64,000 nucleotides of DNA, from NCBI GenBank assembly GCA_017302295.1, contig JAFLDS010000003.1, positions 1 to 64,000 of the forward strand, in the 5' to 3' direction. This DNA comes from Thauera sp. (GTDB lineage: Bacteria; Pseudomonadota; Gammaproteobacteria; Burkholderiales; Rhodocyclaceae). The notes beneath the pieces are model-generated. The model did not search any database. It had not been told where the DNA came from and worked only from the letters and a program-made list of their open reading frames with translations. The position numbers and the translations under genes were made by a program. Numbering within the stretch: position 1 is the stretch's first letter; each line of letters begins with the position of its first letter. This document shows positions 1-64,000 of the stretch, piece after piece.

Positions 1-1441
1 CGCCGGTCCCGCTGCGCGGCGCGGCGGCGGGCGTCGCTGGGGACGCGGCTGGGGACGCCGCAGCCGGGGTGGACAGGTCGCCGGTCACGAACAGGCCATC
101 GCGCGTCGACACGCCGACGCCGAAGCTGAATTCGACACTGGTCTGCGTGCGCGGCAGCAGCGAACCGATGAAATCGTCGAACGAGGCGCCGTCGAGCGCG
201 AGCCGGCAGTCGTAGAAGGACAGCCGCGCGCCCACCGCGTCGCGCTCGAGCGTGGCGGAGAGCGCGATGCGGCCGATGTCGAGCCCGTTGTCGCCGCCCA
301 GGGACAGGCGGAAGCGCCGCTCCCCCGCCGGCATCGGCCGCGAAGCGATCGACAGCGCAGCGTGCAGTTCGCCCTCGGCGAGCGGCCCGTCGATGCGGAA
401 GGGGTCGTCGCGGCCACCGATGCGCATGCTGAACGGGGCATCGAAGCGCGCTTCGGCCTGCGCCGCCCAGTTGGCGTCTTCCGGATCGACGGCGAAGCGG
501 AACGCGCTGCCGCCCACCGAGACGAACATTCCTGGCCCGCCATGCTCGGCCGGCACCCAGGCGAGCGAGAAGCGCAACGCCCCTTCGACCGAGATGCCGT
601 GCGGCTCGTAATTGCCCGGCGGCACACGCACCTGCACCGACAGCATGCGCCCGGAGACATCGTCGGCGGCGCTCGCCGCGAGCTGCGCCGCGCTCAGCGC
701 GCCGGCCGGTTGGTCCCAGCCATAGAACGCCTTGATCAGCGTGTCTTCCTCGGGGGCGACGTCGAGGCCGATCTCGCGCGCCGAGTGCGTGGTCTTGCGA
801 TTGCGCCACCACGGCAGGGCGAGGAAGGCCAGCAGGCCGGCAATGTGCAGCAGCGTCGCATCCGACCACTCGCGCGCGTCGGCTTCCGTCTCCAGCGCGT
901 GGTCGCAGAGGCGGCCGAGCGGCGCGAGCGCGAAGCGCAGCAGCGCCTTGACCGATTCGTACATGCGCCGCGCCGCGGTGCCGTGCTGGCCGTAGAGCGT
1001 CATCGGCTCGGTGCCGAAGCGGGCGAACTCCATCCACATGTAGAGCTGGAACCAGCGGTCGCGCACGTAGTTGCTGACCATCAGGTCGAGCAGCGACTGC
1101 GCGAACTCCTCGGTGGCCGCTTCGCCGCCGAGTTCGATCGCCTCGCGCACCGCGAGGATGGCTTCGACCAGCTTGCGTACGTCGTTGATGCCGCCGATCC
1201 ACGCTTCGATGTCAGGCCGTGGCGCGTCGATGTAGGCCTTGAGCTTGTCGAGGCTGAGATCGCCCGGCCACGCGGGCGACCGGGTCAGCGTGCCGCCGAG
1301 GTCGTCGACCAGGGCCTTCAGCGCGCGGTCGTGCGGATCGCGCACGAAGGTGTCGACGACCCACTCGCCGAAATCGACCAGGACGCGGCCGGCCTTCTGC
1401 AGCAGCGTCCTGTCGTCCTTTTTCGGGGTGGTGTCGGCCAT
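1..1441 (-). CDS. Large protein of unknown function, N-terminal 480 residues (3' end outside window)
   Basis: An uninterrupted minus-strand frame starts at ATG 1441 (MADTTPKKDD) and runs off the left edge, so only 480 residues are visible. The first ~200 residues look helical and charged. One hydrophobic stretch (LLHIAGLLAFLALPWW, near residue 205) could be a membrane segment. The rest (residues ~240-450) looks like beta-rich repeats, and the visible part ends in an Ala/Pro-rich linker. I do not recognise the family; a DUF6603-like large protein is possible but unproven. The PhoD-like gene ends 8 bp upstream, so the two are co-transcribed. Confidence 0.7.
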   Translation of the reverse strand, partial: MADTTPKKDDRTLLQKAGRVLVDFGEWVVDTFVRDPHDRALKALVDDLGGTLTRSPAWPGDLSLDKLKAYIDAPRPDIEAWIGGINDVRKLVEAILAVREAIELGGEAATEEFAQSLLDLMVSNYVRDRWFQLYMWMEFARFGTEPMTLYGQHGTAARRMYESVKALLRFALAPLGRLCDHALETEADAREWSDATLLHIAGLLAFLALPWWRNRKTTHSAREIGLDVAPEEDTLIKAFYGWDQPAGALSAAQLAASAADDVSGRMLSVQVRVPPGNYEPHGISVEGALRFSLAWVPAEHGGPGMFVSVGGSAFRFAVDPEDANWAAQAEARFDAPFSMRIGGRDDPFRIDGPLAEGELHAALSIASRPMPAGERRFRLSLGGDNGLDIGRIALSATLERDAVGARLSFYDCRLALDGASFDDFIGSLLPRTQTSVEFSFGVGVSTRDGLFVTGDLSTPAAASPAASPATPAAAPRSGTG

Positions 1442-1449
1442 GGCGGAAC

Positions 1450-4377
1450 TCAGAACGCGGGTGCCCGCATCGGCGCCGACTCGGGCCGGACTTCGTCGGC
1501 GCGGCCGTCGAGCGAGGCGCGCTGAACCATGTACGCCAGCGGCTTCGGCGCAGCATCGGCCGGCGCATCCGGATCGCGCAGTGCGGTGTAGACCTCATGC
1601 ACCGCGACCAGGTCAGGGGCTCGTTCGAAGCGAACCAGCGCGAAATTGGCGCGGAACAGGATCTGGCGCGCATGCCGCAGGCGATCGAACTGGTCCTGAT
1701 GGCGCGCGGCAATGGTGGCGTAGGCCGCCATCTCGCGATCCGGTTCGGCGTGGTCGACGAGGATCTGCTGGATGCGCTGCTCGTCCGGGTCGAGCGCGCG
1801 CGGACGGCCCGGCGGCGGCCGCTCGGCGTCGGGCCGCAGATCGAGCGTGGGCATGGAGCGCCACGACCAGTCCGGCAGCCGGCCCGCGTCCACCGTAGTG
1901 CCGTCCGGCCAGCCGAAGGTCGGCATCAGCATGGGCGACTGATGCAGCTTGCGGCGCAGCACCGGCGGCACGTCGGCCAGGCCGTTGCCGCCGGTAAAGA
2001 CGAAGGCCTGCCCGTCGGCCGCGTTCCATCCCATGCGCTCGGCGCCGATGTCGGAGCGCACCATGCGCTGCGCGAACGACAGCACCCGATCGACCGCGCC
2101 GATGTACCACGGCATCACGTTCTTGAAACCGCTGCCGGTGAACTGCACGATGCGCGCGGGCACCGCATCGCCCTTGGTCCAGTAGCTCATCGCGGTGGCC
2201 GCGCTGTAATGCACGTCGCCCGACAGCAGCAGCACGCGCCGGTGCGCCGCCAGCCGCGCGAGCAGCGCTTCGAGCGTCAGCGGATCGAAGGCCCAGGCCT
2301 CGATCGCGTCGGGATTGGTGCCGACCATGCGGCGCGTGCCGATCTGGTTGTCCAGCAGCAGCCTGGCGCGCGCGTCGGCGCTCATGGCCTGCCATTCCTC
2401 CTCGGTGAAACCGAGCACCTTGCGCAGGCGCTCGAGCGTGGCCGGATCGGGATCGTTGAGCGCCGAATAGCTCTTGGCGTCGAAGATGCGGTAGGCGGTG
2501 GGCGCGATGAGATCGTCGAGCAGGCCCGGACCGATGACCTGCAAGGGCGCGGCGACCACCAGCAGTTCGGAGCCGGGCGGCAGCGTCGCCGGAATCTGCT
2601 CGGCCAGCGCCGCGACGGCGACGTTGCCGGGCGGCCCCTCGCGCGACACGAAGCTGCGCCGCGTGCGATTGTCGATGGCCACCAGCAGGTGGCGCGGGCC
2701 CGCCACGGCGAAATGCCATTTGATCGGCGGATTCACCGCCTCGTAGCGGCCATCGACCGTCGGCTGCGGACGCAGGTCGAGACCAAAGAAATGGTCGAGC
2801 GCGCCGGCGACCGCAGGCAGCGGGCGCTGCAGCGGCTTGGGCGGATCGGCGAGCGCGTCGGCGCGTTCCTGCTCGGTGCGCGGCGGGAACATCGCCGCGA
2901 CCGTTTCCAGCATCCGCTTCGGGTCGCCCGCCGGCCCGGTGTCCTTGCGCTCGTTCAGGTAGCGCAGCGGATCGTTGCCCCAGTCCTGGAACACCGCGTA
3001 GGAAGCCAGCGCGTTGCGCAGGATGGTGCGCCCGAGCGAGGTGTTGTTGACGCGATCGACCCAGATCGGATTCAGGTTCCAGTCGTCGGTGGCGTCGTGG
3101 TCGTCGAAGATCATGTAGGTCGGCACGTTGGCGAGCGTGCGGCGGACCCGGGGCAGCGCGGCGAAGAACTCCGCGAGTTGCGCTCGCTTCACGCCATGGC
3201 GCTGTTCGAGCTTCGCGCGGCGCTGCGCGAGCAGGCAGTCGGCCAGCGCCTGCCCGTCCGTGCCCCTGCAGGCCGGATAGTCTTCCTTGCCCTCGGTCTT
3301 GCCGACGTCGCGCGCCGCCAGGTGGGCCCAGTCGAGCGACGGCTCGATCAAGGGCGCGGCGGCGCGCAGGCTCCTGACGGTCGGCGCCAGCACCTGCTCC
3401 GCGCCCGGCCAGTCCTCGAGGCGCGGCCACGCGGCGTTGCACCACACCATCAGGTACATCGCGGCGAACTCACCGAACGACAGCAGGTGGCTTTCGCCAT
3501 CCACCGTCGTCATCTGCGCTTCGCGCAGGATCAGCGTCTGGCGCCGCCCGGCGGGGAACTCGATCAACCCGGCCGGCAGCGGCGTCGGGCCGCCAGGCGC
3601 CCAGCGGTCGGGATGATTGATCGGATCTTCCTCATCGACGCCGAGCCGCCGGCGATCCACCGGTACGCGCTCGAGCGGTATCGGCGTCGCATCGGCAGGA
3701 TCCGGCTGGTCCGGCAGGTTGCCGATCAGTTCGTTGCCGAGCTGGTTGATCATCTGCAGGTGCGCCGCCCACACGTCGTCGGCATAGATCTGGTCGCCGC
3801 CGAGCACGAGCTGATGCGGGCGCTCGAGCGCGTCCTCGTACAGGCTGCCGTCGGCGATGAGGTCGTCGATCATCGCCATCGCATCGGGGTGTTCGTTCGC
3901 CGGCCGCCGGCACGAGCCGTACACGATGCGCAGATCGGCCAGCGTCGGCGGCGGCAGGCTGAAGCTGGGCAGGAAGTCGTCGACGTAACCGAGCGCGAGA
4001 TGCGGCCGCGCCCACTCGGCCGCGCCGCCATTGGCCGTCGCCACGCTCTTCAACAGGCCGAGCGAGGCCAGCGTGTGCGTCGCCGACGCTTCGGCGATGG
4101 CGAGGTCGTAGCTGTAGATGACGCCGGGCCTGAGCAGCTTGGGCGATGCGGCGGGGATGCGCAGCAGGCCGACGGCGACGTGCAGGCGCTCGCCAAAGCG
4201 CAGCGTCGGCGTCGGCGGATCGCTGCGCAGCAGATGGTCGGCGGCGCCCGACTTGGTGCGACCTTCCCACAGCGTGAGTGTCATGCTGGCCGGACGGCTC
4301 AACGCGATCCACACCGACACCAGGTTCGGTTCGACGCGGCGCAGGATCGGGCCCGCGAGGACGAGCGGCAGGGACAA
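1450..4377 (-). CDS. PhoD-like metallophosphatase family protein
   Basis: This 975-residue protein carries the metal-binding motifs of the PhoD/alkaline phosphatase D superfamily: YGSCRRP (153-159), GGDQIYADD (193-201), FDDHDATDDWN about midway, and LLLSGDVHYSAA in the C-terminal third. Known members hydrolyse phosphodiesters or phosphomonoesters at a dinuclear metal centre. It is about twice the length of Bacillus PhoD, with a long N-terminal beta-type region (1-150) and a C-terminal extension. No Tat or Sec signal peptide is evident, so a cytoplasmic role or delivery with the co-transcribed downstream protein is possible. The gene following it starts 8 bp after its stop. The substrate is unknown. 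Confidence 0.85.
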   Translation of the reverse strand: MSLPLVLAGPILRRVEPNLVSVWIALSRPASMTLTLWEGRTKSGAADHLLRSDPPTPTLRFGERLHVAVGLLRIPAASPKLLRPGVIYSYDLAIAEASATHTLASLGLLKSVATANGGAAEWARPHLALGYVDDFLPSFSLPPPTLADLRIVYGSCRRPANEHPDAMAMIDDLIADGSLYEDALERPHQLVLGGDQIYADDVWAAHLQMINQLGNELIGNLPDQPDPADATPIPLERVPVDRRRLGVDEEDPINHPDRWAPGGPTPLPAGLIEFPAGRRQTLILREAQMTTVDGESHLLSFGEFAAMYLMVWCNAAWPRLEDWPGAEQVLAPTVRSLRAAAPLIEPSLDWAHLAARDVGKTEGKEDYPACRGTDGQALADCLLAQRRAKLEQRHGVKRAQLAEFFAALPRVRRTLANVPTYMIFDDHDATDDWNLNPIWVDRVNNTSLGRTILRNALASYAVFQDWGNDPLRYLNERKDTGPAGDPKRMLETVAAMFPPRTEQERADALADPPKPLQRPLPAVAGALDHFFGLDLRPQPTVDGRYEAVNPPIKWHFAVAGPRHLLVAIDNRTRRSFVSREGPPGNVAVAALAEQIPATLPPGSELLVVAAPLQVIGPGLLDDLIAPTAYRIFDAKSYSALNDPDPATLERLRKVLGFTEEEWQAMSADARARLLLDNQIGTRRMVGTNPDAIEAWAFDPLTLEALLARLAAHRRVLLLSGDVHYSAATAMSYWTKGDAVPARIVQFTGSGFKNVMPWYIGAVDRVLSFAQRMVRSDIGAERMGWNAADGQAFVFTGGNGLADVPPVLRRKLHQSPMLMPTFGWPDGTTVDAGRLPDWSWRSMPTLDLRPDAERPPPGRPRALDPDEQRIQQILVDHAEPDREMAAYATIAARHQDQFDRLRHARQILFRANFALVRFERAPDLVAVHEVYTALRDPDAPADAAPKPLAYMVQRASLDGRADEVRPESAPMRAPAF

Positions 4378-4678
4378 TGCGGCCTCCTCTGCGCAGCAGC
4401 TCGTCAGGTTTCGAGCTGTCGGCTAACGCGTCCCCATGGCCCGGCCATGGGGGATAATGCTGGACGCGATTGTCCGCACGCATGCGACGACCCGGCACGG
4501 CATCCTGCCGGCAGGCTGCCTGCGCCGCGGCCGGGAAGCCCGGGCGCAATCCTTCGGTCCATGGAGCCGGTATAGCACGCCGTCCTGAGCCTGCAAGAAA
4601 ATGCGCCCTTCCCGCACCAGCCCGTCTTCTCGACGGGCCGGACATTCGCCGACGACCGCTTTTCCGAGGACGAACAAG
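4378..4678. other. Divergent intergenic region between PhoD-like gene and hypC
   Basis: These 301 bp separate the minus-strand phosphatase from plus-strand hypC. At 4432-4452 there is a short perfect hairpin, CCCCATGG-CCCGG-CCATGGGG, followed by GATAAT (4453-4458), which could be a -10 element toward hypC. No other gene is supported here. Confidence 0.4.
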
Positions 4679-4927
4679 ATGTGCCTGGCCCTGCCCGCCC
4701 TGGTGGTGGAACTCTGCGACAACGACGAAGCGCTCGTCGATCTCGACGGCGTGCGCAAGCGCATCTCGCTGGCGATGGTCGAGGACGTCGCGGTGGGCGA
4801 CTACGTGATCGTGCATGTCGGCTTCGCGCTGCAAAAGCTCGACATCGACGAAGCCGAAGCCACGCTGGCGCTGTTCCGCGAGATCGCCGCGCAGCAGGCG
4901 GGCGACGCCGCGGCGCAGCCTTCGTGA
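4679..4927 (+). CDS. hypC: HypC/HupF hydrogenase assembly chaperone
   Basis: This 82-residue protein begins MCLALPALVV, the diagnostic HypC N-terminus whose Cys2 carries the Fe(CN)2CO intermediate and contacts HypD and the large-subunit precursor. The start at ATG 4679 is fixed by that conserved Cys2 and by GAGGA at 4666-4670; an earlier in-frame ATG at 4601 would add 26 unrelated residues. Length matches the family (80-90 residues). It heads a hypC-hypD-hypE run, and hypD begins 24 bp after its stop. HypC acts in the cytoplasm in building the NiFe-hydrogenase active site. No hydrogenase structural gene is in the window. Confidence 0.93.
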   Translation: MCLALPALVVELCDNDEALVDLDGVRKRISLAMVEDVAVGDYVIVHVGFALQKLDIDEAEATLALFREIAAQQAGDAAAQPS

Positions 4928-4951
4928 AGCATCGGCAATGACGCATTCAGA

Positions 4952-6088
4952 ATGAAATACATCGACGACTTCCGCGACGGCGAACTCGCATGCGCGCTCG
5001 GCGCCGCGATCCATGCCGAAGTGCGGCCGGAGCGCGAATACCGCCTGATGGAATTCTGCGGCGGCCACACGCATGCGATCTCGCGCTACGGCATCGCCGA
5101 CCTGCTGCCGCCGCAGCTGCGGCTGATCCACGGCCCCGGCTGCCCGGTGTGCGTGCTGCCGATCGGCCGCATCGACCAGGCGATCCGGCTCGCGCTGGAA
5201 CACCGTGCCATCCTGTGCAGCTATGGCGACACGCTGCGCGTGCCTGCCTCCGACAAGCTGTCGCTGCTGCGCGCCAAGGGCCGCGGCGCCGACGTGCGCA
5301 TGGTGTATTCGCCGCTCGACGCGCTGCAGGTCGCGCGCGCCAACCCGGGGCGCGAAGTGGTGTTCCTCGCCATCGGCTTCGAGACCACCACGCCGCCGAC
5401 CGCGGTGGCGGTGAAGCAGGCGCAGGCCGAGGGGCTGCGGAATTTCTCGCTGCTGTGCAACCACGTGCTGACGCCGGCGGCGATGCACGCCATCCTCGCC
5501 GCGCCCGGTGGCGTGCAGCTCGACGGCTTCGTCGGCCCGGCGCACGTGTCCACCGTGATCGGCAGCGCGCCTTACGAACCCTTCGCGCGCGATTACCGCA
5601 AGCCGGTGGTGATCGCCGGCTTCGAGCCGCTGGACGTGATGCGCGCCATCCAGATGCTGATCCGCCAGATCAACGACGGCCGCGCCGAAGTCGAGAACGA
5701 ATTCACCCGCGCGGTGACGCCAGAAGGCAACCTCAAGGCGCAGGCGCTGGTGGCCGAGGTGTTCGAGCTGCGCAACGATTTCGAATGGCGCGGCCTCGGC
5801 ACCGTGCCGGCAAGCGCGCTGAAGCTGCGCGCGGAATTCACCGCGTTCGATGCCGAGGCGCGCTTCGGCGTGCCCTACGCCGCGGTGCCCGACCACAAGG
5901 CCTGCGAATGCGCCGCCATCCTGCGCGGCGAGAAGCGCCCCGAGGAGTGCCGCATCTTCGGCACCGCCTGCACGCCCGACAACCCGGTCGGCTCGTGCAT
6001 GGTGTCGTCCGAAGGCGCCTGCGCGGCGCACTACACCTACGGCCGCTTCCGCGAGGCGGCGCCTGTCACCACCACGACCTCCGCATGA
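4952..6088 (+). CDS. hypD: Hydrogenase maturation Fe-S protein HypD
   Basis: The 378-residue protein contains the HypD signatures: FCGGHTH (35-41), GPGCPVC (61-67), a GFETTTP loop near residue 148, and a C-terminal cysteine set (KACECAAI, EECRIFGTAC, GSCMVSSEGAC) that ligates the 4Fe-4S cluster. HypD with HypC is the scaffold on which iron receives cyanide and CO before transfer to the hydrogenase large subunit. Its stop overlaps the hypE start by four bases (ATGA at 6085-6088), indicating translational coupling. Length is normal for the family. Confidence 0.96.
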   Translation: MKYIDDFRDGELACALGAAIHAEVRPEREYRLMEFCGGHTHAISRYGIADLLPPQLRLIHGPGCPVCVLPIGRIDQAIRLALEHRAILCSYGDTLRVPASDKLSLLRAKGRGADVRMVYSPLDALQVARANPGREVVFLAIGFETTTPPTAVAVKQAQAEGLRNFSLLCNHVLTPAAMHAILAAPGGVQLDGFVGPAHVSTVIGSAPYEPFARDYRKPVVIAGFEPLDVMRAIQMLIRQINDGRAEVENEFTRAVTPEGNLKAQALVAEVFELRNDFEWRGLGTVPASALKLRAEFTAFDAEARFGVPYAAVPDHKACECAAILRGEKRPEECRIFGTACTPDNPVGSCMVSSEGACAAHYTYGRFREAAPVTTTTSA

Positions 6089-7125
6089 AATCCGCTCATT
6101 CCCGCCCGCTGGACCTGATGAACGGCCACGTCGACCTGTCGCACGGCGCCGGCGGCCGCGCCATGGCGCAACTGATCGAAGACCTGTTCGCGCGCGAACT
6201 CGGCAACGAATTCCTCGCCCAGGGCGACGACGGCGCGCGCCTCCCGGCCTGCGCCGGCGCACTGGTGATGGCCACCGACGCGCATGTGGTGTCGCCGCTG
6301 TTCTTCCCTGGTGGCGACATCGGCTGTCTGTCGGTGCATGGCACGATCAACGACGTCGCGGTGATGGGCGCGCGGCCGCTCTACCTGGCAGCGAGCTTCG
6401 TGCTGGAGGAAGGCCTGCCTCTGGCCGACCTGGCGCGCATCGTGTCGTCCATGGCCGCGGCGGCGCGCGAGGCCGGCGTGCCGGTGGTGACCGGCGACAC
6501 CAAGGTGGTCGAGCGCGGCAAGGCCGACGGCGTGTTCATCACCACCACCGGCGTGGGCGTGTGCCTCGACGGTGTCGACGTCTCGGGCGCCAACGCGCGC
6601 CCGGGCGACGCGGTGCTGATCTCCGGCCCGCTCGGCGACCACGGCATGGCGATCATGTCGGTGCGCGAGAACCTCGCCTTCGATGCGCCCATCGTGTCCG
6701 ACACCGCCGCGCTGCACGGCATCGTCGCCGCCCTGCTCGCCGCCGTGCCCGACACGCGCGTGCTGCGCGACCCCACCCGCGGCGGCCTCGCCGCCACGCT
6801 GAACGAGATCGCCCACCAGTCCGGCGTCGGCATCGTGCTCGACGAAGCGGCCATTCCGGTGCGCCCGGCAGTGGCCGCTGCCTGCGAGCTGCTCGGCCTC
6901 GACCCGCTCGACATCGCCAACGAAGGCCGGCTGATCGTGGTCTGCCCGGCATCGAGCGCCGACCGCGCGCTGGCCGCGCTGCGCGCCCATCCGCTCGGCA
7001 GGGACGCCGCGCGCATCGGCGACGTCATCGCCGACGACCGCCACTTCGTGCAGATGAAGACCCGCTTCGGCGGCCGGCGCATGGTCGACTGGCTGGCAGG
7101 CGACGCGTTGCCGCGGATCTGTTGA
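6085..7125 (+). CDS. hypE: Hydrogenase expression/formation protein HypE
   Basis: This 346-residue PurM/AIR-synthase-fold protein has LSHGAGG near its N-terminus (18-24), TINDVAVMGA, a VVTGDTKVVE loop, DPTRGGLAATLNEIA, and the terminal PRIC. The C-terminal cysteine is where HypE receives a carbamoyl group from HypF and dehydrates it to thiocyanate, supplying the cyanide ligands. The start at ATG 6085 overlaps the hypD stop; the frame is open much further upstream, but that part is antisense-like read-through over hypD. Neither hypF nor hypA/hypB is present here, so they must lie elsewhere if the pathway works. Confidence 0.95.
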   Translation: MKSAHSRPLDLMNGHVDLSHGAGGRAMAQLIEDLFARELGNEFLAQGDDGARLPACAGALVMATDAHVVSPLFFPGGDIGCLSVHGTINDVAVMGARPLYLAASFVLEEGLPLADLARIVSSMAAAAREAGVPVVTGDTKVVERGKADGVFITTTGVGVCLDGVDVSGANARPGDAVLISGPLGDHGMAIMSVRENLAFDAPIVSDTAALHGIVAALLAAVPDTRVLRDPTRGGLAATLNEIAHQSGVGIVLDEAAIPVRPAVAAACELLGLDPLDIANEGRLIVVCPASSADRALAALRAHPLGRDAARIGDVIADDRHFVQMKTRFGGRRMVDWLAGDALPRIC

Positions 7126-7168
7126 TGACCTCCATCGCGACGCACGAAAACCGGCTTATGGAGCCGCA

Positions 7169-8512
7169 TTGACGCCCGAACTCCCCATCCTGTCCCCGCG
7201 CCGCCGCACGCTGGCTGCCGCGCTGCTGTTTGCGATGACCGTGCTCGCCGCGCTGGCGGGCACTGGGCATGGGCCGCCGGTGTGGACCGCCGGCGTGGCG
7301 GCCTGGGGCGCGGGCGCGCTGCTGTGGCCACAGCTCGCGCGGGCGCAGAAGCGGCAAGCGCTGCTGCTGGCCGGCGCCGGGCTGGTAGCGTTCGGCTTCG
7401 CGCTGGCGCGTGGCGGGCAGCCGAACCTGATGGGGCTGCTGACGCAGAACACGGCGCTGCTGGGCATGCTGGCGGCGGTGAGCTTCCTGCGCCTGCTGCG
7501 CACGCCCGACGCCGGCCGCGACAGCCTGCCCAAAGGGCGCGGCGCGCTGTGGCGTACGCTGGGCGCGGTGCATGTGCTGGGCGCGGTGATCAACCTGTCG
7601 GCCGTCTTCATCATGGCCGACCGCATCGGCCCCGATGGCAAACCGCGTCAGGACCAGGCGGCGGCGCTGGTGCGCGCCTTCCTTGCCGCAGCGCTGTGGT
7701 CGCCCTTCTTCGCCGCCACCGCGGTGGCGCTGACTTATGCGCCCGGCGCCAGCCCGCTCGGCCTGGCCGCCTCCGGCATGGCGCTGGCGGCTGTACTGCT
7801 GTGGCTGGCGGGACGCGACATCGAGCGCACCAGCGGCAACCGGGCGGCAGACTTCGTCGGCTATCCGATGCACGCCTCGGCGCTGAAGGTGCCTGCGGTG
7901 CTGGCGGCGCTGGTGGCGGCCGGCCACTGGCTGGCGCCCAATTGGGCGGCGCTGGCAGTCATCAGTCTGGCCTCGCTCGCAGTCGTGTGTATCGTCGTCG
8001 TGGCACAACAGGGACCGCAGGCGGGCGCGCATGCGCTGTATGGCCATGTGCGCGACCGCCTGCCGGGGATGTCGGGCGAGCTGGTGCTGTTCCTGTCGGC
8101 AGCGGTGTTCGCCAGCGGGTTGCGTTCGCTGATGGACAGCGGCGGACTGTGGCTGCCGTTTTCCGGCTTCGGCGTGACCGAGGCGGCGCTGGTGCTGGCG
8201 GTGATGATCCTGCTCGCCGCGCTGGGCATCCATGCGGTGATCACCATCGCCATGGCTTCGGCCTGGCTCGCCCCGCTGCAGCCGGAGCCGACCCTGCTGG
8301 CCCTCGTCTTCGTGCAGTCGTGGGCGATCGGCCTGGCCGCCGGGCCGATGTCGGGCATCCATCTCGCGCTGCAGGGCCGCTACGGCCTGTCGCCCGGGCA
8401 GCTCGCGCGGGGCAACGTGCGCTACTGCCTGCAGGGCTATGTGGTCGCGGTGGGGTGGCTGGCGGTGGTCGGCAGCGTGCTGGGCGTGAAACTGCTGCCG
8501 ACCTGGGGCTAA
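7169..8512 (+). CDS. Polytopic inner-membrane protein of unknown function
   Basis: This 447-residue protein is almost wholly hydrophobic, with roughly eleven to twelve predicted membrane helices starting at residue ~13. It resembles an ion- or solute-transporter fold, but I see no family-specific motif. The start is a TTG at 7169 with GGAG at 7160-7163, five bases upstream. It follows hypE by 43 bp on the same strand, so it may be transcribed with hypCDE. That would suggest a link to hydrogenase or metal supply, but this is position alone. No signal peptide or soluble domain is visible. Confidence 0.7.
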   Translation: MTPELPILSPRRRTLAAALLFAMTVLAALAGTGHGPPVWTAGVAAWGAGALLWPQLARAQKRQALLLAGAGLVAFGFALARGGQPNLMGLLTQNTALLGMLAAVSFLRLLRTPDAGRDSLPKGRGALWRTLGAVHVLGAVINLSAVFIMADRIGPDGKPRQDQAAALVRAFLAAALWSPFFAATAVALTYAPGASPLGLAASGMALAAVLLWLAGRDIERTSGNRAADFVGYPMHASALKVPAVLAALVAAGHWLAPNWAALAVISLASLAVVCIVVVAQQGPQAGAHALYGHVRDRLPGMSGELVLFLSAAVFASGLRSLMDSGGLWLPFSGFGVTEAALVLAVMILLAALGIHAVITIAMASAWLAPLQPEPTLLALVFVQSWAIGLAAGPMSGIHLALQGRYGLSPGQLARGNVRYCLQGYVVAVGWLAVVGSVLGVKLLPTWG

Positions 8513-8526
8513 GGCTCCGGAGTGGC

Positions 8527-8886
8527 TCAGCCGCGCGACTGCAGGAGTTCGCTCAGCACCACCGCATTGTTGCGCGCCTCGTCGTGCGCGGCGTACAGCA
8601 GCGTCGCCACCGGATGCGCCCGGATCTGTTCGCCCAGCGTCCGCAGCGCTGCGGCGGCTTCGCCCCGCTGCAGCTCAGCGCGATAGCGCGCCTGGAACTC
8701 GTCCCAACGCGCCGGATCGTGGCCGAACCACTTGCGCAGTTCGTTCGACGGCGCGACCTCGCGCAGCCACAGATCGACCGCCGCCTTGTCCTTCGCCAGC
8801 CCGCGCGGCCACAGCCGGTCGACCAGCACGCGAAAACCGTCGCCCTCGTCAGGGGCTTCAAAGACACGCTTGATCTTCAGGCCCAT
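8527..8886 (-). CDS. DUF488 family protein (YeaO-like)
   Basis: This 119-residue protein has the DUF488 hallmarks: KIKRVFEAP at the start, the RVLVDRLWPRGL segment, LWLREVAPSNELRKWFGHDP, and ATLLYAAHDEARNNAVVL near the end. These small single-domain proteins are widespread in bacteria and have no agreed biochemical function. It stands alone on the minus strand between the convergent membrane protein gene and the MFS transporter gene, 87 bp downstream of the latter, and could be its second cistron. Length is typical of the family. Confidence 0.88.
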   Translation of the reverse strand: MGLKIKRVFEAPDEGDGFRVLVDRLWPRGLAKDKAAVDLWLREVAPSNELRKWFGHDPARWDEFQARYRAELQRGEAAAALRTLGEQIRAHPVATLLYAAHDEARNNAVVLSELLQSRG

Positions 8887-8973
8887 GCCGCCCTCCTGCG
8901 CCCAGTCCAGCCGGGGGTCACCCGGACATCTTCAACGATAGACCCCGATCGCAGCATCGGCCATGCAGCCCCC

Positions 8974-10152
8974 TCAGCCCGCCGGCGACGCCTCCCTACG
9001 CTGGCGCAGCGCGAGCCAGATCAGCGCCACCCCGGTGAGCGCCACCGGCACCAGCGAACCCACGTTGAGCAGCGTCCAGCCCTGCGTCGTCACCAGCGCG
9101 CCGGACGCGAACGAGGTGATGGCCATCGTCGCGAATACCGCGAAGTTGATCGCCGCCTGCGCCTTGTCCTTCTCTTCTGGGCGATAGGATTGCATCGCCA
9201 GCGTCGTGCTGCCGGTGAAGAGAAAGTTCCAGCCCACGCCGAGCAGGAACAGGCCGACCAGAAACTGGTGCAGGTCCTGCCCGGACAGGGCGACGAGGAT
9301 GCAGGCGAAGTTCAGCGCCACGCCCACGCCCATGATCCGCAGCACGCCGAAGCGCTTGATCAGGTGGCCGGTGAAGAAACCCGGCGCGAACATGCCGATG
9401 ACGTGCCATTCGAGGACGAAGGCGGCGTCCGAGAACGGCATGCCGCACACGTCCATCGCCAGCGGGGTGGCCGCCATCAGCAGGTTCATGACGCCGTAAC
9501 CCAAGGCCGCGCCCACGGTCGCGACGATGAACACCGGCTGGCGCACGATCTCGCCCAGCGGACGGCCGCCTCCGCCACCCGCCGCCCTCGCCGGCTCGGC
9601 CGGAAAGCGGATGCCGGCCATCACCGCCATCGACACCAGCGCGACCACCGCCAGCGCGAGATAGGAACCGAGGAAAGGCGTGCCCAGCGTGTCGCGGGTG
9701 TGGTTGGCCAGGTTCGGCCCCACCACCGCGCCGATCAACCCGCCCGCCAGCACCAGCGACACCGCCTTCTCGCGGAACGAGGGCGCCGCCAGCTCGCCGG
9801 CGGCAAAGCGGTAGAGCTGGCCGTTGGCGCTGTAGTAGCCGGCGATCAGCGTACCCGCGACCAGCAGCCAGAAGTTGCGCGAATACAGCGCGAACGCGCA
9901 CAAGAATGCGGTGAGCAGGGCCACCAGCAGCCCGATCTGGAACGACGCCTTGCGCCCCCAGTGCCGCTGGCTGCGCGCCACCAGGCCGGTCGACAGCGCG
10001 CCGCCGACCACGTAACCCATCACCGGCAGCGTCGCCATCCAGGGCACCGGCGCCAGGCTCAGCCCCACCAGGCCGTTGATGGCGATGAACACCACGTTGT
10101 TGGTCAGGAACAGGCCCTGTGCGATGGCCAGCAGCCAGAGGTTCTTGTTCAT
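8974..10152 (-). CDS. MFS transporter
   Basis: This 392-residue protein has twelve predicted membrane helices in two six-helix halves, with a central Gly/Ala-rich cytoplasmic loop (residues ~205-215, AGGGGGRP) and a GHLIKRFGVLRIMGVG loop matching the MFS motif region at the start of the second half. It is an inner-membrane facilitator-type transporter; the substrate cannot be told from sequence. A palindrome ATTCGC-GATCT-GCGAAT lies 19-35 bp upstream of the start and may be an operator. No regulator gene is adjacent. Confidence 0.88.
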   Translation of the reverse strand: MNKNLWLLAIAQGLFLTNNVVFIAINGLVGLSLAPVPWMATLPVMGYVVGGALSTGLVARSQRHWGRKASFQIGLLVALLTAFLCAFALYSRNFWLLVAGTLIAGYYSANGQLYRFAAGELAAPSFREKAVSLVLAGGLIGAVVGPNLANHTRDTLGTPFLGSYLALAVVALVSMAVMAGIRFPAEPARAAGGGGGRPLGEIVRQPVFIVATVGAALGYGVMNLLMAATPLAMDVCGMPFSDAAFVLEWHVIGMFAPGFFTGHLIKRFGVLRIMGVGVALNFACILVALSGQDLHQFLVGLFLLGVGWNFLFTGSTTLAMQSYRPEEKDKAQAAINFAVFATMAITSFASGALVTTQGWTLLNVGSLVPVALTGVALIWLALRQRREASPAG

Positions 10153-10170
10153 AAGGAAATGCTTCTATTG

Positions 10171-10187
10171 ATTCGCGATCTGCGAAT
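10171..10187. promoter_or_regulatory. Palindrome upstream of the MFS gene, possible operator
   Basis: ATTCGC-GATCT-GCGAAT is a perfect 6+5+6 inverted repeat ending 19 bp before the MFS start codon (10152, minus strand). Its size and place suit a dimeric repressor. The region between the divergent MFS and TIR genes is only 152 bp, so it could affect either. Confidence 0.4.
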
Positions 10188-10304
10188 GTACCGCGTTACG
10201 CCCGCGCGTGCCGCGCCGTCTGCCGGGCGGAACAGCTGCTATGCTGGCTTCAGGCACGTCAACTTTCCCGGCGCGACGGACCATGCGGTTTACTGGATGA
10301 CATC

Positions 10305-11573
10305 ATGAGCCTGCCCATACAGCGACGAGACTTCGACGTCTTCCTGAGCCACGCGCACAAGGACAAGGAGTTCGTGGCAGCGCTCGACCGCTGGCTCACC
10401 AAGGCCGGGCTGCGGGTTTGGTACGACGCGCGCGAGCTGGCCGGCGGCGCCCTGCTCGCCACCGACCTGGGGGCGGCAATCGCGCGTTGCCGGGGCGTCC
10501 TGATCGTGGCGTCGGACGACGCGCTCCGAAGCGGCTGGGTGAAGGCCGAATACAACGCCGCGATGAACGAACGCGCCAATCAGGACGCCTTCCGCCTCGT
10601 CGTGCTGCGGCTGCCCGATGTCAATCTGAAGGACCTGCTGCAGGGCACGTCCTGGATAGATCTGCCCGGCCCCACACTCGACGCCGACACCGCGCTCGCC
10701 ATCGTCGGCGCCTTCCACCCCGGGGAGCGACGGCCCAATCCGGCCACCGCGCGCGACGTTTATATCAGTTGCTCGTGGCAGTCCGACGACGGCGACAGCG
10801 CACGCGCCGTGTGCAAGGAACTGGTCGGCCAGGGCTTCCGGCTGATCGGCGACGCGCGCGACCAGAAAGGCTTCGGCAGCGGCGAACGGGTAGAACGCAT
10901 CATCGCCAGTTGCGGCGCCTTCGTCGGCATCCTGCCCTATCGCGGCGTCGAGTCCGCCTCGGCCACCGACAAACCGTACAAGTATTTCCTCAGCGAGATG
11001 GACGCCGCCGCCAGCCTCGACCTGCCTACCCTGATCGTGGCCGACCCGCGCATCCGCCGCGTCGACGGCACCGACGCCGCGTGGCTGCGCATGGACACGG
11101 GCGCCAGTGCCTGCCCTGCGGCGGTATCGGACGCGCTCGGCACCCTGTGGGAACGATGGCATGAGCCACCGGCCCCTCAATACATCTTCTGCGCGACGGA
11201 TCTCGAGTCCGAGATCGCCCGGCTGGGCGGACCGCTGCGTCACCTGATCGAGCGTATCACCGGCATGGCCACCGTCATCGGCACCGACATCCACGACCAG
11301 GACACGCCGTCGGCCATCATGAAGAAGATCTGCAGCGCCTTCCTGGTGCTCGCCGACCTCACCGACGACAACCTCAACACCTGCATCGAAGCCGGCATGG
11401 CCCTGGCTGCCGGCACCAACGTCGAGCTCATCGCCCGCGGCCGCATGCGCAGCCCGCCCTTCATGCTGCGCTCGCTGCAGATGGCCACCTTCGAGGACGA
11501 GGTGGAGCGGATCGCGACGCTGCACAGGATCCTGCGCCCCTATCGGCGACGGGTGATCAATGCCGAGCTGTAA
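10305..11573 (+). CDS. Protein with three tandem TIR-like modules
   Basis: The 422-residue protein starts with a clear TIR domain: FDVFLSHAHKD (10-20), YDARELAGG (40-48), and RSGWVKAEYNAA with Glu82 in the position of the TIR NADase catalytic glutamate. A second TIR-like module spans ~150-265 (DVYISCSWQS; YKYFLSEMDAA, Glu231). A third module (~290-400; QYIFCATDL, DLTDDNLNTCIEAGMALAAG, Glu362) looks closer to the nucleoside deoxyribosyltransferase/TIR-like SLOG-type fold. Bacterial TIR proteins are often NAD-cleaving anti-phage effectors. No partner sensor gene is adjacent: MFS lies upstream and torR downstream. No signal peptide or membrane segment is seen. TIR1 assignment is firm; modules 2 and 3 are inferred. 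Confidence 0.85.
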   Translation: MSLPIQRRDFDVFLSHAHKDKEFVAALDRWLTKAGLRVWYDARELAGGALLATDLGAAIARCRGVLIVASDDALRSGWVKAEYNAAMNERANQDAFRLVVLRLPDVNLKDLLQGTSWIDLPGPTLDADTALAIVGAFHPGERRPNPATARDVYISCSWQSDDGDSARAVCKELVGQGFRLIGDARDQKGFGSGERVERIIASCGAFVGILPYRGVESASATDKPYKYFLSEMDAAASLDLPTLIVADPRIRRVDGTDAAWLRMDTGASACPAAVSDALGTLWERWHEPPAPQYIFCATDLESEIARLGGPLRHLIERITGMATVIGTDIHDQDTPSAIMKKICSAFLVLADLTDDNLNTCIEAGMALAAGTNVELIARGRMRSPPFMLRSLQMATFEDEVERIATLHRILRPYRRRVINAEL

Positions 11574-11645
11574 CGCAGCGCACCCGCGACGCTGACCGAT
11601 GCCGCGGTATCCTTCGCCATCAAGCGTCGCTCGCCTCGATCCCGA

Positions 11646-11651
11646 TATAAT
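11646..11651 (+). promoter_or_regulatory. Perfect -10 hexamer (TATAAT) upstream of torR
   Basis: TATAAT stands out in GC-rich surroundings 65 bp before the TTG at 11716. It falls inside the frame that would be coding if torR began at ATG 11599, which argues for the later start. No good -35 is visible. Confidence 0.45.
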
Positions 11652-11715
11652 TCGCGCCAGCCACCGCTGCACAACGCAGCCTGTCCCGTTCGAGCCAAAC
11701 GGCCCCATCCTCGCC

Positions 11716-12421
<706 letters not shown>

Positions 12422-12435
<14 letters not shown>

Positions 12436-15400
12436 CAGGCAGCGTCAGTGCGGTCGATTCTGCACCCGCGAGCGCGACTTCCAGGGCAGCGCCGCTGAGA
12501 TCGCAATGCTGCTGGAGGGTGTCGATGAGCGCGGTGAGCGTCGTGACCTCGGAGCCGGAATCGACCGCGGCCTGCTCGAGCTGCCGGGATTCGGCGATCA
12601 CGCGGGCAAAGCCGAGATTGCCGGCAGCGCTTCGAAGCCGGTGCGCGCGCCGGGCAATCGCCTCGCTGTCGCCGCTATCGAGCGCCTGGCGGAACTCTGC
12701 AAATGCCGCTTCGGCGTCCTTGCGGAACAGCATCAGCAGCTCTCGCAGCATCGCACAGCCCAGGCCCTCGATCTCGCCCGCGAGGTAAGCATCGTCGAGC
12801 AGCGGCACCTCCACCCCGCCATCCGCCGCGTCATCCGAGGCCGTCGGCCGCATCCGTGGCACCTGAGCGGGTGCCATTGCAGCAGGGGTCGATGCCGCCG
12901 ACGGCTGGTGCGCCTCGGGACGCACGCGAGCCGCAGTGACCTCGGCCAGGACCCGCGCCAGCGTGGCGCGATCGAAGGGCTTGCTGAGGAAGGCGGCGAA
13001 TCCCGCCGTGCGCACCTCGGGCTGTTCGGCGAACGCCCCGTCCGACACGTGGGCAGACATCGCCACGACCGGCACCGCCGCCCAGCGCCCGTCGTCGATG
13101 CAGCGCAGGTCGCGCGTGACCTCGGGGCCCGAGGCGCCGGGCAGGCTGATGTCCATCAGCACGACGTCGATGCGCTCGTGGCAGCCGCGCAAGAGCTCGA
13201 GCGCGGCCTCGCCATCGCCGACGGCGAGCACGCGATGGCCGAGGAATTCGAGGTAGCGCTGGCACACGATGCGATTGATCTCGTCGTCCTCGACGACGAG
13301 CACCGCCAGCGGACTCGCCGACGGCTGCAGGCCATTGCCGTGCGCCCTTTCAGGCAGCTCGCCGGCCGCATGATCGAAGGGCAGCTCGAAGCGCACCCGC
13401 GTGCCTTCGCCGACAACGCTGTCGAGGCCGATGCGACCGCCCATCAGTTCGACCAGGCGCTGGCAGATGGCCAGCCCGAGCCCCGTCCCGCCAGGACGAC
13501 GATGCGTCGCCTCCGTGACCTGGACGAAAGGCTTGAACACGGCCTCGCGCTGCGACGCGGGAATGCCGATGCCGGTGTCGGCGACCTCGAAGCACAGCCG
13601 CAGGTGCTCCTGCGCCGCGGCGGGAAGGCAGCTCACCGACACCGTCACCTCGCCTTCGTCGGTGAATTTGATCGCGTTGCCGATGGTGTTCAGCAGAATC
13701 TGGTTGAGCTTGCGACGGTCACCGACGACCCGCTCCGGCACATCCGGCGCAATGTCGCGCACCAGCGCGATGCCCTTCGCGCGCGCGCTGATCGACTGCA
13801 GCGCCAGCATGTCGTCGATCACGTCGCGGACCGCGAACGGCTCCTGGTCCATGACGAGCTTGCCGGCCTCGAGCCGCGAAAAGCCGAGGATGTCTTCCAG
13901 GATCTCGAGCAGCGTCGTGTTGGCATAGGCGATCATGCGCACGTATTCCTGCTGCTGCGCGTCGAGGGCGCTGTCGCGCAGCAGCTCGACACTGCCGCTG
14001 ACGCCGCTCAGCGGGGTGCGCAACTCGTGGCTCAGGGTGCCGAGGAACTCGTTCTTGGCGCGATTGGCCTCCTCCGCCGCGCGCCGCGCCTCGGCATGCT
14101 CGGCGACCTCGCGTTCCAGCAGCAGATTGCTGCGCTGCAACTCCGCGGTGCGGGCGGCGACCAGTTTCTCGAGCTCCTGCTGGTGGCGCAGCAAGGTCTC
14201 CTCCAGGCGCTGCCGTTCGCGCGCATTGTCACGGAACTGCTCGAGCGCCTGCACCAACGGGGCGAGCGGGTCGTTGCGGCCGCTGCTGTGGCTGATCGCG
14301 ACCGCGTAATTGCCGTTGACCAGCTCCCGCACCGCGCCTTCCATGCCCTTCAGCCGATCGAGCACGTCGTAGCGGAAGATGAACCACAGCGTGCCCATCA
14401 GCGCCAGGAACAGCAGCGCCGCGACACCGAAGAAACCGAACACGCCGCGGTCTATCGCCTGCCGCGATCCGGCGCCGGCCTGCTCGATCGTCTGGCTGCT
14501 GGCGCTCACCAGCGCGCTGCCCTGCTCGTTGAGCTGCCGCGCGAGGGCGCTGCCTTCGTCACGCAGGCGGGTCAGGCTGTTGCGCAGCGCCAGTCGCCTC
14601 GCGTGCAAGGCAAACAGGCCATCGTCTTCGAGGCTGCCGGCAAGCACCGCATGGAGCGCCATGCCTTCGGCCTTGCGCCCGGGATCGCGGATGTCCTGCA
14701 GGCGTCGATGCAGCAGTTCGAGATCGGCCGCGAAGCTCTGGCGCAGGGGCCCGACCGCCTCGGACTGTTGCTCGCGCTCCAGGCGCTCGAGCCGGGTCTT
14801 GAGGTTGAAGCAGACCATCTGCAGTTCGGCCATGCGCTCGACGCGGTCGATGTCGACCTCGATCAGGCGGTCGAGCGACTCGAGCACCTGCCGCCGGGAA
14901 TCCGGCCGATCGAGCAGCGGATAGAGGCTGGAGATCGTGGCATTGGTCGCGGTGGAGGCGTTCGCCGCCAGCGAGTCCGCCAGCATGACCAGGGCCGCCA
15001 CGGCGCCCTGGCGTTCGGCCAGCAAGGCCTGCTCCGTCTGCCGCAGCGTCAGCCAGCGGCCGACTTCGTCGGCCTGGCGGGCGAGGTTGGCCTCGATCGC
15101 ATCGACGGAAGCGGCCAACGAGGCCAAGAGGCGTGGCTCGAACTCATGACGCTCGAGGCCCTGCAGCAGGCTGCGCAGCCCGGCGAGCTGCTCCTTGCCG
15201 GAGCGCTCCAGCCGCGCCACCTCGGCGGTGGATTCCGCCCGCCCGAGCTGCTCCACGAGCGCCAGCGCACGGGTGTTGAGCTGCGCCATCGCCTGCACCG
15301 CCTCCATCGCGGGCACGGCGTGGTCGATGATGCCGCGCTGCGCGGCCACCACCTGGTGGAAACTGAGCCAGGCCGTCGCCGCCACCACCAGGGTCAGCAA

Positions 15401-15499
15401 GGCCGACGTGGCCAGCGCGAGCGAGATCTTGCCCATCAGCCCGAGCTGCGCATCCAGGCGCGCCAGCCAGGCCGGCTTCCGCGGCTTCACCGGCGTCAT
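12422..15499 (-). CDS. torS: TorS-type hybrid sensor histidine kinase
   Basis: This 1025-residue membrane kinase has TM1 (~24-46), a large helical periplasmic sensor (~47-355), TM2 followed by a HAMP-like segment, a coiled coil, HisKA (SHELRTP), HATPase_c (NAIKFTDEGE, DTGIGIP, GGTGLGLAI), a receiver (VLMDISLPG) and a C-terminal HPt domain (AHRLRSAAGN). That is the TorS/ArcB phosphorelay layout. TorS senses TMAO-loaded TorT and phosphorylates TorR. I start it at ATG 15499 (MTPVKPRKPAWLARL) just before TM1; the frame is open ~140 residues further upstream but that part crosses the torT promoter. It overlaps torR convergently and diverges from torT. Confidence 0.87.
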
Positions 15500-15704
15500 C
15501 GAAGCAGCCTCAGGCGGCGGCCCTCGCTCGGCACGCGCGCCCGGTGCGCCGCGGGGATGGGAAAGCCGGCAAGAAGAGGCAAAATGGCGGTGCTCCCGGG
15601 TGGAGATCGGCCAGGCATTTTGCGCCCTCCCCCAACGGTGGGGCAACGCGCACCGGTCGGCAGGACCGGCAACGTTCAGGCCGGCAGCCCCGGCAGCATG
15701 CACC

Positions 15705-16808
15705 ATGCCCACGACAACGATCCCGCGGCGCGCGCCCGCGCTGCGTTCGACCCTCCACGCGGCCCTCGCTGGAGTGGCTCTCGCGCTGTCGGCCACCGCG
15801 GTCGCCGTGGCGCCGCACGCCGCCGGCGCGCCGTCCGCCTTCCCGCCCAAGACCGAGGTCCATCGGCCGCTCGAATCGCGCCCGGCGCGCCGCCCCTGGG
15901 TGCTGTGCGCCGTCTTTCCGCACATCAAGGACGCCTACTGGCTCGGCGTCAATTTCGGCATGATCGACGAGGCGCGCCGGCTCGCGGTCGACGTGCGCTT
16001 CCTCGAAGCGGGCGGCTACCCCAACCTCGAGCGCCAGCGCGACCACATCCGCAGCTGTGCCGCCGACCCGGAGGTCAACGCGCTGATCGTGGGCACCGTG
16101 TCCTTCGAAGGCCTGTCGCCGCTGCTGCAGGAGGTGTCGCAGCGCATCCCGGTGCTGGCGGCGGTCAACGACATCGCCGACGCAGGCGTTGCAGCCAAGG
16201 TCGGAGTGAACTGGTACGACATGGGGCGCGCCGCCGGCGACTACCTCGCCAAGCAAGCTGCATCGGCGCGCGGCCCTGTCCCGATCGCGTGGTTCCCCGG
16301 ACCCCAGGGCGCCGGCTGGGTGCCCTTCGTGGACCGCGGTTTTCGCGACGCCATCGCCGGCAGCGGCATCGTCGTCGCGGCGACGGCCTGGGGCGACACC
16401 TCGAAGACGGTCCAGCGCAACCTGGTGCAGAAGACGCTCGACGCGCAGCCGGGCGTACGCTATCTCGTCGGCAACGCGCTGATGGCAGAGGCGGCGGTCA
16501 GCGTGCTGCGCGAACGCGGACTGCAGAACCGCGTCGGGATCGTGTCGACCTATTTCACTCCGGCGGTGCATCGCGGCATCGTGCGCGGCCGCATCCTCGC
16601 CGCCCCCACCGACGCGCCCGTCCTGCAGGGGCGGCTGAGCATCGCCCAGGCCGTCGCGCTGCTCGAGCAGCGGCCGGTCGCCCGCCATCTCGGTCCGGCG
16701 GTGCGCATCGTCGACCGCAGCAGCCTGCAGCGGATCGATCTGGGCGACTCCCTGCCGCCCAACCTGTTCACGCCGCAGTTCCGCTACCAGCCACCGCCCA
16801 AGCGTTAA
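15705..16808 (+). CDS. torT: TorT-type periplasmic TMAO-sensing protein
   Basis: This 367-residue periplasmic-binding-protein (LacI/ribose-binding type I fold) has an N-terminal signal region (RSTLHAALAGVALALSATAV). Its mature part carries the sugar-binding-like signature: IKDAYWLGVNFGMIDEARRL, DPEVNALIVGTVSF, PVLAAVNDI and WFPGPQGAGW. Length is close to E. coli TorT (342). TorT binds TMAO and docks on the TorS periplasmic domain. It is divergent from torS and convergent with torA, sharing a bidirectional terminator. The ATG at 15705 is the first one placing the signal peptide at the N-terminus. Confidence 0.82.
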   Translation: MPTTTIPRRAPALRSTLHAALAGVALALSATAVAVAPHAAGAPSAFPPKTEVHRPLESRPARRPWVLCAVFPHIKDAYWLGVNFGMIDEARRLAVDVRFLEAGGYPNLERQRDHIRSCAADPEVNALIVGTVSFEGLSPLLQEVSQRIPVLAAVNDIADAGVAAKVGVNWYDMGRAAGDYLAKQAASARGPVPIAWFPGPQGAGWVPFVDRGFRDAIAGSGIVVAATAWGDTSKTVQRNLVQKTLDAQPGVRYLVGNALMAEAAVSVLRERGLQNRVGIVSTYFTPAVHRGIVRGRILAAPTDAPVLQGRLSIAQAVALLEQRPVARHLGPAVRIVDRSSLQRIDLGDSLPPNLFTPQFRYQPPPKR

Positions 16809-16811
16809 AAA

Positions 16812-16838
16812 GCCCGGCCTTGCGGCCGGGCGTTTCCT
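16812..16838. terminator. Bidirectional intrinsic terminator between torT and torA
   Basis: A perfect 8-bp stem GCCCGGCC-TTGC-GGCCGGGC lies between the convergent genes. A run of five A (16807-16811) gives a U-tract to torA transcripts, and GTTTCCTT gives a weaker one to torT. Confidence 0.85.
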
Positions 16839-16858
16839 TGCGTCGGGCACCCGATCAC

Positions 16859-19516
16859 TCACATCGCAGCGGCGTCCTTGGCGTTCTTCTCCAGGAACTC
16901 GAGCACGATCTTCTTCTGCGCATCGTCGAGGCCGGCGCGCGGGAACATACTCTGGGTGATGCCGTGCCACTGCTTCTTGGTGAAGTCGCCCGGTTCGCGC
17001 GGCACATGGCACAGGGTGCAGCGTTCGTAGAACAGCTTCTCACCCGCGCTCATGTTCGCCATCGTCGCGCCCTTGATCGCGGCGGCGCGTTCCATCAGCT
17101 TCATGCCGGCGATGTCGAGCCCCAGGTTGCCGGCGGTCTCGATCGCGGGCGGCTCGTAGGCGAGGTTCTCCGATTCGGCGTCGGTGCACTTCTTCAGGTT
17201 GGCGATGCAGGTGTTCGCGCTCGTCGCCTGGCTCAGCCCGCTCGATGCGACGCTGGTGGTGATCATGTTGATCGCCCCGCTGTTGCAGCGGCCGCGGGAG
17301 TCAAGCTGGATCCAGTTGCCTTCCTCGAGGCTCACCACGCCCTTCATGATGTTCTTCGTCACCCGGGCCCCGGCGATCAGCGCCCCGCGGTCGTTGTACA
17401 GCTCGACCAGGTCGCCGTCCTTGATGCCCTTGGCCTTGGCGTCCTCGACGCTGATGAACACGTGCTGGCGACCCTTCACGTTCTCGTACTTGCGCACATC
17501 GGCCTGGGCCATCTGCGAATGCACGCGGTTGAACGGGTGCGGGCTGACGACGTGAACCTGGCCAGGCTTGGCGTTGCCGAGGAACTCGACGGGCTCGAGG
17601 TACTTCGGGATCGGCGGGCAGTCGGGCACCTTGAAGCTGGCGATCTCCGAGCAATACAGCTCGATCTTGCCGGACTTGGTGTGCAGCGGGTTCTTCACCG
17701 GATCGGTGTAGAAATCGCCATGGCGCACCCAGCGGCGCATCTTGTCGGGCACCTCGATCTTGACGATGCCCTTCTCCCAGAACTCCTCGAACGGCACCGT
17801 CTGGTTGGTGGCCTTGTACGAGTTCTCGAGGATCTGCATCACGGTGAGGCCTTCGGTGAATTGATAGCCCACGCCCATCAGCTCGCCCAGGCGGCGGAAG
17901 ATCTCGAAGTCGTCGAGGCTCTCGCCATAGGGCTCGATGACCTTGCGCATCGCGTAGATCTTGTCGTTGCTGTAGGTACCGCCGGTGCTCATGTCGTCGC
18001 GCTCGAGGGCGGACGTCGCCGGCAGCACGATGTCGGCGAAGCGCGACGAGGCGCACCACCACGGATCCTGGCAGATCACGGTGTCGACCTGCTTGTTCAT
18101 TGCACGCAGCAGCTCGTTGGTGTTCTGCTGGTGCGACATGAAGTTGTTGCCGGCGTTGTAGATCAGCTTGACGTTCGGGTAGGTGTGGGTCGCGCCGTCG
18201 CGGGTGTATTGCTTGCCCGGATTCATCAGCATTTCACTGATGCGCGAGGCGGGGCAGCGCGCCTTCACCGGGTTGCGACCCTGCGACAGGCCGACCGGCA
18301 TCACCGCACCCGACTGCGGCATGCCACCGCAGCCGTAGTGCCAGCTGAAGCCCACGCCTTCGCCCGGCTTGCCGATCTTGCCCAGCATCGCGGCGAAGTT
18401 GATGATCGCCCAGTGCGTCATCTCGCCGTGATGGGCGCGCTGCAGCGACCACGCGCCGGCGAACTGGGTGCGCTTGCTGGCGAACAGCTCGGCCAGCTCG
18501 ACGATCTTCTGCGCCGGGATGCCGGTGATCTTCGCCGCCCATTCCGGGGTCTTCGGCGGCGTGCCGTCGGCGTCCTTGCCGAGCAGGTAGGGCAGGAACT
18601 TGTCGAAGCCCACCGTGTACTTGTCCACATAGGCCTTGTCGTACTTGCCCGTCGTGTAGACGTGATAGGACATCGCCAGGAACAGGGCGGTGTCGGTGTT
18701 GGGGACGATCTTCACCCACTCCGACTCCATCGCGACGTCGGTCGGGGTGTATTGCGGGTTGATCGACACGAACTTGACGCCACGCTCCTTGATCAGCTGC
18801 CAGCGCGGGAACATCTGGTGGTCGGCCACCGTGTATTCGATGCGGTTGTTCTTGAACGGGTCGCAGCCCACCCACACCATCACCTCGGTGTGGTCGGCCA
18901 TCACTTCCCAGGCGGTCTGCGGCGAATACACTTCCATGTCGCCGATGATGTGCGGCAGGCTGACCTGCGAGGCGCCGCCGGAGTAGTCGCCGGTGGTCAC
19001 CGAATGGCCGCCGATGAGGCCGAACAGGCGGCCCTGCAGCACCTGGGGACGCAGCAGGCCGGCGTGCGACCAGCCGCCGTAGGAGCTGCTGAACAGGGCC
19101 TCGTTGCCGTATTTTTCCGCGGTGTTCAGGATCGCGTTGGCAGCCAGCGCCAGCGCCTCGTCCCAGCTCACGCGCACGAAGGGCTCCTTGCCACGCAGAT
19201 GCGGCTTGGAGTCGGCCGGGTTGGCGAGATAGGACTTGCGCACCATCGGGTACTTGACCCGCGTCTTGTGATACACGCGGCTGATCAGGCCTTCGGTGAG
19301 CATCTTGGTCGGCATCGCGTCGATGTCGTTCAGCGGCTGGATGCCGACCAGCACGCCGTTCTTCACCACCGCCTTGAACGGCCCCCAGTGGCTCGCGCTC
19401 GGGATCACCACCGTATCCGCACCGAACACCTCGTCCACGCCGAACCAGGTCAGCCCGTTCGCCGCCACCGCCGATGCCACCGACGCCTTCAGAAAACCCC
19501 TTCTCGTCATACCCAT
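16859..19516 (-). CDS. torA: Periplasmic TMAO reductase TorA with fused C-terminal cytochrome c motif
   Basis: This 885-residue protein of the molybdopterin DMSO/TMAO reductase family begins with a Tat signal (TRRGFLKASV). Residues 170-185 (GHSVTTGDYSGGASQ) match the region where TorA-type enzymes supply the Mo-ligating serine. The catalytic body ends near residue 800. The extra tail has CTLCH (833-837), a class-I haem c site, with Met at SMFP as a possible axial ligand. TorA proteins usually take electrons from a separate pentahaem TorC, which is absent here. The start at ATG 19516 has GGAG eight bases upstream; an ATG at 19555 lacks one. TMAO is favoured by torRST next door; other N- or S-oxides remain possible. 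No torD chaperone gene is in view. Confidence 0.88.
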   Translation of the reverse strand: MGMTRRGFLKASVASAVAANGLTWFGVDEVFGADTVVIPSASHWGPFKAVVKNGVLVGIQPLNDIDAMPTKMLTEGLISRVYHKTRVKYPMVRKSYLANPADSKPHLRGKEPFVRVSWDEALALAANAILNTAEKYGNEALFSSSYGGWSHAGLLRPQVLQGRLFGLIGGHSVTTGDYSGGASQVSLPHIIGDMEVYSPQTAWEVMADHTEVMVWVGCDPFKNNRIEYTVADHQMFPRWQLIKERGVKFVSINPQYTPTDVAMESEWVKIVPNTDTALFLAMSYHVYTTGKYDKAYVDKYTVGFDKFLPYLLGKDADGTPPKTPEWAAKITGIPAQKIVELAELFASKRTQFAGAWSLQRAHHGEMTHWAIINFAAMLGKIGKPGEGVGFSWHYGCGGMPQSGAVMPVGLSQGRNPVKARCPASRISEMLMNPGKQYTRDGATHTYPNVKLIYNAGNNFMSHQQNTNELLRAMNKQVDTVICQDPWWCASSRFADIVLPATSALERDDMSTGGTYSNDKIYAMRKVIEPYGESLDDFEIFRRLGELMGVGYQFTEGLTVMQILENSYKATNQTVPFEEFWEKGIVKIEVPDKMRRWVRHGDFYTDPVKNPLHTKSGKIELYCSEIASFKVPDCPPIPKYLEPVEFLGNAKPGQVHVVSPHPFNRVHSQMAQADVRKYENVKGRQHVFISVEDAKAKGIKDGDLVELYNDRGALIAGARVTKNIMKGVVSLEEGNWIQLDSRGRCNSGAINMITTSVASSGLSQATSANTCIANLKKCTDAESENLAYEPPAIETAGNLGLDIAGMKLMERAAAIKGATMANMSAGEKLFYERCTLCHVPREPGDFTKKQWHGITQSMFPRAGLDDAQKKIVLEFLEKNAKDAAAM

Positions 19517-19856
19517 GATTTCAGCTCCGCAACACTGTCCGTTGATCAGATCCATCGACCTGATGTGATCTTAGGCAGCGGGGATGAACGCACTGATCGG
19601 ATTTGTTGGCGAGGCACAGCGAATCGTTAACGCACGTTAATGCGAGGGCGCGAGATTTACCTTCCGAGGCCGGCCAGATTGCTGCTAACCCTTGTTTTCA
19701 ACGCGCAACGCCCGCTGTAGGGTATTTACAAACGCGCGGCCTGCGTTCACGTTTCTGCGCCCGCCGTTCATCCGAGCTGTGGATCATGCGCTCGTGAGCC
19801 CGGTCGCCTGAGCCGACCGGGGCGTGGAATTTCGACCGAAGCAAAAGGAGAAGCAC
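19517..19856. other. Divergent intergenic region between torA and the porin gene
   Basis: This 340-bp region holds control signals for torA (leftward) and the porin (rightward). The clearest element is a tandem decamer at 19625-19644. Further right, GTATTTACAAACGC (around 19722-19735) is AT-rich and could hold a promoter for the porin. No coding sequence is supported. Confidence 0.5.
19625..19644. promoter_or_regulatory. Candidate TorR-binding tor box (two tandem decamers)
   Basis: CGTTAACGCA followed directly by CGTTAATGCG is a direct repeat with a 10-bp period, 109-128 bp upstream of the torA start codon. OmpR-family regulators bind tandem decamers spaced one helical turn apart, and E. coli tor boxes are decameric direct repeats. 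The sequence itself differs from the E. coli consensus. Confidence 0.5.
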
Positions 19857-20972
19857 ATGCAGAAGAAACTGATCGCCCTGGCCGTCGCCGGCCTCGCCGC
19901 CCTGCCTGCGTTCGCGCAGTCCAACGTCACGATCTATGGCCTCGTCGACATGGGCTACAAGTGGACCGGCGACAACATCGACGACCGCGTCGCCAACCGC
20001 TCGGGCATCGATTCGGGCATGAGCGCGGGCAGCCGCATCGGCTTCAAGGGCACCGAAGACCTGGGCAACGGCCTGAAGGCCGGCTTCGTCCTCGAACAGG
20101 GCATCCTCACCGACACCGGCGCCTCCAGCCAGGGCGGCCGGACCTTCGGCCGCCAGTCCTACGTCAGCCTCAGCGGCGGCTTCGGCACCGTTGCGCTCGG
20201 CCGCCAGTATCCGGCCGGCTATCTGCTGACGGCGACGGTCGATCCCTTCGGCAGCGGCACCGCGGGGCAGTACAACAGCGTCTACCTGACCGAATACCGC
20301 TGGGACAACTCGGTCACTTACGTCTCGCCGACCTGGAGCGGCTTCTCGGTCGCCGCCTCATTCACGATGAACGCCAATTACGCCAACGAATCGGCGGGCA
20401 ATCGCGGGGCGGGCGACGTTGGCGACATCCGCGCTTGGTCGATCGTGCCGCAATACTCGAATGGCCCGTTCTTCGTCGGCCTGAACCTGGAGGAAATGCG
20501 CGCCAAGTCGACCGGCGCCTTCGATGGCGAAAGGATCCGCGTGTACGACCTCGCCGGCACCTACGACTTCGGCGTCGCCAAGCTCGCCGCTTCGTACGGC
20601 CTGCGCCGTGCCAGCGCTGCCGACTTCAGCCCCGACACCGCCGCGGTCGACGGCAAGGACACCAAACAGTGGTTCGTCGGCGTGACGGTGCCGGTCAGCA
20701 CCGCGGGTACCGTGCGCGCGTCCTACGTCCACCGCAAGACCGAAGTCGCCGCCGGTGGCGCCGACGCCAAGGCCAGCCAGTGGGCGCTCGGCTACGAGCA
20801 TGCGCTGTCCAAGCGCACCAGCCTGTACGCGGTATATGCCGACATCAACAACAACCGCGCCGCGCGCGAGAGCACGCTGTTCTCGTCGATCGGCGACGCG
20901 ATTGCCGGCGGCACGGTGAATGGCGACGGCTATCAGAGCGGCGCCAACCTCGGCGTCATCCACCGCTTCTGA
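19857..20972 (+). CDS. Gram-negative general porin (Neisserial/OmpC-like)
   Basis: This 371-residue outer-membrane protein has a Sec signal peptide cleaved after PAFA (residue 20), then SNVTIYGLVDMGYKW, the classic first strand of betaproteobacterial trimeric porins. It also has SRIGFKGTEDLGNGLKAGFVLE, GTVALGRQY, and a C-terminal phenylalanine (LGVIHRF) needed for BAM-dependent assembly. It should form a 16-stranded trimeric barrel for small solutes. The start at 19857 has AAAAGGAG six bases upstream. It may serve passage of TMAO or other small solutes, given its place beside torA, but this is not shown. Confidence 0.93.
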   Translation: MQKKLIALAVAGLAALPAFAQSNVTIYGLVDMGYKWTGDNIDDRVANRSGIDSGMSAGSRIGFKGTEDLGNGLKAGFVLEQGILTDTGASSQGGRTFGRQSYVSLSGGFGTVALGRQYPAGYLLTATVDPFGSGTAGQYNSVYLTEYRWDNSVTYVSPTWSGFSVAASFTMNANYANESAGNRGAGDVGDIRAWSIVPQYSNGPFFVGLNLEEMRAKSTGAFDGERIRVYDLAGTYDFGVAKLAASYGLRRASAADFSPDTAAVDGKDTKQWFVGVTVPVSTAGTVRASYVHRKTEVAAGGADAKASQWALGYEHALSKRTSLYAVYADINNNRAARESTLFSSIGDAIAGGTVNGDGYQSGANLGVIHRF

Positions 20973-21086
20973 GAACCGAAGCGATTCAATCCCTGCGCAG
21001 GTGAACGGGCGCACGCGGCGCCCATCCCCCGCGCGGGGCTCCTTGCTCAACCCAGGCCGGCTCACGCTCATGCGCAGGCAGCCCGG

Positions 21087-21986
21087 TCACTCACGGAAGT
21101 TCTGCCGCGCGAACTCCCTGAAGAAAGTCAACGCGGGTGATTCGCTGCGCCGCGCAAGGCTCACCAGTGCATATTTTCCAACGCGCTCGACATGCGGCTC
21201 GACCCGGATCTCGCGCAGCCGGCCCGCGGCGATGCGCGCGCGCGCAGAGGCGAAGATGCCGAAGAAGACCGCGTCGGTGGCTTCGACGGTGTCGAGCAGG
21301 CTGGCAACGTCCTCGCAGTTGATCGTAACCATGCGGTTGGGATGGGCCTCCGGCCCCAGTTCCGCAACCAGGCTACGGGCGAGTTCATCGCTCAGCGGCA
21401 TGCTCGCCACCGGGTACTGGCGCAGGAGGCCGATGTCGACATGCGGCTGCGCCAGCAGCGGATGCCCACTGCGGCAAAGGAACCCGCCCCGCAGTGACTC
21501 CAGCGGTTCCACGCAAAGATCTTCGGACGCGCTCAGTGCGCGGCGATCGATGACGATGACATCGACGATTTCACTGCGCAGGGATTGCACCAGCATGTCG
21601 ACCGCACCGCGCGCGATCCTGACCTGCACGCCGGGCTGGCGCGTCGCCATCTCGCTCAGGAACGGAACCAGCAGGATGGATGCCGGGGTGGAGCCGAAGC
21701 CGATCGCGATGTTGCCGAGCTGCCCTTCCTTCAGCAACGTCACGCCACGGCGCAGCTCGGCAGCTTCGAACAGGACGCGCCGCGCACTCTCCACGACCTT
21801 CTCGCCGTAGGCGGTGAGCGCATTGCGTTTGCCGGAGCGGTCGATCAGGCGGACGTCCAGCTCCTCCTCCAGCGCCTGCAGACTGCGGCTGAGCGCCGGC
21901 TGCGTCACGCACACCGCATCCGCGGCCTTGCGGAAGGACTGATGTTCGGCGAGCGCGATCAGGTGGCGGAGCTGGCCCAGGTTCAT
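21087..21986 (-). CDS. LysR family transcriptional regulator
   Basis: This 299-residue LTTR has an N-terminal winged helix-turn-helix (FRKAADAVCVTQPALSRSLQALEEELDVRLIDR) and a periplasmic-binding-like effector domain (residues ~90-290). It is divergent from the secreted M20 hydrolase gene, the usual arrangement for an LTTR and its target. A perfect palindrome, TTGATTAC-ACCTT-GTAATCAA, begins at the first base of its own start codon, so binding there would block its own transcription start or translation region while acting on the hydrolase promoter. The effector is unknown, perhaps an amino-acid conjugate. Confidence 0.93.
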   Translation of the reverse strand: MNLGQLRHLIALAEHQSFRKAADAVCVTQPALSRSLQALEEELDVRLIDRSGKRNALTAYGEKVVESARRVLFEAAELRRGVTLLKEGQLGNIAIGFGSTPASILLVPFLSEMATRQPGVQVRIARGAVDMLVQSLRSEIVDVIVIDRRALSASEDLCVEPLESLRGGFLCRSGHPLLAQPHVDIGLLRQYPVASMPLSDELARSLVAELGPEAHPNRMVTINCEDVASLLDTVEATDAVFFGIFASARARIAAGRLREIRVEPHVERVGKYALVSLARRSESPALTFFREFARQNFRE

Positions 21987-22006
21987 TGATTACACCTTGT
22001 AATCAA
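21986..22006. promoter_or_regulatory. Perfect palindromic LTTR operator
   Basis: TTGATTAC-ACCTT-GTAATCAA is a perfect 8+5+8 inverted repeat containing the T-N11-A core expected for LysR regulators. It touches the regulator's start codon (21984-21986) and ends 110 bp before the hydrolase start. Confidence 0.8.
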
Positions 22007-22116
22007 AGTGAGGAAAATATTGCATTGGACGCATCGTACTCTCGTTCGTACTCTGCCCTCCCCGATGCATGCACTTTCAACGCACGATTCAAACAATTAC
22101 GAAGAGGAGACGAACC

Positions 22117-23439
22117 ATGAAAATGAAGATGATCTCGATCGCGCTCGCCGCCGCACTGCTGGGTTCCATGTCCGTCGCGCACGCCGTCGAGGACAGTTTA
22201 CTGAAGGATATCGAAACCCGCGTCGGCGCCATCGAGAACAAGCTGATCGGCTGGCGTCGCGACATCCACCAGAATCCGGAGCTGTCGAACCAGGAAGTGC
22301 GCACCGCCAAGCTGGTGGCCGATCACCTGCGCAAGCTGGGTCTGGAAGTGAAGACCGGCGTCGGCCGCACCGGCGTGGTCGGCATCCTGAAGGGTGGCAA
22401 GCCGGGCAAGGTCGTCGCGCTGCGTGCCGACATGGACGCGCTGCCGGTCAAGGAACTGGTCGAGTTGCCGTTCGCGTCGAAGGCCAAGGGCAAGCACATG
22501 GGCAAGGAAGTGGACGTCATGCACGCCTGCGGCCATGACGCCCACACCGCCATCCTGATGGCCACCGCCGAAGTGCTGGCCGGCATGAAGGATCAGGTCC
22601 CCGGCACGGTGAAGTTCCTTTTCCAGCCGGCCGAGGAAGGCCCGTCCGAGCCGCTGCACGACGAGCACGACCACATCGGCGCGCTCGCCATGGTCGATGC
22701 CGGCGTGCTCGACAACCCGAAGGTCGACGCGGTGTTCGGCCTGCACATGATTCCGGCCTTCCCGGTGGGCACCATCGGCTACAAGCCGGGCCCGATCCTG
22801 GCCTCGGGCGACACCTTCGCCATCAAGGTCACCGGCAAGCAGACGCACGGCGGCTTCCCGTGGAACGGCGTCGATTCGATCGTCAGCACCTCGCAGATCG
22901 TCATGGGTCTTCAGACCATCGTCAGCCGCCAGCTCAACCTGACCAAGGAGCCGGCAGTGATCTCGATCGGCTCGATCCACGGCGGCAACCGCGAGAACAT
23001 CATCCCCGAGAGCGTCGAACTGCTCGGCACGCTGCGCACCTTCGACGACGGCATGCGCACCGATACGCAGGCGCGCATGCGCAACACGGCGGAATCCATC
23101 GCCCAGGCGAGCGGCGCGAAGGCTGAAGTGACCTTCGTCAAACCAGGCTATTCGACCACGGTGAACGACGAGGCGCTGACCGCGATGATGCTGCCCACGC
23201 TCAAGCAGGTCACGGGCGGCAAGGCGGTGGTCACGCCCAAGCTGAGCGCCTCCGAGGACTTCTCGGAGTTCTCGAAGAAGGTGCCGGGCATGTTCTTCTT
23301 CCTCGGCTCGAGCACGCCGGGCAAGGAGAAGACCGCCGCACCCAACCACTCGCCGAAGTTCGAGATCGACGAGGCCTCGCTGGCAGTCGGTGCGCGCGCG
23401 ATGACTGCGCTCGCGCTGGACTACCTCGGGCAGCCCTGA
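22117..23439 (+). CDS. Secreted M20 family amidohydrolase
   Basis: This 440-residue enzyme of the M20D amidohydrolase (hippuricase/IAA-amino acid hydrolase) group has a Sec signal peptide (cleavage near AHA, residue 23). Metal and catalytic motifs are RRDIHQNPELS, ALRADMDALPV, MHACGHDAHTA, LFQPAEEGP and the dimerisation lid beginning KVTGKQTHGGFPW. Such enzymes cleave amide bonds of N-acyl amino acids with two divalent metals; the signal peptide places it in the periplasm. The start at 22117 has GAAGAGGAGA seven bases upstream. Control by the divergent LysR gene is likely. Substrate unknown. Confidence 0.9.
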   Translation: MKMKMISIALAAALLGSMSVAHAVEDSLLKDIETRVGAIENKLIGWRRDIHQNPELSNQEVRTAKLVADHLRKLGLEVKTGVGRTGVVGILKGGKPGKVVALRADMDALPVKELVELPFASKAKGKHMGKEVDVMHACGHDAHTAILMATAEVLAGMKDQVPGTVKFLFQPAEEGPSEPLHDEHDHIGALAMVDAGVLDNPKVDAVFGLHMIPAFPVGTIGYKPGPILASGDTFAIKVTGKQTHGGFPWNGVDSIVSTSQIVMGLQTIVSRQLNLTKEPAVISIGSIHGGNRENIIPESVELLGTLRTFDDGMRTDTQARMRNTAESIAQASGAKAEVTFVKPGYSTTVNDEALTAMMLPTLKQVTGGKAVVTPKLSASEDFSEFSKKVPGMFFFLGSSTPGKEKTAAPNHSPKFEIDEASLAVGARAMTALALDYLGQP

Positions 23440-23453
23440 ACGGGCAAGTCCCG

Positions 23454-23508
23454 GTAACAACGGGCCCGCGGCAACGAAACCCCCTCGTTGCCGCGGGCCC
23501 GTTGTTAC
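23454..23508. terminator. Perfect 24-bp hairpin between convergent genes
   Basis: The 24-base left arm (23454-23477, starting GTAACAACGGG) pairs without mismatch with 23485-23508 across a 7-base loop AACCCCC. It lies 15 bp after the hydrolase stop and 22 bp before the end of the convergent small gene. There is no T-tract, so it may be a transcript-end stabiliser or a barrier instead of a standard terminator. Confidence 0.7.
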
Positions 23509-23530
23509 GGCCGGCCGGCGCGGCGCACAC

Positions 23531-23878
23531 TCACGCCGCGGAATCGAAGCTCATGACGAGCACTTCGTGGCCTTCCGAAGTCTCGTCCGGCCGCGACAAG
23601 CGTTCAGCCAGTTCCTTCGCCTCGTCGTAGGAATCGCAGACCCAGCTGTTCATCGCACCGCAGGCCACGAATGTGCGATCGGGCAGCGCCACGATCACGC
23701 CGAAGCGGTCGTCCTGGCCACCGATGATGAACTGGTAGGTTCCCTTTTCCGCGATTTGCTGCTCCACCTCGGCAAAGTCCTGATCCTTCTGGAACTTCTC
23801 GCGAAACTCGGAAAGGGTCTGCGCCTTCTCGATTACCATGGCGGCGTAGTACTTGGTCGTGCTCGATTTCTGGTTCAT
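23531..23878 (-). CDS. Small conserved-looking protein of unknown function
   Basis: This 115-residue soluble protein (MNQKSSTTKYYAAMVIEKAQ) has alternating helix and strand segments (FREKFQKDQDFAEVEQQIAEKG, YQFIIGGQDDRFGVIVALPD) and no signal peptide or membrane segment. I do not recognise the family. Codon use and GC3 look like the neighbours, which supports a real gene. It lies 62 bp downstream of the UbiB-like kinase gene on the same strand and could be its last cistron, with the perfect hairpin at 23454-23508 closing the unit. Confidence 0.65.
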   Translation of the reverse strand: MNQKSSTTKYYAAMVIEKAQTLSEFREKFQKDQDFAEVEQQIAEKGTYQFIIGGQDDRFGVIVALPDRTFVACGAMNSWVCDSYDEAKELAERLSRPDETSEGHEVLVMSFDSAA

Positions 23879-23940
23879 GGGCTGTTTTCACTCGATGTCT
23901 GTCGGGCCGAATGCTTCGGCACCTGCATTGTGCGGCGCAT

Positions 23941-25272
23941 TCAGCCTTGGAGACCAGCACCTGCGTCGGCATGCGGGACGAACAGGGCGCCGATATCCAC
24001 CCGTGCCCCGAGTCTCGCCGCGAGCAGGTACAGCCCGCCGATCTTGCGGTGCAGGAACAGCGCATCGATCGGCGGCGTATGCCAGAAGTCGCGGTCCAGC
24101 CCCAGGCGCATGCCGGCATCGCGCATGCGCAGCGCCAGATCGGAGCGGCCGAAGTCATACGCGCCGCGATGGCGCAAGGGCTCGCAGGCCTGCACAAAGA
24201 TGTCGAGCACCTGTTCGCGGTGGCGCTCGTCGATGTCGGCCTGGAAGTAGCCGATCTCTGCGGCGGCCTCGTTCAGAGACGCGCGGTCCGACTTCATGCC
24301 GGCTGTCAGCAGGCGCCGGTAGGCCTCGACGCGGGGCGCCGCAAAGGCGCGGGTCGCGCCGAAATCGAGCAGCACGAGCTGATCCGAGGCAGGGTCGTAG
24401 CGGTAGTTGGCGAAGTTCGGGTCGGTCTGCACCAGGCGGAAGTCGAAGATCTCTCGAAACAGCAGTGCAAACAGCAGGCCGACGAGACGGTCGCGCTGCG
24501 ACTGCGGCGCGCTCGCCAGCGACTCGACCGGCACGCCCTCGACGAAGGACATGGCCAGGATGTTCCCGGTGCTCAGCGCCTCGTGCACTTCCGGCAACAC
24601 GAACGCCGGGCTGTCGGCGAGCAAGCTGCCAAAGCGCGTCAGATGGGCGGCTTCGCACTGGTAATCGGCTTCCTCGTGCAATTGCCGCTTGGCCTCGTCG
24701 AGCAGCGGCGCAATGTCGAGGGTTTTCGGCAGCAGACCGGAGAAGCGCAGCAAGCCGGCGACGTTATCGACGTCGCTCGCGATGCTCTCGCGCACGCCGG
24801 GGTACTGCACCTTGATCGCGAGCGCGCGCCCTTCCTTCGTCCGCGCGGCGTGCACCTGCCCGATCGAGGCTGCGGCGAGCGGCGTGAAGCTGAAACGTTC
24901 GAAGTGCCGCTCCCAGCCCGGGCCCCAGCTGGCCGTGAGCACCGCAACGAGCTGGCTCATCGGCATCGGGCGAGCTTCGGCGCGCAGGCGCGCGAGAATG
25001 TCTCGGAGTTCGGGCGGCAGCAGGTCCCCGGCATCCATCGACAACAACTGACCAACCTTCATTGCCGCGCCGCGCAGCTGCGCGAGCTGATCCGCCACCC
25101 GGCGGGCGTTGCCTGGCGTCAGCAGCAGGTCGCCGACCGTCGGCCGCTTGCCCTGGACGAACTGGCGCACGCCTTCGGCCAGCATGCCGCCCGCGACGCC
25201 GGACGCCAGGCTGCCCAGTCGGGCAAGACGCGACAGCCTGCTGCTGGGCACAGCGGCGGCGGCTGTCTTCAT
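23941..25272 (-). CDS. ABC1/UbiB family atypical kinase
   Basis: This 443-residue protein has the UbiB/ADCK signatures: KxGQ motif (GAAMKVGQLLS, near residue 70), Ala-rich nucleotide loop (AAASIGQVHAA), the lysine IKVQYPGV, catalytic QTDPNFANY and the metal motif LLDFGATR. Family members support ubiquinone biosynthesis or lipid homeostasis and act as atypical ATPases. It lacks the two C-terminal membrane helices of UbiB, so it is more likely a paralogue than the ubiquinone gene itself. Its start overlaps the preceding membrane protein stop (ATGA, 25269-25272), making it the last coupled gene of a four-gene operon. Confidence 0.9.
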   Translation of the reverse strand: MKTAAAAVPSSRLSRLARLGSLASGVAGGMLAEGVRQFVQGKRPTVGDLLLTPGNARRVADQLAQLRGAAMKVGQLLSMDAGDLLPPELRDILARLRAEARPMPMSQLVAVLTASWGPGWERHFERFSFTPLAAASIGQVHAARTKEGRALAIKVQYPGVRESIASDVDNVAGLLRFSGLLPKTLDIAPLLDEAKRQLHEEADYQCEAAHLTRFGSLLADSPAFVLPEVHEALSTGNILAMSFVEGVPVESLASAPQSQRDRLVGLLFALLFREIFDFRLVQTDPNFANYRYDPASDQLVLLDFGATRAFAAPRVEAYRRLLTAGMKSDRASLNEAAAEIGYFQADIDERHREQVLDIFVQACEPLRHRGAYDFGRSDLALRMRDAGMRLGLDRDFWHTPPIDALFLHRKIGGLYLLAARLGARVDIGALFVPHADAGAGLQG

Positions 25273-25622
25273 GGCCGCGCCCTCGCGTCGGTGGCCCGCG
25301 GCCGGTCGGCATCCTCGAGCGGATAGGCGTCGGCAACGTATCCCGGCCCCTTCATCACCATGACGATCAACGCACCGATCCCCACTGTGAACAACACCGT
25401 CCAGTGCAGCACCAGCAGGCTGACGGCGTAAATGTCCACCGTCGTTACCAGGCTAGCGGTTTCCGGCGGCACGAGGCTCACGAACAGCCTCACCGCCAGC
25501 GAAGGCAGGCCGAGCAGCAGGCTGCCCACCACGAGGACTTTGGGCAGCAGGCGAAGCACACGGCGCTCCGCGCCAGCCGGACTGGCATGGAGGCCCGGCA
25601 CTCGGGTAAAGGGATTGATCAT
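25269..25622 (-). CDS. Small inner-membrane protein of unknown function
   Basis: This 117-residue protein (MINPFTRVPGLHASP) has two strongly hydrophobic segments, LLPKVLVVGSLLLGLPSL and AVSLLVLHWTVLFTVGIGALIVMV, so it should span the membrane twice. I do not recognise a family. It sits between the DUF3429 gene (23 bp upstream) and the UbiB-like kinase gene (4-bp overlap), so all three are probably made together. Starting the frame earlier would overlap DUF3429; ATG 25622 is the natural start. Confidence 0.72.
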   Translation of the reverse strand: MINPFTRVPGLHASPAGAERRVLRLLPKVLVVGSLLLGLPSLAVRLFVSLVPPETASLVTTVDIYAVSLLVLHWTVLFTVGIGALIVMVMKGPGYVADAYPLEDADRPRATDARARP

Positions 25623-25645
25623 GATGCGACCTCGGTGACCCTGAC

Positions 25646-26104
25646 TCAGAAGACGGCAAAGGCCCCGCCGAGCAGCAGACAGGCCGACGCCACGCCGGTC
25701 AGTCGCAAGCGCAGCGGCAGGTACCACGCGGGCAGGACGGCCGATGCCGCCAGTCGCCTGTCCTGCCAGTAGTGCAGCACGAATCCCGCAACGAGCAGCG
25801 CCGCTGCAAACAAGGGATCGAGCAGCAAGGCCGGCCACGCGACAAGGGCAGGAACGGTGCTCCACACGAAGCACGCAGTGCGCAGCCTGTCGGTGAGGCC
25901 CGGCAGACACATCGCGAAGCCCCAGTGCAGCGCACCGACGAAGCTCAGGATCACCGCGCCATAGGCAACGAGCGCATCGCCCCACAGCAGCGCGTGCCAA
26001 GGATCGACAAGCACCGTGATCGCCAACCCCACGAAGGGCAGCAAGCCCCCGTAGCCCAGCCAGGCCACGGGACGCGGCAGGACATCAGAGCGTGCATCGT
26101 TCAT
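25646..26104 (-). CDS. DUF3429 family membrane protein
   Basis: This 152-residue protein has five hydrophobic helices and the DUF3429 features: WLGYGGLLPFVGLAI near the start, YGAVILSFVGALHWGFAM, and a C-terminal YWQDRRLA loop before the last helices. DUF3429 proteins are inner-membrane proteins without assigned function, found from proteobacteria to mitochondria-linked homologues. It begins 9 bp after the SDR stop, so the two are co-transcribed. The SDR, DUF3429 and UbiB-like genes together hint at membrane-lipid or quinone metabolism. Confidence 0.85.
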   Translation of the reverse strand: MNDARSDVLPRPVAWLGYGGLLPFVGLAITVLVDPWHALLWGDALVAYGAVILSFVGALHWGFAMCLPGLTDRLRTACFVWSTVPALVAWPALLLDPLFAAALLVAGFVLHYWQDRRLAASAVLPAWYLPLRLRLTGVASACLLLGGAFAVF

Positions 26105-26113
26105 CAGCGCACC

Positions 26114-26857
26114 TCACTTCATCACCAGCGGGCGGATGCTGGAGAACCCGCCATCCATCGCCCACACCTGACCCGTCACCCGCGCCGCGTGCGGCGACAG
26201 CAGCCAGGCCATCAGCTCGGCGAGCTCCGCCGGGTCGCCGATGCCCGGCAGCGGATATTGCCGCGCCGCCGCCTCGCGCGCCGCGTCGCTGGCGATGACG
26301 CCCGCCGCGGCCTGCGTGTCCATGATGCCGGGGGCCACCGCATTGACGCGGATGCCTGCGGCCGCGTAGCTCGCCGCGGCGCCGCGCACCAGCCCCTCGA
26401 CGCCCGCCTTGGCGGCGGCGATCGCCTCGTGGTTGGGCGTGCCGATGCGCGCCGCGACCGACGACACCAGCACCGCCGCGCCCGGGCTGCGTGCCTCGCG
26501 CAAGCTGCTGACGAAGCCCGCCAGCGTGTGAAAGGCGCTGATCAGGTTCGCGCTCAGGCAATCATTGAAATCGGCTTCGCTCATGCGGTGCAGCGCACCG
26601 AGCCGGATGTTGCCGACGCAGTGCGCCAGCGCGGTCGGCTGCAGCTGCTGCGCGCGGGCCACGGCGAAGATCCGCTGCACGCCCGCGGGCGTGGCGCAAT
26701 CCGCCTCGACCTGCAGATGCTCATCGCCAAAGGCCTCACTCAGCCGCGCCCCGTTGCGGCTGACCACGATCAGGCGCCAGCCCTGATCAGCGAGTTTGTG
26801 CGCGAGCGAGCGCCCCACCCCTCCGGCGGCGCCGGTGATCAATGCGATCCTGTCCAC
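26114..26857 (-). CDS. SDR family oxidoreductase
   Basis: This 247-residue classical short-chain dehydrogenase has the cofactor motif TGAAGGVGRS (8-17), a DNA-like AHCVGN (replacing NNAG), and IRVNAVAPG. The usual YxxxK is altered: the aligned segment reads HEAIAAAKAG, so the tyrosine of the catalytic pair is replaced by His or Glu and activity may differ. It leads the operon with DUF3429, a small membrane protein and a UbiB-like kinase. Two palindromes of TTTGTC-N3-GACAAA type lie 44-136 bp upstream of its start and probably control the operon. Confidence 0.87.
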   Translation of the reverse strand: MDRIALITGAAGGVGRSLAHKLADQGWRLIVVSRNGARLSEAFGDEHLQVEADCATPAGVQRIFAVARAQQLQPTALAHCVGNIRLGALHRMSEADFNDCLSANLISAFHTLAGFVSSLREARSPGAAVLVSSVAARIGTPNHEAIAAAKAGVEGLVRGAAASYAAAGIRVNAVAPGIMDTQAAAGVIASDAAREAAARQYPLPGIGDPAELAELMAWLLSPHAARVTGQVWAMDGGFSSIRPLVMK

Positions 26858-26900
26858 GAATATCCTCCGTCCTTACTCGTTACGGCCGCGGCGCGAGGAT

Positions 26901-26917
26901 ATTTGTCATCGACAAAT
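26901..26917. promoter_or_regulatory. Palindromic operator 1 of the SDR/UbiB-like operon
   Basis: ATTTGTC-ATC-GACAAAT is a perfect 7+3+7 inverted repeat, 44 bp upstream of the SDR start codon. It closely matches the second site at 26977-26993, with centres 76 bp apart. The TetR-family gene just upstream is the obvious candidate binder. Confidence 0.75.
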
Positions 26918-26976
26918 TATCAATCCACTCTGCCGCATACTGCATTTCTTCGTCTTACATTACGAACTAACCTTAT

Positions 26977-26993
26977 TTTTGTCCATGACAAAA
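26977..26993. promoter_or_regulatory. Palindromic operator 2 of the SDR/UbiB-like operon
   Basis: TTTTGTC-CAT-GACAAAA is a perfect 7+3+7 inverted repeat and shares TTTGTC-N3-GACAAA with operator 1. The stretch between the two sites is unusually AT-rich for this genome, as expected for a promoter. Confidence 0.75.
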
Positions 26994-27064
26994 TGAACAA
27001 GACCGGCCCATGCCAGGAGTAGGGGCATTATCGGGAACGGCGCTCGACCGAACGACGCGGGCAC

Positions 27065-27088
27065 AAAAAAACCGGCTCGAGGCCGGTT
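27065..27088 (-). terminator. Intrinsic terminator after the TetR gene
   Basis: On the minus strand AACCGGC-CTCGA-GCCGGTT is followed by a run of T (A-run at 27065-27071 on the plus strand). It lies 31 bp after the TetR stop codon and insulates the SDR operon. Confidence 0.88.
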
Positions 27089-27118
27089 CGATTCTGCAGG
27101 GCTTCAGGCGGTCGCGCC

Positions 27119-27727
27119 TCAGCCCTTGTTCTCATGAAGCGTTGCATCAATGACACAGACGAGCCTGCTGATGAAGGCTTCGGCGTCAAGCGCCGGGTTG
27201 GTGATGCTGCGCAGGATTACTCCTCCGAACAAGGCCGAGAAGAGTTCCACGATCCCATCGATGATCCGCTCGTCGTCGGTATGCCCCGAGCGCAACCGGA
27301 TCTCACGTATCACTGCGGCCAATCCTCTTCGCCCGATAGCGTCCGCTTCTCGCACGATCTCCGCCACCTTCGGATTGCGCGCGGCCTCCGCAATAATCTC
27401 GACCTTCAATGCCGCCGCATGGGGGTCGAGTTGTTTCGTGATGGCTTCGCCAACATGCGCCCGCAGTCCAGATCGCGTTTTGGCGACCTCACGCAGAATC
27501 CCAGTCAATGCAAGGCGATGCTCGAGATCCTGCGCGACGATGGCGCCGATGATCGCGTCCTTGTTGTCGAAGTAGTGATAGATGTGCCCCGGACTCATGC
27601 CGGCAACCTTGGAGATTTGCGCAATGCTGGCGCCGTGAAAGCCGTGCTCACAGAAGCAACGCGCCGCCGCGGCAAGTATCTGGTGTCGGCGGCTATCGGC
27701 CCGCTTGCACTCGTTCGGCAGTTCCAT
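27119..27727 (-). CDS. TetR family transcriptional regulator
   Basis: This 202-residue regulator has an N-terminal HTH (RRHQILAAAARCFCEHGFHGASIAQISKVAGMSPGHIYHYFDNKDAII) typical of TetR, and a helical ligand domain with EIIAEAARNPKVAEIV, a segment seen in TetR_C_6-type members. It is transcribed toward the SDR/DUF3429/UbiB-like operon but ends in its own terminator. Twin palindromes in that operon's promoter are its likely targets; its own upstream region (27728-27865) shows no copy of them, so simple autoregulation is not evident. Confidence 0.92.
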   Translation of the reverse strand: MELPNECKRADSRRHQILAAAARCFCEHGFHGASIAQISKVAGMSPGHIYHYFDNKDAIIGAIVAQDLEHRLALTGILREVAKTRSGLRAHVGEAITKQLDPHAAALKVEIIAEAARNPKVAEIVREADAIGRRGLAAVIREIRLRSGHTDDERIIDGIVELFSALFGGVILRSITNPALDAEAFISRLVCVIDATLHENKG

Positions 27728-27865
27728 CCCGATCTAGTCCCCCGTATGGCTCGCGGCGAGCACTGGCGGTGTTTGAACGCGGCGCTTCACTTTCGCTTTG
27801 CGCCGGTTTTCGTCCGCGGCCCGCGACTGCGCGGGCGATCGCACGCGAACCCTCACATCCCCTGC

Positions 27866-29509
27866 TTACATCCCCTGGTAGATCGGCCCTTCGCCGCCCT
27901 GTGGCACAACCCAGTTGATGTTCTGGGTCGGGTCCTTGATGTCGCAGGTCTTGCAGTGCACGCAGTTCTGCGCGTTGATCTGCAGGCGCGGCACGTCGTT
28001 CTCGCGCACGATCTCGTAGACGCCGGCCGGGCAGTAGCGCTGCTCGGGCGCGTCGTACTGCGCCAGGTTCACGCCGATCGGCACCGACGCGTCCTTGAGC
28101 TGCAGGTGGCAGGGCTGGTCTTCCTCGTGGTTGGTGTTGGACAGGAAGACGGACGACAGCCGGTCGAAGGTCAGCACCCCGTCCGGTTTCGGGTAGGCGA
28201 TCTTCGCGCACTCGGCGGCGGGCCGGAGCTCGAGATGGTCGGCGCTGTTGTGCAGCGTCCAGGGCACCTTGCCCTTGAAGAGCTTCTGCTCGGCACCGAA
28301 GAGGAAGGAGCCCAGCCACAGGCCTTTCTTCATGTAGGGCTTGAAGTTGCGCGTCTTGTAGAGCTCCGCGTGCAGCCACGAATCCTGGAAGGCCGACGGA
28401 TAGGCGGTGAGCGCATCGCGCTGGCGCTGCGTCATAAGCGCCTCGAAGGCGGCGTCCGCGGCGAGCATGCCCGACTTGATTGCCGCATGGCTGCCCTTGA
28501 TGCGCGCGGCGTTCAAGAAACCGGCGTCGTCGCCGATCAGCGCGCCACCCGGGAAGATCAGCCGCGGCAGGCTCTGCAGGCCGCCGGCGGCAATGGCGCG
28601 TGCGCCATAGGCCAGGCGCTTGCCGCCTTCCAGATACTTGCGGATCTCCGGATGCGTCTTGTAGCGCTGCATCTCCTCGAAGGGCGACAGGTGCGGGTTG
28701 GTGTAGCCCAGGCCGACGACGAAGCCCACCGCAACGAGGTTGTCCTCCAGGTGATAGACGAAGCCGCCGCCGTAGGTGGCGTTGTCCATCGGCCAGCCGG
28801 CGGTGTGCACCACCAGGCCGGGGCGATGGTTCTCGGGCTTCACCTCCCACAGCTCCTTGAAGCCGAGGCCGTAGGTCTGCGGATCGACGCCGTCACGCAG
28901 GTTGTAGCGCGCCTCGAGCTGCTTGCCCAGGTGGCCGCGGCATCCCTCCGCGAAGAGGGTGTACTTGGCGTGCAGCTCCATGCCCGGCTGGTAGGCGGGG
29001 CCCGGCTCGCCATCGCGGCCCACGCCCATGTCGCCGGTGGCCACGCCCTTCACTGCGCCGGCCTCGTCGAACAGGATCTCGGCCCCGGCAAAGCCCGGAT
29101 AGACCTCCACCCCGAGCGCCTCGGCCTGCTCGCCTAGCCACTTCGCCACGTTCCCCAGGCGCACGATGTAGTTGCCGTGGTTGATCAGGGCGTCGGGCAC
29201 CAGGCCGTGAGGCACGGCGCGCGCACCGGTTTCGGTGAGCATCAGCACCTTGTCCTCGGTCACCGCGGTCTTGAGCGGCGCGCCCTGCGCCTTCCAGTCG
29301 GGGATCAGCTCGGTGAGCGCGCGCGGGTCCATCACCGCGCCCGACAGGATGTGGGCGCCGATCTCGGCGGCCTTCTCGATCAGGCACACCGAGACATCCT
29401 GGCCCTTGGCCGCGGCTAGTTGCTTGAGCTTGATCGCCGCGGTCAGCCCCGCAGGGCCGCCGCCGACGATCAGCACGTCAAATTCCATCGATTCGCGTTC
29501 GATGCTCAT
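27866..29509 (-). CDS. Electron transfer flavoprotein:ubiquinone oxidoreductase
   Basis: This 547-residue enzyme has an N-terminal FAD motif (DVLIVGGGPAGLTAAIKL), the GHL-type flavin loop in EGCRGHLGKQLEARY, ETF-QO segments (TYGLGFKELWEV; GGFVYHL; GALIGDDAGFLNAARIKGSHAA), and the C-terminal 4Fe-4S ligands CPAGVY...CVHCKTCDIKDP. It passes electrons from ETF to the quinone pool. It lies 33 bp downstream of an SDR gene that carries regulon site A, so this respiratory outlet is co-induced with the catabolic genes. etfA and etfB lie 4-6 kb away in the same island, as expected for acyl-CoA dehydrogenase-driven catabolism. Confidence 0.96.
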   Translation of the reverse strand: MSIERESMEFDVLIVGGGPAGLTAAIKLKQLAAAKGQDVSVCLIEKAAEIGAHILSGAVMDPRALTELIPDWKAQGAPLKTAVTEDKVLMLTETGARAVPHGLVPDALINHGNYIVRLGNVAKWLGEQAEALGVEVYPGFAGAEILFDEAGAVKGVATGDMGVGRDGEPGPAYQPGMELHAKYTLFAEGCRGHLGKQLEARYNLRDGVDPQTYGLGFKELWEVKPENHRPGLVVHTAGWPMDNATYGGGFVYHLEDNLVAVGFVVGLGYTNPHLSPFEEMQRYKTHPEIRKYLEGGKRLAYGARAIAAGGLQSLPRLIFPGGALIGDDAGFLNAARIKGSHAAIKSGMLAADAAFEALMTQRQRDALTAYPSAFQDSWLHAELYKTRNFKPYMKKGLWLGSFLFGAEQKLFKGKVPWTLHNSADHLELRPAAECAKIAYPKPDGVLTFDRLSSVFLSNTNHEEDQPCHLQLKDASVPIGVNLAQYDAPEQRYCPAGVYEIVRENDVPRLQINAQNCVHCKTCDIKDPTQNINWVVPQGGEGPIYQGM

Positions 29510-29542
29510 GAAAAACAGACTCCCGTATCGAAAACAGCCGGC

Positions 29543-30397
29543 TCAGGCACTGGCGGGCGCTGCCGCACGCCAGTCCGGCACGATGCCTTGCTCGAGGGCA
29601 AAAGGCTGGGCCTGGATGGTCCGGCGCTGAAACGCCGGCGCCTCGGGCGAGGTTGCCAGCCAGCACAGGACCGCCGCCGGCACTTCAGGCGGCGCCACAC
29701 CCTTGCGCATTGCAAGCACACCCTTCTCGCCGATGGTGGCGCGCAAGGCCTCGGTCGTGACCACGCCCGGATTGATGGTGTACGCACGGATGCCTTGATC
29801 GCCGAATTCAGCCGCCAGCACGCCCGACAGCCGTGACACCGCGGCCTTGCCCGCGCCATAGGCATAGCCCCAGCCGCCCTTCCCCGCAGCCACCGGCGGG
29901 TCGCTCTCGCCCGCGCCCGAGCTCACGTTGATCACCGTGCCGCCGCCTTGCGCCAGCATCGCAGGCAGCAGGCACTGCGTCAGCACCACCGGCGCCATCA
30001 CGTAACCCTGGAAGACGCGCTCGAGGGTGTCGAGCCCGAGCGACATGAACGGCAAGTTGAGATCGCTGCCCTGGTAGATCGCGTTGTTGACCAGCACATC
30101 GACCCTGCCGAAGCGCTCCAGCACCGCCGCCGCAGCGGCACGCACCGAGGCCTCGTCGAGCAGGTCCATGCGCACTGCAAAGGCTTCGCGCCCAAGCGCC
30201 CGAACCGCCGCCGCGGTTGCCGCCAGACTGCCGGCGAGGGGGCGGCCATCCGGATGGGTCAGCGCGTGTTGATGCGTCTCGCCCTCTTCCAATGTGCGCG
30301 CGCTGATCGCGACGTCGAAACCGGCACGTGCGAAGGCCAGCGCCGTCTCGCGCCCGATTCCCCGGCTGGCGCCGGTTACGAAGGCCACCTTGCTCAT
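29543..30397 (-). CDS. SDR family oxidoreductase
   Basis: This 284-residue classical SDR has TGASRGIG (8-15), VDVLVNNAIY (NNAG variant), and YAYGAGKAAVSRL with the YxxxK catalytic pair (the motif reads Y-G-A-G-K). It has a longer loop after strand beta2 (EEGETHQHALTHPDGRPL) than FabG. It is the first gene of an operon with ETF:quinone oxidoreductase. Regulon site A lies 55 bp upstream with a TAGACT -10-like element at 30426-30431 giving a short leader. The substrate is likely a pathway alcohol or ketone. Confidence 0.9.
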   Translation of the reverse strand: MSKVAFVTGASRGIGRETALAFARAGFDVAISARTLEEGETHQHALTHPDGRPLAGSLAATAAAVRALGREAFAVRMDLLDEASVRAAAAAVLERFGRVDVLVNNAIYQGSDLNLPFMSLGLDTLERVFQGYVMAPVVLTQCLLPAMLAQGGGTVINVSSGAGESDPPVAAGKGGWGYAYGAGKAAVSRLSGVLAAEFGDQGIRAYTINPGVVTTEALRATIGEKGVLAMRKGVAPPEVPAAVLCWLATSPEAPAFQRRTIQAQPFALEQGIVPDWRAAAPASA

Positions 30398-30451
30398 CCC
30401 TACCCCTTCACGAATGTATCAGACCAGTCTAGAGCCGGTCCGGCAGTGCGT

Positions 30452-30470
30452 CATCGTCGGTTCGGACCAT
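30452..30470 (-). promoter_or_regulatory. Regulon site A (SDR/ETF-QO operon)
   Basis: Read toward the gene: ATGGTCC-GAAC-CGACGATG, matching the consensus TTTAGTCC-N4-GGACGATG. A -10-like TAGACT starts 20 bp downstream (30426-30431, minus strand). Confidence 0.65.
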
Positions 30471-30471
30471 G

Positions 30472-30492
30472 AAAAAACGGCCACGCGGGCCG
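30472..30492 (-). terminator. Intrinsic terminator of the HsdA-like gene
   Basis: On the minus strand CGGCC-CGCGT-GGCCG is followed by six T (plus-strand A-run 30472-30477). It lies 32 bp after the SDR stop at 30524 and overlaps the promoter zone of the next operon. Confidence 0.75.
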
Positions 30493-30523
30493 CTTTGCGG
30501 AACATGAGTGCCCTGCGGCAGCG

Positions 30524-31291
30524 TCAGAAACGGTCGCTGCGGGTCATCGCGTCCATGCCGCCATCGACGAAGAGCACGGTGCCATGCACGAAGCTGGCCT
30601 GGTCCGACTGCAGGAAGAAGACCGCGTTGGCGATCTCGTCCGGGGCGCTGTTGCGGCCTATCGGCGCGACGAAGTTGCGGATGGCCTCGCCATAGCGGGG
30701 ATCGGCCCGCGACGCGTCCAGCAGCGGCGTCTCGACAGCGCCGGGGGCGACGACGTTGACGCGGATACCCTTCGGTCCCAAGGCCACCGCCTTGCGGCGG
30801 GCGTACACGGTGACCGCATACTTCGAACCCGCATAGGCTGCCTGCGGCATCGCCATCGCATCGGCCTGCGCCAGGGCGCCTGCCTCGTCGCCCGCCAGCA
30901 TTGCGCCCACCATCGGCAGCTTGTCCATGCCCGGATGGACCGAAGCAACCGAGCCGATCAGCACCACCGAGGGTTTGCTCCCCCGCGCCAGCGCCTCTTC
31001 CAGCCCGTCGACGATCTCGGTCATGCCAAAATAATTGACGCCGACGATCACGCTGCTCGAGGGGGCGGTCGGTCCGAGCCCGGCGCAGCACACCAGACCA
31101 TCGAGCACGCCGCCGCATGCTGACAGCGCCGCCTCGACGGCCGCCTTGCGACCCGCTGCGGTGGACAGGTCGGCGACGATGTCGGCGTTCTGGCGGTCGA
31201 TGCCGATGACGCGGTGGCCCGCGCCTTTCAGTTGCGCGCAGACGGCTGCGCCGATGCCCGATGCGGAGCCAGTGACGACGGTAACGGCCAT
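30524..31291 (-). CDS. 3-alpha-hydroxysteroid dehydrogenase/carbonyl reductase-like SDR
   Basis: The 255-residue protein closely resembles Comamonas testosteroni HsdA along its length as I recall it: VTGSASGIGAAV, VIGIDRQNADIVADLST, DGLVCCAGLGP, VNYFGMTEIVDGL, YAGSKYAVTV (YxxxK), NVVAPGAVETPLL, DPRYGEAI, and a FVHGTVLFVDGGMDAM end. HsdA oxidises 3-alpha-hydroxysteroids with NAD and reduces carbonyls. The start at ATG 31291 has GGGAG seven bases upstream; an earlier ATG at 31366 is at the promoter. It is monocistronic, with its own terminator and regulon site B. This is the strongest single pointer to a steroid-like substrate, though the family also acts on other ketones. Confidence 0.85.
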   Translation of the reverse strand: MAVTVVTGSASGIGAAVCAQLKGAGHRVIGIDRQNADIVADLSTAAGRKAAVEAALSACGGVLDGLVCCAGLGPTAPSSSVIVGVNYFGMTEIVDGLEEALARGSKPSVVLIGSVASVHPGMDKLPMVGAMLAGDEAGALAQADAMAMPQAAYAGSKYAVTVYARRKAVALGPKGIRVNVVAPGAVETPLLDASRADPRYGEAIRNFVAPIGRNSAPDEIANAVFFLQSDQASFVHGTVLFVDGGMDAMTRSDRF

Positions 31292-31363
31292 GAGACACTC
31301 CCTGGATGCCCGAGACGGGCCAATTGATGATTCGACAGTATCCCGGCCGTTTTCCCCCGACGG

Positions 31364-31383
31364 CATCGTCCGGGCGGACTAAA
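31364..31383 (-). promoter_or_regulatory. Regulon site B (HsdA-like SDR)
   Basis: Read toward the gene: TTTAGTCC-GCCC-GGACGATG, a full match to the consensus. GATACT, a -10-like hexamer, lies 21 bp downstream at 31337-31342 on the minus strand. Confidence 0.75.
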
Positions 31384-31453
31384 CGCGCCGCTTGATATTC
31401 GGCCTAAAATCGAACAACTCCCACGCCCGTTAGATCATCGAGGAACTCGCGTC

Positions 31454-32344
31454 ATGACCCAGCTGAAGACCCTCATCGCCGCCATGATGCTCGGCGGCGC
31501 CATGCTGACCAGTCCGCTCGAGGCCGCTGATCCGGCGCCGCCCGCCAACGCCGCAGCGCTGAAGGCCAGCAGCGAGATTGCACGGACACAGGTCCTGCTC
31601 GATCGCGCAGAGGCGCATCTGCGCGCGCAGGGCGACCAGGCGATGGCGAGCTTCAGCCGTGCCGGTGAGTTCGTGGACGGCGAACTGTACGTCTACGTGA
31701 TCGACACTCAAGGCAATTTCCTCGCCAGCGGTGGCAGCTCGACCACGCTGATCGGACGCAACGTGAACGAGCTGACCGACTCGGATGGGCGCCACTTCAT
31801 CCGCGAGATCCTCGATGCCGCCAAGGTGAAGCCGAGCGGGCGGATCGAGTATCGCTGGAACAACCCGATCCGGGGCGGCAACGAACCCAAGATCGCGACC
31901 TATCGCAAAGTTGGAGAGCGCGTCCTGGTCGTCGGCTACTACGCCCCCAACGCCAGCTTCGAGTTGGCGAAATCCCTGGTCTGGCGCGCGGTGCACGAGC
32001 TGAAGATCAGCGGAGAGGCTGCGTTCGCCCGCCTCGGCAGCCTCAATGGTGGCTTCGTTCAGGACGATCTCTACGTCTTCGTGATCGGCATCGAAGACGG
32101 CATCGTGCACGTCCACGGCGGCCAACCACGCCAGGTCGGGCGCAAGGCTGCCGACATCGTGGACGTCAATGGCAAGCGCTTTCTGGTGGAGATGATCGAG
32201 CTTGCCCGGAAGAAGGGCGAGGGCGAGGTCCGCTACACCTTTCGCAACCCGCTCACGCTCAAGAACGAGAACAAGCGCAGCTACATCGTGCGGGTGGGCG
32301 ATTACGTGGTCGGCGCTGGCGCCTACGACAACGCCGCACGCTGA
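31454..32344 (+). CDS. Secreted protein with two tandem Cache-type sensor domains
   Basis: This 296-residue protein has a Sec signal peptide (TLIAAMMLGGAMLTSPLEA) followed by two repeats of the same fold. Repeat 1 has GELYVYVIDTQGNFLASGG, LIGRNVNELTDSDGRHFIREIL and YRKVGERVLVVGYYAPN. Repeat 2 has DDLYVFVIGIEDGIVHVHGG, QVGRKAADIVDVNGKRFLVEMI and YIVRVGDYVVGAGAYD. These are sCache_2-like small-molecule sensor domains, normally the periplasmic part of kinases or chemoreceptors. Here no transmembrane or signalling domain follows, so it may be a free periplasmic binding protein. It is convergent with the luxR-type gene. The ATG at 31454 has GAGGA nine bases upstream. Confidence 0.82.
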   Translation: MTQLKTLIAAMMLGGAMLTSPLEAADPAPPANAAALKASSEIARTQVLLDRAEAHLRAQGDQAMASFSRAGEFVDGELYVYVIDTQGNFLASGGSSTTLIGRNVNELTDSDGRHFIREILDAAKVKPSGRIEYRWNNPIRGGNEPKIATYRKVGERVLVVGYYAPNASFELAKSLVWRAVHELKISGEAAFARLGSLNGGFVQDDLYVFVIGIEDGIVHVHGGQPRQVGRKAADIVDVNGKRFLVEMIELARKKGEGEVRYTFRNPLTLKNENKRSYIVRVGDYVVGAGAYDNAAR

Positions 32345-32393
32345 GACGTGGGGGTTTGCGGCGCGGACGCAGCCGCAGCCCTGCCCTCGCCGG

Positions 32394-33533
32394 TCAGTCG
32401 CGCCGGCTGAGGGCCGCGACGCTGTTGAGCATGATGCGCACCAGTTCGGTCTGCCGGCGGACGCCAGTCTTGGAGAAAATCGAGCGCAGGTGGGCGCGCG
32501 CGGTGTTGCGGCGGATGTTCAGCGCCTCGGCCGCCTCTTCCAGCGACAGGCCGTTGGCCAGTTCCATCGCGAGTGCAGTCTCGGCGGGCGTGAGGTTGAA
32601 GAGTTGCTTCGCAGCCGCCGTGCTCGCCAGCGACTTGCCGGCCGCGTCACGGATATACACCACCGCCGACGGCTGCCCCTTGCCTTCCGCCCATTCCTGC
32701 GAGTGCACCGGCTCGACGACCACGCCGAGGTTGACCTGGCCCGAAGGGCGCGACACGGACATCGCCGACGCCACCGCCAGCGGGTCGCCCGAATGCCGCG
32801 CAAAAGCGTTGCGGATCAACTGCTGCAGTTCGCGGTTATCGCTCGGATAGGAGGCCTCCAGCCGGCCGCCCACGAGCTTGAGGCCGTCATTGGCCGCCAG
32901 CAGCTCACGCGCAATCAGGTTTTGCTCGAGCACCTTGCCGGTGTCGTCGAGCACCAGCGTGCCCACGGACAAGCGCCCGATCGCCTGCGAATACAGGCTG
33001 CCGAGCGATTCGCTGCGATCGAGCAGGTTGTGAATGTGCAGCGCACGACGCAGGTGGGGCAACAAGGTCTCGCAGCGCGCGCGATCGAGCGCGCTGAACC
33101 GGGGCGCCGCCTCGCCGCGCGTGATCCGGAAGCGCAACTTGCCGGAATCAGGCGTCGAGATGTCGACACCCATGACGTGGAACACGTCGACCGGGGCGCA
33201 CCAGTGCTGGTAGTAGGCCGTGCGCCGCCATTCGCCCTCGGTCATCAGGTCCTCGACGGTGAAGACCTTGTCGATGGGCTGATTGATGAAGGGCGTCATC
33301 GAATGGCCGTAGGGCAGATAGGTGACCTTGTCGCCCCCTTCCACCCCCACGGCGATCATCATGCCCAACTCACTCTCGTCGGGACTGCGCAGGATCAGGG
33401 TGACGTAGTTGGCCTCGAACAGGACGCGGAACATCTCGAGCGCCTCGCCCCAGCGCCGGCTGTCGAGCGAGGCATCGTAAAGCGCCGACACGATACGGTC
33501 GTATTCGCCCAACTCCAGTTCGATCGCTTTCAA
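32394..33533 (-). CDS. LuxR-type transcriptional regulator with PAS-like N-terminus (TeiR-like)
   Basis: This 379-residue protein has a C-terminal LuxR/GerE helix-turn-helix (LTPAETALAMELANGLSLEEAAEALNIRRNTARAHLRSIFSKTG) and a long N-terminal region with a PAS-like part (~180-300). There is no receiver or autoinducer domain. Size and layout match steroid-cluster LuxR regulators such as TeiR of Comamonas. It lies 48 bp after etfA and should be the last gene of the SDR-OYE-MaoC-etfBA operon, so it would be produced by the regulon it probably controls. I prefer TTG 33533, seven bases after GAGGGG, over TTG 33548. The inducer is unknown. Confidence 0.88.
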   Translation of the reverse strand: MKAIELELGEYDRIVSALYDASLDSRRWGEALEMFRVLFEANYVTLILRSPDESELGMMIAVGVEGGDKVTYLPYGHSMTPFINQPIDKVFTVEDLMTEGEWRRTAYYQHWCAPVDVFHVMGVDISTPDSGKLRFRITRGEAAPRFSALDRARCETLLPHLRRALHIHNLLDRSESLGSLYSQAIGRLSVGTLVLDDTGKVLEQNLIARELLAANDGLKLVGGRLEASYPSDNRELQQLIRNAFARHSGDPLAVASAMSVSRPSGQVNLGVVVEPVHSQEWAEGKGQPSAVVYIRDAAGKSLASTAAAKQLFNLTPAETALAMELANGLSLEEAAEALNIRRNTARAHLRSIFSKTGVRRQTELVRIMLNSVAALSRRD

Positions 33534-33581
33534 TCCCCTTCCCCTCAAATTTCTGGCGAGCGGGCCCGAGGGCCCGCCGAT

Positions 33582-34529
33582 TCACCCTGCTGACAAGCTC
33601 GTCGTCAACGCAGGCACCGCATCGAACAGGTCGGCAACGAGGCCGTAGTCGGCAACCTGGAAGATCGGCGCATCCGGATCCTTGTTGATCGCCACGATCA
33701 CCTTGGAGTCCTTCATGCCGGCCAGGTGCTGGATGGCGCCCGAGATCCCGACCGCCACATACAAGCCCGGCGCGACAATCTTGCCGGTCTGCCCGACCTG
33801 ATAGTCGTTGGGCACGAAGCCCGCATCGACCGCTGCGCGCGACGCACCCAGCGCCGCACCCAGCGTGTCGGCAAGCGGGTCGAGCAGGCGGTGATAGTTT
33901 TCGCCATTGCCCAGCCCGCGCCCACCAGATACGACGATTGCCGCTGCACCGAGTTCCGGCCGTTCGGACTTGCTCAATTCACGACCGAGCACGCGCGACA
34001 AGCCCAGGTCGGGGCCGGCCGCGATCGCCTCGACTGTCGCGCCGCCACCGCTGCCCGCAGCATCGAAGGCTGTCGTGCGTATGGTGAGGACGTCCACCGG
34101 CTGATCCGACTCTACCGCGACCATGACGTTGCCGGCGTAAATCGGGCGCTCGTAACGTCCCGGCGCAGCGATCGCGACCACGTCCGAAACCGCCGCGATA
34201 TCGAGCAGCGCGGCGACGCGAGGGGCGAGATTCTTGCCGAAACTCGTGGCCCCGACAAGCACCGCGCGGTAGCCGCCCTCGCCCGCCACCCGCTGTGCCA
34301 GCACGGCGAGGTTCTCGGCCAGGGGCTCGGCGTAATGCGGCGCCTCGACCTTCAGCACGCGCGACACACCCGCAATCGACTGGGCCTGCGCCACCGCAGC
34401 GTCGCAGCCCTGCCCCGCAACCAGCACATCGATGTCGCCGCCGAAACGGGCTGCGGCCGTCACCGCGTTCAGGGTCGCCGTCGCCAGACGGCTGTTATCG
34501 TGCTCTGCAATGACCAGTGTCTTCATCAT
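33582..34529 (-). CDS. etfA: Electron transfer flavoprotein alpha subunit
   Basis: This 315-residue protein has the ETF-alpha N-terminal domain ([20 protein letters not shown]) and the C-terminal FAD-binding domain with [42 protein letters not shown] and [20 protein letters not shown]. It carries FAD and moves electrons from acyl-CoA dehydrogenases to ETF:quinone oxidoreductase. It follows etfB by five bases. This pair is embedded in the catabolic operon, so it is probably a pathway-dedicated ETF instead of the housekeeping one. Confidence 0.96.
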
Positions 34530-34534
34530 CTGCC

Positions 34535-35284
34535 TCAGATCACCTTCGCTTCGTTGCGAAGCTTATTCACCAGTTCGGCCACGTCGGCCACCTTGACGCC
34601 GCCCTTGCGCGCCGCCGGCTCGGCATGTCGCACATGGCGGAGGCGCGGCGCGACATCCACGCCAAGCTCGCCTGCAGCGACCACGTCCAGCGGCTTCTTC
34701 TTCGCCTTCATGATGTTGGGCAGGGTGGCATAGCGCGGCTCGTTCAGGCGCAGGTCAGCGGTGACGACCGCCGGCAGCTTGAGTTCGATCGTCTCCAGGC
34801 CACCGTCGATCTCGCGCGTCACCGCCACCACGCCCTCGCCCACCGCGACCTTGGAAGCAAAGGTGGCCTGCGGCCAGCCCATCAGCGCGGCCAGCATCTG
34901 GCCGGTCTGGTTGGCGTCGTCGTCGATCGCCTGCTTGCCGCAGATAACCATCTGCGGCTGCTCGCGCTCGGCCACCGCCTTCAGCAGCTTGGCCACCGCC
35001 AGCGGCTGCAGTTCCGCATCCGTTTCGACGAGGATGGCACGATCGGCACCCATCGCCAGCGCGCTGCGCAGGGTTTCCTGGCATGCGGAGGTGCCGCAAC
35101 TGACCGCGACCACCTCGGTGGCGACGCCAGCTTCCTTGAGGCGTACCGCCTCCTCGACAGCGATCTCGTCGAAGGGGTTGATCGACATCTTCACGCCGGT
35201 CAGCTCGACCCCGCTCTGGTCGGACTTGACCCGCACCTTCACGTTGTAATCGACGACCCGCTTAATCGGGACAAGAATCTTCAA
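34535..35284 (-). CDS. etfB: Electron transfer flavoprotein beta subunit
   Basis: This 249-residue protein begins [19 protein letters not shown] and shows the ETF-beta signatures [58 protein letters not shown] and [27 protein letters not shown]. It binds AMP structurally and docks on acyl-CoA dehydrogenases. It lies 39 bp after the MaoC gene and directly before etfA in the SDR-OYE-MaoC-etfBA-luxR operon. Confidence 0.96.
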
Positions 35285-35323
35285 GGCGTTCTCCTTGCGA
35301 ATTATCGGAATCTGGACGCTGTC

Positions 35324-35776
35324 TCAGGCCGCGAGGGGCTCGCGGCGCAGCATCACGACATGTGCATCGAAACTGATCAGCAACTCATCGCGCTGGTTGA
35401 GCAGTTCGAAGCGTGAAATCAGCAGGCCGCGCTCGAGCCGGCTGCCCGGAGCACGCTCGACGTGGGTGACGCGGGCGCGCAGCTCGTCGCCTGCGACGCC
35501 CGGCCGGTGAAAGCGCAGCTTTTCCCATCCGCGGCCGGCGATCGAAGCCGTCTCGTCGGTGGGAATGCTGTGGCTCAGGCGGATCGTCACCGACAACAGG
35601 TGCACGCCGGCCGCAAACAGCTGGCCGATCGGCGATTTCGCCGCCGCAGCTTCATCCACGTGTGGCGGGAACGGATCCCACTCGCTGGCGAAGGACTTGA
35701 TGTTGTCGGCGGTGAGCAGGTAGCGCGCGGACGATTCGCGCGGCTCGTCGAGGACGACATCTTCCCAGTAGATCAT
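35324..35776 (-). CDS. MaoC-like dehydratase/hydratase domain protein
   Basis: This 150-residue single hotdog-fold protein has DNIKSFASEWDPFPPHVDE, a variant of the MaoC hydratase motif, then SPIGQLFAAGVHLLSVTIRL and a C-terminal strand set (LRARVTHVERAPGSRLERGLLISRFELLNQRDELLISF). Relatives hydrate enoyl-CoA thioesters. The usual Asp-x4-His pair appears as D-P-F-P-P-H, one residue different in spacing from textbook examples. Its ATG overlaps the OYE stop (35773-35776). Probably a side-chain or ring beta-oxidation hydratase of this pathway. Confidence 0.82.
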   Translation of the reverse strand: MIYWEDVVLDEPRESSARYLLTADNIKSFASEWDPFPPHVDEAAAAKSPIGQLFAAGVHLLSVTIRLSHSIPTDETASIAGRGWEKLRFHRPGVAGDELRARVTHVERAPGSRLERGLLISRFELLNQRDELLISFDAHVVMLRREPLAA

Positions 35777-36867
35777 GCGCCCACCCCTTCGGCGAGCGGG
35801 TAATCGGTGTAGCCCGCAGCGCCCGGCGAGTAAAGCGTCCTGCGGTCGAAGCGGGCAAGCGCCAGGCCCTCGCGCATACGGCGCACCAGATCGGGGTTAC
35901 CGATGAAGTCGCGCGCGAAGGAAACCGCCTCGCCCTGGCCGCCCGCGATCGCTGCCTCGGCGGCAGCCGCATCGAAACTGTCGTTGAGGATCACCGCGCC
36001 TCCGAAGCCGTCGCGGGCCAGCGCAAAGGCATCGACACCCGGCGCCTCGGCGCGCATCGCGTGCGCGTAGGCCAGGCCCATGCCCTTCACCTGACGCAGC
36101 AGCTCGGCATGGGTGGCGACCGTGTCCTCGTCCTGAATATCGTTGTAGCTGTTGCCAACGCGGAAGCGCAATCCGACCCGGCCAGCACCGATCGCTGCAG
36201 CCATCGCCTGCAAGCACTCCGCCGCGAAGCGCGCTCGATTTGCGACGCTGCCGCCGTAATCGTCGGTGCGCTGATTGGTGCCCGAGCACATGAACTGCAT
36301 CGGCAGATAGCCGCTGGTGCAGTGCAGCTCAACACCGTCGAACCCGGCTTCGCGAGCCTTGATCGCGGCCTGCGCATGCTCGGCCACGACGGCGCGCACC
36401 TCGTCGGTGGAGAGCGCGCGCGGCATGTCGTAGGGCTGCATGCCGGCGCTGTCGGTGAAGACTTCGCCCGCGGCGCGGATCGCAGACGGTGCCACCGTGT
36501 CGACACCCTCGCCCTTGATGTGGTGGCTGCCGATGCGGCCGGCGTGCATGATCTGCAGCACGATGCGCCCGCCGCGCGCATGCACGGCGTCGGTCACCTT
36601 GCGCCAGCCGGCGACCTGCGCCGCGCTGGCGATGCCGGGCTGGCGGCAATAGGCCTGGCCCGCGGCGCTCGGCCACGCGCCCTCGGCGACGATCAGTCCG
36701 GCCTCTGCGCGCTGGGCGTAGTACTCGACCATCAGCTCACCGGGCACGCCCTGCGCGTCGGCGCGGTTACGCGTCATCGGGGCCATCACGATGCGGTTGG
36801 CGAGTTCGAGGTCGCCCAGGCGCACCGGGCTGAAAAGGTGGGAAAGCGCTGCCATCGCGGTACTCAC
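35773..36867 (-). CDS. Old Yellow Enzyme family alkene reductase (NemA-like)
   Basis: This 364-residue FMN-binding TIM-barrel protein has LFSPVRLGDLELANRIVMAPMTRNRA, IVLQIMHAGRIG, DGVELHCTSGYLPMQF, NQRTDDYGGS and the phosphate loop end SFARDFIGNPDLV. OYEs reduce activated C=C bonds of enones with NAD(P)H. The ligand-binding pair, normally His-x-x-Asn or His-x-x-His, reads H-C-T-S here, so the second residue is Ser. That may reflect a bulkier or different substrate. It overlaps both neighbours by four bases (ATGA), so translation is coupled in the operon. Confidence 0.92.
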   Translation of the reverse strand: MSTAMAALSHLFSPVRLGDLELANRIVMAPMTRNRADAQGVPGELMVEYYAQRAEAGLIVAEGAWPSAAGQAYCRQPGIASAAQVAGWRKVTDAVHARGGRIVLQIMHAGRIGSHHIKGEGVDTVAPSAIRAAGEVFTDSAGMQPYDMPRALSTDEVRAVVAEHAQAAIKAREAGFDGVELHCTSGYLPMQFMCSGTNQRTDDYGGSVANRARFAAECLQAMAAAIGAGRVGLRFRVGNSYNDIQDEDTVATHAELLRQVKGMGLAYAHAMRAEAPGVDAFALARDGFGGAVILNDSFDAAAAEAAIAGGQGEAVSFARDFIGNPDLVRRMREGLALARFDRRTLYSPGAAGYTDYPLAEGVGA

Positions 36868-37631
36868 AGCGCGGTGACCAGCACCGACGACCGCCCGCCA
36901 TCGACCGGCAAGCTGGCGCCAGTAATGTAGGACGCCTCGTCACTGGCGAGGAACAGGATGGCGTTGGCGAGCTCCTCCGGCTGGCCCACGCGCCCCATCG
37001 GAATCAGCTTCTCGGTGTTCTTGCGCGAAGCCTCATCGGCCAGCATGCCGGCTGTCGCCGGCGTTTCCACCACGGCGGGAATCACCACGTTGACTCGGAC
37101 GCCATGCGGCGCACCTTCGGCCGCAGCCGCACGCGAGAAGTTGTCGATCGCCGCCTTGGCCGCGGAATAGCCCGCCATCCACGGCGTGCCGAGCTGGCCG
37201 CAGATCGAAGAAACGTTGACGATCGCGCCGCCTTTGCCCTTCATCAGGCGCATCGCGGTACGCGTGCCCCAGAAGGTGCCATCGACCGAGGTCGAGAAGT
37301 TGGCATGCCAATCGGCGGTACTCATCTCCTCGATGCTGCCCCAGGTGTATGCCATGGCGTTATTCACCAGCACATCGAGCCGGCCATGGCGTTGCGCCGC
37401 TGCTTCGAGCGCTGCGGTGAAGCCGGCCTCATCGCTGACGTCGGCCACCACCGCCTCGGCCTTGCCTCCGGCCGCGACGATGCCCGCAACGACTGCATCC
37501 AGCGGCTCACGCCGGCGACCGCAGACCACGACGGTCGCACCCTCTTGCGCCAGGCGCTGCGCCGTGGCCGCGCCAATCCCGCTGCCGCCGCCCGTCACGA
37601 ACGCCACCTTGCCCTGCATACGACCTGCCAT
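36864..37631 (-). CDS. SDR family oxidoreductase, first gene of the OYE/etf/luxR operon
   Basis: This 255-residue FabG-type SDR has TGGGSGIG (cofactor loop), LDVLVNNAMA, YSAAKAAIDNFSRAAAAE (YxxxK) and the C-terminal ITGASLPVDGGRS. ATG 37631 is preceded by a strong GAGGAGG ribosome-binding site; earlier starts in the same frame run over the promoter. Its stop overlaps the OYE start. Regulon site C with a TACCCT -10-like element lies upstream. It probably oxidises a hydroxyl or reduces a keto group of the ring substrate. Confidence 0.9.
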   Translation of the reverse strand: MAGRMQGKVAFVTGGGSGIGAATAQRLAQEGATVVVCGRRREPLDAVVAGIVAAGGKAEAVVADVSDEAGFTAALEAAAQRHGRLDVLVNNAMAYTWGSIEEMSTADWHANFSTSVDGTFWGTRTAMRLMKGKGGAIVNVSSICGQLGTPWMAGYSAAKAAIDNFSRAAAAEGAPHGVRVNVVIPAVVETPATAGMLADEASRKNTEKLIPMGRVGQPEELANAILFLASDEASYITGASLPVDGGRSSVLVTAL

Positions 37632-37756
37632 TTCCTGCCTCCTCGTGGCTAGCGCCGCGCTCAGCGCGGCGTGAGTGCTTTCGGTCGACCGGGCTGCCGG
37701 GTCGGCAGCCGCCGGTGAATACGTGGAACAAGGGTAGAAAATCCGCACCCCAGTGC

Positions 37757-37775
37757 CATCGTCCGATGAGACTAG
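37757..37775 (-). promoter_or_regulatory. Regulon site C (SDR-OYE-MaoC-etfBA-luxR operon)
   Basis: Read toward the gene: CTAGTCT-CATC-GGACGATG. A TACCCT hexamer (TAnnnT) lies 20 bp downstream at 37731-37736 on the minus strand. This site stands ahead of the operon that encodes the LuxR-type regulator. Confidence 0.7.
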
Positions 37776-37827
37776 CGACGATGGACGAGCCCTCGGTGGC
37801 GGACATTCAGGCGCAGCGTACGCAAGC

Positions 37828-37865
37828 GTGAAGGGCGCCAGGCCTCGCAGCCTGACGCCCTTCAC
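37828..37865. terminator. Long hairpin after the KshB-like gene
   Basis: A 16-bp stem with one mismatch (arms 37828-37843 and 37850-37865, starting GTGAAGGGCG) and a 6-base loop lies 31 bp after the reductase stop. There is no T-tract, so it may stop or stabilise transcript ends. Confidence 0.55.
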
Positions 37866-37896
37866 GCAGATCAACTCGGAAACGCTCCGCGCGCGA

Positions 37897-38940
37897 TCAG
37901 CCGGGAAAGCGCACCCTGACCCGTTCGGTGGTCGGCAGCGCCTGGCAACTCAGGGTCCACCGCTTGGCCAGATCCTTGGCGTCGAGCACCTCGTTGTGCC
38001 GCAGATGTACCTCGCCCTCGACCACCTGACACATGCAGGACGCGCACATGCCGGCCTGGCAGGAGTGCGGCGCGTTGATGCCCGCCTTGAGCGCGGCGTC
38101 GAGCAGGGTTTCGGTGCCCGCCACACTCAGCGTGTGGACCTCCCCGTCGAGCTCGATCTCCACCGTGGCGCGCTCGACAGTGGTCTCCGGCGCGGGCGCG
38201 GCGGCGTTGATCGCGGCAACGTCTTCTTCGTCCGGAAGCGAGACGAAACGCTCGACGTGCACCTGCTCGGCCGGCATGCCGGCCTTGTCGAGCGCTGACA
38301 CCATCGCATCCATGAACAGCCCCGGACCGCAGATGAAGGCCTGCGCCTGCGCCCACGGCCTCGCGAGTTCCGCGAGCTGCGCCACCGAGGGCACACCCTG
38401 CACCGAATCGAGCCAATGGATGACCTGCAGCCGGGACGGATGCGCCGCGGCGAGTGCCTTCAGGTCGTCGCGGAAGATCACCGAGCGCTCGTCGCGGTTG
38501 GCATACAGCAGGCAGATGCGCCCCTGGCCGTGCGCCAGCACCGAGCGCAGGATGGAAAACACCGGCGTGATCCCGCTGCCGCCGCCGCACAGTAAGAAGT
38601 CGCCTTGCAGCGCGGCCGGGGTGAACACCCCCGCCGGCGCCATGACCTCGAGCGTGTCGCCCGGTCGGACGTGGTCGCAAATCCAGTTCGAGCCCCGCCC
38701 GCCCGTCACCCGCTTGACGGTGACGCGCAGCGTCGCATCGAGCGTCGGCGCGCTCGACATCGAGTAGCAGCGCGGCAGATGACGGCCCAGCACCGGCAAG
38801 CGCAAGGTCAGGAACTGGCCGGGCCGATACTTGAAAGTCTCGGCCAGCTCGGGCGGCACCTCGAACACGACCGACTTGGCGTCGTGCGTCTCATCGGCGA
38901 CCGCCCTGACCTTCAGGGCGTGATAGCGCTGGGCTGTCAT
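37897..38940 (-). CDS. KshB-like ferredoxin-NAD(P)H reductase with C-terminal 2Fe-2S domain
   Basis: This 347-residue class-IA oxygenase reductase has an FAD domain with RCYS (57-60), a nucleotide domain with GGGSGITP (119-126) and CGPGLFM (204-210), and a plant-type ferredoxin domain with Cys294, Cys299, Cys302 and Cys332 (C-x4-C-x2-C-x29-C). This is the layout of KshB, HmpX and PaaK-type reductases. It most likely supplies electrons to the KshA-like Rieske oxygenase encoded 12 kb away; it is co-transcribed with the HsaA-like gene 31 bp upstream. I start it at ATG 38940 (MTAQRYHALKV); earlier in-frame ATG 39003 overlaps the preceding gene. Confidence 0.9.
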   Translation of the reverse strand: MTAQRYHALKVRAVADETHDAKSVVFEVPPELAETFKYRPGQFLTLRLPVLGRHLPRCYSMSSAPTLDATLRVTVKRVTGGRGSNWICDHVRPGDTLEVMAPAGVFTPAALQGDFLLCGGGSGITPVFSILRSVLAHGQGRICLLYANRDERSVIFRDDLKALAAAHPSRLQVIHWLDSVQGVPSVAQLAELARPWAQAQAFICGPGLFMDAMVSALDKAGMPAEQVHVERFVSLPDEEDVAAINAAAPAPETTVERATVEIELDGEVHTLSVAGTETLLDAALKAGINAPHSCQAGMCASCMCQVVEGEVHLRHNEVLDAKDLAKRWTLSCQALPTTERVRVRFPG

Positions 38941-38971
38941 CTCGTCTCGCTCTCCCCGGGCGGCCGATCGA

Positions 38972-40195
38972 TCAGATGTACGGATCGGCGTTGGGCAGGC
39001 CAAGCATCACCGCGCCGTGCGCACGCGCATAGGCATCGGTGTTGTTGGCGATATGGCCGCGTGCCTGGTGGATGTCGCGGAACACACGCTCGATCGGATT
39101 GCTCTTGTAAGTACCCGACGCAGCGCAGGCCCGCATCAGCTCACTGACCGCCGCGGCGCACTGCTTGGGTACCTGCGACGCCTGGGCGCGCTGCATCAGG
39201 CGCTCCTCCACCGGCATGCGCGCACCCGTCCTGGCGCAATCGACGATACGGGCGTAGTTGCGGAACAGCACCAGCTTGAGCTGATCGGAAGTCATCATCG
39301 CTTCGCACACGGCCTGTTGCGCATTGACGTCCTCGGCTGTCTTGGCACCATGCTTCCCGACGTGTGCCGCTGCGCGTTCTCGGAAGCTGGCGATCGCGCC
39401 GTCGAGCGCGCCGAGGCAGGCCGACGAAACCGCGCGCTGGAACACCTGAGTGAAGGGAATCTTGTAGATCCAGCCCGGATTGGTCTGGCGGCCCGGGCAG
39501 CCGGCATCGCTGTGGTCGTTGGTGCGATGGGTGCGATGTTCGGGCACGAAGCAGCCGTCGACGACGATGTCATGACTGCCGGTCGCACGCAGACCGAGCA
39601 CGTCCCAGTTCTTCTCGATACGGTAATCCGACTTCGGCAGCAGGAAGGTGGTGTGCTCGAGCTGACCCGAGCCGTCCTTCTTCGGCAACAGACCGCCAAG
39701 GAAGATCCATTCGCAGTGCTCGACGCCGCTAGAGAATCCCCAGCGGCCCGAGAAGCGGTAGCCGCCCTCGACCGCTTCGGCCTTGCCGGTGGGCATGTAG
39801 GTCGAGGCGATCAGCACGCCGGTGTCCTTGGTCCAGACGTCCTGCTGCGCCTGCTCGGGGAACAGCGGCAGCTGCCAGTTGTGCACCCCGATCACGCCGT
39901 AGATCCAGGCGGTGGACATGCAGCCTTCGGCAAGCGCCATCTGTACACGGTAGAAAACGCGCGGGTCCAGCTCGTAGCCGCCGAAGCGCTTCGGCTGCAG
40001 CACGCGGAACAGGCCGGCCTCTTTCATCTCCTGCACCGTTTCCACCGGTACCATGCCCGCCGCCTCGGCGGCACGCGCCCGCTCGGCAAGGCGCGGCGCC
40101 ATTGCCCGGGCCCTCGCCACCAGTTCGACTGCGTCAGGGGTCATGTAGTCTTCGCCCACAATCCCCAGAACTTCATCCTTACCAACTGAGCCCAT
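38972..40195 (-). CDS. HsaA-like flavin-dependent monooxygenase, oxygenase component
   Basis: This 407-residue protein has the acyl-CoA dehydrogenase fold but belongs to the group D flavin monooxygenases: GLFRVLQPKRFGGYELDP, GVIGVHNWQLPLF, YMPTGKAEAV, RWGFSSGVEHCEWIFLGG, LGLRATGSHDIVV and an ending FRDIHQARGHIANNTDAY like the HsaA C-terminus. HsaA hydroxylates a phenolic seco-steroid using reduced flavin from HsaB. No HsaB-like flavin reductase is in the window. The start at ATG 40195 has AGGA seven bases upstream. It leads an operon with the KshB-like reductase and carries regulon site D. The substrate is probably a phenol or ring ketone. Confidence 0.87.
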   Translation of the reverse strand: MGSVGKDEVLGIVGEDYMTPDAVELVARARAMAPRLAERARAAEAAGMVPVETVQEMKEAGLFRVLQPKRFGGYELDPRVFYRVQMALAEGCMSTAWIYGVIGVHNWQLPLFPEQAQQDVWTKDTGVLIASTYMPTGKAEAVEGGYRFSGRWGFSSGVEHCEWIFLGGLLPKKDGSGQLEHTTFLLPKSDYRIEKNWDVLGLRATGSHDIVVDGCFVPEHRTHRTNDHSDAGCPGRQTNPGWIYKIPFTQVFQRAVSSACLGALDGAIASFRERAAAHVGKHGAKTAEDVNAQQAVCEAMMTSDQLKLVLFRNYARIVDCARTGARMPVEERLMQRAQASQVPKQCAAAVSELMRACAASGTYKSNPIERVFRDIHQARGHIANNTDAYARAHGAVMLGLPNADPYI

Positions 40196-40284
40196 TTCGT
40201 GTCCTCCGTGATCGCCCGATGGGCGTTTTTTGCGAGTCATCCTCACTGCTACGGCCTCAATTTTCCACATGGACGCAGGACGAT

Positions 40285-40303
40285 CATCGTCTGAATGGAC
40301 TAA
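40285..40303 (-). promoter_or_regulatory. Regulon site D (HsaA-like/KshB-like operon)
   Basis: Read toward the gene: TTAGTCC-ATTC-AGACGATG. An AT-rich AAAATT follows after 20 bp (40259-40264), a weak -10 candidate. Confidence 0.65.
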
Positions 40304-40412
40304 CGTAAACGGCTGAGCGGTAAAGCTTCTTTCCCTTATGCCGCAAGGGCTCCGGGCAGCAGGGCGGTTTGCGCATGTGCGGGTCGCGCTCTCGGACGGT
40401 GACGATGAGCCG

Positions 40413-40430
40413 TAACCCTTTTGGACGATG
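40413..40430 (+). promoter_or_regulatory. Regulon site E (YCF48/RND operon)
   Basis: TAACCC-TTTT-GGACGATG on the plus strand; the left half-site is degenerate while GGACGATG is exact. AATAAT follows after 19 bp (40450-40455), a good -10 candidate. Confidence 0.65.
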
Positions 40431-40512
40431 CCCCGCTCGCTCACGAACCAATAATGCTCACACCTTGCCGCCCCTCTCTGGAGGGTATCTGGAACAACAT
40501 AGGAGGCGTCTC

Positions 40513-41502
40513 ATGTCCGCCCCAGTAGGCATCGCGATGGCATTGATCGTCACCGCAGCCAGCATCTACTCGTTTTCACCCAGGCACGTCCCGCCTCTCA
40601 AGGAGACGCGCATTCCGGTCGACCGCATGCAGCTCACGACGATCGAGCGCAGCAAGGCCGGCGTGGTCGCGGCCGGAGAGCTTGGGTCGATCCTGGTGTC
40701 GCCCGACGACGGCAAGACCTGGAAACGCGCCTCGCTCTCGAACGAGCGGCAGGCACTCATCACCCGCATCACCTTCGCCGATGAACTGCACGGCATCGCG
40801 CTCGGCCACGAAGGCTGGATCCTGCGCACCGAAGATGGCGGGCTCAACTGGCAGGAAGCGCATTTCGACGAATCCAATGGCGAGCCGCTGATGGCTGCAC
40901 GCCGGCTGCCCTCGGGCGACTGGCTGGCCGTCGGCGCCTTCGGCCAGGTCCTGCGCTCCAGCGACGACGGCAAGAGCTGGCAACCGGAGACCATTCCCAA
41001 CCTGACCGACTGGCATCTGAACGACATCGCGTCGTCGGCGGATGGCCGCCAATGGCTGATCGTCGGCGAGTCGGGCACTGCCCTGCGATCGTCCGACGGC
41101 GGCAACACCTGGGAAGCGGTCGCGCCCTTCTACAAGGGCTCGCTTTACGGTGCCGCAAGCCTTGGCGACGGGCATTGGGTGGCCTACGGCATGCGCGGCA
41201 ACGTCTTCAGCAGCGCCGACGGCGGTGCCACATGGGAAGCCGCCACGGTACCGGCGCCGGTCTCGATCTACGGCCATGCACTGCAAGCCGATGGCGAACT
41301 CCTGCTGGTCGGCCAAGGCGGCATCGCGCTGTCCAGCACGGATGGCGGCAAGAGCTTCAACGTCGTGCGCCGCGGCGGTCGCGCCAGCCTGACCGACATC
41401 GTCGTCAAGCAGGACGGCAGCTGGCTGCTCTCGAGCGATGGCGGCCTGCAGGTCCAATCCGCACCCACAGCCCAACCGACCCGCAAAGACGGAGCCGCCT
41501 GA
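40513..41502 (+). CDS. YCF48/BNR-repeat beta-propeller protein, exported
   Basis: This 329-residue protein has an N-terminal hydrophobic segment (VGIAMALIVTAASIYSF) acting as signal or anchor, and then repeated SxDxGxTW-type blades: SPDDGKTWKRA, TEDGGLNWQEA, SSDDGKSWQPE, SSDGGNTWEAV, SADGGATWEAA and STDGGKSFNVV. YCF48-like propellers are routinely encoded beside RND/MmpL transporters in hydrophobic-substrate catabolic clusters, and the RND gene starts at the last base of this stop codon. It probably helps the transporter in the periplasm. ATG 40513 has AGGAGG six bases upstream. Confidence 0.88.
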   Translation: MSAPVGIAMALIVTAASIYSFSPRHVPPLKETRIPVDRMQLTTIERSKAGVVAAGELGSILVSPDDGKTWKRASLSNERQALITRITFADELHGIALGHEGWILRTEDGGLNWQEAHFDESNGEPLMAARRLPSGDWLAVGAFGQVLRSSDDGKSWQPETIPNLTDWHLNDIASSADGRQWLIVGESGTALRSSDGGNTWEAVAPFYKGSLYGAASLGDGHWVAYGMRGNVFSSADGGATWEAATVPAPVSIYGHALQADGELLLVGQGGIALSSTDGGKSFNVVRRGGRASLTDIVVKQDGSWLLSSDGGLQVQSAPTAQPTRKDGAA

Positions 41503-43970
41503 TGAACGCAGCCCACACCATCACCCGGACTGACGCCCTCGTCGCCGTCATGGCGCGAATGTTGATCAAGTGGCGCAAGCCGCTTGGCCTGTTCTTCACC
41601 CTGCTCACCATCGGGCTGGGCTACTCGGCGTTGAACACCCGCCTCGACCCGGGCTTCAACAAGCTGATTCCTCTCAAGCACGAGTACATGGCCGCGTTCC
41701 TGGAGCATTCGGGCACCTTCTCCGGCGCAAACCGGATCCTGGTCAGCGTGCAGTGGAAGGGCGATGGCGACATCTACAACGCCGAATTCCTGCCGATACT
41801 GCGCAAGGTGAACGACGAAGTTTTCTTCACTCCGGGCGTCAACCGCGCCAGCGTGCGCTCGATCTTCACTCCGAATGTGCGCTATATCGAAGTGACCGAA
41901 GAGGGCTTCAACGGCGACGTGGTGATCCCGGCCCGCTTCGAGACCAACGAGGCTGGCCTCAACCAGGTGCGTGCAAACGTCGCCAAGGCGGGTGTGGTCG
42001 GCCGCCTGGTTGCGAATGACCTGAAGTCTGCGCTGGTGCAGGCCGATCTGCTCGAGGTCAGCCCCGAAACCGGCAAGAAGCTCGACTACGCCGAGGTGGC
42101 CGGAAAGCTCGAGTCCATCCGCAGCCAGTTCGGCAGCGACAAGGTCGACATCCAGATCGTCGGCTTCGCCAAGGTGATGGGCGACGTGATGGCAGGCCTG
42201 TTCACCGTGGTGACCTTCTTCGTCATCGCCTTCGTCATCACCTCGCTGCTGTTGTGGCTGTACTCGCGGTCGCTCAAGCTCACCGTGCTCGCCATCGCCG
42301 TGGCGCTGCTGCCGGTGATCTGGCTGCTCGGCATCCTGCCCTTGATCGGCTACGGCATCGACCCGATGTCGGTGCTCGTGCCCTTCCTGATCTTCTCCAT
42401 CGGCGTGTCGCACGCGGTGCAGATGACAAACGCCTGGAAGCAGGACGTGCTGTCTGGCGAGACGGCGATGGAGGCGGCCGAAGGCGCGTTCCGCAAGCTC
42501 GCCATCCCCGGCATCATGGCGCTGCTGGCCAACGCGCTGGGCTTCCTGGTCATCATGGTGATCGATATCCCGATCGTGCATGAACTCGGCCTCACTGCGT
42601 GCCTCGGCGTGGCGCTGATGATCATGACGAACAAGATGTTCATGCCCATCATCCTGTCGCACCTGCACCTCGAGCGCATGGCACTCGACCAGCCGGTGGA
42701 CAATAAGGCAAAGCACCCGATGTGGTGGAAAGTCTCGGCCCTGTCCGAGCCTCGTCCGGCGCTGGTCACCTTCGCCGTGATGCTCCTGCTGCTGGCGCCC
42801 GCCACCTATTTCTCCCGCCAGTTGCAGACGGGCGACATCGGCAGCGGGGTCCCCGAGCTGCGCGCCGAATCGCGCTACAACCAGGACAACGCGAAGATCA
42901 TCCAGAGCTATTCCATCGGGATGGACGTGCTGTCGGTCTACGTGGAGACCTCCAACCTGAGCGAGGCCTGCCTGAACTGGGACGTGATGAATGCGGTGGA
43001 GCGTTTCGACATGCACATGCGCGGCGTCGATGGCGTGCAGTCGGTCAGCACGGTGGCAGGGATGGCCAAGCTGTACGTCGCCGGCAACAATGAGGCGAAC
43101 CCGCGCTGGGCCGCACTGCAGCGCAGCGAAGCCGCACTGCGTACCGGCGGCCGCGCGGCCAACCCCGAGAACGGGCTCAACTCGCACGGCTGCAAGACGA
43201 TCCACCTCGCCGTGTATCTGACGGACCACCAAGGCCCCACGCTCAAGCACGTGGTGGACGAGGCGCAGAAGTTCATCGAGGCGGACAAGACGCCCAACGT
43301 CAAATTCCGCCTGGCCGGCGGCAATGCGGGCGTCGCCATCGCGACCAACGAAGCGGTCGAGAAGGCCGAAGTGCAGATGCTCGCCTCGATCTTCGCCTCG
43401 ATCTCGCTGCTGTGCTGGCTGACCTTCCGCTCGTGGCGCGCCGTGCTGTGCGTGATCGTGCCGCTGACCCTGGTCACCATCATGTGCAACGCGCTCATGG
43501 CCCTGCTCGGCATCGGCCTGAAAGTGGCGACCCTGCCGGTGATCGCGCTGGGCGTCGGCGTGGGTGTCGACTACGGCATCTACATCTACGAACGCCTGCA
43601 GCACGAGATGGCCGAGCACGGCTACAGTCTGCGCGAGGCGTTCTACGAGGCCATGCGCCAGCGTGGCACGGCCGCCGTCTTCACCGCGGTGACGATGTCC
43701 ATCGGCGTGGGCACCTGGGCATTCTCGGCCCTGAAGTTCCAGGCCGACATGGGCGTGCTGCTTGCCTTCATGTTCCTGGTGAACGTCATCGGGGCGATCT
43801 TTCTGTTGCCGGCGCTGGCTTGCTGGCTCGGCATAGGTCGGCAATCGCCGAGCGGGCGCCCTGTCGGACTGACCGCGAGCGAAGTCGACCGGCCGGCATC
43901 GGCAAAGAACACCGCGCCGATCGGCAAACCGAAGATCGGCGCGAGCGCCACCCAGCCGCTGCGCTCCTGA
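41502..43970 (+). CDS. RND superfamily (MmpL/HpnN-like) transporter
   Basis: This 822-residue membrane protein has TM1 at ~22-42, a periplasmic domain, a five-helix bundle (~225-400; including FSIGVSHAVQMTNAW), a second periplasmic domain (~460-630) and a second helix bundle with LGVGVGVDYGIYIYERL. That GVGVDYGIYIYE sequence is the MMPL proton-relay helix signature. No partner membrane-fusion protein is present, which suits MMPL-type lipid or steroid exporters/importers. It starts at ATG 41502 overlapping the YCF48 stop. Likely role: trafficking the hydrophobic substrate or its products across the inner membrane; direction is unknown. Confidence 0.9.
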   Translation: MNAAHTITRTDALVAVMARMLIKWRKPLGLFFTLLTIGLGYSALNTRLDPGFNKLIPLKHEYMAAFLEHSGTFSGANRILVSVQWKGDGDIYNAEFLPILRKVNDEVFFTPGVNRASVRSIFTPNVRYIEVTEEGFNGDVVIPARFETNEAGLNQVRANVAKAGVVGRLVANDLKSALVQADLLEVSPETGKKLDYAEVAGKLESIRSQFGSDKVDIQIVGFAKVMGDVMAGLFTVVTFFVIAFVITSLLLWLYSRSLKLTVLAIAVALLPVIWLLGILPLIGYGIDPMSVLVPFLIFSIGVSHAVQMTNAWKQDVLSGETAMEAAEGAFRKLAIPGIMALLANALGFLVIMVIDIPIVHELGLTACLGVALMIMTNKMFMPIILSHLHLERMALDQPVDNKAKHPMWWKVSALSEPRPALVTFAVMLLLLAPATYFSRQLQTGDIGSGVPELRAESRYNQDNAKIIQSYSIGMDVLSVYVETSNLSEACLNWDVMNAVERFDMHMRGVDGVQSVSTVAGMAKLYVAGNNEANPRWAALQRSEAALRTGGRAANPENGLNSHGCKTIHLAVYLTDHQGPTLKHVVDEAQKFIEADKTPNVKFRLAGGNAGVAIATNEAVEKAEVQMLASIFASISLLCWLTFRSWRAVLCVIVPLTLVTIMCNALMALLGIGLKVATLPVIALGVGVGVDYGIYIYERLQHEMAEHGYSLREAFYEAMRQRGTAAVFTAVTMSIGVGTWAFSALKFQADMGVLLAFMFLVNVIGAIFLLPALACWLGIGRQSPSGRPVGLTASEVDRPASAKNTAPIGKPKIGASATQPLRS

Positions 43971-43985
43971 CCAGACCTCCCTCAT

Positions 43986-44039
43986 TCGGGCCGGTAAAGG
44001 CCGATGGCAACATCGGTTTTTCCGGCCCGATCTTTTTTT
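43986..44039 (+). terminator. Nested intrinsic terminator of the YCF48/RND operon
   Basis: Inner hairpin CCGATG-GCAA-CATCGG followed by TTTTT (44001-44021) sits inside an outer stem TCGGGCCGG (43986-43994) with CCGGCCCGA (44022-44030), which is followed by TCTTTTTTT. Either form ends in a good U-tract. Confidence 0.88.
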
Positions 44040-44073
44040 GCCGGTGCCAGGGCAGACGTCGAAGCATCGCAGC

Positions 44074-44133
44074 GCGCCCGCACCCGCGCCCGCACCCGCG
44101 CCAGCACCCGCGCCAGCACCAGCACCAGCGTCA
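44074..44133. repeat. 12-bp tandem repeat, about five copies
   Basis: Units GCGCCCGCACCC, GCGCCCGCACCC, GCGCCAGCACCC, GCGCCAGCACCA and GCACCAGCGTCA run head to tail. One frame would read alternating Ala-Pro, but no gene around it is convincing. It lies just after the RND operon terminator. Confidence 0.8.
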
Positions 44134-44136
44134 GCG

Positions 44137-44433
44137 TCAGCGGCATCCGAATCGATCGGATCCGCACCCACAGGGGCGCGAACGAGGGTGACTGCAGCAA
44201 GTCCGGCGCTTCTCGAGCAGTGTCTCCAGCACGATCCGCCTGCCCCTGACCAGCATGAACGGCGCTCGCTCGCGATCGGGCTCTGACACCTCTTCGGCGG
44301 GTTGATCGAGCACCCGCTGCATGTTGGCAACCCACTGTCCCGAACTCAGGACGCCACGCCCCAGCACCTGGGCGCGCGCCAACTGCATGTGGCGCGCATC
44401 GCGTCGCGAGTCGAAACGGGGTTCCGCGCCCAT
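44137..44433 (-). CDS. Doubtful small reading frame of unknown function
   Basis: A possible 98-residue product beginning MGAEPRFDSRRDARHMQLAR. The middle (VLSSGQWVANMQRVLDQPAEEVSEPDRERAPFMLVRGRRIVLETLL) has plausible composition, but the end (CCSHPRSRPCGCGSDRFGC) does not look like a folded protein and reads into the repeat side. No ribosome-binding site is obvious and I recognise no family. It may be the truncated remnant of a gene. Confidence 0.2.
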   Translation of the reverse strand: MGAEPRFDSRRDARHMQLARAQVLGRGVLSSGQWVANMQRVLDQPAEEVSEPDRERAPFMLVRGRRIVLETLLEKRRTCCSHPRSRPCGCGSDRFGCR

Positions 44434-44803
44434 CGATCGAGCCCCGCGCCGCAGGTGCGCCGACACTCTCCTCTGGCCGGCTTTAGAACAGCTCGCGCTT
44501 TCAGGCACAAGGCGAACTCCCCCGGCTAACAAAGCACTTCTTCGCCGCACCACCGCCGGATTTACACCAATTCGCCTTGATCACGAGCGCTGCACGGTTT
44601 CATGCCCGTTCGCCCTGCTCGCCCGCACCGACGATCCGCTTCCCGTTCATCGGCTCGCGCCGCCTATGCTCCACGCTTCCTTACCGCGCTCGGTCGCCCT
44701 CACCCGGTTGCGCTTCACTGCGGTCGCTGTGATCACCGCACCGCGGGGCTCCGTTGCGGCGAAACTCATACCCCGTAGGGTTGCGCCCTGCTGGGCGCAC
44801 ATG

Positions 44804-44834
44804 AAAAAAGCCCGCCGGGCCGAAGCCGGGCGGG
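44804..44834 (-). terminator. Intrinsic terminator of the DUF1329/DUF1302 operon
   Basis: A GC-rich hairpin with GCCCGCC paired to GGCGGGC (44810-44834) is followed on the minus strand by six T (44804-44809), 30 bp after the DUF1302 stop. Confidence 0.82.
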
Positions 44835-44863
44835 CGAGCAAGATTCGTTTTCGACCGGTGGGT

Positions 44864-46495
44864 TTAGAACGAGTACTTCATAGTCACCGAAAGCTGGTCG
44901 CGGTCGACAAGGCCGCGGTAGGTCTTTGCATCCAGGCTGGCTTCACCGAAGTAGCCAAGATACGTCAGACCGACCTGGAAGTTTCGGCGATAGGTCATGG
45001 TCGCCCCAGCGCTGAAGCGGCGATCCCCTTCCCCGCCGACGCCACCCAGCAGCGTGCGGCCGGCAAGCTGGTGCGAGTAAGCGAATGAGGTGCCCAGCTC
45101 CCAGTTCTCGATGATGCCCGGATAGGTCGAGGACAGCAGCGCCTGGAAGGCCAGACCATGACTGCCGAACAGCAGATCATCCGACTGCGGCGTCACCCCG
45201 AAGCGCGTCGTCGTCGGCGTCGCACCGACGACGCTGCGCGCCTTCGGGTTCGACACATCCACGTAAGCCACCTCGGCGAGCAGTTGCGATTGCGGTGCCA
45301 GCCAGGTACGGCCCAGATTGACGAACGTGTTCAGGTTGGCCTGAACGATGTCTGCCGTCGTCGACGTCGGAATGATCGACGTCACCCCGCGGCTGATCAA
45401 TGCGGTCTTGACCAGCGCCGGGGCATCCTTCTTGTACGACAACTCGCCACCAAGGGTCGCGATGCCGAAAGTCGTACTGAACGTGGCGCCGATCAGCTTC
45501 ACATCCTCCTGGTAGCGGATGGTGTACGCCGGGCTCGGGGCCAGGAAGTTGATGTCGACGTTCGGCGTGCGATCGTGGTAGTTGAGGTAGTAGAGACCCA
45601 GTTCCGTCTCGTCCGTGACGCGGAACCGGGTGCCGATACCCCACTGCCCGGTCTTGCTCGCGGTGTCGTCGTCCGTCTTGCGCACCGCGCAGGCCGTACG
45701 ACCGCCGCCGACCGCGATCCGCATGCACTGTGCGCCGGGCCCGGTCAGATCGCTCGTGCTCAGGTAGGAGCCCACCGCCGGAGCGATCGTCTCGTGCCAG
45801 TTGTACTGAGCGTGTGCCATCAGCGACCAGCGCGGGTTCACTTCGTACAGCAGCGACACCTGGTCCTCCGGAAGCAGCTGGTCCTTCGTCTCGGTTCCCG
45901 GTACGCCGGTCTTGGTTCCGTCGGCAGGTCCCTGAGCAAGCGAGATGCCGGGGAAGAACAAGGCCTCGCCCCAGGAGACGACGTGCTTGCCCGCGCGCAC
46001 GGTCGCATGCCCCGCGTTGCCCAGATCGATTCCCGTGTAGGCATAGGCGTCGAGCAGCCGGCTGTAACCACCATGGAAGCGGGTGGTCTCATCGGAGAAC
46101 TCGTCCGCGGCTCCCTTCAGCTTGTTGGGCGCGGTGGCGGAGGTATTGTCGTTGCTGCGCTGATAGACGTCGTCGTAGAAAGTACTGGCCGACAACACGA
46201 AGCCGGTATCCCCTTTCGACAGCGTTGCATCAAACAAGAGGCTCAGACGATTGGCCGTCATCGCCCCTTTGTCGAAGTTGTTGTTGCCGTCATTACCGTT
46301 CAGATTCAGCGTCTGCGACGACAGCAGCTTGTCGCGCGACTCGAGGCGAGTGGAAGCAGTGTAGGTACTGTTCACGCGCCAATCCAGCTTCATGCCGTTT
46401 TCGAACTCGATCGCCTCGCCGCCAAAGGCGGGGGCGACCACCCCGATACCAATCAGTGCCAGCGCGACCGGGTTCAGCTTGTTCTTCGCTCTCAT
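44864..46495 (-). CDS. DUF1302 family outer-membrane protein
   Basis: This 543-residue protein has a signal peptide (LNPVALALIGIGVVAPAFG) and the DUF1302 start: FENGMKLDWRVNSTYTASTRL, with LSLLFDATLSKGDTGFVLSASTFYDDVY and RAGKHVVSWGEALFFPGISLAQGPAD, a characteristic segment. The C-terminus LSVTMKYSF ends in Phe as outer-membrane barrels do. These proteins are thought to form barrels used with DUF1329 partners in clusters for steroids, long alkyl and aromatic hydrophobics. It follows the DUF1329 gene by 28 bp in one operon with regulon site F. Probable role: substrate passage through the outer membrane. Confidence 0.92.
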   Translation of the reverse strand: MRAKNKLNPVALALIGIGVVAPAFGGEAIEFENGMKLDWRVNSTYTASTRLESRDKLLSSQTLNLNGNDGNNNFDKGAMTANRLSLLFDATLSKGDTGFVLSASTFYDDVYQRSNDNTSATAPNKLKGAADEFSDETTRFHGGYSRLLDAYAYTGIDLGNAGHATVRAGKHVVSWGEALFFPGISLAQGPADGTKTGVPGTETKDQLLPEDQVSLLYEVNPRWSLMAHAQYNWHETIAPAVGSYLSTSDLTGPGAQCMRIAVGGGRTACAVRKTDDDTASKTGQWGIGTRFRVTDETELGLYYLNYHDRTPNVDINFLAPSPAYTIRYQEDVKLIGATFSTTFGIATLGGELSYKKDAPALVKTALISRGVTSIIPTSTTADIVQANLNTFVNLGRTWLAPQSQLLAEVAYVDVSNPKARSVVGATPTTTRFGVTPQSDDLLFGSHGLAFQALLSSTYPGIIENWELGTSFAYSHQLAGRTLLGGVGGEGDRRFSAGATMTYRRNFQVGLTYLGYFGEASLDAKTYRGLVDRDQLSVTMKYSF

Positions 46496-46523
46496 TTTCG
46501 AAATCCCTGTGTGGTCGTTTTGG

Positions 46524-47906
46524 TCAGTTACCCACGGCGCGCAAGGACGCAGGCGTGAACATCTCCGGCGTCAGATCACCCTTGTTGAGGATCGGACCCT
46601 TCTCACGCTCTTGCAGAAGCGAGTTCCCGATGTAAGCGCCAGAGTTGAGGTCGTGATAGAACGAGGTGCCCGCCTGCCAGGCATTCAGGTCGAACGCGTA
46701 GTAGTGGTTGATGAAGGCGTGCTGCCACAGCTCGCCACGCTGGTCGTAGTAATCGCCGACCGAGGCTTGCCAGTTGTCTTCATCAATGAACATCACGCGC
46801 TTGCCGAAGGCATGGCGATAACCTTCCTTGAGCGAACCCTCCAGAACCCACACGCGACGCAGTTCGTAGCGCAGGAAATCGGGGTTTGCGTGATTCTTCT
46901 TCAGCAGGTCGGCGTACTTGACGGTTTTCGCGTGCAGACGATAGGTATTCGCCGGGATGTACATCTCCTTCTTGCCCAGCAGCTTCCACTCATAGCGGCT
47001 CGGATCGCCGTTGAACAGTCGCTCCTGGTCGATGGTGAGCTTGCCCGACGAACCCGCCAGCGGAGAGTCGAAGCCGTAGGTCGGCACCTGACGAACACGA
47101 CGCGTGCCCGGGTCATAGGTCCACGCCAGGCGCTTGTTCTTGGCGAAGTTCACCGGCTCCTGCGAAACGGTGATGTTGCCGCGGTCGCGCTCGGGCAGCA
47201 GCGCTCCCGACAGCGAATAGGCCATCAGACCTTCCATCGGCTTGCCGATCTGGTCGGGAGAGGTCACCACGTTCAGGTTCTTGCTGATCGCACGGCCCCA
47301 GGTGATGGTGCCGTCCGAGGCGACGTCCGCGAGATCTCGAACCATCTCTTCCGAATGCGCGCGATACGGGAAGTTCATGTTCGCGAGCACTTCCATCGCA
47401 CTCTTCGGGATGGGGAAGCCGATGGGACCCTTGTAACCCGTGTAGCCGAGGCCGCCGTCGGTCAGCTCCGCCTCGAGGGCGTTCTTCTTGGCGACCTCGC
47501 AAATGACGTCGGGGTAACGGAAGTCGCGCCGGCTCTGATAAACGGGAATCCGGAAGGTATCCGGGTACTTCTTCAGCATGGCCTTCTGGCCTTCGCTCAG
47601 CTTGTCCGCATACTTGTCCATGTTCGCGGCGCTGATCTGGAACAGCGGCTTGTCGTCGGGGTAGACGTCAACCGGATGCTGACCCGTGTGCAGCGAATAC
47701 TTGATGCCCGGGGGCGTACCCAGCCACTTGCCGGAGAACGGCGGAATCGTGCCCTCCTTGTTGCCGGCCGCCTCGGCGCCGACGCAAGTGAGTTCCTTGC
47801 CAAGCTTGGCCGCCTCGGCTTCACTGACCTTGGCCATCGCACTACCGGCCGCCAGCGACAACGCGATGGTTGTCATGACCGGCACCCAGACACGGGTTTT
47901 CATCAT
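46524..47906 (-). CDS. DUF1329 family LolA-fold lipoprotein-carrier-like protein
   Basis: This 460-residue exported protein has a signal peptide (VPVMTTIALSLAAGSAMA) and the DUF1329 body: LTCVGAEAAGNKEGTIPPFSGKW, PYRAHSEEMVR, WTYDPGTRRVRQVPTYGFDSP, MYIPANTYRLHAKTV, RYELRRVWVLEGSLKEGYRH and RVMFIDEDNWQASVGDYYD. The fold is LolA/LolB-like, suited to binding lipids in the periplasm. It is the first gene of the DUF1329-DUF1302 operon. Regulon site F lies about 125 bp upstream. It probably shuttles the hydrophobic substrate between the outer-membrane protein and the RND transporter. Confidence 0.92.
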   Translation of the reverse strand: MMKTRVWVPVMTTIALSLAAGSAMAKVSEAEAAKLGKELTCVGAEAAGNKEGTIPPFSGKWLGTPPGIKYSLHTGQHPVDVYPDDKPLFQISAANMDKYADKLSEGQKAMLKKYPDTFRIPVYQSRRDFRYPDVICEVAKKNALEAELTDGGLGYTGYKGPIGFPIPKSAMEVLANMNFPYRAHSEEMVRDLADVASDGTITWGRAISKNLNVVTSPDQIGKPMEGLMAYSLSGALLPERDRGNITVSQEPVNFAKNKRLAWTYDPGTRRVRQVPTYGFDSPLAGSSGKLTIDQERLFNGDPSRYEWKLLGKKEMYIPANTYRLHAKTVKYADLLKKNHANPDFLRYELRRVWVLEGSLKEGYRHAFGKRVMFIDEDNWQASVGDYYDQRGELWQHAFINHYYAFDLNAWQAGTSFYHDLNSGAYIGNSLLQEREKGPILNKGDLTPEMFTPASLRAVGN

Positions 47907-48028
47907 CTAAGTCTCCTTCCTGTGGGGAATTCTGTTGGTCCCGTTGACCCGACTAATCCGATGCAAGGTCGTCCCTTTGTGACGCACTTGCATCTGCTTG
48001 CATTGTTTTTCGCGCGGGTCATCCGCCA

Positions 48029-48048
48029 CATCGTCCGATGGGACTAAA
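48029..48048 (-). promoter_or_regulatory. Regulon site F (DUF1329/DUF1302 operon)
   Basis: Read toward the gene: TTTAGTCC-CATC-GGACGATG, a full consensus match. AACAAT follows after 21 bp (48002-48007), a fair -10 candidate. Confidence 0.75.
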
Positions 48049-48070
48049 TCGGTGTGCCGGCCCCGAAAAA

Positions 48071-49771
48071 TCATTCGCGCGCCGCGGCCAGAAAGGCGCT
48101 GCGCAACTGGCCTTTCAGCAACTTTCCCGCAGGATTGCGCGGCAAGGTCTCGTGCATCACCTGCACCACCGCTGGCACCTTGTACGCGGCAAGATGCGCA
48201 TGGACGTGCGCACGCACCGCTTCCGCGTCGAGCGACGAGCCATCGCGCACCGAGACCACCGCGACGACCGCCTCGCCGGTCTCCTCGTCCGGTACCGCAA
48301 AAACGGCAGCCTCGAGCACGTCCGGCAGATGCAGCAGGCAGGATTCGACCTCGGCCGCGGCGATCTTCTCGCCACTGCGATTGATGACGTCCTTGATGCG
48401 ATCGACGATGAACAGAAAGCCTTCGTCGTCCACATAGCCGACATCTCCCGTCCTGAACCAGCCGTCGGTCATCGCCGCGGCCGTGGCCTCCGGATTGCGC
48501 CAGTAACCCTGCATGACGGTCACGCCACGCAAGCAGATTTCTCCTGGCTCGCAAGCAGGCAGGGGGTTCCCCGCGGCGTCGATCGCCATGACCTCGACGA
48601 TCGGCGAAGTGAGCCCCGAGCTGCGGGGCTTGTAGGCGAAGAGGGACCCCGAGCTTGCCGCACCGACGCCATTGGTCTCGGTCAGGCCGAAGCCGATCCC
48701 CGACAGCGAGTTCGGACGGCGGTGCATCACCTCGTCGATGAGCCGCTGCGGCAGTCCCGCGCCCCCGAACCCGAGCCCGGCGAGCGTTCCGGTCTGTGCC
48801 GGGTCGTCGAAACCGGGTTGCGCCAGCAATTGCATGACCATCGATGGCGCGCCGTTGAACTGGGTGATCTTCTCGTCGCGAATGACGTCGATCGCCTGCG
48901 CCGGGTCCCAGCGATTCAGGAACACGAGCCGGCGCCCGTTGCGCAGCGAACTGAGCAATTGCGCATGCAGTCCGCTGACATGGAACAAGGGCACCGCCGT
49001 CAGCGTGGTCGGCGGCAGTCGGAGCGCCATCAGCGCGGCGACCGCCTCGGGCGAGGTCATTCCCGACAGCGCGCCGATGAAATCGATGTTGAACAGGGCC
49101 TGGCATACCGCCCGCTGTGAGGACAGTACGCCCTTCGCCCGGCTGGTCGCCCCGGAGGTGAACAGGATCAGAGCCGGATCATCGGGGCCCAACGCAGGCG
49201 CCGATGCGGGCTCTGCAGGCTGGCTCGCCAGCGCACGATAGTCAGCGACACCGGCCGGCAGCGCCCCATCACCGACACAGAGGATGCGGCAACCCTCGAC
49301 CCGGGTGTCACCCCCGATGCGCGCCAGGCGCTCGGCGTCGCAGGCAAACACGCAGGGCTCGACGTCGTCGAGCGCAGCATGCAGTTCCTCGCCGAGCCCG
49401 AAGCTGTTGAGCGGCGCCGGCACCGCGCCGATCAGCGCGGCAGCAGCGAGTACGACCGCCCACTCGGGACGGTTGCGCATGGCGATCGCGACCCGCTCGC
49501 CGGGCTGCACGCCCCAGGCGCGCAGTTGCGCGGCAATCGCGTCCGCCTCGGCAAAGAAGCGATCGAAGGTCCAGGTCTCACCCTGGTAACGGATGAACGG
49601 CTTGGCACCGTGCGCGCGCGCGCTCGCGATGAGCGCGGGAAGGTTGGGGAAGGCGTTGCGATAGACACGCACGGGGCGCCCGTCTATCTCGGTCTCGATT
49701 GTCTCGAAGGGTGCGCCAGGCGCGGTCAGTTGGGCACGAACCTTGTGAGCCAGCTCGGAAAGCGGGGACAT
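48071..49771 (-). CDS. AMP-forming acyl-CoA synthetase
   Basis: This 566-residue class-I adenylate-forming enzyme has the P-loop LILFTSGATSRAKGVLSS, the motif GIGFGLTETNGVG, GWFRTGDVGYVDDEGFLFIVDRIKDVINRSGEKI, and the C-terminal lysine segment LPRNPAGKLLKGQLR. It activates a carboxylate to its CoA thioester with ATP. In steroid pathways the analogous step is catalysed by FadD3-type or side-chain ligases; the exact substrate here is unknown. It lies 16 bp downstream of the MBL gene and so falls under regulon site H. Confidence 0.93.
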   Translation of the reverse strand: MSPLSELAHKVRAQLTAPGAPFETIETEIDGRPVRVYRNAFPNLPALIASARAHGAKPFIRYQGETWTFDRFFAEADAIAAQLRAWGVQPGERVAIAMRNRPEWAVVLAAAALIGAVPAPLNSFGLGEELHAALDDVEPCVFACDAERLARIGGDTRVEGCRILCVGDGALPAGVADYRALASQPAEPASAPALGPDDPALILFTSGATSRAKGVLSSQRAVCQALFNIDFIGALSGMTSPEAVAALMALRLPPTTLTAVPLFHVSGLHAQLLSSLRNGRRLVFLNRWDPAQAIDVIRDEKITQFNGAPSMVMQLLAQPGFDDPAQTGTLAGLGFGGAGLPQRLIDEVMHRRPNSLSGIGFGLTETNGVGAASSGSLFAYKPRSSGLTSPIVEVMAIDAAGNPLPACEPGEICLRGVTVMQGYWRNPEATAAAMTDGWFRTGDVGYVDDEGFLFIVDRIKDVINRSGEKIAAAEVESCLLHLPDVLEAAVFAVPDEETGEAVVAVVSVRDGSSLDAEAVRAHVHAHLAAYKVPAVVQVMHETLPRNPAGKLLKGQLRSAFLAAARE

Positions 49772-49787
49772 CGAATACTCCTGAAGA

Positions 49788-50861
49788 TCAGTTTACAAGG
49801 CTGAAGCGGTAAAGACCGTCGTCGTCCAGCACGCGGCGAACCTCGCCCGCGTAGCGCATGCAGGACAGATGGGCGATCGCCTCGCCGAGCGCCATCATGT
49901 CTTCCACTGCACTGAGGACGCGCGGGAACAGTTTGGATTTTGTTTCGAAGGCGGTCGTGCTGCCGGTTTCGCGCAAATGGGCGCGCACGATATCGAATTG
50001 CAGGGCGTGGTGGGCATGCAGTTCCGCCACGCGCGGCAGCAGCCCGCGGAACACCCGCTCGTGCGAGGGAAGCACCAGCGTCTCCGGAGCAAGCTGGGCC
50101 AGGCGATCGAGCGAGTCGAGCCAGAGCTTGAGCGGGTTCGCCTCGGGCTCGATGTCGGAGACCAGAACGTTGGAGGTAATGCGCGGCAGCAACTGGTCGC
50201 CCGCGATCAGCAGGCGATCGGCCTCGCAATACAGGCAGGCGTGTTCCGGAGAATGGCCCTCCCCGATCACCACCCGCCAGTCGCGCTCGCCGATGCTCAG
50301 CACCTGCCCTTCGCGCAGGCGGTTGAATGCGCGCGGATGGGGCGGCATGAACGGATCGCGCCGCAGCTTGGCGAACATCTCCTCCACGCGCTCGCGCGGC
50401 ATGCCCGCGCGCAGGTAGAACTTGAGCAGGGACTCGGGCAGCGGCTCGGGCGGCGGGCCGGCAAGCGTGCGCATGGTGAAGTACTCGCCATGCGTCATGT
50501 ACAACGGCGCATCGAAGCGCTCGGTCAGCCACGCCGACAAGCCGGCGTGGTCGTAATGGAAATGCGTGCAGATCAGGCCCTTGAGCGGCAGGCCCTCAAA
50601 ATGGCGCTCGACGATCGTCTCCCACAGCGCGCGCGAGGCCGGCAGGTTGAGGCCGGTGTCGACGATGAACCAGCCATCAACGTCGCGCAGCAGATAGACG
50701 TTGATGTGGTCGAGCTGCATCGGCATGGGCATGCGCGCCCAGAAGACGCCGGGCGCGACTTCGACCCGTTCGCCATCGGGCTGCGGCGGAGCGAACGGAA
50801 AGTCGATTCGGTCCGGGCTGGGGGACGCCGCGTCTGTAGGGGGGTGCGCGGTTTCGACCAT
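49788..50861 (-). CDS. MBL-fold metallo-hydrolase
   Basis: This 357-residue protein has the metallo-beta-lactamase metal motif THFHYDHAG, a second histidine in GEGHSPEHACLY, the aspartate in LIAGDQLLPRI, and the late histidine LPSHERVF. Residues ~50-280 form the MBL domain and a helical tail follows. Relatives include thioesterases, glyoxalases and lactonases. In this operon, just before a CoA ligase gene, a thioesterase or lactone-hydrolase role is reasonable but unproven. It is divergent from the KshA-like gene, with paired regulon sites between them. Confidence 0.9.
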   Translation of the reverse strand: MVETAHPPTDAASPSPDRIDFPFAPPQPDGERVEVAPGVFWARMPMPMQLDHINVYLLRDVDGWFIVDTGLNLPASRALWETIVERHFEGLPLKGLICTHFHYDHAGLSAWLTERFDAPLYMTHGEYFTMRTLAGPPPEPLPESLLKFYLRAGMPRERVEEMFAKLRRDPFMPPHPRAFNRLREGQVLSIGERDWRVVIGEGHSPEHACLYCEADRLLIAGDQLLPRITSNVLVSDIEPEANPLKLWLDSLDRLAQLAPETLVLPSHERVFRGLLPRVAELHAHHALQFDIVRAHLRETGSTTAFETKSKLFPRVLSAVEDMMALGEAIAHLSCMRYAGEVRRVLDDDGLYRFSLVN

Positions 50862-50926
50862 GGTGTCTCCGTCCTTGTCGTTGTTGTCCGATCCTCACCT
50901 TAGGCACCGCTGCCGGCTGCGGAAAC

Positions 50927-50942
50927 GTCCAAAAGGACGATG
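50927..50942 (+). promoter_or_regulatory. Regulon site G (KshA-like gene)
   Basis: GTCC-AAAA-GGACGATG on the plus strand, a perfect core, 151 bp before the ATG at 51094. No convincing -10 follows at the usual distance, so the promoter may be further downstream. Confidence 0.62.
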
Positions 50943-50965
50943 CCCCACCCCCGCGCCGCGGCGGC

Positions 50966-50983
50966 CATCGTCCAAACAGGGGA
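50966..50983 (-). promoter_or_regulatory. Regulon site H (MBL/CoA ligase operon)
   Basis: Read toward the gene: TCCCCT-GTTT-GGACGATG, with the left half degenerate and GGACGATG exact. It faces left and lies 23 bp beyond site G, so one protein array might serve both divergent genes. Confidence 0.58.
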
Positions 50984-51093
50984 TGCGCGGGCGACCTGCG
51001 GCCACGAGAATTCGCTACGTTCGGGCTTTCAGGCCGGCGCGTGGCGCCAACCCGATGGATTTCACACTGGATCAATACGAAGAGGAGACCCGC

Positions 51094-52200
51094 ATGGCCA
51101 CAACGAAAGACTATCGCCTAGGTGAATACACCTTCCCGCGCGGCTGGTTCATGATCGCCGAAGCGTCGGAACTGGATACCCACAAGCCGCTCGCGGTGCG
51201 CTTCTTCGGCCAGGACTTCGCGCTCTACCGCGGCCGTGAAAGCGGCAAGGTCGTGCTGCTCGACGCCTACTGCCCGCACATGAAGACCCACCTCGCGGCG
51301 CCCAACAAGACCTCGTATGTGGTGCTCGATGGCGGCGGCACCAACGTCGAAGGCGACGGCATCCGCTGTCCGTACCACGGCTGGCGCTTCGGTGCCGACG
51401 GCAAGTGCGACCACATCCCCTACCACGAGGGTCAGATCCCCGCCGCGGCCAAGGTCAAGTCTTGGCCGGTGGTCGAGAGCCTGGGCGCGATCTGGGTGTG
51501 GCACGACCCCGAAGGCGGCGAGCCGGAATGGGATCACCCCAGCCTCAAGGAATGGAACGACCCGGCCTGGGTGCATTGGAAGTTCGACCACCTGGGCATC
51601 CTCAACCAGCACCCGCAGGAAGTCATCGACAACATCTGCGACTACGGCCACCTGAGCCCGATTCACGGCTCGACCGTGCTCAAGTACGAGAACGAATTCA
51701 AGGGCCACAATGCCATCCAGCGCCAGTGCGGCCCGCATCGCACCCTGGTCGGCGCGGACGGCGTCAGCCCGATCCTGCACACCATCACCATCTACCATGG
51801 CCCGGGCGTGCTGATCTCGCACCTGACCGGCCTGTACGACGCGGTGATGATGATCTGCAACACGCCGGTCGATGACGGCACGATCAAGGTTTGGCATGCG
51901 CTGCTGGTGAAGTCACCGAGCGGCAGCAAGGTGGCAACCCACACCGACATGGTGGCCGCACGCCACTACCAGGAGATGGCGCTCACCGCCTTCGCCCAGG
52001 ACTTCGAGGTCTGGTCGCACAAGGCAGCCTGCCTGAACGGCCTCTTCATCCCGAGCGACGGCCCGTTCATGAAGGCGCGCATCTGGTACAAGCAGTTCTA
52101 CAACCCGCGCGCGAAGAAGACCGAGTTCCTTGAGCAGTGCGAGGGCTACTACGTGCCCAAGGGCATCGCGCCCTACACGGAAGCTGAAGCGGTCGCCTGA
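51094..52200 (+). CDS. KshA-like Rieske non-haem iron oxygenase
   Basis: This 368-residue oxygenase alpha subunit has the Rieske ligands Cys60-x-His62 and Cys92-x2-His95, with an unusually long insertion between them. The mononuclear iron motif is N180, D183, H186, H191 (DNICDYGHLSPIH). KshA, its nearest recognised relative by layout, hydroxylates 3-ketosteroids at C9 and opens ring B together with KshB. The reductase partner is probably the KshB-like protein at 37897-38940. ATG 51094 has AGAGGAG seven bases upstream; an ATG at 51055 lacks one. It stands alone between regulon site G and a strong terminator. Substrate could be a steroid, bile acid or terpenoid. Confidence 0.87.
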   Translation: MATTKDYRLGEYTFPRGWFMIAEASELDTHKPLAVRFFGQDFALYRGRESGKVVLLDAYCPHMKTHLAAPNKTSYVVLDGGGTNVEGDGIRCPYHGWRFGADGKCDHIPYHEGQIPAAAKVKSWPVVESLGAIWVWHDPEGGEPEWDHPSLKEWNDPAWVHWKFDHLGILNQHPQEVIDNICDYGHLSPIHGSTVLKYENEFKGHNAIQRQCGPHRTLVGADGVSPILHTITIYHGPGVLISHLTGLYDAVMMICNTPVDDGTIKVWHALLVKSPSGSKVATHTDMVAARHYQEMALTAFAQDFEVWSHKAACLNGLFIPSDGPFMKARIWYKQFYNPRAKKTEFLEQCEGYYVPKGIAPYTEAEAVA

Positions 52201-52227
52201 GCTCTCTCCCGCGTCAGTTTCAACCTT

Positions 52228-52262
52228 GATGGCCTGCTTGCGAAAGCAGGCCATCTTTATTT
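52228..52262 (+). terminator. Intrinsic terminator of the KshA-like gene
   Basis: A perfect 12-bp stem GATGGCCTGCTT-GCGA-AAGCAGGCCATC (52228-52255) is followed by TTTATTT. Confidence 0.92.
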
Positions 52263-52293
52263 GAACCTCAGGCGAATGAACACCATATGTCCT

Positions 52294-52313
52294 AGAATTC
52301 GGCATTGAATTCT
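52294..52313. promoter_or_regulatory. Palindromic operator of the Phd/ParE-type module
   Basis: AGAATTC-GGCATT-GAATTCT is a perfect 7+6+7 inverted repeat ending 18 bp before the antitoxin start. It is the expected place for antitoxin autoregulation. Confidence 0.7.
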
Positions 52314-52331
52314 GTACAGCAAGGTTCTGCC

Positions 52332-52625
52332 ATGACGATCACGGTACAAGACATCGTTTCGCTGACTGCAGCCCGTGCGCAGCTTTCCGAATTGGTCGAG
52401 CAGGTCAAAGCGGGCGCTGAAAAGATCATCACCAAGAACGGTGAGGGCTACGTTGCGCTCATCGATGCAAACCGACTCGACTACTACCACCGTCTTGAGC
52501 AAGCCCATCTCCACTTGTTGATGCTCGACGAAGTGCAGCGGGGTCTCGAGGATGTTGTATCCGGCCACACGCGTGACGCGAGAGAGGCGCTGGCAGAGCG
52601 GAAACAGGTGCGCTCGCGAGCATGA
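52332..52625 (+). CDS. Phd/YefM family antitoxin
   Basis: This 97-residue protein has the Phd/YefM N-terminal DNA-binding part (VSLTAARAQLSELVEQVKAGAEKIITKNGEGYVALIDANRLD), in which strand-forming KIITKNGEGYVALI is diagnostic. An acidic and helical C-terminal tail follows for toxin neutralisation. Its stop overlaps the toxin start by four bases (ATGA, 52622-52625), as is normal in such modules. The start at ATG 52332 fits the family; an earlier in-frame ATG at 52305 lies inside the operator. Confidence 0.87.
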   Translation: MTITVQDIVSLTAARAQLSELVEQVKAGAEKIITKNGEGYVALIDANRLDYYHRLEQAHLHLLMLDEVQRGLEDVVSGHTRDAREALAERKQVRSRA

Positions 52626-53011
52626 GCGGCCAGGTCACGGTGCGGATCACCCGTAACTTCGAGCGCAATCTGGATGACATCGAGGCTTTTCTGACTCAAG
52701 CCGAAGCGCCCGAAGCCTTCGATCCGCTGCTGGATAAGTTGTCGGAATGCGTGATCCCCATGCTTGAGCGGCATCCCGACATCGGGCGTGACCATCTCGC
52801 CCGCTCCGCCGACTCGATGGAGGCGCAGTTCAAGCGCGAAGCGGTGATCGAGTCGTTGAGCACTCTGGACTCCGCAGGCAGCATCCGCGAGTACGTGCTG
52901 GCGCACTACCTGATTCTGTACGCACGACTGCCGGAGACCGTCCACCTGCTGGCGATCCGCCATCACCGCCAACTCGCCTTTGATCTCGGGAAACCCGCTC
53001 CCTCGTATTGA
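52622..53011 (+). CDS. RelE/ParE superfamily toxin
   Basis: This 129-residue protein (VTVRITRNFERNLDDIEAFL) has the RelE/ParE start, a central helical region and the end strand YVLAHYLILYARLPETVHLLAIRHHRQLAFDL, where ParE-type toxins have a YRV-x-LLAI-RH segment. It is about 30 residues longer than most ParE proteins because of a longer helical insert. It is coupled to the Phd/YefM-type antitoxin. ParE members poison gyrase and RelE members cleave mRNA; which applies here cannot be told. Confidence 0.82.
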   Translation: MSGQVTVRITRNFERNLDDIEAFLTQAEAPEAFDPLLDKLSECVIPMLERHPDIGRDHLARSADSMEAQFKREAVIESLSTLDSAGSIREYVLAHYLILYARLPETVHLLAIRHHRQLAFDLGKPAPSY

Positions 53012-53019
53012 AACGGCAC

Positions 53020-53703
53020 TCAGGGGCGCCGGTGCGTGATCCGGGTCGACATGCACACCGATCGGGCGGTGTCGACAGCGTCCGCCAGGGCCGCCGGCAG
53101 CCATTGCCACACCGGCGGGCCGGCGAACGCAGCGGCCACGGCATCGACCGATTCGTACCAGGCCTCGACGATTGCGTCATATTCGTAGCCCGCCGGTCGC
53201 TCGCCCGCCACTTCGTTCCATACCAGGCGCGTCGCAGCCGACCACGGCGCGGCGGGGGCGCCGGCGAGGTCACGTGCCTGCAAGCGTCGCCCTGGCAGCG
53301 CGCGCAGGAAAAGCACCAGGCACACGCCGGTTTCCTCGCCGTCGCGCAGCACCTGCTCCTGCGCGACCAGCGTGAAGTCGCGTACATAGGTCGAAAACAC
53401 CCGCGGCTCGTCGGGCCGCATGATGCGCAGCGTCTCCTCGTCGTTCCAGATGTCGTCGGCGGCCTGGCGGTCGCGCAGCGACAGCAGGTTGACGCCGTCG
53501 TAGTCGACGCTGGCGCCGCTCGGCACGCCCGGCCGGTCGAACACGCGCGAGCACTGGCGTACCGCCTTCACCTTGTCCTGGACGTTGCGGCACTGGCGAC
53601 CGAGCGCGGAGTGCTCGCGCCAGGCCTGGGGAAAGTCCTCGGGCGCCAGCGCGGGGTTGCGCCGGGCAAGGTAGATCATCTTCCAGCGTTCTTCGATTGC
53701 CAT
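53020..53703 (-). CDS. EthD-domain protein
   Basis: This 227-residue protein has two ferredoxin-like EthD/dimeric alpha-beta barrel halves. The first starts WKMIYLARRNPALAPEDFPQAWREHSALG, and the second begins around ETGVCLVLFLRALPG and ends with VWNEVAGERPAGYEYDAIVEAWYESVDA. EthD-like proteins accompany oxygenases and ring-modifying enzymes. It lies 76 bp downstream of an acyl-CoA dehydrogenase gene and is probably the last gene of that operon. ATG 53703 has GGAG six bases upstream. Its 3' end is convergent with the toxin gene, 8 bp apart. Confidence 0.78.
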   Translation of the reverse strand: MAIEERWKMIYLARRNPALAPEDFPQAWREHSALGRQCRNVQDKVKAVRQCSRVFDRPGVPSGASVDYDGVNLLSLRDRQAADDIWNDEETLRIMRPDEPRVFSTYVRDFTLVAQEQVLRDGEETGVCLVLFLRALPGRRLQARDLAGAPAAPWSAATRLVWNEVAGERPAGYEYDAIVEAWYESVDAVAAAFAGPPVWQWLPAALADAVDTARSVCMSTRITHRRP

Positions 53704-53779
53704 CTGTGCTCCAAATGAAAGCGGCGGCACACCCGCATGGAGTCGTGCCGCCGTGGGTTTGCCAATAGAGAAACCCGGA

Positions 53780-54943
53780 TCAGCCGCGCGGCATGCCCAA
53801 CCCGCGCTCGGAAATGATGTTGAGCTGGATCTCGTTGGTGCCGGCGTAGATCGTGTCGGCGCGCGAGAAGAAGAACACCTGCTGCAGGCGGCGCACGGCG
53901 TCGTCGTCCGAGCGCACGTCGCCCGCCACGCCGATCACGTCCATGGCCAGCTGGCCGAGCTCGCGGTGCCAGTTCGACCAGGCGTACTTGTAGATCAGCG
54001 CCTCGGGCCGGACCTTGGTCGAGCTGGTGTCCTCTTCCAGCATGCGCAGGCCGTTGTAGCGCAGGCCCTGCAGGCCCACCCAGGCGTCGGCGATGCGCTG
54101 GCGGATTGCCGGATCGCGCGCCGCGCCGTTGGCGCGCGCGACATCGACCACCAGCTGCAGCTCATGGGTGAAGTGCATCTGCTGGCCGAGCGTGGACACG
54201 CCGCGCTCGAAGCCGAGCAGCGCCATCGCCACCTTCCAGCCCTCGCCCGGCTTGCCGACGATGCAGTCGGCCTCGGTCACCGCGCCGTCGAAGAACACCG
54301 AGTTGAACTCGGCCTCGCCGGTCATCTGGCGGATCGGGTGGATCTCGATGCCGGGCTGAGCCAGCGGCACCAGCAGGAAGCTGAGCCCTTCCCGACCGAC
54401 CGAGCCCGGCGTGCTGCGCGCGACGACGAAGACCCACTCCGACTCGTGCGCGAGCGAGGTCCACACCTTCTGCCCCTGCAGCCGCCAGCGACCATCCTCG
54501 TCCTGCCAGCAGCGCGTGGTGATGGCTGCAAGGTCGGAGCCGGCGCCCGGCTCGGAGTAGCCCTGCGCCCAATATTCGCGCCCCTCGCGGATGCCCGGCA
54601 GAAAGCGGCGCTGCTGCTCGGGCGTGCCGAGCGCGATCAGCGTCGGCGCCATCAGCGTTTCGCCGATGTGGCCGATGCGCCCCGGCCCGCCGGCGCGCAC
54701 GTATTCCTCGTGAAAGGCGAGTTGCAGCGCCAGCGGCAGGTCGCGCCCGCCGTGCTCCCTGGGCCAGCCCAGGCCCACCCAGCCGCCGGCGGCGAGTTCC
54801 TGCTCCCATTCCTTGCGCAGCGCCGGGTAGGCTTCTTCATCCCCCGGGCCGCCGCGGTGCTTCAGGCAGGCGAAACGGCCGGTCAGATGGGACGCCATCC
54901 AGTCGGCGACCTGCTGGCGAAATTCCTGTTCGTTCATGCTCAT
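53780..54943 (-). CDS. Acyl-CoA dehydrogenase (subunit type 1)
   Basis: This 387-residue flavoprotein has GWVGLGWPREHGG, the FAD-binding YSEPGAGSDLAAI, WTSLAHESEWVFVVAR, and the C-terminal QVFFFSRADTIYAGTNEIQLNIISERGLGMPRG. It resembles the FadE-type subunits that in actinobacterial steroid catabolism form alpha2beta2 heterotetramers with a second, shorter-motif paralogue. The other paralogue is the next gene upstream. The catalytic Glu position could not be settled by eye. It feeds electrons to the ETF encoded in this island. Confidence 0.92.
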   Translation of the reverse strand: MSMNEQEFRQQVADWMASHLTGRFACLKHRGGPGDEEAYPALRKEWEQELAAGGWVGLGWPREHGGRDLPLALQLAFHEEYVRAGGPGRIGHIGETLMAPTLIALGTPEQQRRFLPGIREGREYWAQGYSEPGAGSDLAAITTRCWQDEDGRWRLQGQKVWTSLAHESEWVFVVARSTPGSVGREGLSFLLVPLAQPGIEIHPIRQMTGEAEFNSVFFDGAVTEADCIVGKPGEGWKVAMALLGFERGVSTLGQQMHFTHELQLVVDVARANGAARDPAIRQRIADAWVGLQGLRYNGLRMLEEDTSSTKVRPEALIYKYAWSNWHRELGQLAMDVIGVAGDVRSDDDAVRRLQQVFFFSRADTIYAGTNEIQLNIISERGLGMPRG

Positions 54944-54961
54944 CGGTCCTTGTTCGTCCTG

Positions 54962-56080
54962 TCAGGCGGCGTCGAGCAGATGGGCGGCGAGCGCCTCACG
55001 CCAGTCGCGGGTCGGGCCGAACCACTGGCTGGCCCACTGCGCACGCTTGAAGTGCATCTGCGGGTCGTATTCCCAGGTGAAGCCCACCCCGCCGTGGAGC
55101 TGGATGGCTTCCTGCGCGCAGTAGCGGTAGGCCTCAGTGGCCTGTACCCGTGCGGCGGCGACTTCGGCCCCCAGTTCGGCGTCGTCCAGCCCGCCTTCCG
55201 CGAGCCGCGCCGCCACGCCGCGCACGGTGGAGCGTGCGGTTTCCATGCGCACCATCATCTCGGCGACGCGGTGCTTGACCGCCTGGAAGGTGGCCACCGG
55301 CTTGCCGAACTGCACCCGCTCCTTGGTGTAATCGACCGCGAGCTGCAGGCACTGTGCCGCGCCGCCGACCTGCTCGGCCGCAAGCTGCAAAGCCGCCAGC
55401 ACCCGGGTGCGCGCGAGACCAGCCAGCACCCGCGCCGCATCGTCGACGCGCGCCTCTCCGCCCACACGGACGTCATTGAAGACCCAGCGCGCCTGCGGCC
55501 GGGTCAGGTCGAAGACGTCGAGCGGCGCGCGGGTGAGGCCGGCCGCATCCGCGGCGACCTCGAACAGCGCCACGCCCGGCGCCTCCTCGATGCGTGCCGC
55601 CACATAGGCATGGGTCAGCAGGCCGTCGTCGAGCACCTGCGCCGCCTCGCCGGCCAGCACCCAGGCATCGCCGTCGCGACGCGCTTTCACGGTCAGCGAT
55701 GCGGGTTCGGCGTTCACACCCGGCCCCAGGATCAGCGTGGCGGTGCGCTCGCCGTAGGCCAGCGCAGCCAGCGCGCGCTGCTGCGCCTCGGCCGTGCCGG
55801 CCTGCAGCAGCGCGGTCTGCGCCAGCACCACGTTGGCCAGGAAGGGCGTGCGCGCGAGGCGCCGGCCCATCTCTTCCATCAGCAGCACCAGCTCGACCGG
55901 CCCCAGGCCGAGGCCGTCGAAGTCTTCCGGCACCTGCACCGCGGCCCAGCCGAGTTCGACGATGCGCGACCACAGCTCGGCATCGGCGTCGGCTTCCTTG
56001 CGTGCGTTGGTATGAGCGGCGAGGAAATCGGCCGCCGTCTCCTGCAGCGCGCGTTGCTCGTCGGACAGCGTCAGGTTCAT
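54962..56080 (-). CDS. Acyl-CoA dehydrogenase (subunit type 2)
   Basis: This 372-residue paralogue begins [20 protein letters not shown] and has WAAVQVPEDFDGLGLGPVELVLLMEEMGRRL, YTKERVQFGKPVATFQAVKHRVAEMM, and YRYCAQEAIQLHGGVGFTWEYDPQMHFKRA. The usual FAD-binding TEPxAGSD segment of the middle domain is not recognisable. That is a feature of the partner subunits in heteromeric steroid acyl-CoA dehydrogenases, in which only one FAD site is formed per pair. It starts at ATG 56080, overlapping the thiolase stop by one base, and lies 18 bp before the type 1 gene. Confidence 0.9.
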   Translation of the reverse strand: MNLTLSDEQRALQETAADFLAAHTNARKEADADAELWSRIVELGWAAVQVPEDFDGLGLGPVELVLLMEEMGRRLARTPFLANVVLAQTALLQAGTAEAQQRALAALAYGERTATLILGPGVNAEPASLTVKARRDGDAWVLAGEAAQVLDDGLLTHAYVAARIEEAPGVALFEVAADAAGLTRAPLDVFDLTRPQARWVFNDVRVGGEARVDDAARVLAGLARTRVLAALQLAAEQVGGAAQCLQLAVDYTKERVQFGKPVATFQAVKHRVAEMMVRMETARSTVRGVAARLAEGGLDDAELGAEVAAARVQATEAYRYCAQEAIQLHGGVGFTWEYDPQMHFKRAQWASQWFGPTRDWREALAAHLLDAA

Positions 56081-57282
56081 CACAGCACCTCGAACAGGCC
56101 TGCCGCGCCCATGCCGCCGCCGATGCACATCGACACCACCACGTAGCGCACGCCACGGCGACGGCCCTCGAGCAGCGCGTGACCGACCATGCGTGCGCCC
56201 GACATGCCGAAGGGGTGGCCAATGGAGATGGCGCCGCCATTGACGTTCAGCCGGTCGTTGGGGATGCCGAGCTTGTCGCGGCTGTAGAGCACCTGGCAGG
56301 CGAAGGCTTCGTTGATTTCCCACAGGCCGATGTCGCTCACCTTGAGGTTGAAGCGCTCGAGCAGCTTGGGGATGGCGAACACCGGGCCGATACCCATCTC
56401 GTCCGGGGCGCAGCCGGCGACCGCGATGCCACGATAGGCGCCCAGCGGCGCGATGCCACGGCGCTCGGCCTCGTCACGGCTCATCACCAGCGCGGCCGAG
56501 GCGCCGTCGGAGAACTGCGAGGCGTTGCCGGCGGTGATGAACTCGCCCTGCTTCACCCACTGGCCGTCCTTGAACACCGGCTGCAGCTTGGCGAGATCGG
56601 CCAGCGTGGTCGAGGCGCGGTTGCACTCGTCGCGGGTGGCGATCACGTCCTCGTGGCCCACCGGCTTGCCTTCCTTGTCGAACACCAGCTTCCTCGCCGC
56701 CAGCGGCACGATCTCGGCATCGAACAGGCCGGCGGCCTGGGCGGCGGCGGTGCGCTGCTGGCTCTGCAGCGAGAATTCGTCCTGCGCGGCGCGCGAAATG
56801 CCGTAGCGCGCCGACACGATCTCGGCCGTCTCCAGCATCGGGATGTAGGCCGCGGGCACGATCGCCTTCACCGCCTCGGACTGCGCGCGGTAGGTGTTCT
56901 TGTGCTTGGTCTGGGTCAGCGACAGCGACTCGACGCCGCCGGCCACCGCGATCTTCATCTCGCCGGCCAGGATATTCTTGGCGGCGACGCCGATCGTCAT
57001 CAGGCCCGACGCGCACATGCGGTCGAGCGCCATGCCCGGCACGGTGTCCGGCAGGCCGCCGGTGTAGGCGCACAGGCGGCCGATGTTGTAGGCCTGGGTG
57101 CCCTGCTGCACGGCGGCGCCCATGATCACATCCTCGACCGCCGCCGGCTCGATACCGACGCGCTCGACGACGGCGCGCACCACATGGCCGCCCAGCACCG
57201 GCGCCTCGGTGTCGTTGAAGGAACCGCGGAAGGACTTGGTGAGCGCAGTGCGCGCGGTGGAAACGATGACGGCTTCGGTCAT
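56080..57282 (-). CDS. Acetyl-CoA acyltransferase (thiolase)
   Basis: This 400-residue thiolase has the acyl-accepting Cys90 ([11 protein letters not shown]), [19 protein letters not shown] with the catalytic His, and the C-terminal Cys in [15 protein letters not shown]. Thiolases cleave 3-ketoacyl-CoA with CoA to release acetyl-CoA or propionyl-CoA. Its neighbours (two acyl-CoA dehydrogenases, MaoC, IpdF-like SDR) fit a FadA6-like step in the breakdown of ring-derived acyl-CoAs. It follows the MaoC gene by 22 bp. Confidence 0.94.
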
Positions 57283-57304
57283 GGCGATGTTCTCTCTCGG
57301 GAAT

Positions 57305-57766
57305 TCAATCGTTGAAGGTGTAGCGGCTGATGGTGTCGACCACGCAGCCGGGGCGCTCGCTGCCCTCGATCTCGATGGTCACGCGCACGGTGGATTGCAC
57401 CGCGTCCTTGATGCGTTCCACCTTGAGGATCTCGCCGCGACCGCGGATGCGCGAGCCAGCCTTGACAGGCGCCGGAAAGCGCACCCGATCGCAGCCGACG
57501 TTCACACCCATCTTCAGGTTGTCGGCGCGGATCAGCTGCGGCAGGAACAAGTTGGCCAGCGCCAGTGTCAGGTAGCCGTGCGCAATGCAGGCGCCGAAGG
57601 GGCCGTCCTTGGCACGCTCGGGGTCGACGTGGATCCACTGGTGGTCGTCGGTGGCGTCGGCGAACTGGTCAATGCGGTCCTGGTCGAGCGCGACCCAGTC
57701 GGTCGTGCCCAGGTCCTGGCCTTCGGCCGCGACCAACTGCTCGGCGCTGGAGAAAACCATGGTCAT
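57305..57766 (-). CDS. MaoC family (R)-enoyl-CoA hydratase-like protein
   Basis: This 153-residue hotdog-fold protein has the complete hydratase motif: [36 protein letters not shown], in which Asp and His of D-x4-H are the catalytic pair. It then has [24 protein letters not shown]. It hydrates enoyl-CoA thioesters. I start it at ATG 57766 with GAGGG about eight bases upstream; an earlier ATG at 57811 overlaps the SDR gene. It sits between the IpdF-like SDR gene (10 bp) and the thiolase gene. Confidence 0.9.
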
Positions 57767-57776
57767 CGCCGCGCCC

Positions 57777-58562
57777 TCAAGCGTGCTGCGAGCTGACGGA
57801 GAGCACTTCACCCGTCATGTACGACGCGTAGTCGCTGGCGAGGAAGACCATCACGTTGGCCACTTCCCACACCTCGGCAGCGCGGCCGAAGGCTTCGCGG
57901 CTGGCGAGCTGGGCGAGCAGTTCCTCGCTGGAGGCCTTCTTCAGGAATTCATGCAGCGCGATCGACGGCGACACCGCGTTGATGCGCACGCCGTGCTCGG
58001 CTGCCTCGACCGCCGAGCAGCGCGTCAGCGCCATCACGCCAGCCTTGGCCGCGGCGTAGTGGGCCTGCCCCTTCTGCGCGCGCCAGCCCAGCACCGAGGC
58101 GTTGTTGACGATGGCACCGCGACCGCGCTTTTCCATGTGCGGCAGCATCGCGCGCGTCATGCGGAAGGTGCCGGTGAGGGTGATGTCGAGCACCCGGTTC
58201 CACTCGTCGTCGGTCATCTCGGTGACGCGCTTCTCGCCACCGAGGCCGGCATTGTTGATCAGCACATCGACGCCGCCGAGCTTGTCCTCGGCCGCGGCGA
58301 TCAGGGCCTGCACCTCATCCTCGTTGGTGACGTTGCACAGCTGGCCCCAGACGTTCTGCAGCCCAGTGTCGGCCTTGAGCTTGGCGACGGCTTCTTCCAG
58401 GCGGCGCGGATGGATGTCGGAAATCATCAGCGCGCGACAGCCTTCTTCGGCGCACTTGCGCGCCGCGGCAAAGCCGATGCCGGCTCCGGCCGCTGCGGTA
58501 ATCAAGACGGACTTTCCAGCGAGCAACTGGTGACCGGGGACGTAGGCGGGGGCTTCTTTCAC
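57777..58562 (-). CDS. IpdF-like SDR oxidoreductase
   Basis: This 261-residue SDR opens with YVPGHQLLAGKSVLITAAAGAGIG, the extended PGH-LL-GK lead and AAGAGIG loop that I associate with IpdF of cholesterol catabolism, which oxidises a hydroxylated indanone-CoA intermediate. Other motifs are VDVLINNAGLGG, YAAAKAGVMAL (YxxxK) and INAVSPSIALHEFL. I prefer GTG 58562, preceded by GAGG, over ATG 58595, because TATAAA at 58595-58600 would be the -10 of the promoter carrying regulon site I. The IpdF assignment is from memory of the family and moderate only. Confidence 0.83.
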   Translation of the reverse strand: MKEAPAYVPGHQLLAGKSVLITAAAGAGIGFAAARKCAEEGCRALMISDIHPRRLEEAVAKLKADTGLQNVWGQLCNVTNEDEVQALIAAAEDKLGGVDVLINNAGLGGEKRVTEMTDDEWNRVLDITLTGTFRMTRAMLPHMEKRGRGAIVNNASVLGWRAQKGQAHYAAAKAGVMALTRCSAVEAAEHGVRINAVSPSIALHEFLKKASSEELLAQLASREAFGRAAEVWEVANVMVFLASDYASYMTGEVLSVSSQHA

Positions 58563-58620
58563 GGCGTGAACCTCGAAGGGTGGATATGGCCTCATTTATA
58601 GGGAGGTCGCAGGGTGCCGG

Positions 58621-58638
58621 CATCGTCAAAACGGACGG
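58621..58638 (-). promoter_or_regulatory. Regulon site I (IpdF-like/thiolase/acyl-CoA dehydrogenase operon)
   Basis: Read toward the gene: CCGTCC-GTTT-TGACGATG. A TATAAA hexamer begins 20 bp downstream (58595-58600), the best -10 of all nine sites. Confidence 0.62.
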
Positions 58639-58655
58639 TGCCATCGCAGTAACGG

Positions 58656-58672
58656 ATTCCCGATCGGTAAAT
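58656..58672. promoter_or_regulatory. HipB-type operator 1
   Basis: ATTCCCGATCGGTAAAT, an imperfect palindrome; first of three copies at 50-bp spacing. It lies close to regulon site I, so binding could affect the catabolic operon as well. Confidence 0.6.
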
Positions 58673-58705
58673 TTCTTCCTCCTGATGCGACTCTCTCAGC
58701 ATATG

Positions 58706-58722
58706 TTTCCCGATCGGTAAAT
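58706..58722. promoter_or_regulatory. HipB-type operator 2
   Basis: TTTCCCGATCGGTAAAT; centre 50 bp from operators 1 and 3, which puts all three on one face of the helix. Confidence 0.65.
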
Positions 58723-58754
58723 ATCGCTGGCGCAACGCAGAAGCCCAGCCCATA

Positions 58755-58772
58755 ATTTCCCGAACGGGAAAT
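58755..58772. promoter_or_regulatory. HipB-type operator 3
   Basis: ATTTCCCG-AA-CGGGAAAT, a perfect 8+2+8 palindrome ending 10 bp before the antitoxin-like gene start. An ATG at 58771 overlaps it, so the second ATG (58783) is the better start. Confidence 0.75.
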
Positions 58773-58782
58773 GAGAAAAGCC

Positions 58783-59130
58783 ATGACATCCATCCGCTCC
58801 CCCCTTCAACTCGGCGACGCCCTACGTGCCGCCCGCAAGCAGCTCGGCCTGACCCAGCCGCAGCTAGCGCTGGCCGCTGGCGTGGGCGTGCGCTTCATCG
58901 TCGACCTTGAAGCGGGCAAGCCGACCGTGCGGCTGGAGAACGTCCTGCGGGTGATCGATGCGCTGGGGGGAGAACTCCAGCTGGGCGGTCTGCCCGCAGT
59001 GGAAGCCGATCAGGCAATCGAGGGCAGCTTCAGCTTGCGCAGGAAGACGGACGCGGCCTCGTTCAGCACCTGCACGCTGACCAGCCCGCCTTGTCTCAGC
59101 AACGCCTCGGCCGCGTTCGCCTTGCCGTAG
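58783..59130 (+). CDS. HipB-like XRE family regulator without HipA, altered 3' end
   Basis: The first ~70 residues (PLQLGDALRAARKQLGLTQPQLALAAGVGVRFIVDLEAGKPTVRLENVLRVIDALGG) are a complete HipB-type Cro/C1 helix-turn-helix. After ELQLGGLPAVEA the frame continues about 40 residues antisense to the vapC remnant (59010-59171), so the end is not native. No hipA follows. Three matching palindromes precede it, so it may still bind DNA. It looks like the surviving half of a broken module, perhaps kept as a repressor. Confidence 0.78.
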   Translation: MTSIRSPLQLGDALRAARKQLGLTQPQLALAAGVGVRFIVDLEAGKPTVRLENVLRVIDALGGELQLGGLPAVEADQAIEGSFSLRRKTDAASFSTCTLTSPPCLSNASAAFALP

Positions 59131-59171
59131 TCGGCCGAAAGCAGGTAGAGCACGACGTTGGTGTCGCGAAA
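59010..59171 (-). pseudogene. VapC-like PIN-domain toxin remnant
   Basis: About 53 residues beginning FRDTNVVLYLLSADYGKANA and ending VFLRKLKLPSIA match the first third of a PIN toxin, including the first active-site Asp and the LNE segment. The remaining ~80 residues with the other acidic residues are missing, and no ATG, GTG or TTG start lies in frame close after the antitoxin gene. It is truncated at the junction with the HipB-like gene and should be inactive. Confidence 0.75.
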
Positions 59172-59188
59172 ACAGCCGCAGGGTCGGT

Positions 59189-59431
59189 TCAGCGCTCGCG
59201 GTCGGCATCGTTCGCCTCGAGGCGGTCGAAGCGGAAATCCGCAGGAAGCCGGCCACGAAGGCGGCGCAGGCGGGTCAGCAGTTCCTGTGGCGGCGTCTTG
59301 CGCGCGACCTCGAGCGAGCGCTCGCCGACGACATGCAGCTCGATATCGTCCCCTTCCTTGAGGTCGAGTGCCTGAACCACCGCCGCAGGCAAGCGGACGG
59401 CGAGCGAATTGCCCCACTTGGCGACCTGCAT
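59189..59431 (-). CDS. AbrB/MazE-type antitoxin (VapB-like)
   Basis: This 80-residue protein begins MQVAKWGNSLAVRLPAAVVQ, the swapped-hairpin AbrB/MazE fold of VapB antitoxins, with LKEGDDIELHVVGERSLEV next and a helical tail RRLRGRLPADFRFDRLEA. Its toxin is only a fragment directly downstream (59010-59171). It is apparently intact and may persist as an orphan antitoxin, possibly able to buffer related toxins. Confidence 0.83.
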   Translation of the reverse strand: MQVAKWGNSLAVRLPAAVVQALDLKEGDDIELHVVGERSLEVARKTPPQELLTRLRRLRGRLPADFRFDRLEANDADRER

Positions 59432-59608
59432 GGCTGCACCTCAGTCAGATATACGCGACAAGGAGAGTACAACCAACCTGCTCTGGGGCCGGCTCGGAAT
59501 AGTCGAGTCCGCCACTTGGATACACAGTGGTGACAAACAATCTGACATCAAGATGGACAATAATTGCACCGATAGTATGATCAAAGGCGCTTTCTCCAGG
59601 AGATCATC

Positions 59609-59854
59609 ATGTCCGTCGTACGCAAGACCATCACCTTGACCGACCAGCAGGATCGCTGGATCAAAGCGCAGATCGACGCGGGGCATTACACCAACGACAG
59701 CGAATACATCCGCGACCTGATTCGTCGTGAGCAGGCGCGCACGGCGCAAACCGAAGCGATCCGTGCTGCACTGATCGAGGGCGAGAACAGCGGACCCGCA
59801 CAGCCCTTTGATCTTGAGGCCTTCAAAGCACGCATGAAGGCCGAGCATGGCTGA
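59609..59854 (+). CDS. ParD-type antitoxin (CC2985 family)
   Basis: This 81-residue protein begins MSVVRKTITLTDQQDRWIKAQIDAGHYTNDSEYIRDLIRRE, the ribbon-helix-helix of the ParD/CopG antitoxins, and has a helical tail ending LEAFKARMKAEHG that would wrap ParE. AGGAG lies eight bases before the ATG. It overlaps the toxin gene by 8 bp. It likely represses its own promoter in the AT-rich stretch at 59520-59600. Confidence 0.92.
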   Translation: MSVVRKTITLTDQQDRWIKAQIDAGHYTNDSEYIRDLIRREQARTAQTEAIRAALIEGENSGPAQPFDLEAFKARMKAEHG

Positions 59855-60137
59855 GTTTCAGCTCTCGCCAGCAGCGGTTCTAGATCTGGAAGACATCTGG
59901 CGCTACACCGCGCGGCGATGGAGCGCTGCGCAGGCAGAGCGATACCTCGATCTCCTCGACGCAGCCTTCGAACAGCTTGCCCGGGAGCCCCTCTCCGCGC
60001 CAGCTTGCGAACATATCCGCAAGGGCTACCGGCGCTGGCGGGTAGAACGCCACTGGGTCTATTTCCGCATCGATCAGGGGGTGACCGTTGTGATGCGCGT
60101 ACTGCATGAGCGCATGGACACAGGCCGCCACCTCTGA
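59847..60137 (+). CDS. ParE-type toxin
   Basis: This 96-residue protein (FQLSPAAVLDLEDIWRYTARRW) matches ParE: the helical hairpin with AERYLDLLDAAFEQLAREP, then IRKGYRRWRVERHWVYFRIDQGVTVVMRVLHERMD, where GYRR, HxVYFR and RVLHxRMD are family signatures. ParE toxins act on DNA gyrase. It is intact and coupled to ParD, making this the only complete module of the 58.6-60.1 kb patch. Confidence 0.92.
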   Translation: MAEFQLSPAAVLDLEDIWRYTARRWSAAQAERYLDLLDAAFEQLAREPLSAPACEHIRKGYRRWRVERHWVYFRIDQGVTVVMRVLHERMDTGRHL

Positions 60138-60172
60138 CTGGCACCGCATGCCGACGGGCTTGCCTAAGCAAG

Positions 60173-60598
60173 CTAGACCGCCGCCAGTATCCGCGACCGC
60201 GTCGCCACGATCTTCCACGCCCCGTCGATGCGGCGGTATTCGTCGTCGTACATCACGCCCAGCCGGCGGGTCGCGCCGGTTTCGGCATCCAGATTGAAAT
60301 AGGAAAGCGCCCAGCGCCCGCGCGCATGGTCGTCGGCGAGCAGCTCGATCTCGGGGTTGGCGCCGTGGTGGCTGTCGCACACGTTGGGGTGGCAGGCAAG
60401 CGACTGGTAGAGGGCGACGAAGCTGTCGCGGTCCTCGAAGCGGCCGACGGCCTCGTAGTCGATGAGGATCGGGCCAGTGGCGAAGCAGTCGCGAACGGTC
60501 TCGACCTCCTTGAGGTCGCAGGCGTTCAGGTAGCGGTGCTTGAGCTGGTGGATCGCCTCCAGCGCCTCGAGCCGCGCGATGCGTTGTTCCAGTGTAAT
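60173..60598 (-). CDS. NTF2-like (SnoaL/nuclear transport factor 2) family protein
   Basis: The minus-strand frame after the SDR stop reads TLEQRIARLEALEAIHQLKH, RYLNACDLKEVETVRDCF, DYEAVGRFEDRDSFVALYQS and WKIVATRSRILAAV, a complete ~140-residue NTF2-like fold often seen with steroid isomerases and ring hydroxylases. No ATG, GTG or TTG occurs in frame between the upstream stop (60611-60613) and conserved sequence. ATT at 60598, seven bases after GGGAG, is the best start; CTG at 60592 is another. A later GTG at 60382 would delete half the domain. Confidence 0.75.
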   Translation of the reverse strand: MTLEQRIARLEALEAIHQLKHRYLNACDLKEVETVRDCFATGPILIDYEAVGRFEDRDSFVALYQSLACHPNVCDSHHGANPEIELLADDHARGRWALSYFNLDAETGATRRLGVMYDDEYRRIDGAWKIVATRSRILAAV

Positions 60599-60610
60599 CG
60601 GCCCGCTCCC

Positions 60611-61498
60611 TCAGCTCACCCGCGCGGGGTGGAAGGCGCAGGGTGCGCCGAGGAGCTTGCGCCAGGTCGGCGGCTCGCGGTCGTGCTCGTCGCGCACGCC
60701 ATAGCGCTGCGCGAGTTCGGCGACGATCTGCGTGCGCCCGGACAGCGCGGCCAGTTCCGGATCGCACCACAGCGCGTGGATCACGCGGCCGACAAATTGC
60801 GGGCTCTCGCTGCGCGCCATGAAGTCGCCGTAGGCGTCGCCACGCAGGCGGGCGGCAATCTGGGTGCGCTCGGTGCGCTGCACGCCCAGCCACAGCGACA
60901 CCGCCGCCACGCCGCTGCCTTCGAAATCCACCGCCATGTCGGCAGCCATCTTGTCGCAGCCGGCCTTCTGCGCGCCGTAGGCGGGGCCGTGCATGTAGCA
61001 ACCGGCGCCGTACGAGGAGGTGAACGCGACCAGCCCTTTCCCCGCCTTCAGCAGCAGCGGCGCGGCGTGCCAGGCGGCGACGTAGTTCGACCGGAGGCCA
61101 ACGCCGAACATGTCGGCCTGGGCGAGCGGCTTTATCCAGAACGGGCCAGGCTCGATCAGGCTGTCATCGATGCAGAGCGCGTTGTTGACCAGGATGTCGA
61201 GGCGACCGTGTTCGTGCGCGATGCGCTCGAACAGCGCTTTCACCTGGGCGTCGTCGGCATGGTCGCAATGCACCGCGATGCCCTGCCCGCCGGCGGCGCT
61301 GACCGCGGCGGCGGCATCGTGGATCGTGCCGTGCAAGGGCGTGTCGCCGATGCGCGCTGCGCCGTCAGTGGTGCTGCGCCCAGTGACGTAGACCGTCATC
61401 CCGGCCGCACCGAGCGCTTCGGCCACGCCTCGGCCCACGCCACGGCTGGCGCCGGTGACGACGGCGATGCCTGCCGCAGCGGCTTGGGATGTGCTCAT
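60611..61498 (-). CDS. SDR family oxidoreductase (DHRS1-like)
   Basis: This 295-residue SDR has TGASRGVGRGVAEALGAAG, VYVTGRST, DILVNNALCIDD, SSYGAGCYMHGPAYGAQKAGCDKMAADMA (YxxxK) and VSLWLGVQRTE, which together match the DHRS1-type subgroup. That group is longer than FabG and reduces ketones of steroids and xenobiotics. It stops 12 bp before the NTF2-like gene and follows the amidase gene by 80 bp, so the three are probably transcribed together. Confidence 0.88.
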   Translation of the reverse strand: MSTSQAAAAGIAVVTGASRGVGRGVAEALGAAGMTVYVTGRSTTDGAARIGDTPLHGTIHDAAAAVSAAGGQGIAVHCDHADDAQVKALFERIAHEHGRLDILVNNALCIDDSLIEPGPFWIKPLAQADMFGVGLRSNYVAAWHAAPLLLKAGKGLVAFTSSYGAGCYMHGPAYGAQKAGCDKMAADMAVDFEGSGVAAVSLWLGVQRTERTQIAARLRGDAYGDFMARSESPQFVGRVIHALWCDPELAALSGRTQIVAELAQRYGVRDEHDREPPTWRKLLGAPCAFHPARVS

Positions 61499-61578
61499 CT
61501 GTGCTCCTTCATCGGAAACCGCCGCAGCGTGCAGTCACCGCCTGTGCCGGGCAGGCGATGTCGCGTGTGGGACCGGAC

Positions 61579-63171
61579 TCAGCCTAGCCGCGGCGGCCGG
61601 CGATTCGCCCATGGCGCGGCCTTCTCGAGTTGCGCGGCGAGCGCAATGAGACGCGCCTCGCCACCATAGGGCGCAGCGAACTGCACGCCGATCGGCAGGC
61701 CGTCGGCGCTCCAGTGCAGCGGCACCGACATCGCCGGCAGGCCGGTCATGTTGAACATCGAGGTGAAGGCCGAAGCCTGCACCGCGTTGCGCGCGTAGCT
61801 CTCGAAAGGCTGGTCGAGCGATAGCGCACCCAGCTTGGGCGGCAGTGCGGCGGTGGTCGGCGACAGGATCAGGTCGTAGCGCGCGAACAGCTCGTCGAGC
61901 ACACGGCCGCCGCGGTCGAAGACGTTGCGCGCCTTGAGGATCTGCTCGGCGGTGTAGGACTTGGCCTTCTGCATGCTCTGCCAGTCGATCGGCTCGAACT
62001 CGTCCTCGCGCGCCTCACGGCCAATCGCCTTCTCACGCTCGCGCACGGTGTAGAGCATGCCGCTGGCGGTGACGACGCCCATGCTGCCGGCCATCTCGAG
62101 GAAGGGCAGCGCCGACAGGTCGATCGGTTCGACGTGGTGGCCCAGGCCGGCACACAGCGTAGCGGCCTTGTTGGATGCCTCCAGGCATTCCGGATGCACG
62201 CCGGCGCCGAACAGGTTGCTCTGGAACAAACCGATCTTCAGCCCGCGCGGCGGTTTTTTGAGCGCCGCGAGCAGATCGAAGGTGGGCGGCAGGGTGCGCG
62301 AGCCCGCCTCTGCGCCCTGGCTGAGCTGCATCAGCAACGCGGTGTCACGCACGCTGCGGCTGATCACGTTATGCACCGACAGACCGAGCCAGCCTTCCAG
62401 CGCCTTCGGCCCCGACGGAATCAGCCCGCGGCTGGGCTTGAGGCCGAACAGGCCACAGTGCGAGGCGGGGATGCGGATCGAACCCCCGCCGTCGCTGGCG
62501 TGCGCCGCTGGCAGCACACCCGCGGCCACCGCCGCCGAGGCGCCGCCTGACGAGCCGCCCGAGCTGCGTTCCAGAGCCCAGGGGTTGCGCGTGGCGCCGA
62601 ACAGGCGCGACTCGGTCGTCGCGGTCTGACCGAACTCGGGCGCGGCGAGCTTGGCGAAAATGTTGAGACCCGCCGCCTGGTAACGCTGCACCAGGGTGGA
62701 ATCGTGGTCGGCGACTGCATCCTTGAAGAAGGCGCAGCCGTTGGTGGTGACAGTGCCCTTGAGCGCGATGCTCAGGTCTTTCAATGCGAAGGGCACGCCG
62801 GACAATGCGGGGCGCTTCGCGCGCTCGGCCTGGCCGGCAGCGTCCAGCGCGCGCGCGGCCTCGCGTGCGAGATCGAAGTGCGGCACGCTGACCGCATTGA
62901 TCGCCGCATAGGCCTCGGCGCGAGCGATCGCCGCCTCGAGCACCTCGCTCGGCTTGACGTCGCCGCGGCGGATGCGCAGGGCGATTTCGGTTGCGTCCCA
63001 GCGCTCGTAATCGGGCAGCGGCAGGGTGGCGGGCATGGCTGCCGCAGCCGCAGCCGCAGCCGCAGCATTAGCCGCTTTGGCCCCGCCCAAGCCCACGGCA
63101 GCAGCGCCGCCGAGCGCTGCCCCCGTCCTCAGGAAATCACGACGCCCCTGCTCCACCGCCTGTTCGCTCAT
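61579..63171 (-). CDS. Amidase-signature family hydrolase with Tat signal
   Basis: This 530-residue protein has a Tat-type signal (QGRRDFLRTGAALGG), then a long Ala tract (about residues 36-45) encoded by GCC/GCA repeats at 63038-63066. The amidase signature follows with Lys131 (PFALKDLS), the Ser-rich loop SSGGSSGGASAA (203-214) and the nucleophile Ser231 (DGGGSIRIPAS). Amidase-signature enzymes hydrolyse amides or esters through Ser-cisSer-Lys. The signal would place it in the periplasm, perhaps to release the carbon source from conjugates. It follows the SDR gene at the window edge by one base. Confidence 0.9.
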   Translation of the reverse strand: MSEQAVEQGRRDFLRTGAALGGAAAVGLGGAKAANAAAAAAAAAAMPATLPLPDYERWDATEIALRIRRGDVKPSEVLEAAIARAEAYAAINAVSVPHFDLAREAARALDAAGQAERAKRPALSGVPFALKDLSIALKGTVTTNGCAFFKDAVADHDSTLVQRYQAAGLNIFAKLAAPEFGQTATTESRLFGATRNPWALERSSGGSSGGASAAVAAGVLPAAHASDGGGSIRIPASHCGLFGLKPSRGLIPSGPKALEGWLGLSVHNVISRSVRDTALLMQLSQGAEAGSRTLPPTFDLLAALKKPPRGLKIGLFQSNLFGAGVHPECLEASNKAATLCAGLGHHVEPIDLSALPFLEMAGSMGVVTASGMLYTVREREKAIGREAREDEFEPIDWQSMQKAKSYTAEQILKARNVFDRGGRVLDELFARYDLILSPTTAALPPKLGALSLDQPFESYARNAVQASAFTSMFNMTGLPAMSVPLHWSADGLPIGVQFAAPYGGEARLIALAAQLEKAAPWANRRPPRLG

Positions 63172-63172
63172 A

Positions 63173-64000
63173 TCAGGTTCCCCACACCTTCTGCGCAGGC
63201 ACCGCCTGCTTCATGAGTTCGTCGACCGTTGTGCCCGCTTCGAGCGGCGTCAGGCGCGCGCCCTTGTCCTTCTGCGGGCCGGTACGCCAGCCGTCGCACA
63301 CCGAGATGCGCCCGCCCTGGCTCTCGAAAACCTGGCCGGTGACGTGCGAGGACAGCTCGCTGCCCAGCCACACCACCAGCGGCGCGACGTTCTCGGCCGC
63401 CCAGGCGTCGAAGCCGGTTTCGGGCGCCTTCACCACGTCGGGCATCGCGCTCTCGGTCATCGAGGTGCGCGCGGCCGGCGCCAGCGCATTGGCGGTCACG
63501 CCGTAGCGCGCCAGCTCGGAAGCCTGCACCAGCGTCAGCGCGGCAATACCGCCCTTGGCCGCGGAGTAGTTCGACTGCCCGACCGAGCCCTGCAGACCGG
63601 CGCCCGAGCTGGTGTTGATGATGCGCGCGGCGATCTTGTTGCCGGCCTTGGCCTGGTCGCGCCAGCGCTTGCCGAGGATGTTGGCGAGGCAGAAGTGGCC
63701 ATTCAGGTGCACGCGCATGACTTGGTCCCAGTCGTCTTCGGACAGGCTGATGAACATGCGGTCGCGCAGGATGCCGGCGTTGTTGACCACCACGTGCACC
63801 TCGCCGAAGGCCGCCACGGCGGCATCGACGATCCGCTGCGCCGTCTCGATGCGGGTGATGTCGTCGGCGTTGGCGATCGCCTTGCCGCCCGCCGCGGTGA
63901 TCTCTGCCACGACGGCGTCAGCCGCTTCCTTGCGGATGTCGTTGACCACCACGTTCGCGCCCTCGGCGGCGAAGGCCAGCGCATAGGCGCGACCCAAGCC
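63173..64000 (-). CDS. SDR family oxidoreductase, N-terminus outside window
   Basis: The frame is open to the right edge and lacks the first ~20 residues including the TGxxxGIG loop; visible sequence starts GLGRAYALAFAAEG. It has VHVVVNNAGILRD, MFISLSEDDWDQVMRVHLNGHF, SNYSAAKGGIAALT (YxxxK) and YGVTANALAPAARTSMTES, which match the MFE-2/HSD17B4-type SDRs that oxidise 3-hydroxyacyl-CoA. The C-terminal GWRTGPQKDKGARLTPLEAG extension also fits that group. It probably catalyses a beta-oxidation step and precedes the amidase gene in the same operon. Confidence 0.88.
   Translation of the reverse strand, partial: GLGRAYALAFAAEGANVVVNDIRKEAADAVVAEITAAGGKAIANADDITRIETAQRIVDAAVAAFGEVHVVVNNAGILRDRMFISLSEDDWDQVMRVHLNGHFCLANILGKRWRDQAKAGNKIAARIINTSSGAGLQGSVGQSNYSAAKGGIAALTLVQASELARYGVTANALAPAARTSMTESAMPDVVKAPETGFDAWAAENVAPLVVWLGSELSSHVTGQVFESQGGRISVCDGWRTGPQKDKGARLTPLEAGTTVDELMKQAVPAQKVWGT

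Follow-up and report, generated by a model that had tools for sequence, protein, structure and literature searches.

A conserved inverted repeat as the predicted operator of a LuxR-type activator in a steroid-degradation cluster of Thauera

A short motif recurs upstream of nine operons of a catabolic island in this window (the whole 64,000-nucleotide stretch of Thauera sp. DNA that was analysed), which raises the question of whether its copies are operators of a single regulon and, if so, which protein reads them. Here we present a computational analysis of the sites, their inverted-repeat form, their spacing to the promoter, their conservation and their co-occurrence with a candidate regulator encoded in the island (hereafter referred to as R1).

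Inverted repeats in the window

All nine copies listed in the original prediction (A–I) are present where it placed them, and GGACGATG is, as it had said, exact in B, C, E, F, G and H, with a single mismatch in A, D and I. The asymmetric motif as first written was rejected. The unit is instead an imperfect 20-bp inverted repeat, CATCGTCC-N4-GGACGATG, with the usual form CTTAGTCC-N4-GGACGATG; it has a GTCC-N4-GGAC core with GATG / CATC arms, the left arm being the looser. Only B and F have an exact upstream half, TTTAGTCC. Searched with up to three mismatches, the 20-letter pattern recovers four of the nine sites (B, C, D and F); 100 shuffles gave 0.16 on average and never as many as four. The sites are as follows (window coordinates).

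Site A, 30452..30471, minus strand: CATGGTCCGAACCGACGATG; -10 TAGACT (30426-30431); before an SDR gene (29543-30397)
Site B, 31364..31383, minus strand: TTTAGTCCGCCCGGACGATG; -10 GATACT (31337-31342); before an SDR gene (30524-31291)
Site C, 37757..37776, minus strand: GCTAGTCTCATCGGACGATG; -10 TACCCT (37731-37736); heads the six-gene run SDR-OYE-MaoC-etfB-etfA-regulator (37619 down to 32394)
Site D, 40285..40304, minus strand: GTTAGTCCATTCAGACGATG; -10 GAAAAT (40260-40265); before the HsaA-like, then the KshB-like gene
Site E, 40411..40430, plus strand: CGTAACCCTTTTGGACGATG; -10 AATAAT (40450-40455); before a YCF48/BNR-repeat gene and an RND transporter
Site F, 48029..48048, minus strand: TTTAGTCCCATCGGACGATG; -10 AACAAT (48002-48007); before DUF1329 (46524-47906) and DUF1302 (44864-46495) genes
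Site G, 50923..50942, minus-strand reading: CATCGTCCTTTTGGACGTTT; -10 TAAGGT (50897-50902); 61 bp before a metallo-beta-lactamase-fold gene (49788-50861)
Site H, 50966..50985, plus-strand reading: CATCGTCCAAACAGGGGATG; -10 GAGAAT (51006-51011); 69 bp before kshA (51055-52200)
Site I, 58621..58640, minus strand: CACCGTCCGTTTTGACGATG; -10 TATAAA (58595-58600); before an SDR gene (57777-58562), then MaoC, thiolase and acyl-CoA dehydrogenase genes

Distribution in the genome

A matrix built from the nine window sites alone found nine more sites over the following 67 kb of contig (scores 18.8–28.7), all intergenic; eight of these precede enzyme or transporter genes and one precedes a 67-aa ORF. The nine-copy list is thus real in every entry but incomplete, with at least nine further strong sites outside the window (contig 73–131 kb). 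When the same matrix was run on 184 kb of the contig, its best 30 matches corresponded to 22 distinct sites (9 training sites and 13 outside the window), since some are read on both strands. All 22 are intergenic in a stretch that is 91% coding by our own gene calls, made with a simple codon-usage caller and not a standard tool. We estimate the regulon at about 20 promoters, roughly twice the nine copies first listed.

The original prediction had proposed a nine-site matrix and a genome scan as a check; a similar density away from catabolic promoters was looked for and did not appear. In 189 kb from elsewhere in the genome, the 18-site matrix gave no match of 20 or more, the best (19.5) lying inside a predicted CDS, and between 1 and 30 kb of the window the best match of the nine-site matrix was 13.9, in coding DNA. 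All ten matches to TAGTCY-N5-GACGATG in the 4.1-Mb genome fall inside a 99-kb cluster (C23:31-131 kb). Exact GTCC-N4-GGACGATG occurs twice outside the contig (C10:3613 and C26:3133), both times inside predicted genes. One-mismatch matches are also found on the contig at 169, 199 and 232 kb, the one at 169 kb scoring below 13 with the matrix.

Promoter layout

The -10-like hexamers originally reported for A, B, C, E and I lie 20, 21, 20, 19 and 20 nt beyond the motif, respectively, and sites D and F have one as well (GAAAAT at 19 nt and AACAAT at 21 nt). We collected 314 sites from many genomes and reduced them to 165 by removing those at least 60% identical over 60 nt downstream. A hexamer whose second letter is A and whose sixth is T (A2-T6) starts 19–21 nt past the motif in 150 of the 165, with 15 sites lacking such a -10. 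In windows of three offsets that avoid this spacing (centre at or below 17, or at or above 23), one is present in 5–28 of the 165. Outside the window genome and two others (G139 and G044), the count is 118 of 125. Each of four separate sets of sites showed the -10 at the same spacing; the -10 score table followed the E. coli consensus, of which the A2-T6 counts are independent. Matches to TTGACA at a spacing of 16–18 are near control level (at least four of six letters in 21 of 150 sites, versus about 10% in controls).

In LuxR-type class II promoters, a lux box of about 20 bp is centred at -42.5. Because the -10-like hexamer starts 19–21 nt beyond the motif, the centre of the motif is likewise predicted to lie at about -42.5 relative to the start site. 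The fixed spacing in 150 of 165 sites supports the proposal that the motif overlaps the -35, the arrangement of a class II activator.

That every copy is oriented toward its gene, as originally claimed, probably fails for G and H, where a conserved -10 lies 20 nt away on the other side; the orientation first given for these two was rejected on this position. H would thus drive kshA and G the metallo-hydrolase gene, so that each probably serves the opposite gene from that first assigned. For H, an A2-T6 hexamer at 20 nt is also present in G139, G044, Aromatoleum toluclasticum (L099) and Marinobacterium (L180); for G, one at 20–21 nt is present in the first three and absent in Marinobacterium. 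The Azoarcus sp. Aa7 stretch examined here matches that of G044 at all 100 bases compared and is not independent of it. The dyad seems usable from either side at G, H, 114991 and 120152.

Genes behind the sites

The main genes behind the sites, and that of the candidate activator, are the following.

32394..33533, minus strand: R1, candidate activator, TesR/TeiR-like, with a GAF-like N domain, a PAS-like domain and a C-terminal LuxR/GerE helix-turn-helix
33582..34526, minus strand: etfA (ETF alpha), run of site C
34535..35284, minus strand: etfB (ETF domain), run of site C
35324..35776, minus strand: MaoC-domain protein, run of site C
35773..36855, minus strand: Old Yellow Enzyme family reductase, run of site C
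36864..37619, minus strand: SDR dehydrogenase, first gene in the run of site C
37897..38940, minus strand: KshB-like reductase, behind the HsaA-like gene
38972..40195, minus strand: HsaA-like monooxygenase subunit, first behind site D (NF045629, E 1.2e-108, below its cut-off)
46524..47906, minus strand: DUF1329 protein, first gene behind site F
51055..52200, plus strand: KshA, 3-ketosteroid 9-alpha-hydroxylase oxygenase (Pfam KshA_C, 3.5e-59)

Relatives of KshA, HsaA, HsaC, KstD and HsaB are encoded within 100 kb of each other, which places R1 inside a steroid-degradation cluster. The DUF1302 gene follows the DUF1329 gene of site F at a distance of 28 bp and is probably a regulon member for that reason.

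Conservation and co-occurrence with R1

We scanned 80 loci with a matrix of all 18 contig sites. The loci were chosen for holding R1, many are from Pseudomonas and some share a genome; 79 have a site, with 266 sites in 1.53 Mb (Thauera, Aromatoleum, Zoogloea, Pseudomonas, Marinobacterium and others). On some stretches (L082, L175, L190 and L193), the caller gave a coding fraction of 0.00–0.06, so intergenic labels there are meaningless. For 20 of the loci, there were 72 raw matches versus 0 for each of 20 permuted matrices.

Sites directly upstream of orthologs were counted after discarding matches that were under 40% identity, spanned no more than half of the query, overlapped a better one or lay too close to a locus end; sites scoring under 17 did not count. 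On this basis the site is present at all 47 HsaA-like orthologs (D) and all 23 for E, at 13 of 14 for C, in 54 of 64 loci for B and at 7 of 10 for I. Site A is identical at 20 of 20 positions before its ortholog in the same-genus genome G139, and is directly upstream of 14 of 71 SDR orthologs and missing at 57. Site F also precedes its G139 ortholog, yet across the 80 loci all 11 DUF1329 orthologs lack one. The metallo-beta-lactamase-fold gene of G lacks a directly upstream site in 25 of 27 orthologs (its site, read in reverse, scores under the threshold used); the gene at 113866 lacks one in all three of its orthologs. Over 19 pairs before orthologous genes in two species of the genus, the site is 97% identical, the spacer 57%, the -10 79% and the upstream sequence 49%. 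A variant of the motif precedes kshA on a Sphingobium plasmid.

Presence of the motif follows presence of the regulator. The loose pattern GTCY-N4-GGACGATG matched 128 of 150 genomes, a background too high to separate them, and a tighter pattern (TAGTCY-N5-GACGATG) was therefore used. At least three exact matches to it were found in 8 of the 12 R1-carrier genomes of the family (the window's own included) versus 0 of 138 non-carriers, in a search that scored up to four candidates per genome and can miss carriers. The other four carriers hold more distant homologs and have one exact match (G022) or none (G060, G083 and G129); three of nine stretches near such homologs have a site above 20. G027 shares the recognition helix of G087, yet the stretches near its regulator have no site above 16.

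Held-out sites, -10 spacing, genome density, presence or absence relative to the regulator and conservation over proteobacterial genera support the claim of one regulon. The suggested LuxR-type regulator agrees with this co-occurrence, the motif tracking R1-like LuxR proteins over many genera.

The candidate activator

The LuxR helix-turn-helix of R1 spans residues 319–372 of 384 (Pfam GerE, 1.5e-6). Pfam at E≤0.001 gives only GerE and HTH_30, with no autoinducer-binding domain found, and no kinase domain was found by Pfam either. Across 24 homologs there is no variation at residues 341–350 and 352–367, which form the recognition helix region. The structure model of R1 is of middling confidence (pLDDT 71, pTM 0.46), and searching PDB sequences with the R1 profile gave no match at E≤0.01. 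R1-like proteins in G250 and G398 (47–50% identity) are encoded in a tesR-like position, directly behind thiolase, MaoC and SDR genes; in G250, a motif site precedes the SDR upstream of the R1-like gene. The accessible part of PMC10637631 describes a C. testosteroni LuxR gene in a thiolase, MaoC and SDR neighbourhood.

The operator could instead be read by another regulator of the cluster, either the paralog R2 (C23:81072-82277) or a LysR protein (C23:118342-119265), with R1 a mere neighbour. Both are encoded in the cluster and a weak site (12.8) precedes R2. However, among ten genomes with site clusters, all chosen for holding R1, R2 orthologs (57–68% identity) occur in three, the other seven having only matches of 45% identity or less (R1 itself among these), and a LysR match at E≤1e-50 is found in four and missing in six. 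The recognition helix of R2 is also unlike the R1 form. R2 and LysR were rejected as sole readers, and we regard this explanation as unlikely, though R1 and R2 might both bind the motif.

Somewhat less probable again is a repressor operator, at which a TetR- or IclR-like dimer would block RNA polymerase. Repressor operators are typically placed more loosely relative to the promoter, whereas here the distance to the -10 varies by no more than one base in either direction in 150 of 165 sites. TTGACA near control level and the tracking of a LuxR-type protein over many genera also argue against repression, although the motif is a dyad near a promoter and steroid-gene repressors are described in Comamonas and Actinobacteria (accessible parts of PMC6678751 and PMC8700777). 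No TetR-family protein was found among the cluster proteins scanned with Pfam, a scan that covered part of the cluster genes.

A promoter element that an alternative sigma factor reads without any further regulator would account for the fixed distance to the -10; it is very improbable given a sigma-70-like -10 and a 20-bp dyad that, unlike a sigma -35, seems usable from either side. Chance or codon bias was rejected as negligible: GGACGATG alone is common in coding DNA (281 genomic matches versus 77 for the reversed word; 149 in the window when one mismatch is allowed, where shuffles average 86), but the full motif is not, being intergenic, clustered and conserved.

Proposed mechanism

Our preferred reading, to which we give a probability of about 0.87, is that the motif serves as operator for a steroid-catabolism regulon and is bound by R1 as a class II activator. 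We infer that an R1 dimer would bind the 20-bp inverted repeat centred at about -42.5, replace the missing -35 and recruit sigma-70 RNA polymerase to the -10 hexamer 20 nt downstream. The GAF/PAS part of R1 probably detects a steroid or an intermediate of the pathway, and R1 may switch on some 20 promoters over 100 kb. The predicted targets are relatives of KshA, KshB, HsaA, HsaB, HsaC and KstD, together with side-chain and ring beta-oxidation, transport and ETF genes. As the last gene of the run headed by site C, R1 would also raise its own level.

Comparison with known systems

R1 resembles TesR/TeiR of Comamonas testosteroni, a LuxR-type positive regulator, in its C-terminal LuxR helix-turn-helix and its steroid gene cluster, a likeness of domain and gene neighbourhood. 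TeiR/TesR is reported as required for steroid-gene induction (accessible parts of PMC6895838 and PMC6678751); unlike R1, which has no Pfam kinase domain, TeiR is described in the latter as a polar membrane protein with kinase activity. We found no TeiR operator in the open-access literature accessible to us, and a published TeiR site may exist. The accessible text of PMC6895838 relays that tesR-like genes among testosterone degraders occur only in C. testosteroni; our data suggest that, contrary to this, TesR-like control is widespread. A review calls regulation in bile-acid-degrading Proteobacteria largely unknown. The cis-element makes both this regulation and the role of TesR/TeiR testable.

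The predicted promoters are like LuxR-type class II promoters in dyad length, position, lack of a clear -35 and LuxR helix-turn-helix. They differ from the lux box in sequence, and R1 has no autoinducer-binding domain in Pfam. VqmA (PDB 7dwm), which joins a PAS domain to a LuxR-type helix-turn-helix, is one Foldseek match of the R1 model (E 2e-5), with a low TM-score (0.21/0.33), 18% identity and another ligand. EdcR of Caenibius tardaugens, the estradiol repressor, also regulates steroid catabolism in a proteobacterium; unlike R1, it is a TetR-like repressor of another gene cluster (accessible part of PMC8700777).

A defined operator with a fixed promoter layout allows regulons to be read directly from genomes, gives candidate genes for unassigned steroid-pathway steps and supplies steroid biosensor parts. 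In the KstR/KstR2 regulons of Actinobacteria, one operator is likewise spread over steroid-degradation genes, but KstR and KstR2 are TetR-family repressors. We think it likely, with less assurance than for the operator itself, that the motif is the missing cis-element of proteobacterial steroid catabolism: near letter for letter the same in Beta- and Gammaproteobacteria, it would be read directly by a GAF-PAS-LuxR one-component steroid sensor, replacing the model of a TeiR membrane-kinase phosphorylation cascade and forming a counterpart of KstR with the opposite logic, activation.

Form of the motif and its genomic density

The original prediction placed nine copies of an operator in the window, and reading the sites (A to I, 5′ to 3′) directly from the window sequence confirmed their positions. 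Its description of the right half also stood, with six of the nine sites exact and three one base off. The motif is, however, not an asymmetric unit: it is an inverted repeat, in which GGACGATG and its complement CATCGTCC flank four bases. The left half is variable among the nine sites, of which only B and F carry the exact form TTTAGTCC-N4-GGACGATG. Across 165 non-redundant sites, the commonest left half is C-T-T-A-G-T-C-C, and the right half has its first G in 73% and its remaining seven bases in 97–100%; these sites had been selected by a matrix biased towards that form.

The sites are concentrated on the window contig, C23 (233 kb). GTCC-N4-GGACGATG has 8 exact matches genome-wide, 6 of them on C23 and the other two inside predicted genes. 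Allowing at most one mismatch gave nine C23 matches outside the window at 73–131 kb, and three more farther away (169, 199 and 232 kb). A position weight matrix built from the nine window sites only was used to scan 184 kb of C23. The top 30 hits collapse to 22 distinct sites, of which 13 are outside the window; every one is intergenic, whereas 91% of the scanned sequence is coding, and none lies past 131 kb. For a tighter form, TAGTCY-N5-GACGATG, all 10 matches of the 4.1-Mb genome fall within 99 kb (C23 31–131 kb).

Genes behind the sites

KshA, HsaA-like and KshB-like genes lie behind sites, as do ETF, OYE and beta-oxidation genes. Outside the window, the genes behind sites include HsaC, KstD and HsaB relatives, enoyl-CoA hydratase, SDRs, MFS transporters, an esterase, a ChsH2-domain protein and an aldehyde dehydrogenase. 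These enzyme names denote family rather than proven function, because most NCBIfam matches fall under the curated cut-offs. Of the nine sites outside the window, eight lie ahead of such genes: three before two MFS genes, the rest before relatives of HsaC, SDR, enoyl-CoA hydratase, KstD and HsaB. The ninth precedes a predicted 67-aa open reading frame (ORF; C23:91510-91713) without a Pfam match, which would add a small protein to the regulon. Its site, 91857, is among the strongest, and the counterpart site in a genome of the same genus (G139) precedes an ORF of equal length and 54% identity. Behind site F, DUF1329 and DUF1302 genes stand side by side (window 44864-47906); as a guess, this pair possibly serves outer-membrane steroid uptake or export. 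Small ORFs beside site I (window 58864-59431) gave the impression, from sequence, of a VapBC-type antitoxin and a PIN-domain fragment.

In the 80 loci of R1 relatives described below, a site lies directly upstream of the HsaA-like gene in 47/47 orthologs, of the SDR gene at C23:131817 in 25/25, of the YCF48-like gene in 23/23, of the SDR genes of sites B (54/64), C (13/14) and I (7/10) and of enoyl-CoA hydratase (4/4). Genes internal to runs served as controls and gave 0/47 (KshB-like), 5/69 (RND), 0/25 (etfA), 3/26 (etfB), 0/13 (OYE) and 1/79 (R1, the candidate activator described below). Counter-evidence comes from four genes with few or no such orthologs: the SDR of site A (14/71), the metallo-beta-lactamase-fold gene (2/27), DUF1329 (0/11) and the gene at 113866 (0/3).

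Promoter layout and orientation

The mean score for a −10 hexamer is maximal 20 nt past the motif end in each of four separate site sets (nine in the window, nine elsewhere on C23, 20 of G139 and 10 of another genome, G044). A hexamer whose second base is A and whose sixth is T (A2–T6) lies at offset 20 in 105 of the 165 non-redundant sites, at offset 19 in 21 sites and at offset 21 in 33, with about 6 expected per offset; 150 of the 165 have one at one or more of these offsets. Taking this hexamer as −12 to −7 puts the motif, 20 bp long, at −52 to −33 and its centre at −42.5, the position of class II LuxR sites. A −35 element is not evident: TTGACA is matched at 4 or more of 6 bases, at spacing 16–18, in 21 of the 150 sites, with about 10% in control positions. 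Matches at 3 of 6 bases are commoner than in controls (78/150 sites versus 35%), an excess that the motif's own TG would produce. Comparison of 19 paired sites before orthologous genes of the window genome and G139 gives identities of 97% for the site and 49% for the sequence ahead of it, 57% for the 20-nt spacer, 79% for the −10 hexamer and 55% beyond the hexamer.

Sites G and H sit between kshA and a metallo-beta-lactamase-fold gene, and their probable −10 is on the side opposite GGACGATG:

Site H, plus-strand reading: GAGAAT at 20 nt, 69 bp before kshA
Site G, minus-strand reading: TAAGGT at 20 nt, 61 bp before the metallo-beta-lactamase-fold gene

The arrangement is the same in G139, G044 (whose stretch is identical to that of Azoarcus Aa7) and Aromatoleum toluclasticum, and its kshA side recurs in Marinobacterium. 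C23 sites 114991 and 120152 each have a probable −10 on both sides. In total, 20 site-and-orientation pairings, before 19 genes, combine a matrix score of at least 11, a gene start no more than 260 bp away and the A2–T6 hexamer at 19–21; site I (TATAAA) adds a twentieth gene. A Cache-domain protein gene (window 31454-32344) is divergent from site B, and a TAAAAT hexamer lies 21 nt off the weak reverse side of this site, which therefore might serve both flanking genes.

The candidate activator R1

Three regulators of the contig were considered as readers of the motif:

Window 32394-33533, minus strand: R1, TesR/TeiR-like LuxR-type candidate activator
C23:81072-82277: R2, paralog of R1
C23:118342-119265: LysR-type regulator of the cluster

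R1 has a LuxR/GerE helix-turn-helix (HTH). Its predicted model, of middling confidence (pLDDT 71, pTM 0.46), begins with an N-terminal domain, followed by a long helix, a second domain and finally the HTH. Phytochromes, phosphodiesterase GAF domains and sensor kinases make up most of the structure matches, which also include VqmA; TM-scores are low throughout. From these matches the two domains may be read as GAF-like and PAS-like. In the recognition helix region, residues 341–350 and 352–367 are unchanged in all 24 homologs. R1 is the last of six same-strand genes with gaps below 50 bp, headed by site C, and the run holding its ortholog is headed by a site in 38 of 80 related loci under a strict gap rule; we infer positive autoregulation of R1.

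R2 orthologs of 57–68% identity occur in only 3 of the 10 genomes with site clusters. The LysR-type regulator of the cluster is matched at E ≤ 1e-50 in 4 of these 10. R1 is in all ten by construction, because it was the selection criterion. A less biased test of the link to R1 is its distribution in the family. Of 150 family genomes, 12 carry R1 relatives (E ≤ 1e-30), and 8 of these 12 (own genome included) have at least three tight matches, against 0 of the 138 others (Fisher P ≈ 9e-11, ignoring shared ancestry); the remaining four carriers reach no more than 1. Among sampled species of the genus, two lack R1 and have 0 and 1 match, and the other R1-bearing species has 11. In the order, R1 is present at E ≤ 1e-40 in at least 4 of 399 genomes, own included, few candidates having been scored per genome; the three others have strong sites near R1.

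The window genome carries only R1 and R2 at E ≤ 1e-30. G139 encodes a third R1-like paralog of 59% identity (G139:C1:1836048-1837181), with a near-perfect site, TATCGTCCATCCGGACGATG, 118 bp upstream.

Distribution across Proteobacteria

A site scoring at least 19 is present in 79 of 80 named loci of R1 relatives (266 sites in 1.53 Mb), from Thauera, Aromatoleum, Azoarcus, Zoogloea, Stutzerimonas, Pseudomonas, Marinobacterium, Halomonas and metagenome-assembled genomes; the only site-free locus is a 5-kb piece. The nearest named R1 proteins of cultured strains are from Thauera (83–87%). In 20 loci the matrix gave 72 raw hits, and each of 20 column-permuted matrices gave 0. Ten whole genomes contain 89 matches to the tight pattern against 1 for its reverse, most in one or two clusters per genome. 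Marinobacterium sites precede the same genes as here (KstD, HsaA, HsaB, HsaC, enoyl-CoA hydratase and others).

Three sites on a Vibrio alfacsensis plasmid (L190, G+C 45%) precede an HsaA-like gene, etfB and enoyl-CoA hydratase; this plasmid, of quite different base composition, carries a large steroid-degradation cluster with its R1-like regulator. On a Sphingobium plasmid, kshA is preceded at about 55 bp by a site whose right half has one base mismatched; a Cupriavidus replicon carries two sites scoring above 20, and a Burkholderia arboris replicon has weak hits only (17). In each of G022 and G087, a more distant homolog, its recognition helix (RRNTARAHLR or RKNTARAHLR) nearly that of R1, lies close to a site. 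The distant homolog in G027 has no nearby site, though five exact matches occur elsewhere in that genome; their spread across about 690 kb suggests that the regulon is not confined to one cluster. G027, G087 and G131, of one genus, each have 4–5 tight copies and R1-like proteins of 39–48% identity.

Comparison with known systems

In PMC6678751, PMC6895838 and PMC8700777, TeiR/TesR is described as a LuxR-type positive regulator required for steroid gene induction in C. testosteroni, and the first also reports it as a polar membrane protein with kinase activity. For P. stutzeri Chol1, PMC8399759 describes two TeiR-like genes within the steroid cluster and cites unpublished data in which deletion of one strongly delays cholate degradation and growth. 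No TeiR/TesR operator was found in the passages searched, from open-access papers other than the primary TeiR reports. PMC10637631 places a C. testosteroni LuxR gene next to genes for thiolase, dehydratase and FabG. In G250 and G398, an R1-like gene similarly follows SDR, MaoC and thiolase genes, and in G250 a site precedes the SDR of this run. R1 is therefore taken to be TesR/TeiR-like, a candidate ortholog.

The original observation was thus right, and its reading as a catabolic regulon was right in its main lines but is to be widened: the motif is probably a steroid operator that recurs across Proteobacteria. The regulon belongs to a pathway for which published accounts describe control as largely unknown, and the system itself is of a known kind, a LuxR-type class II regulon.
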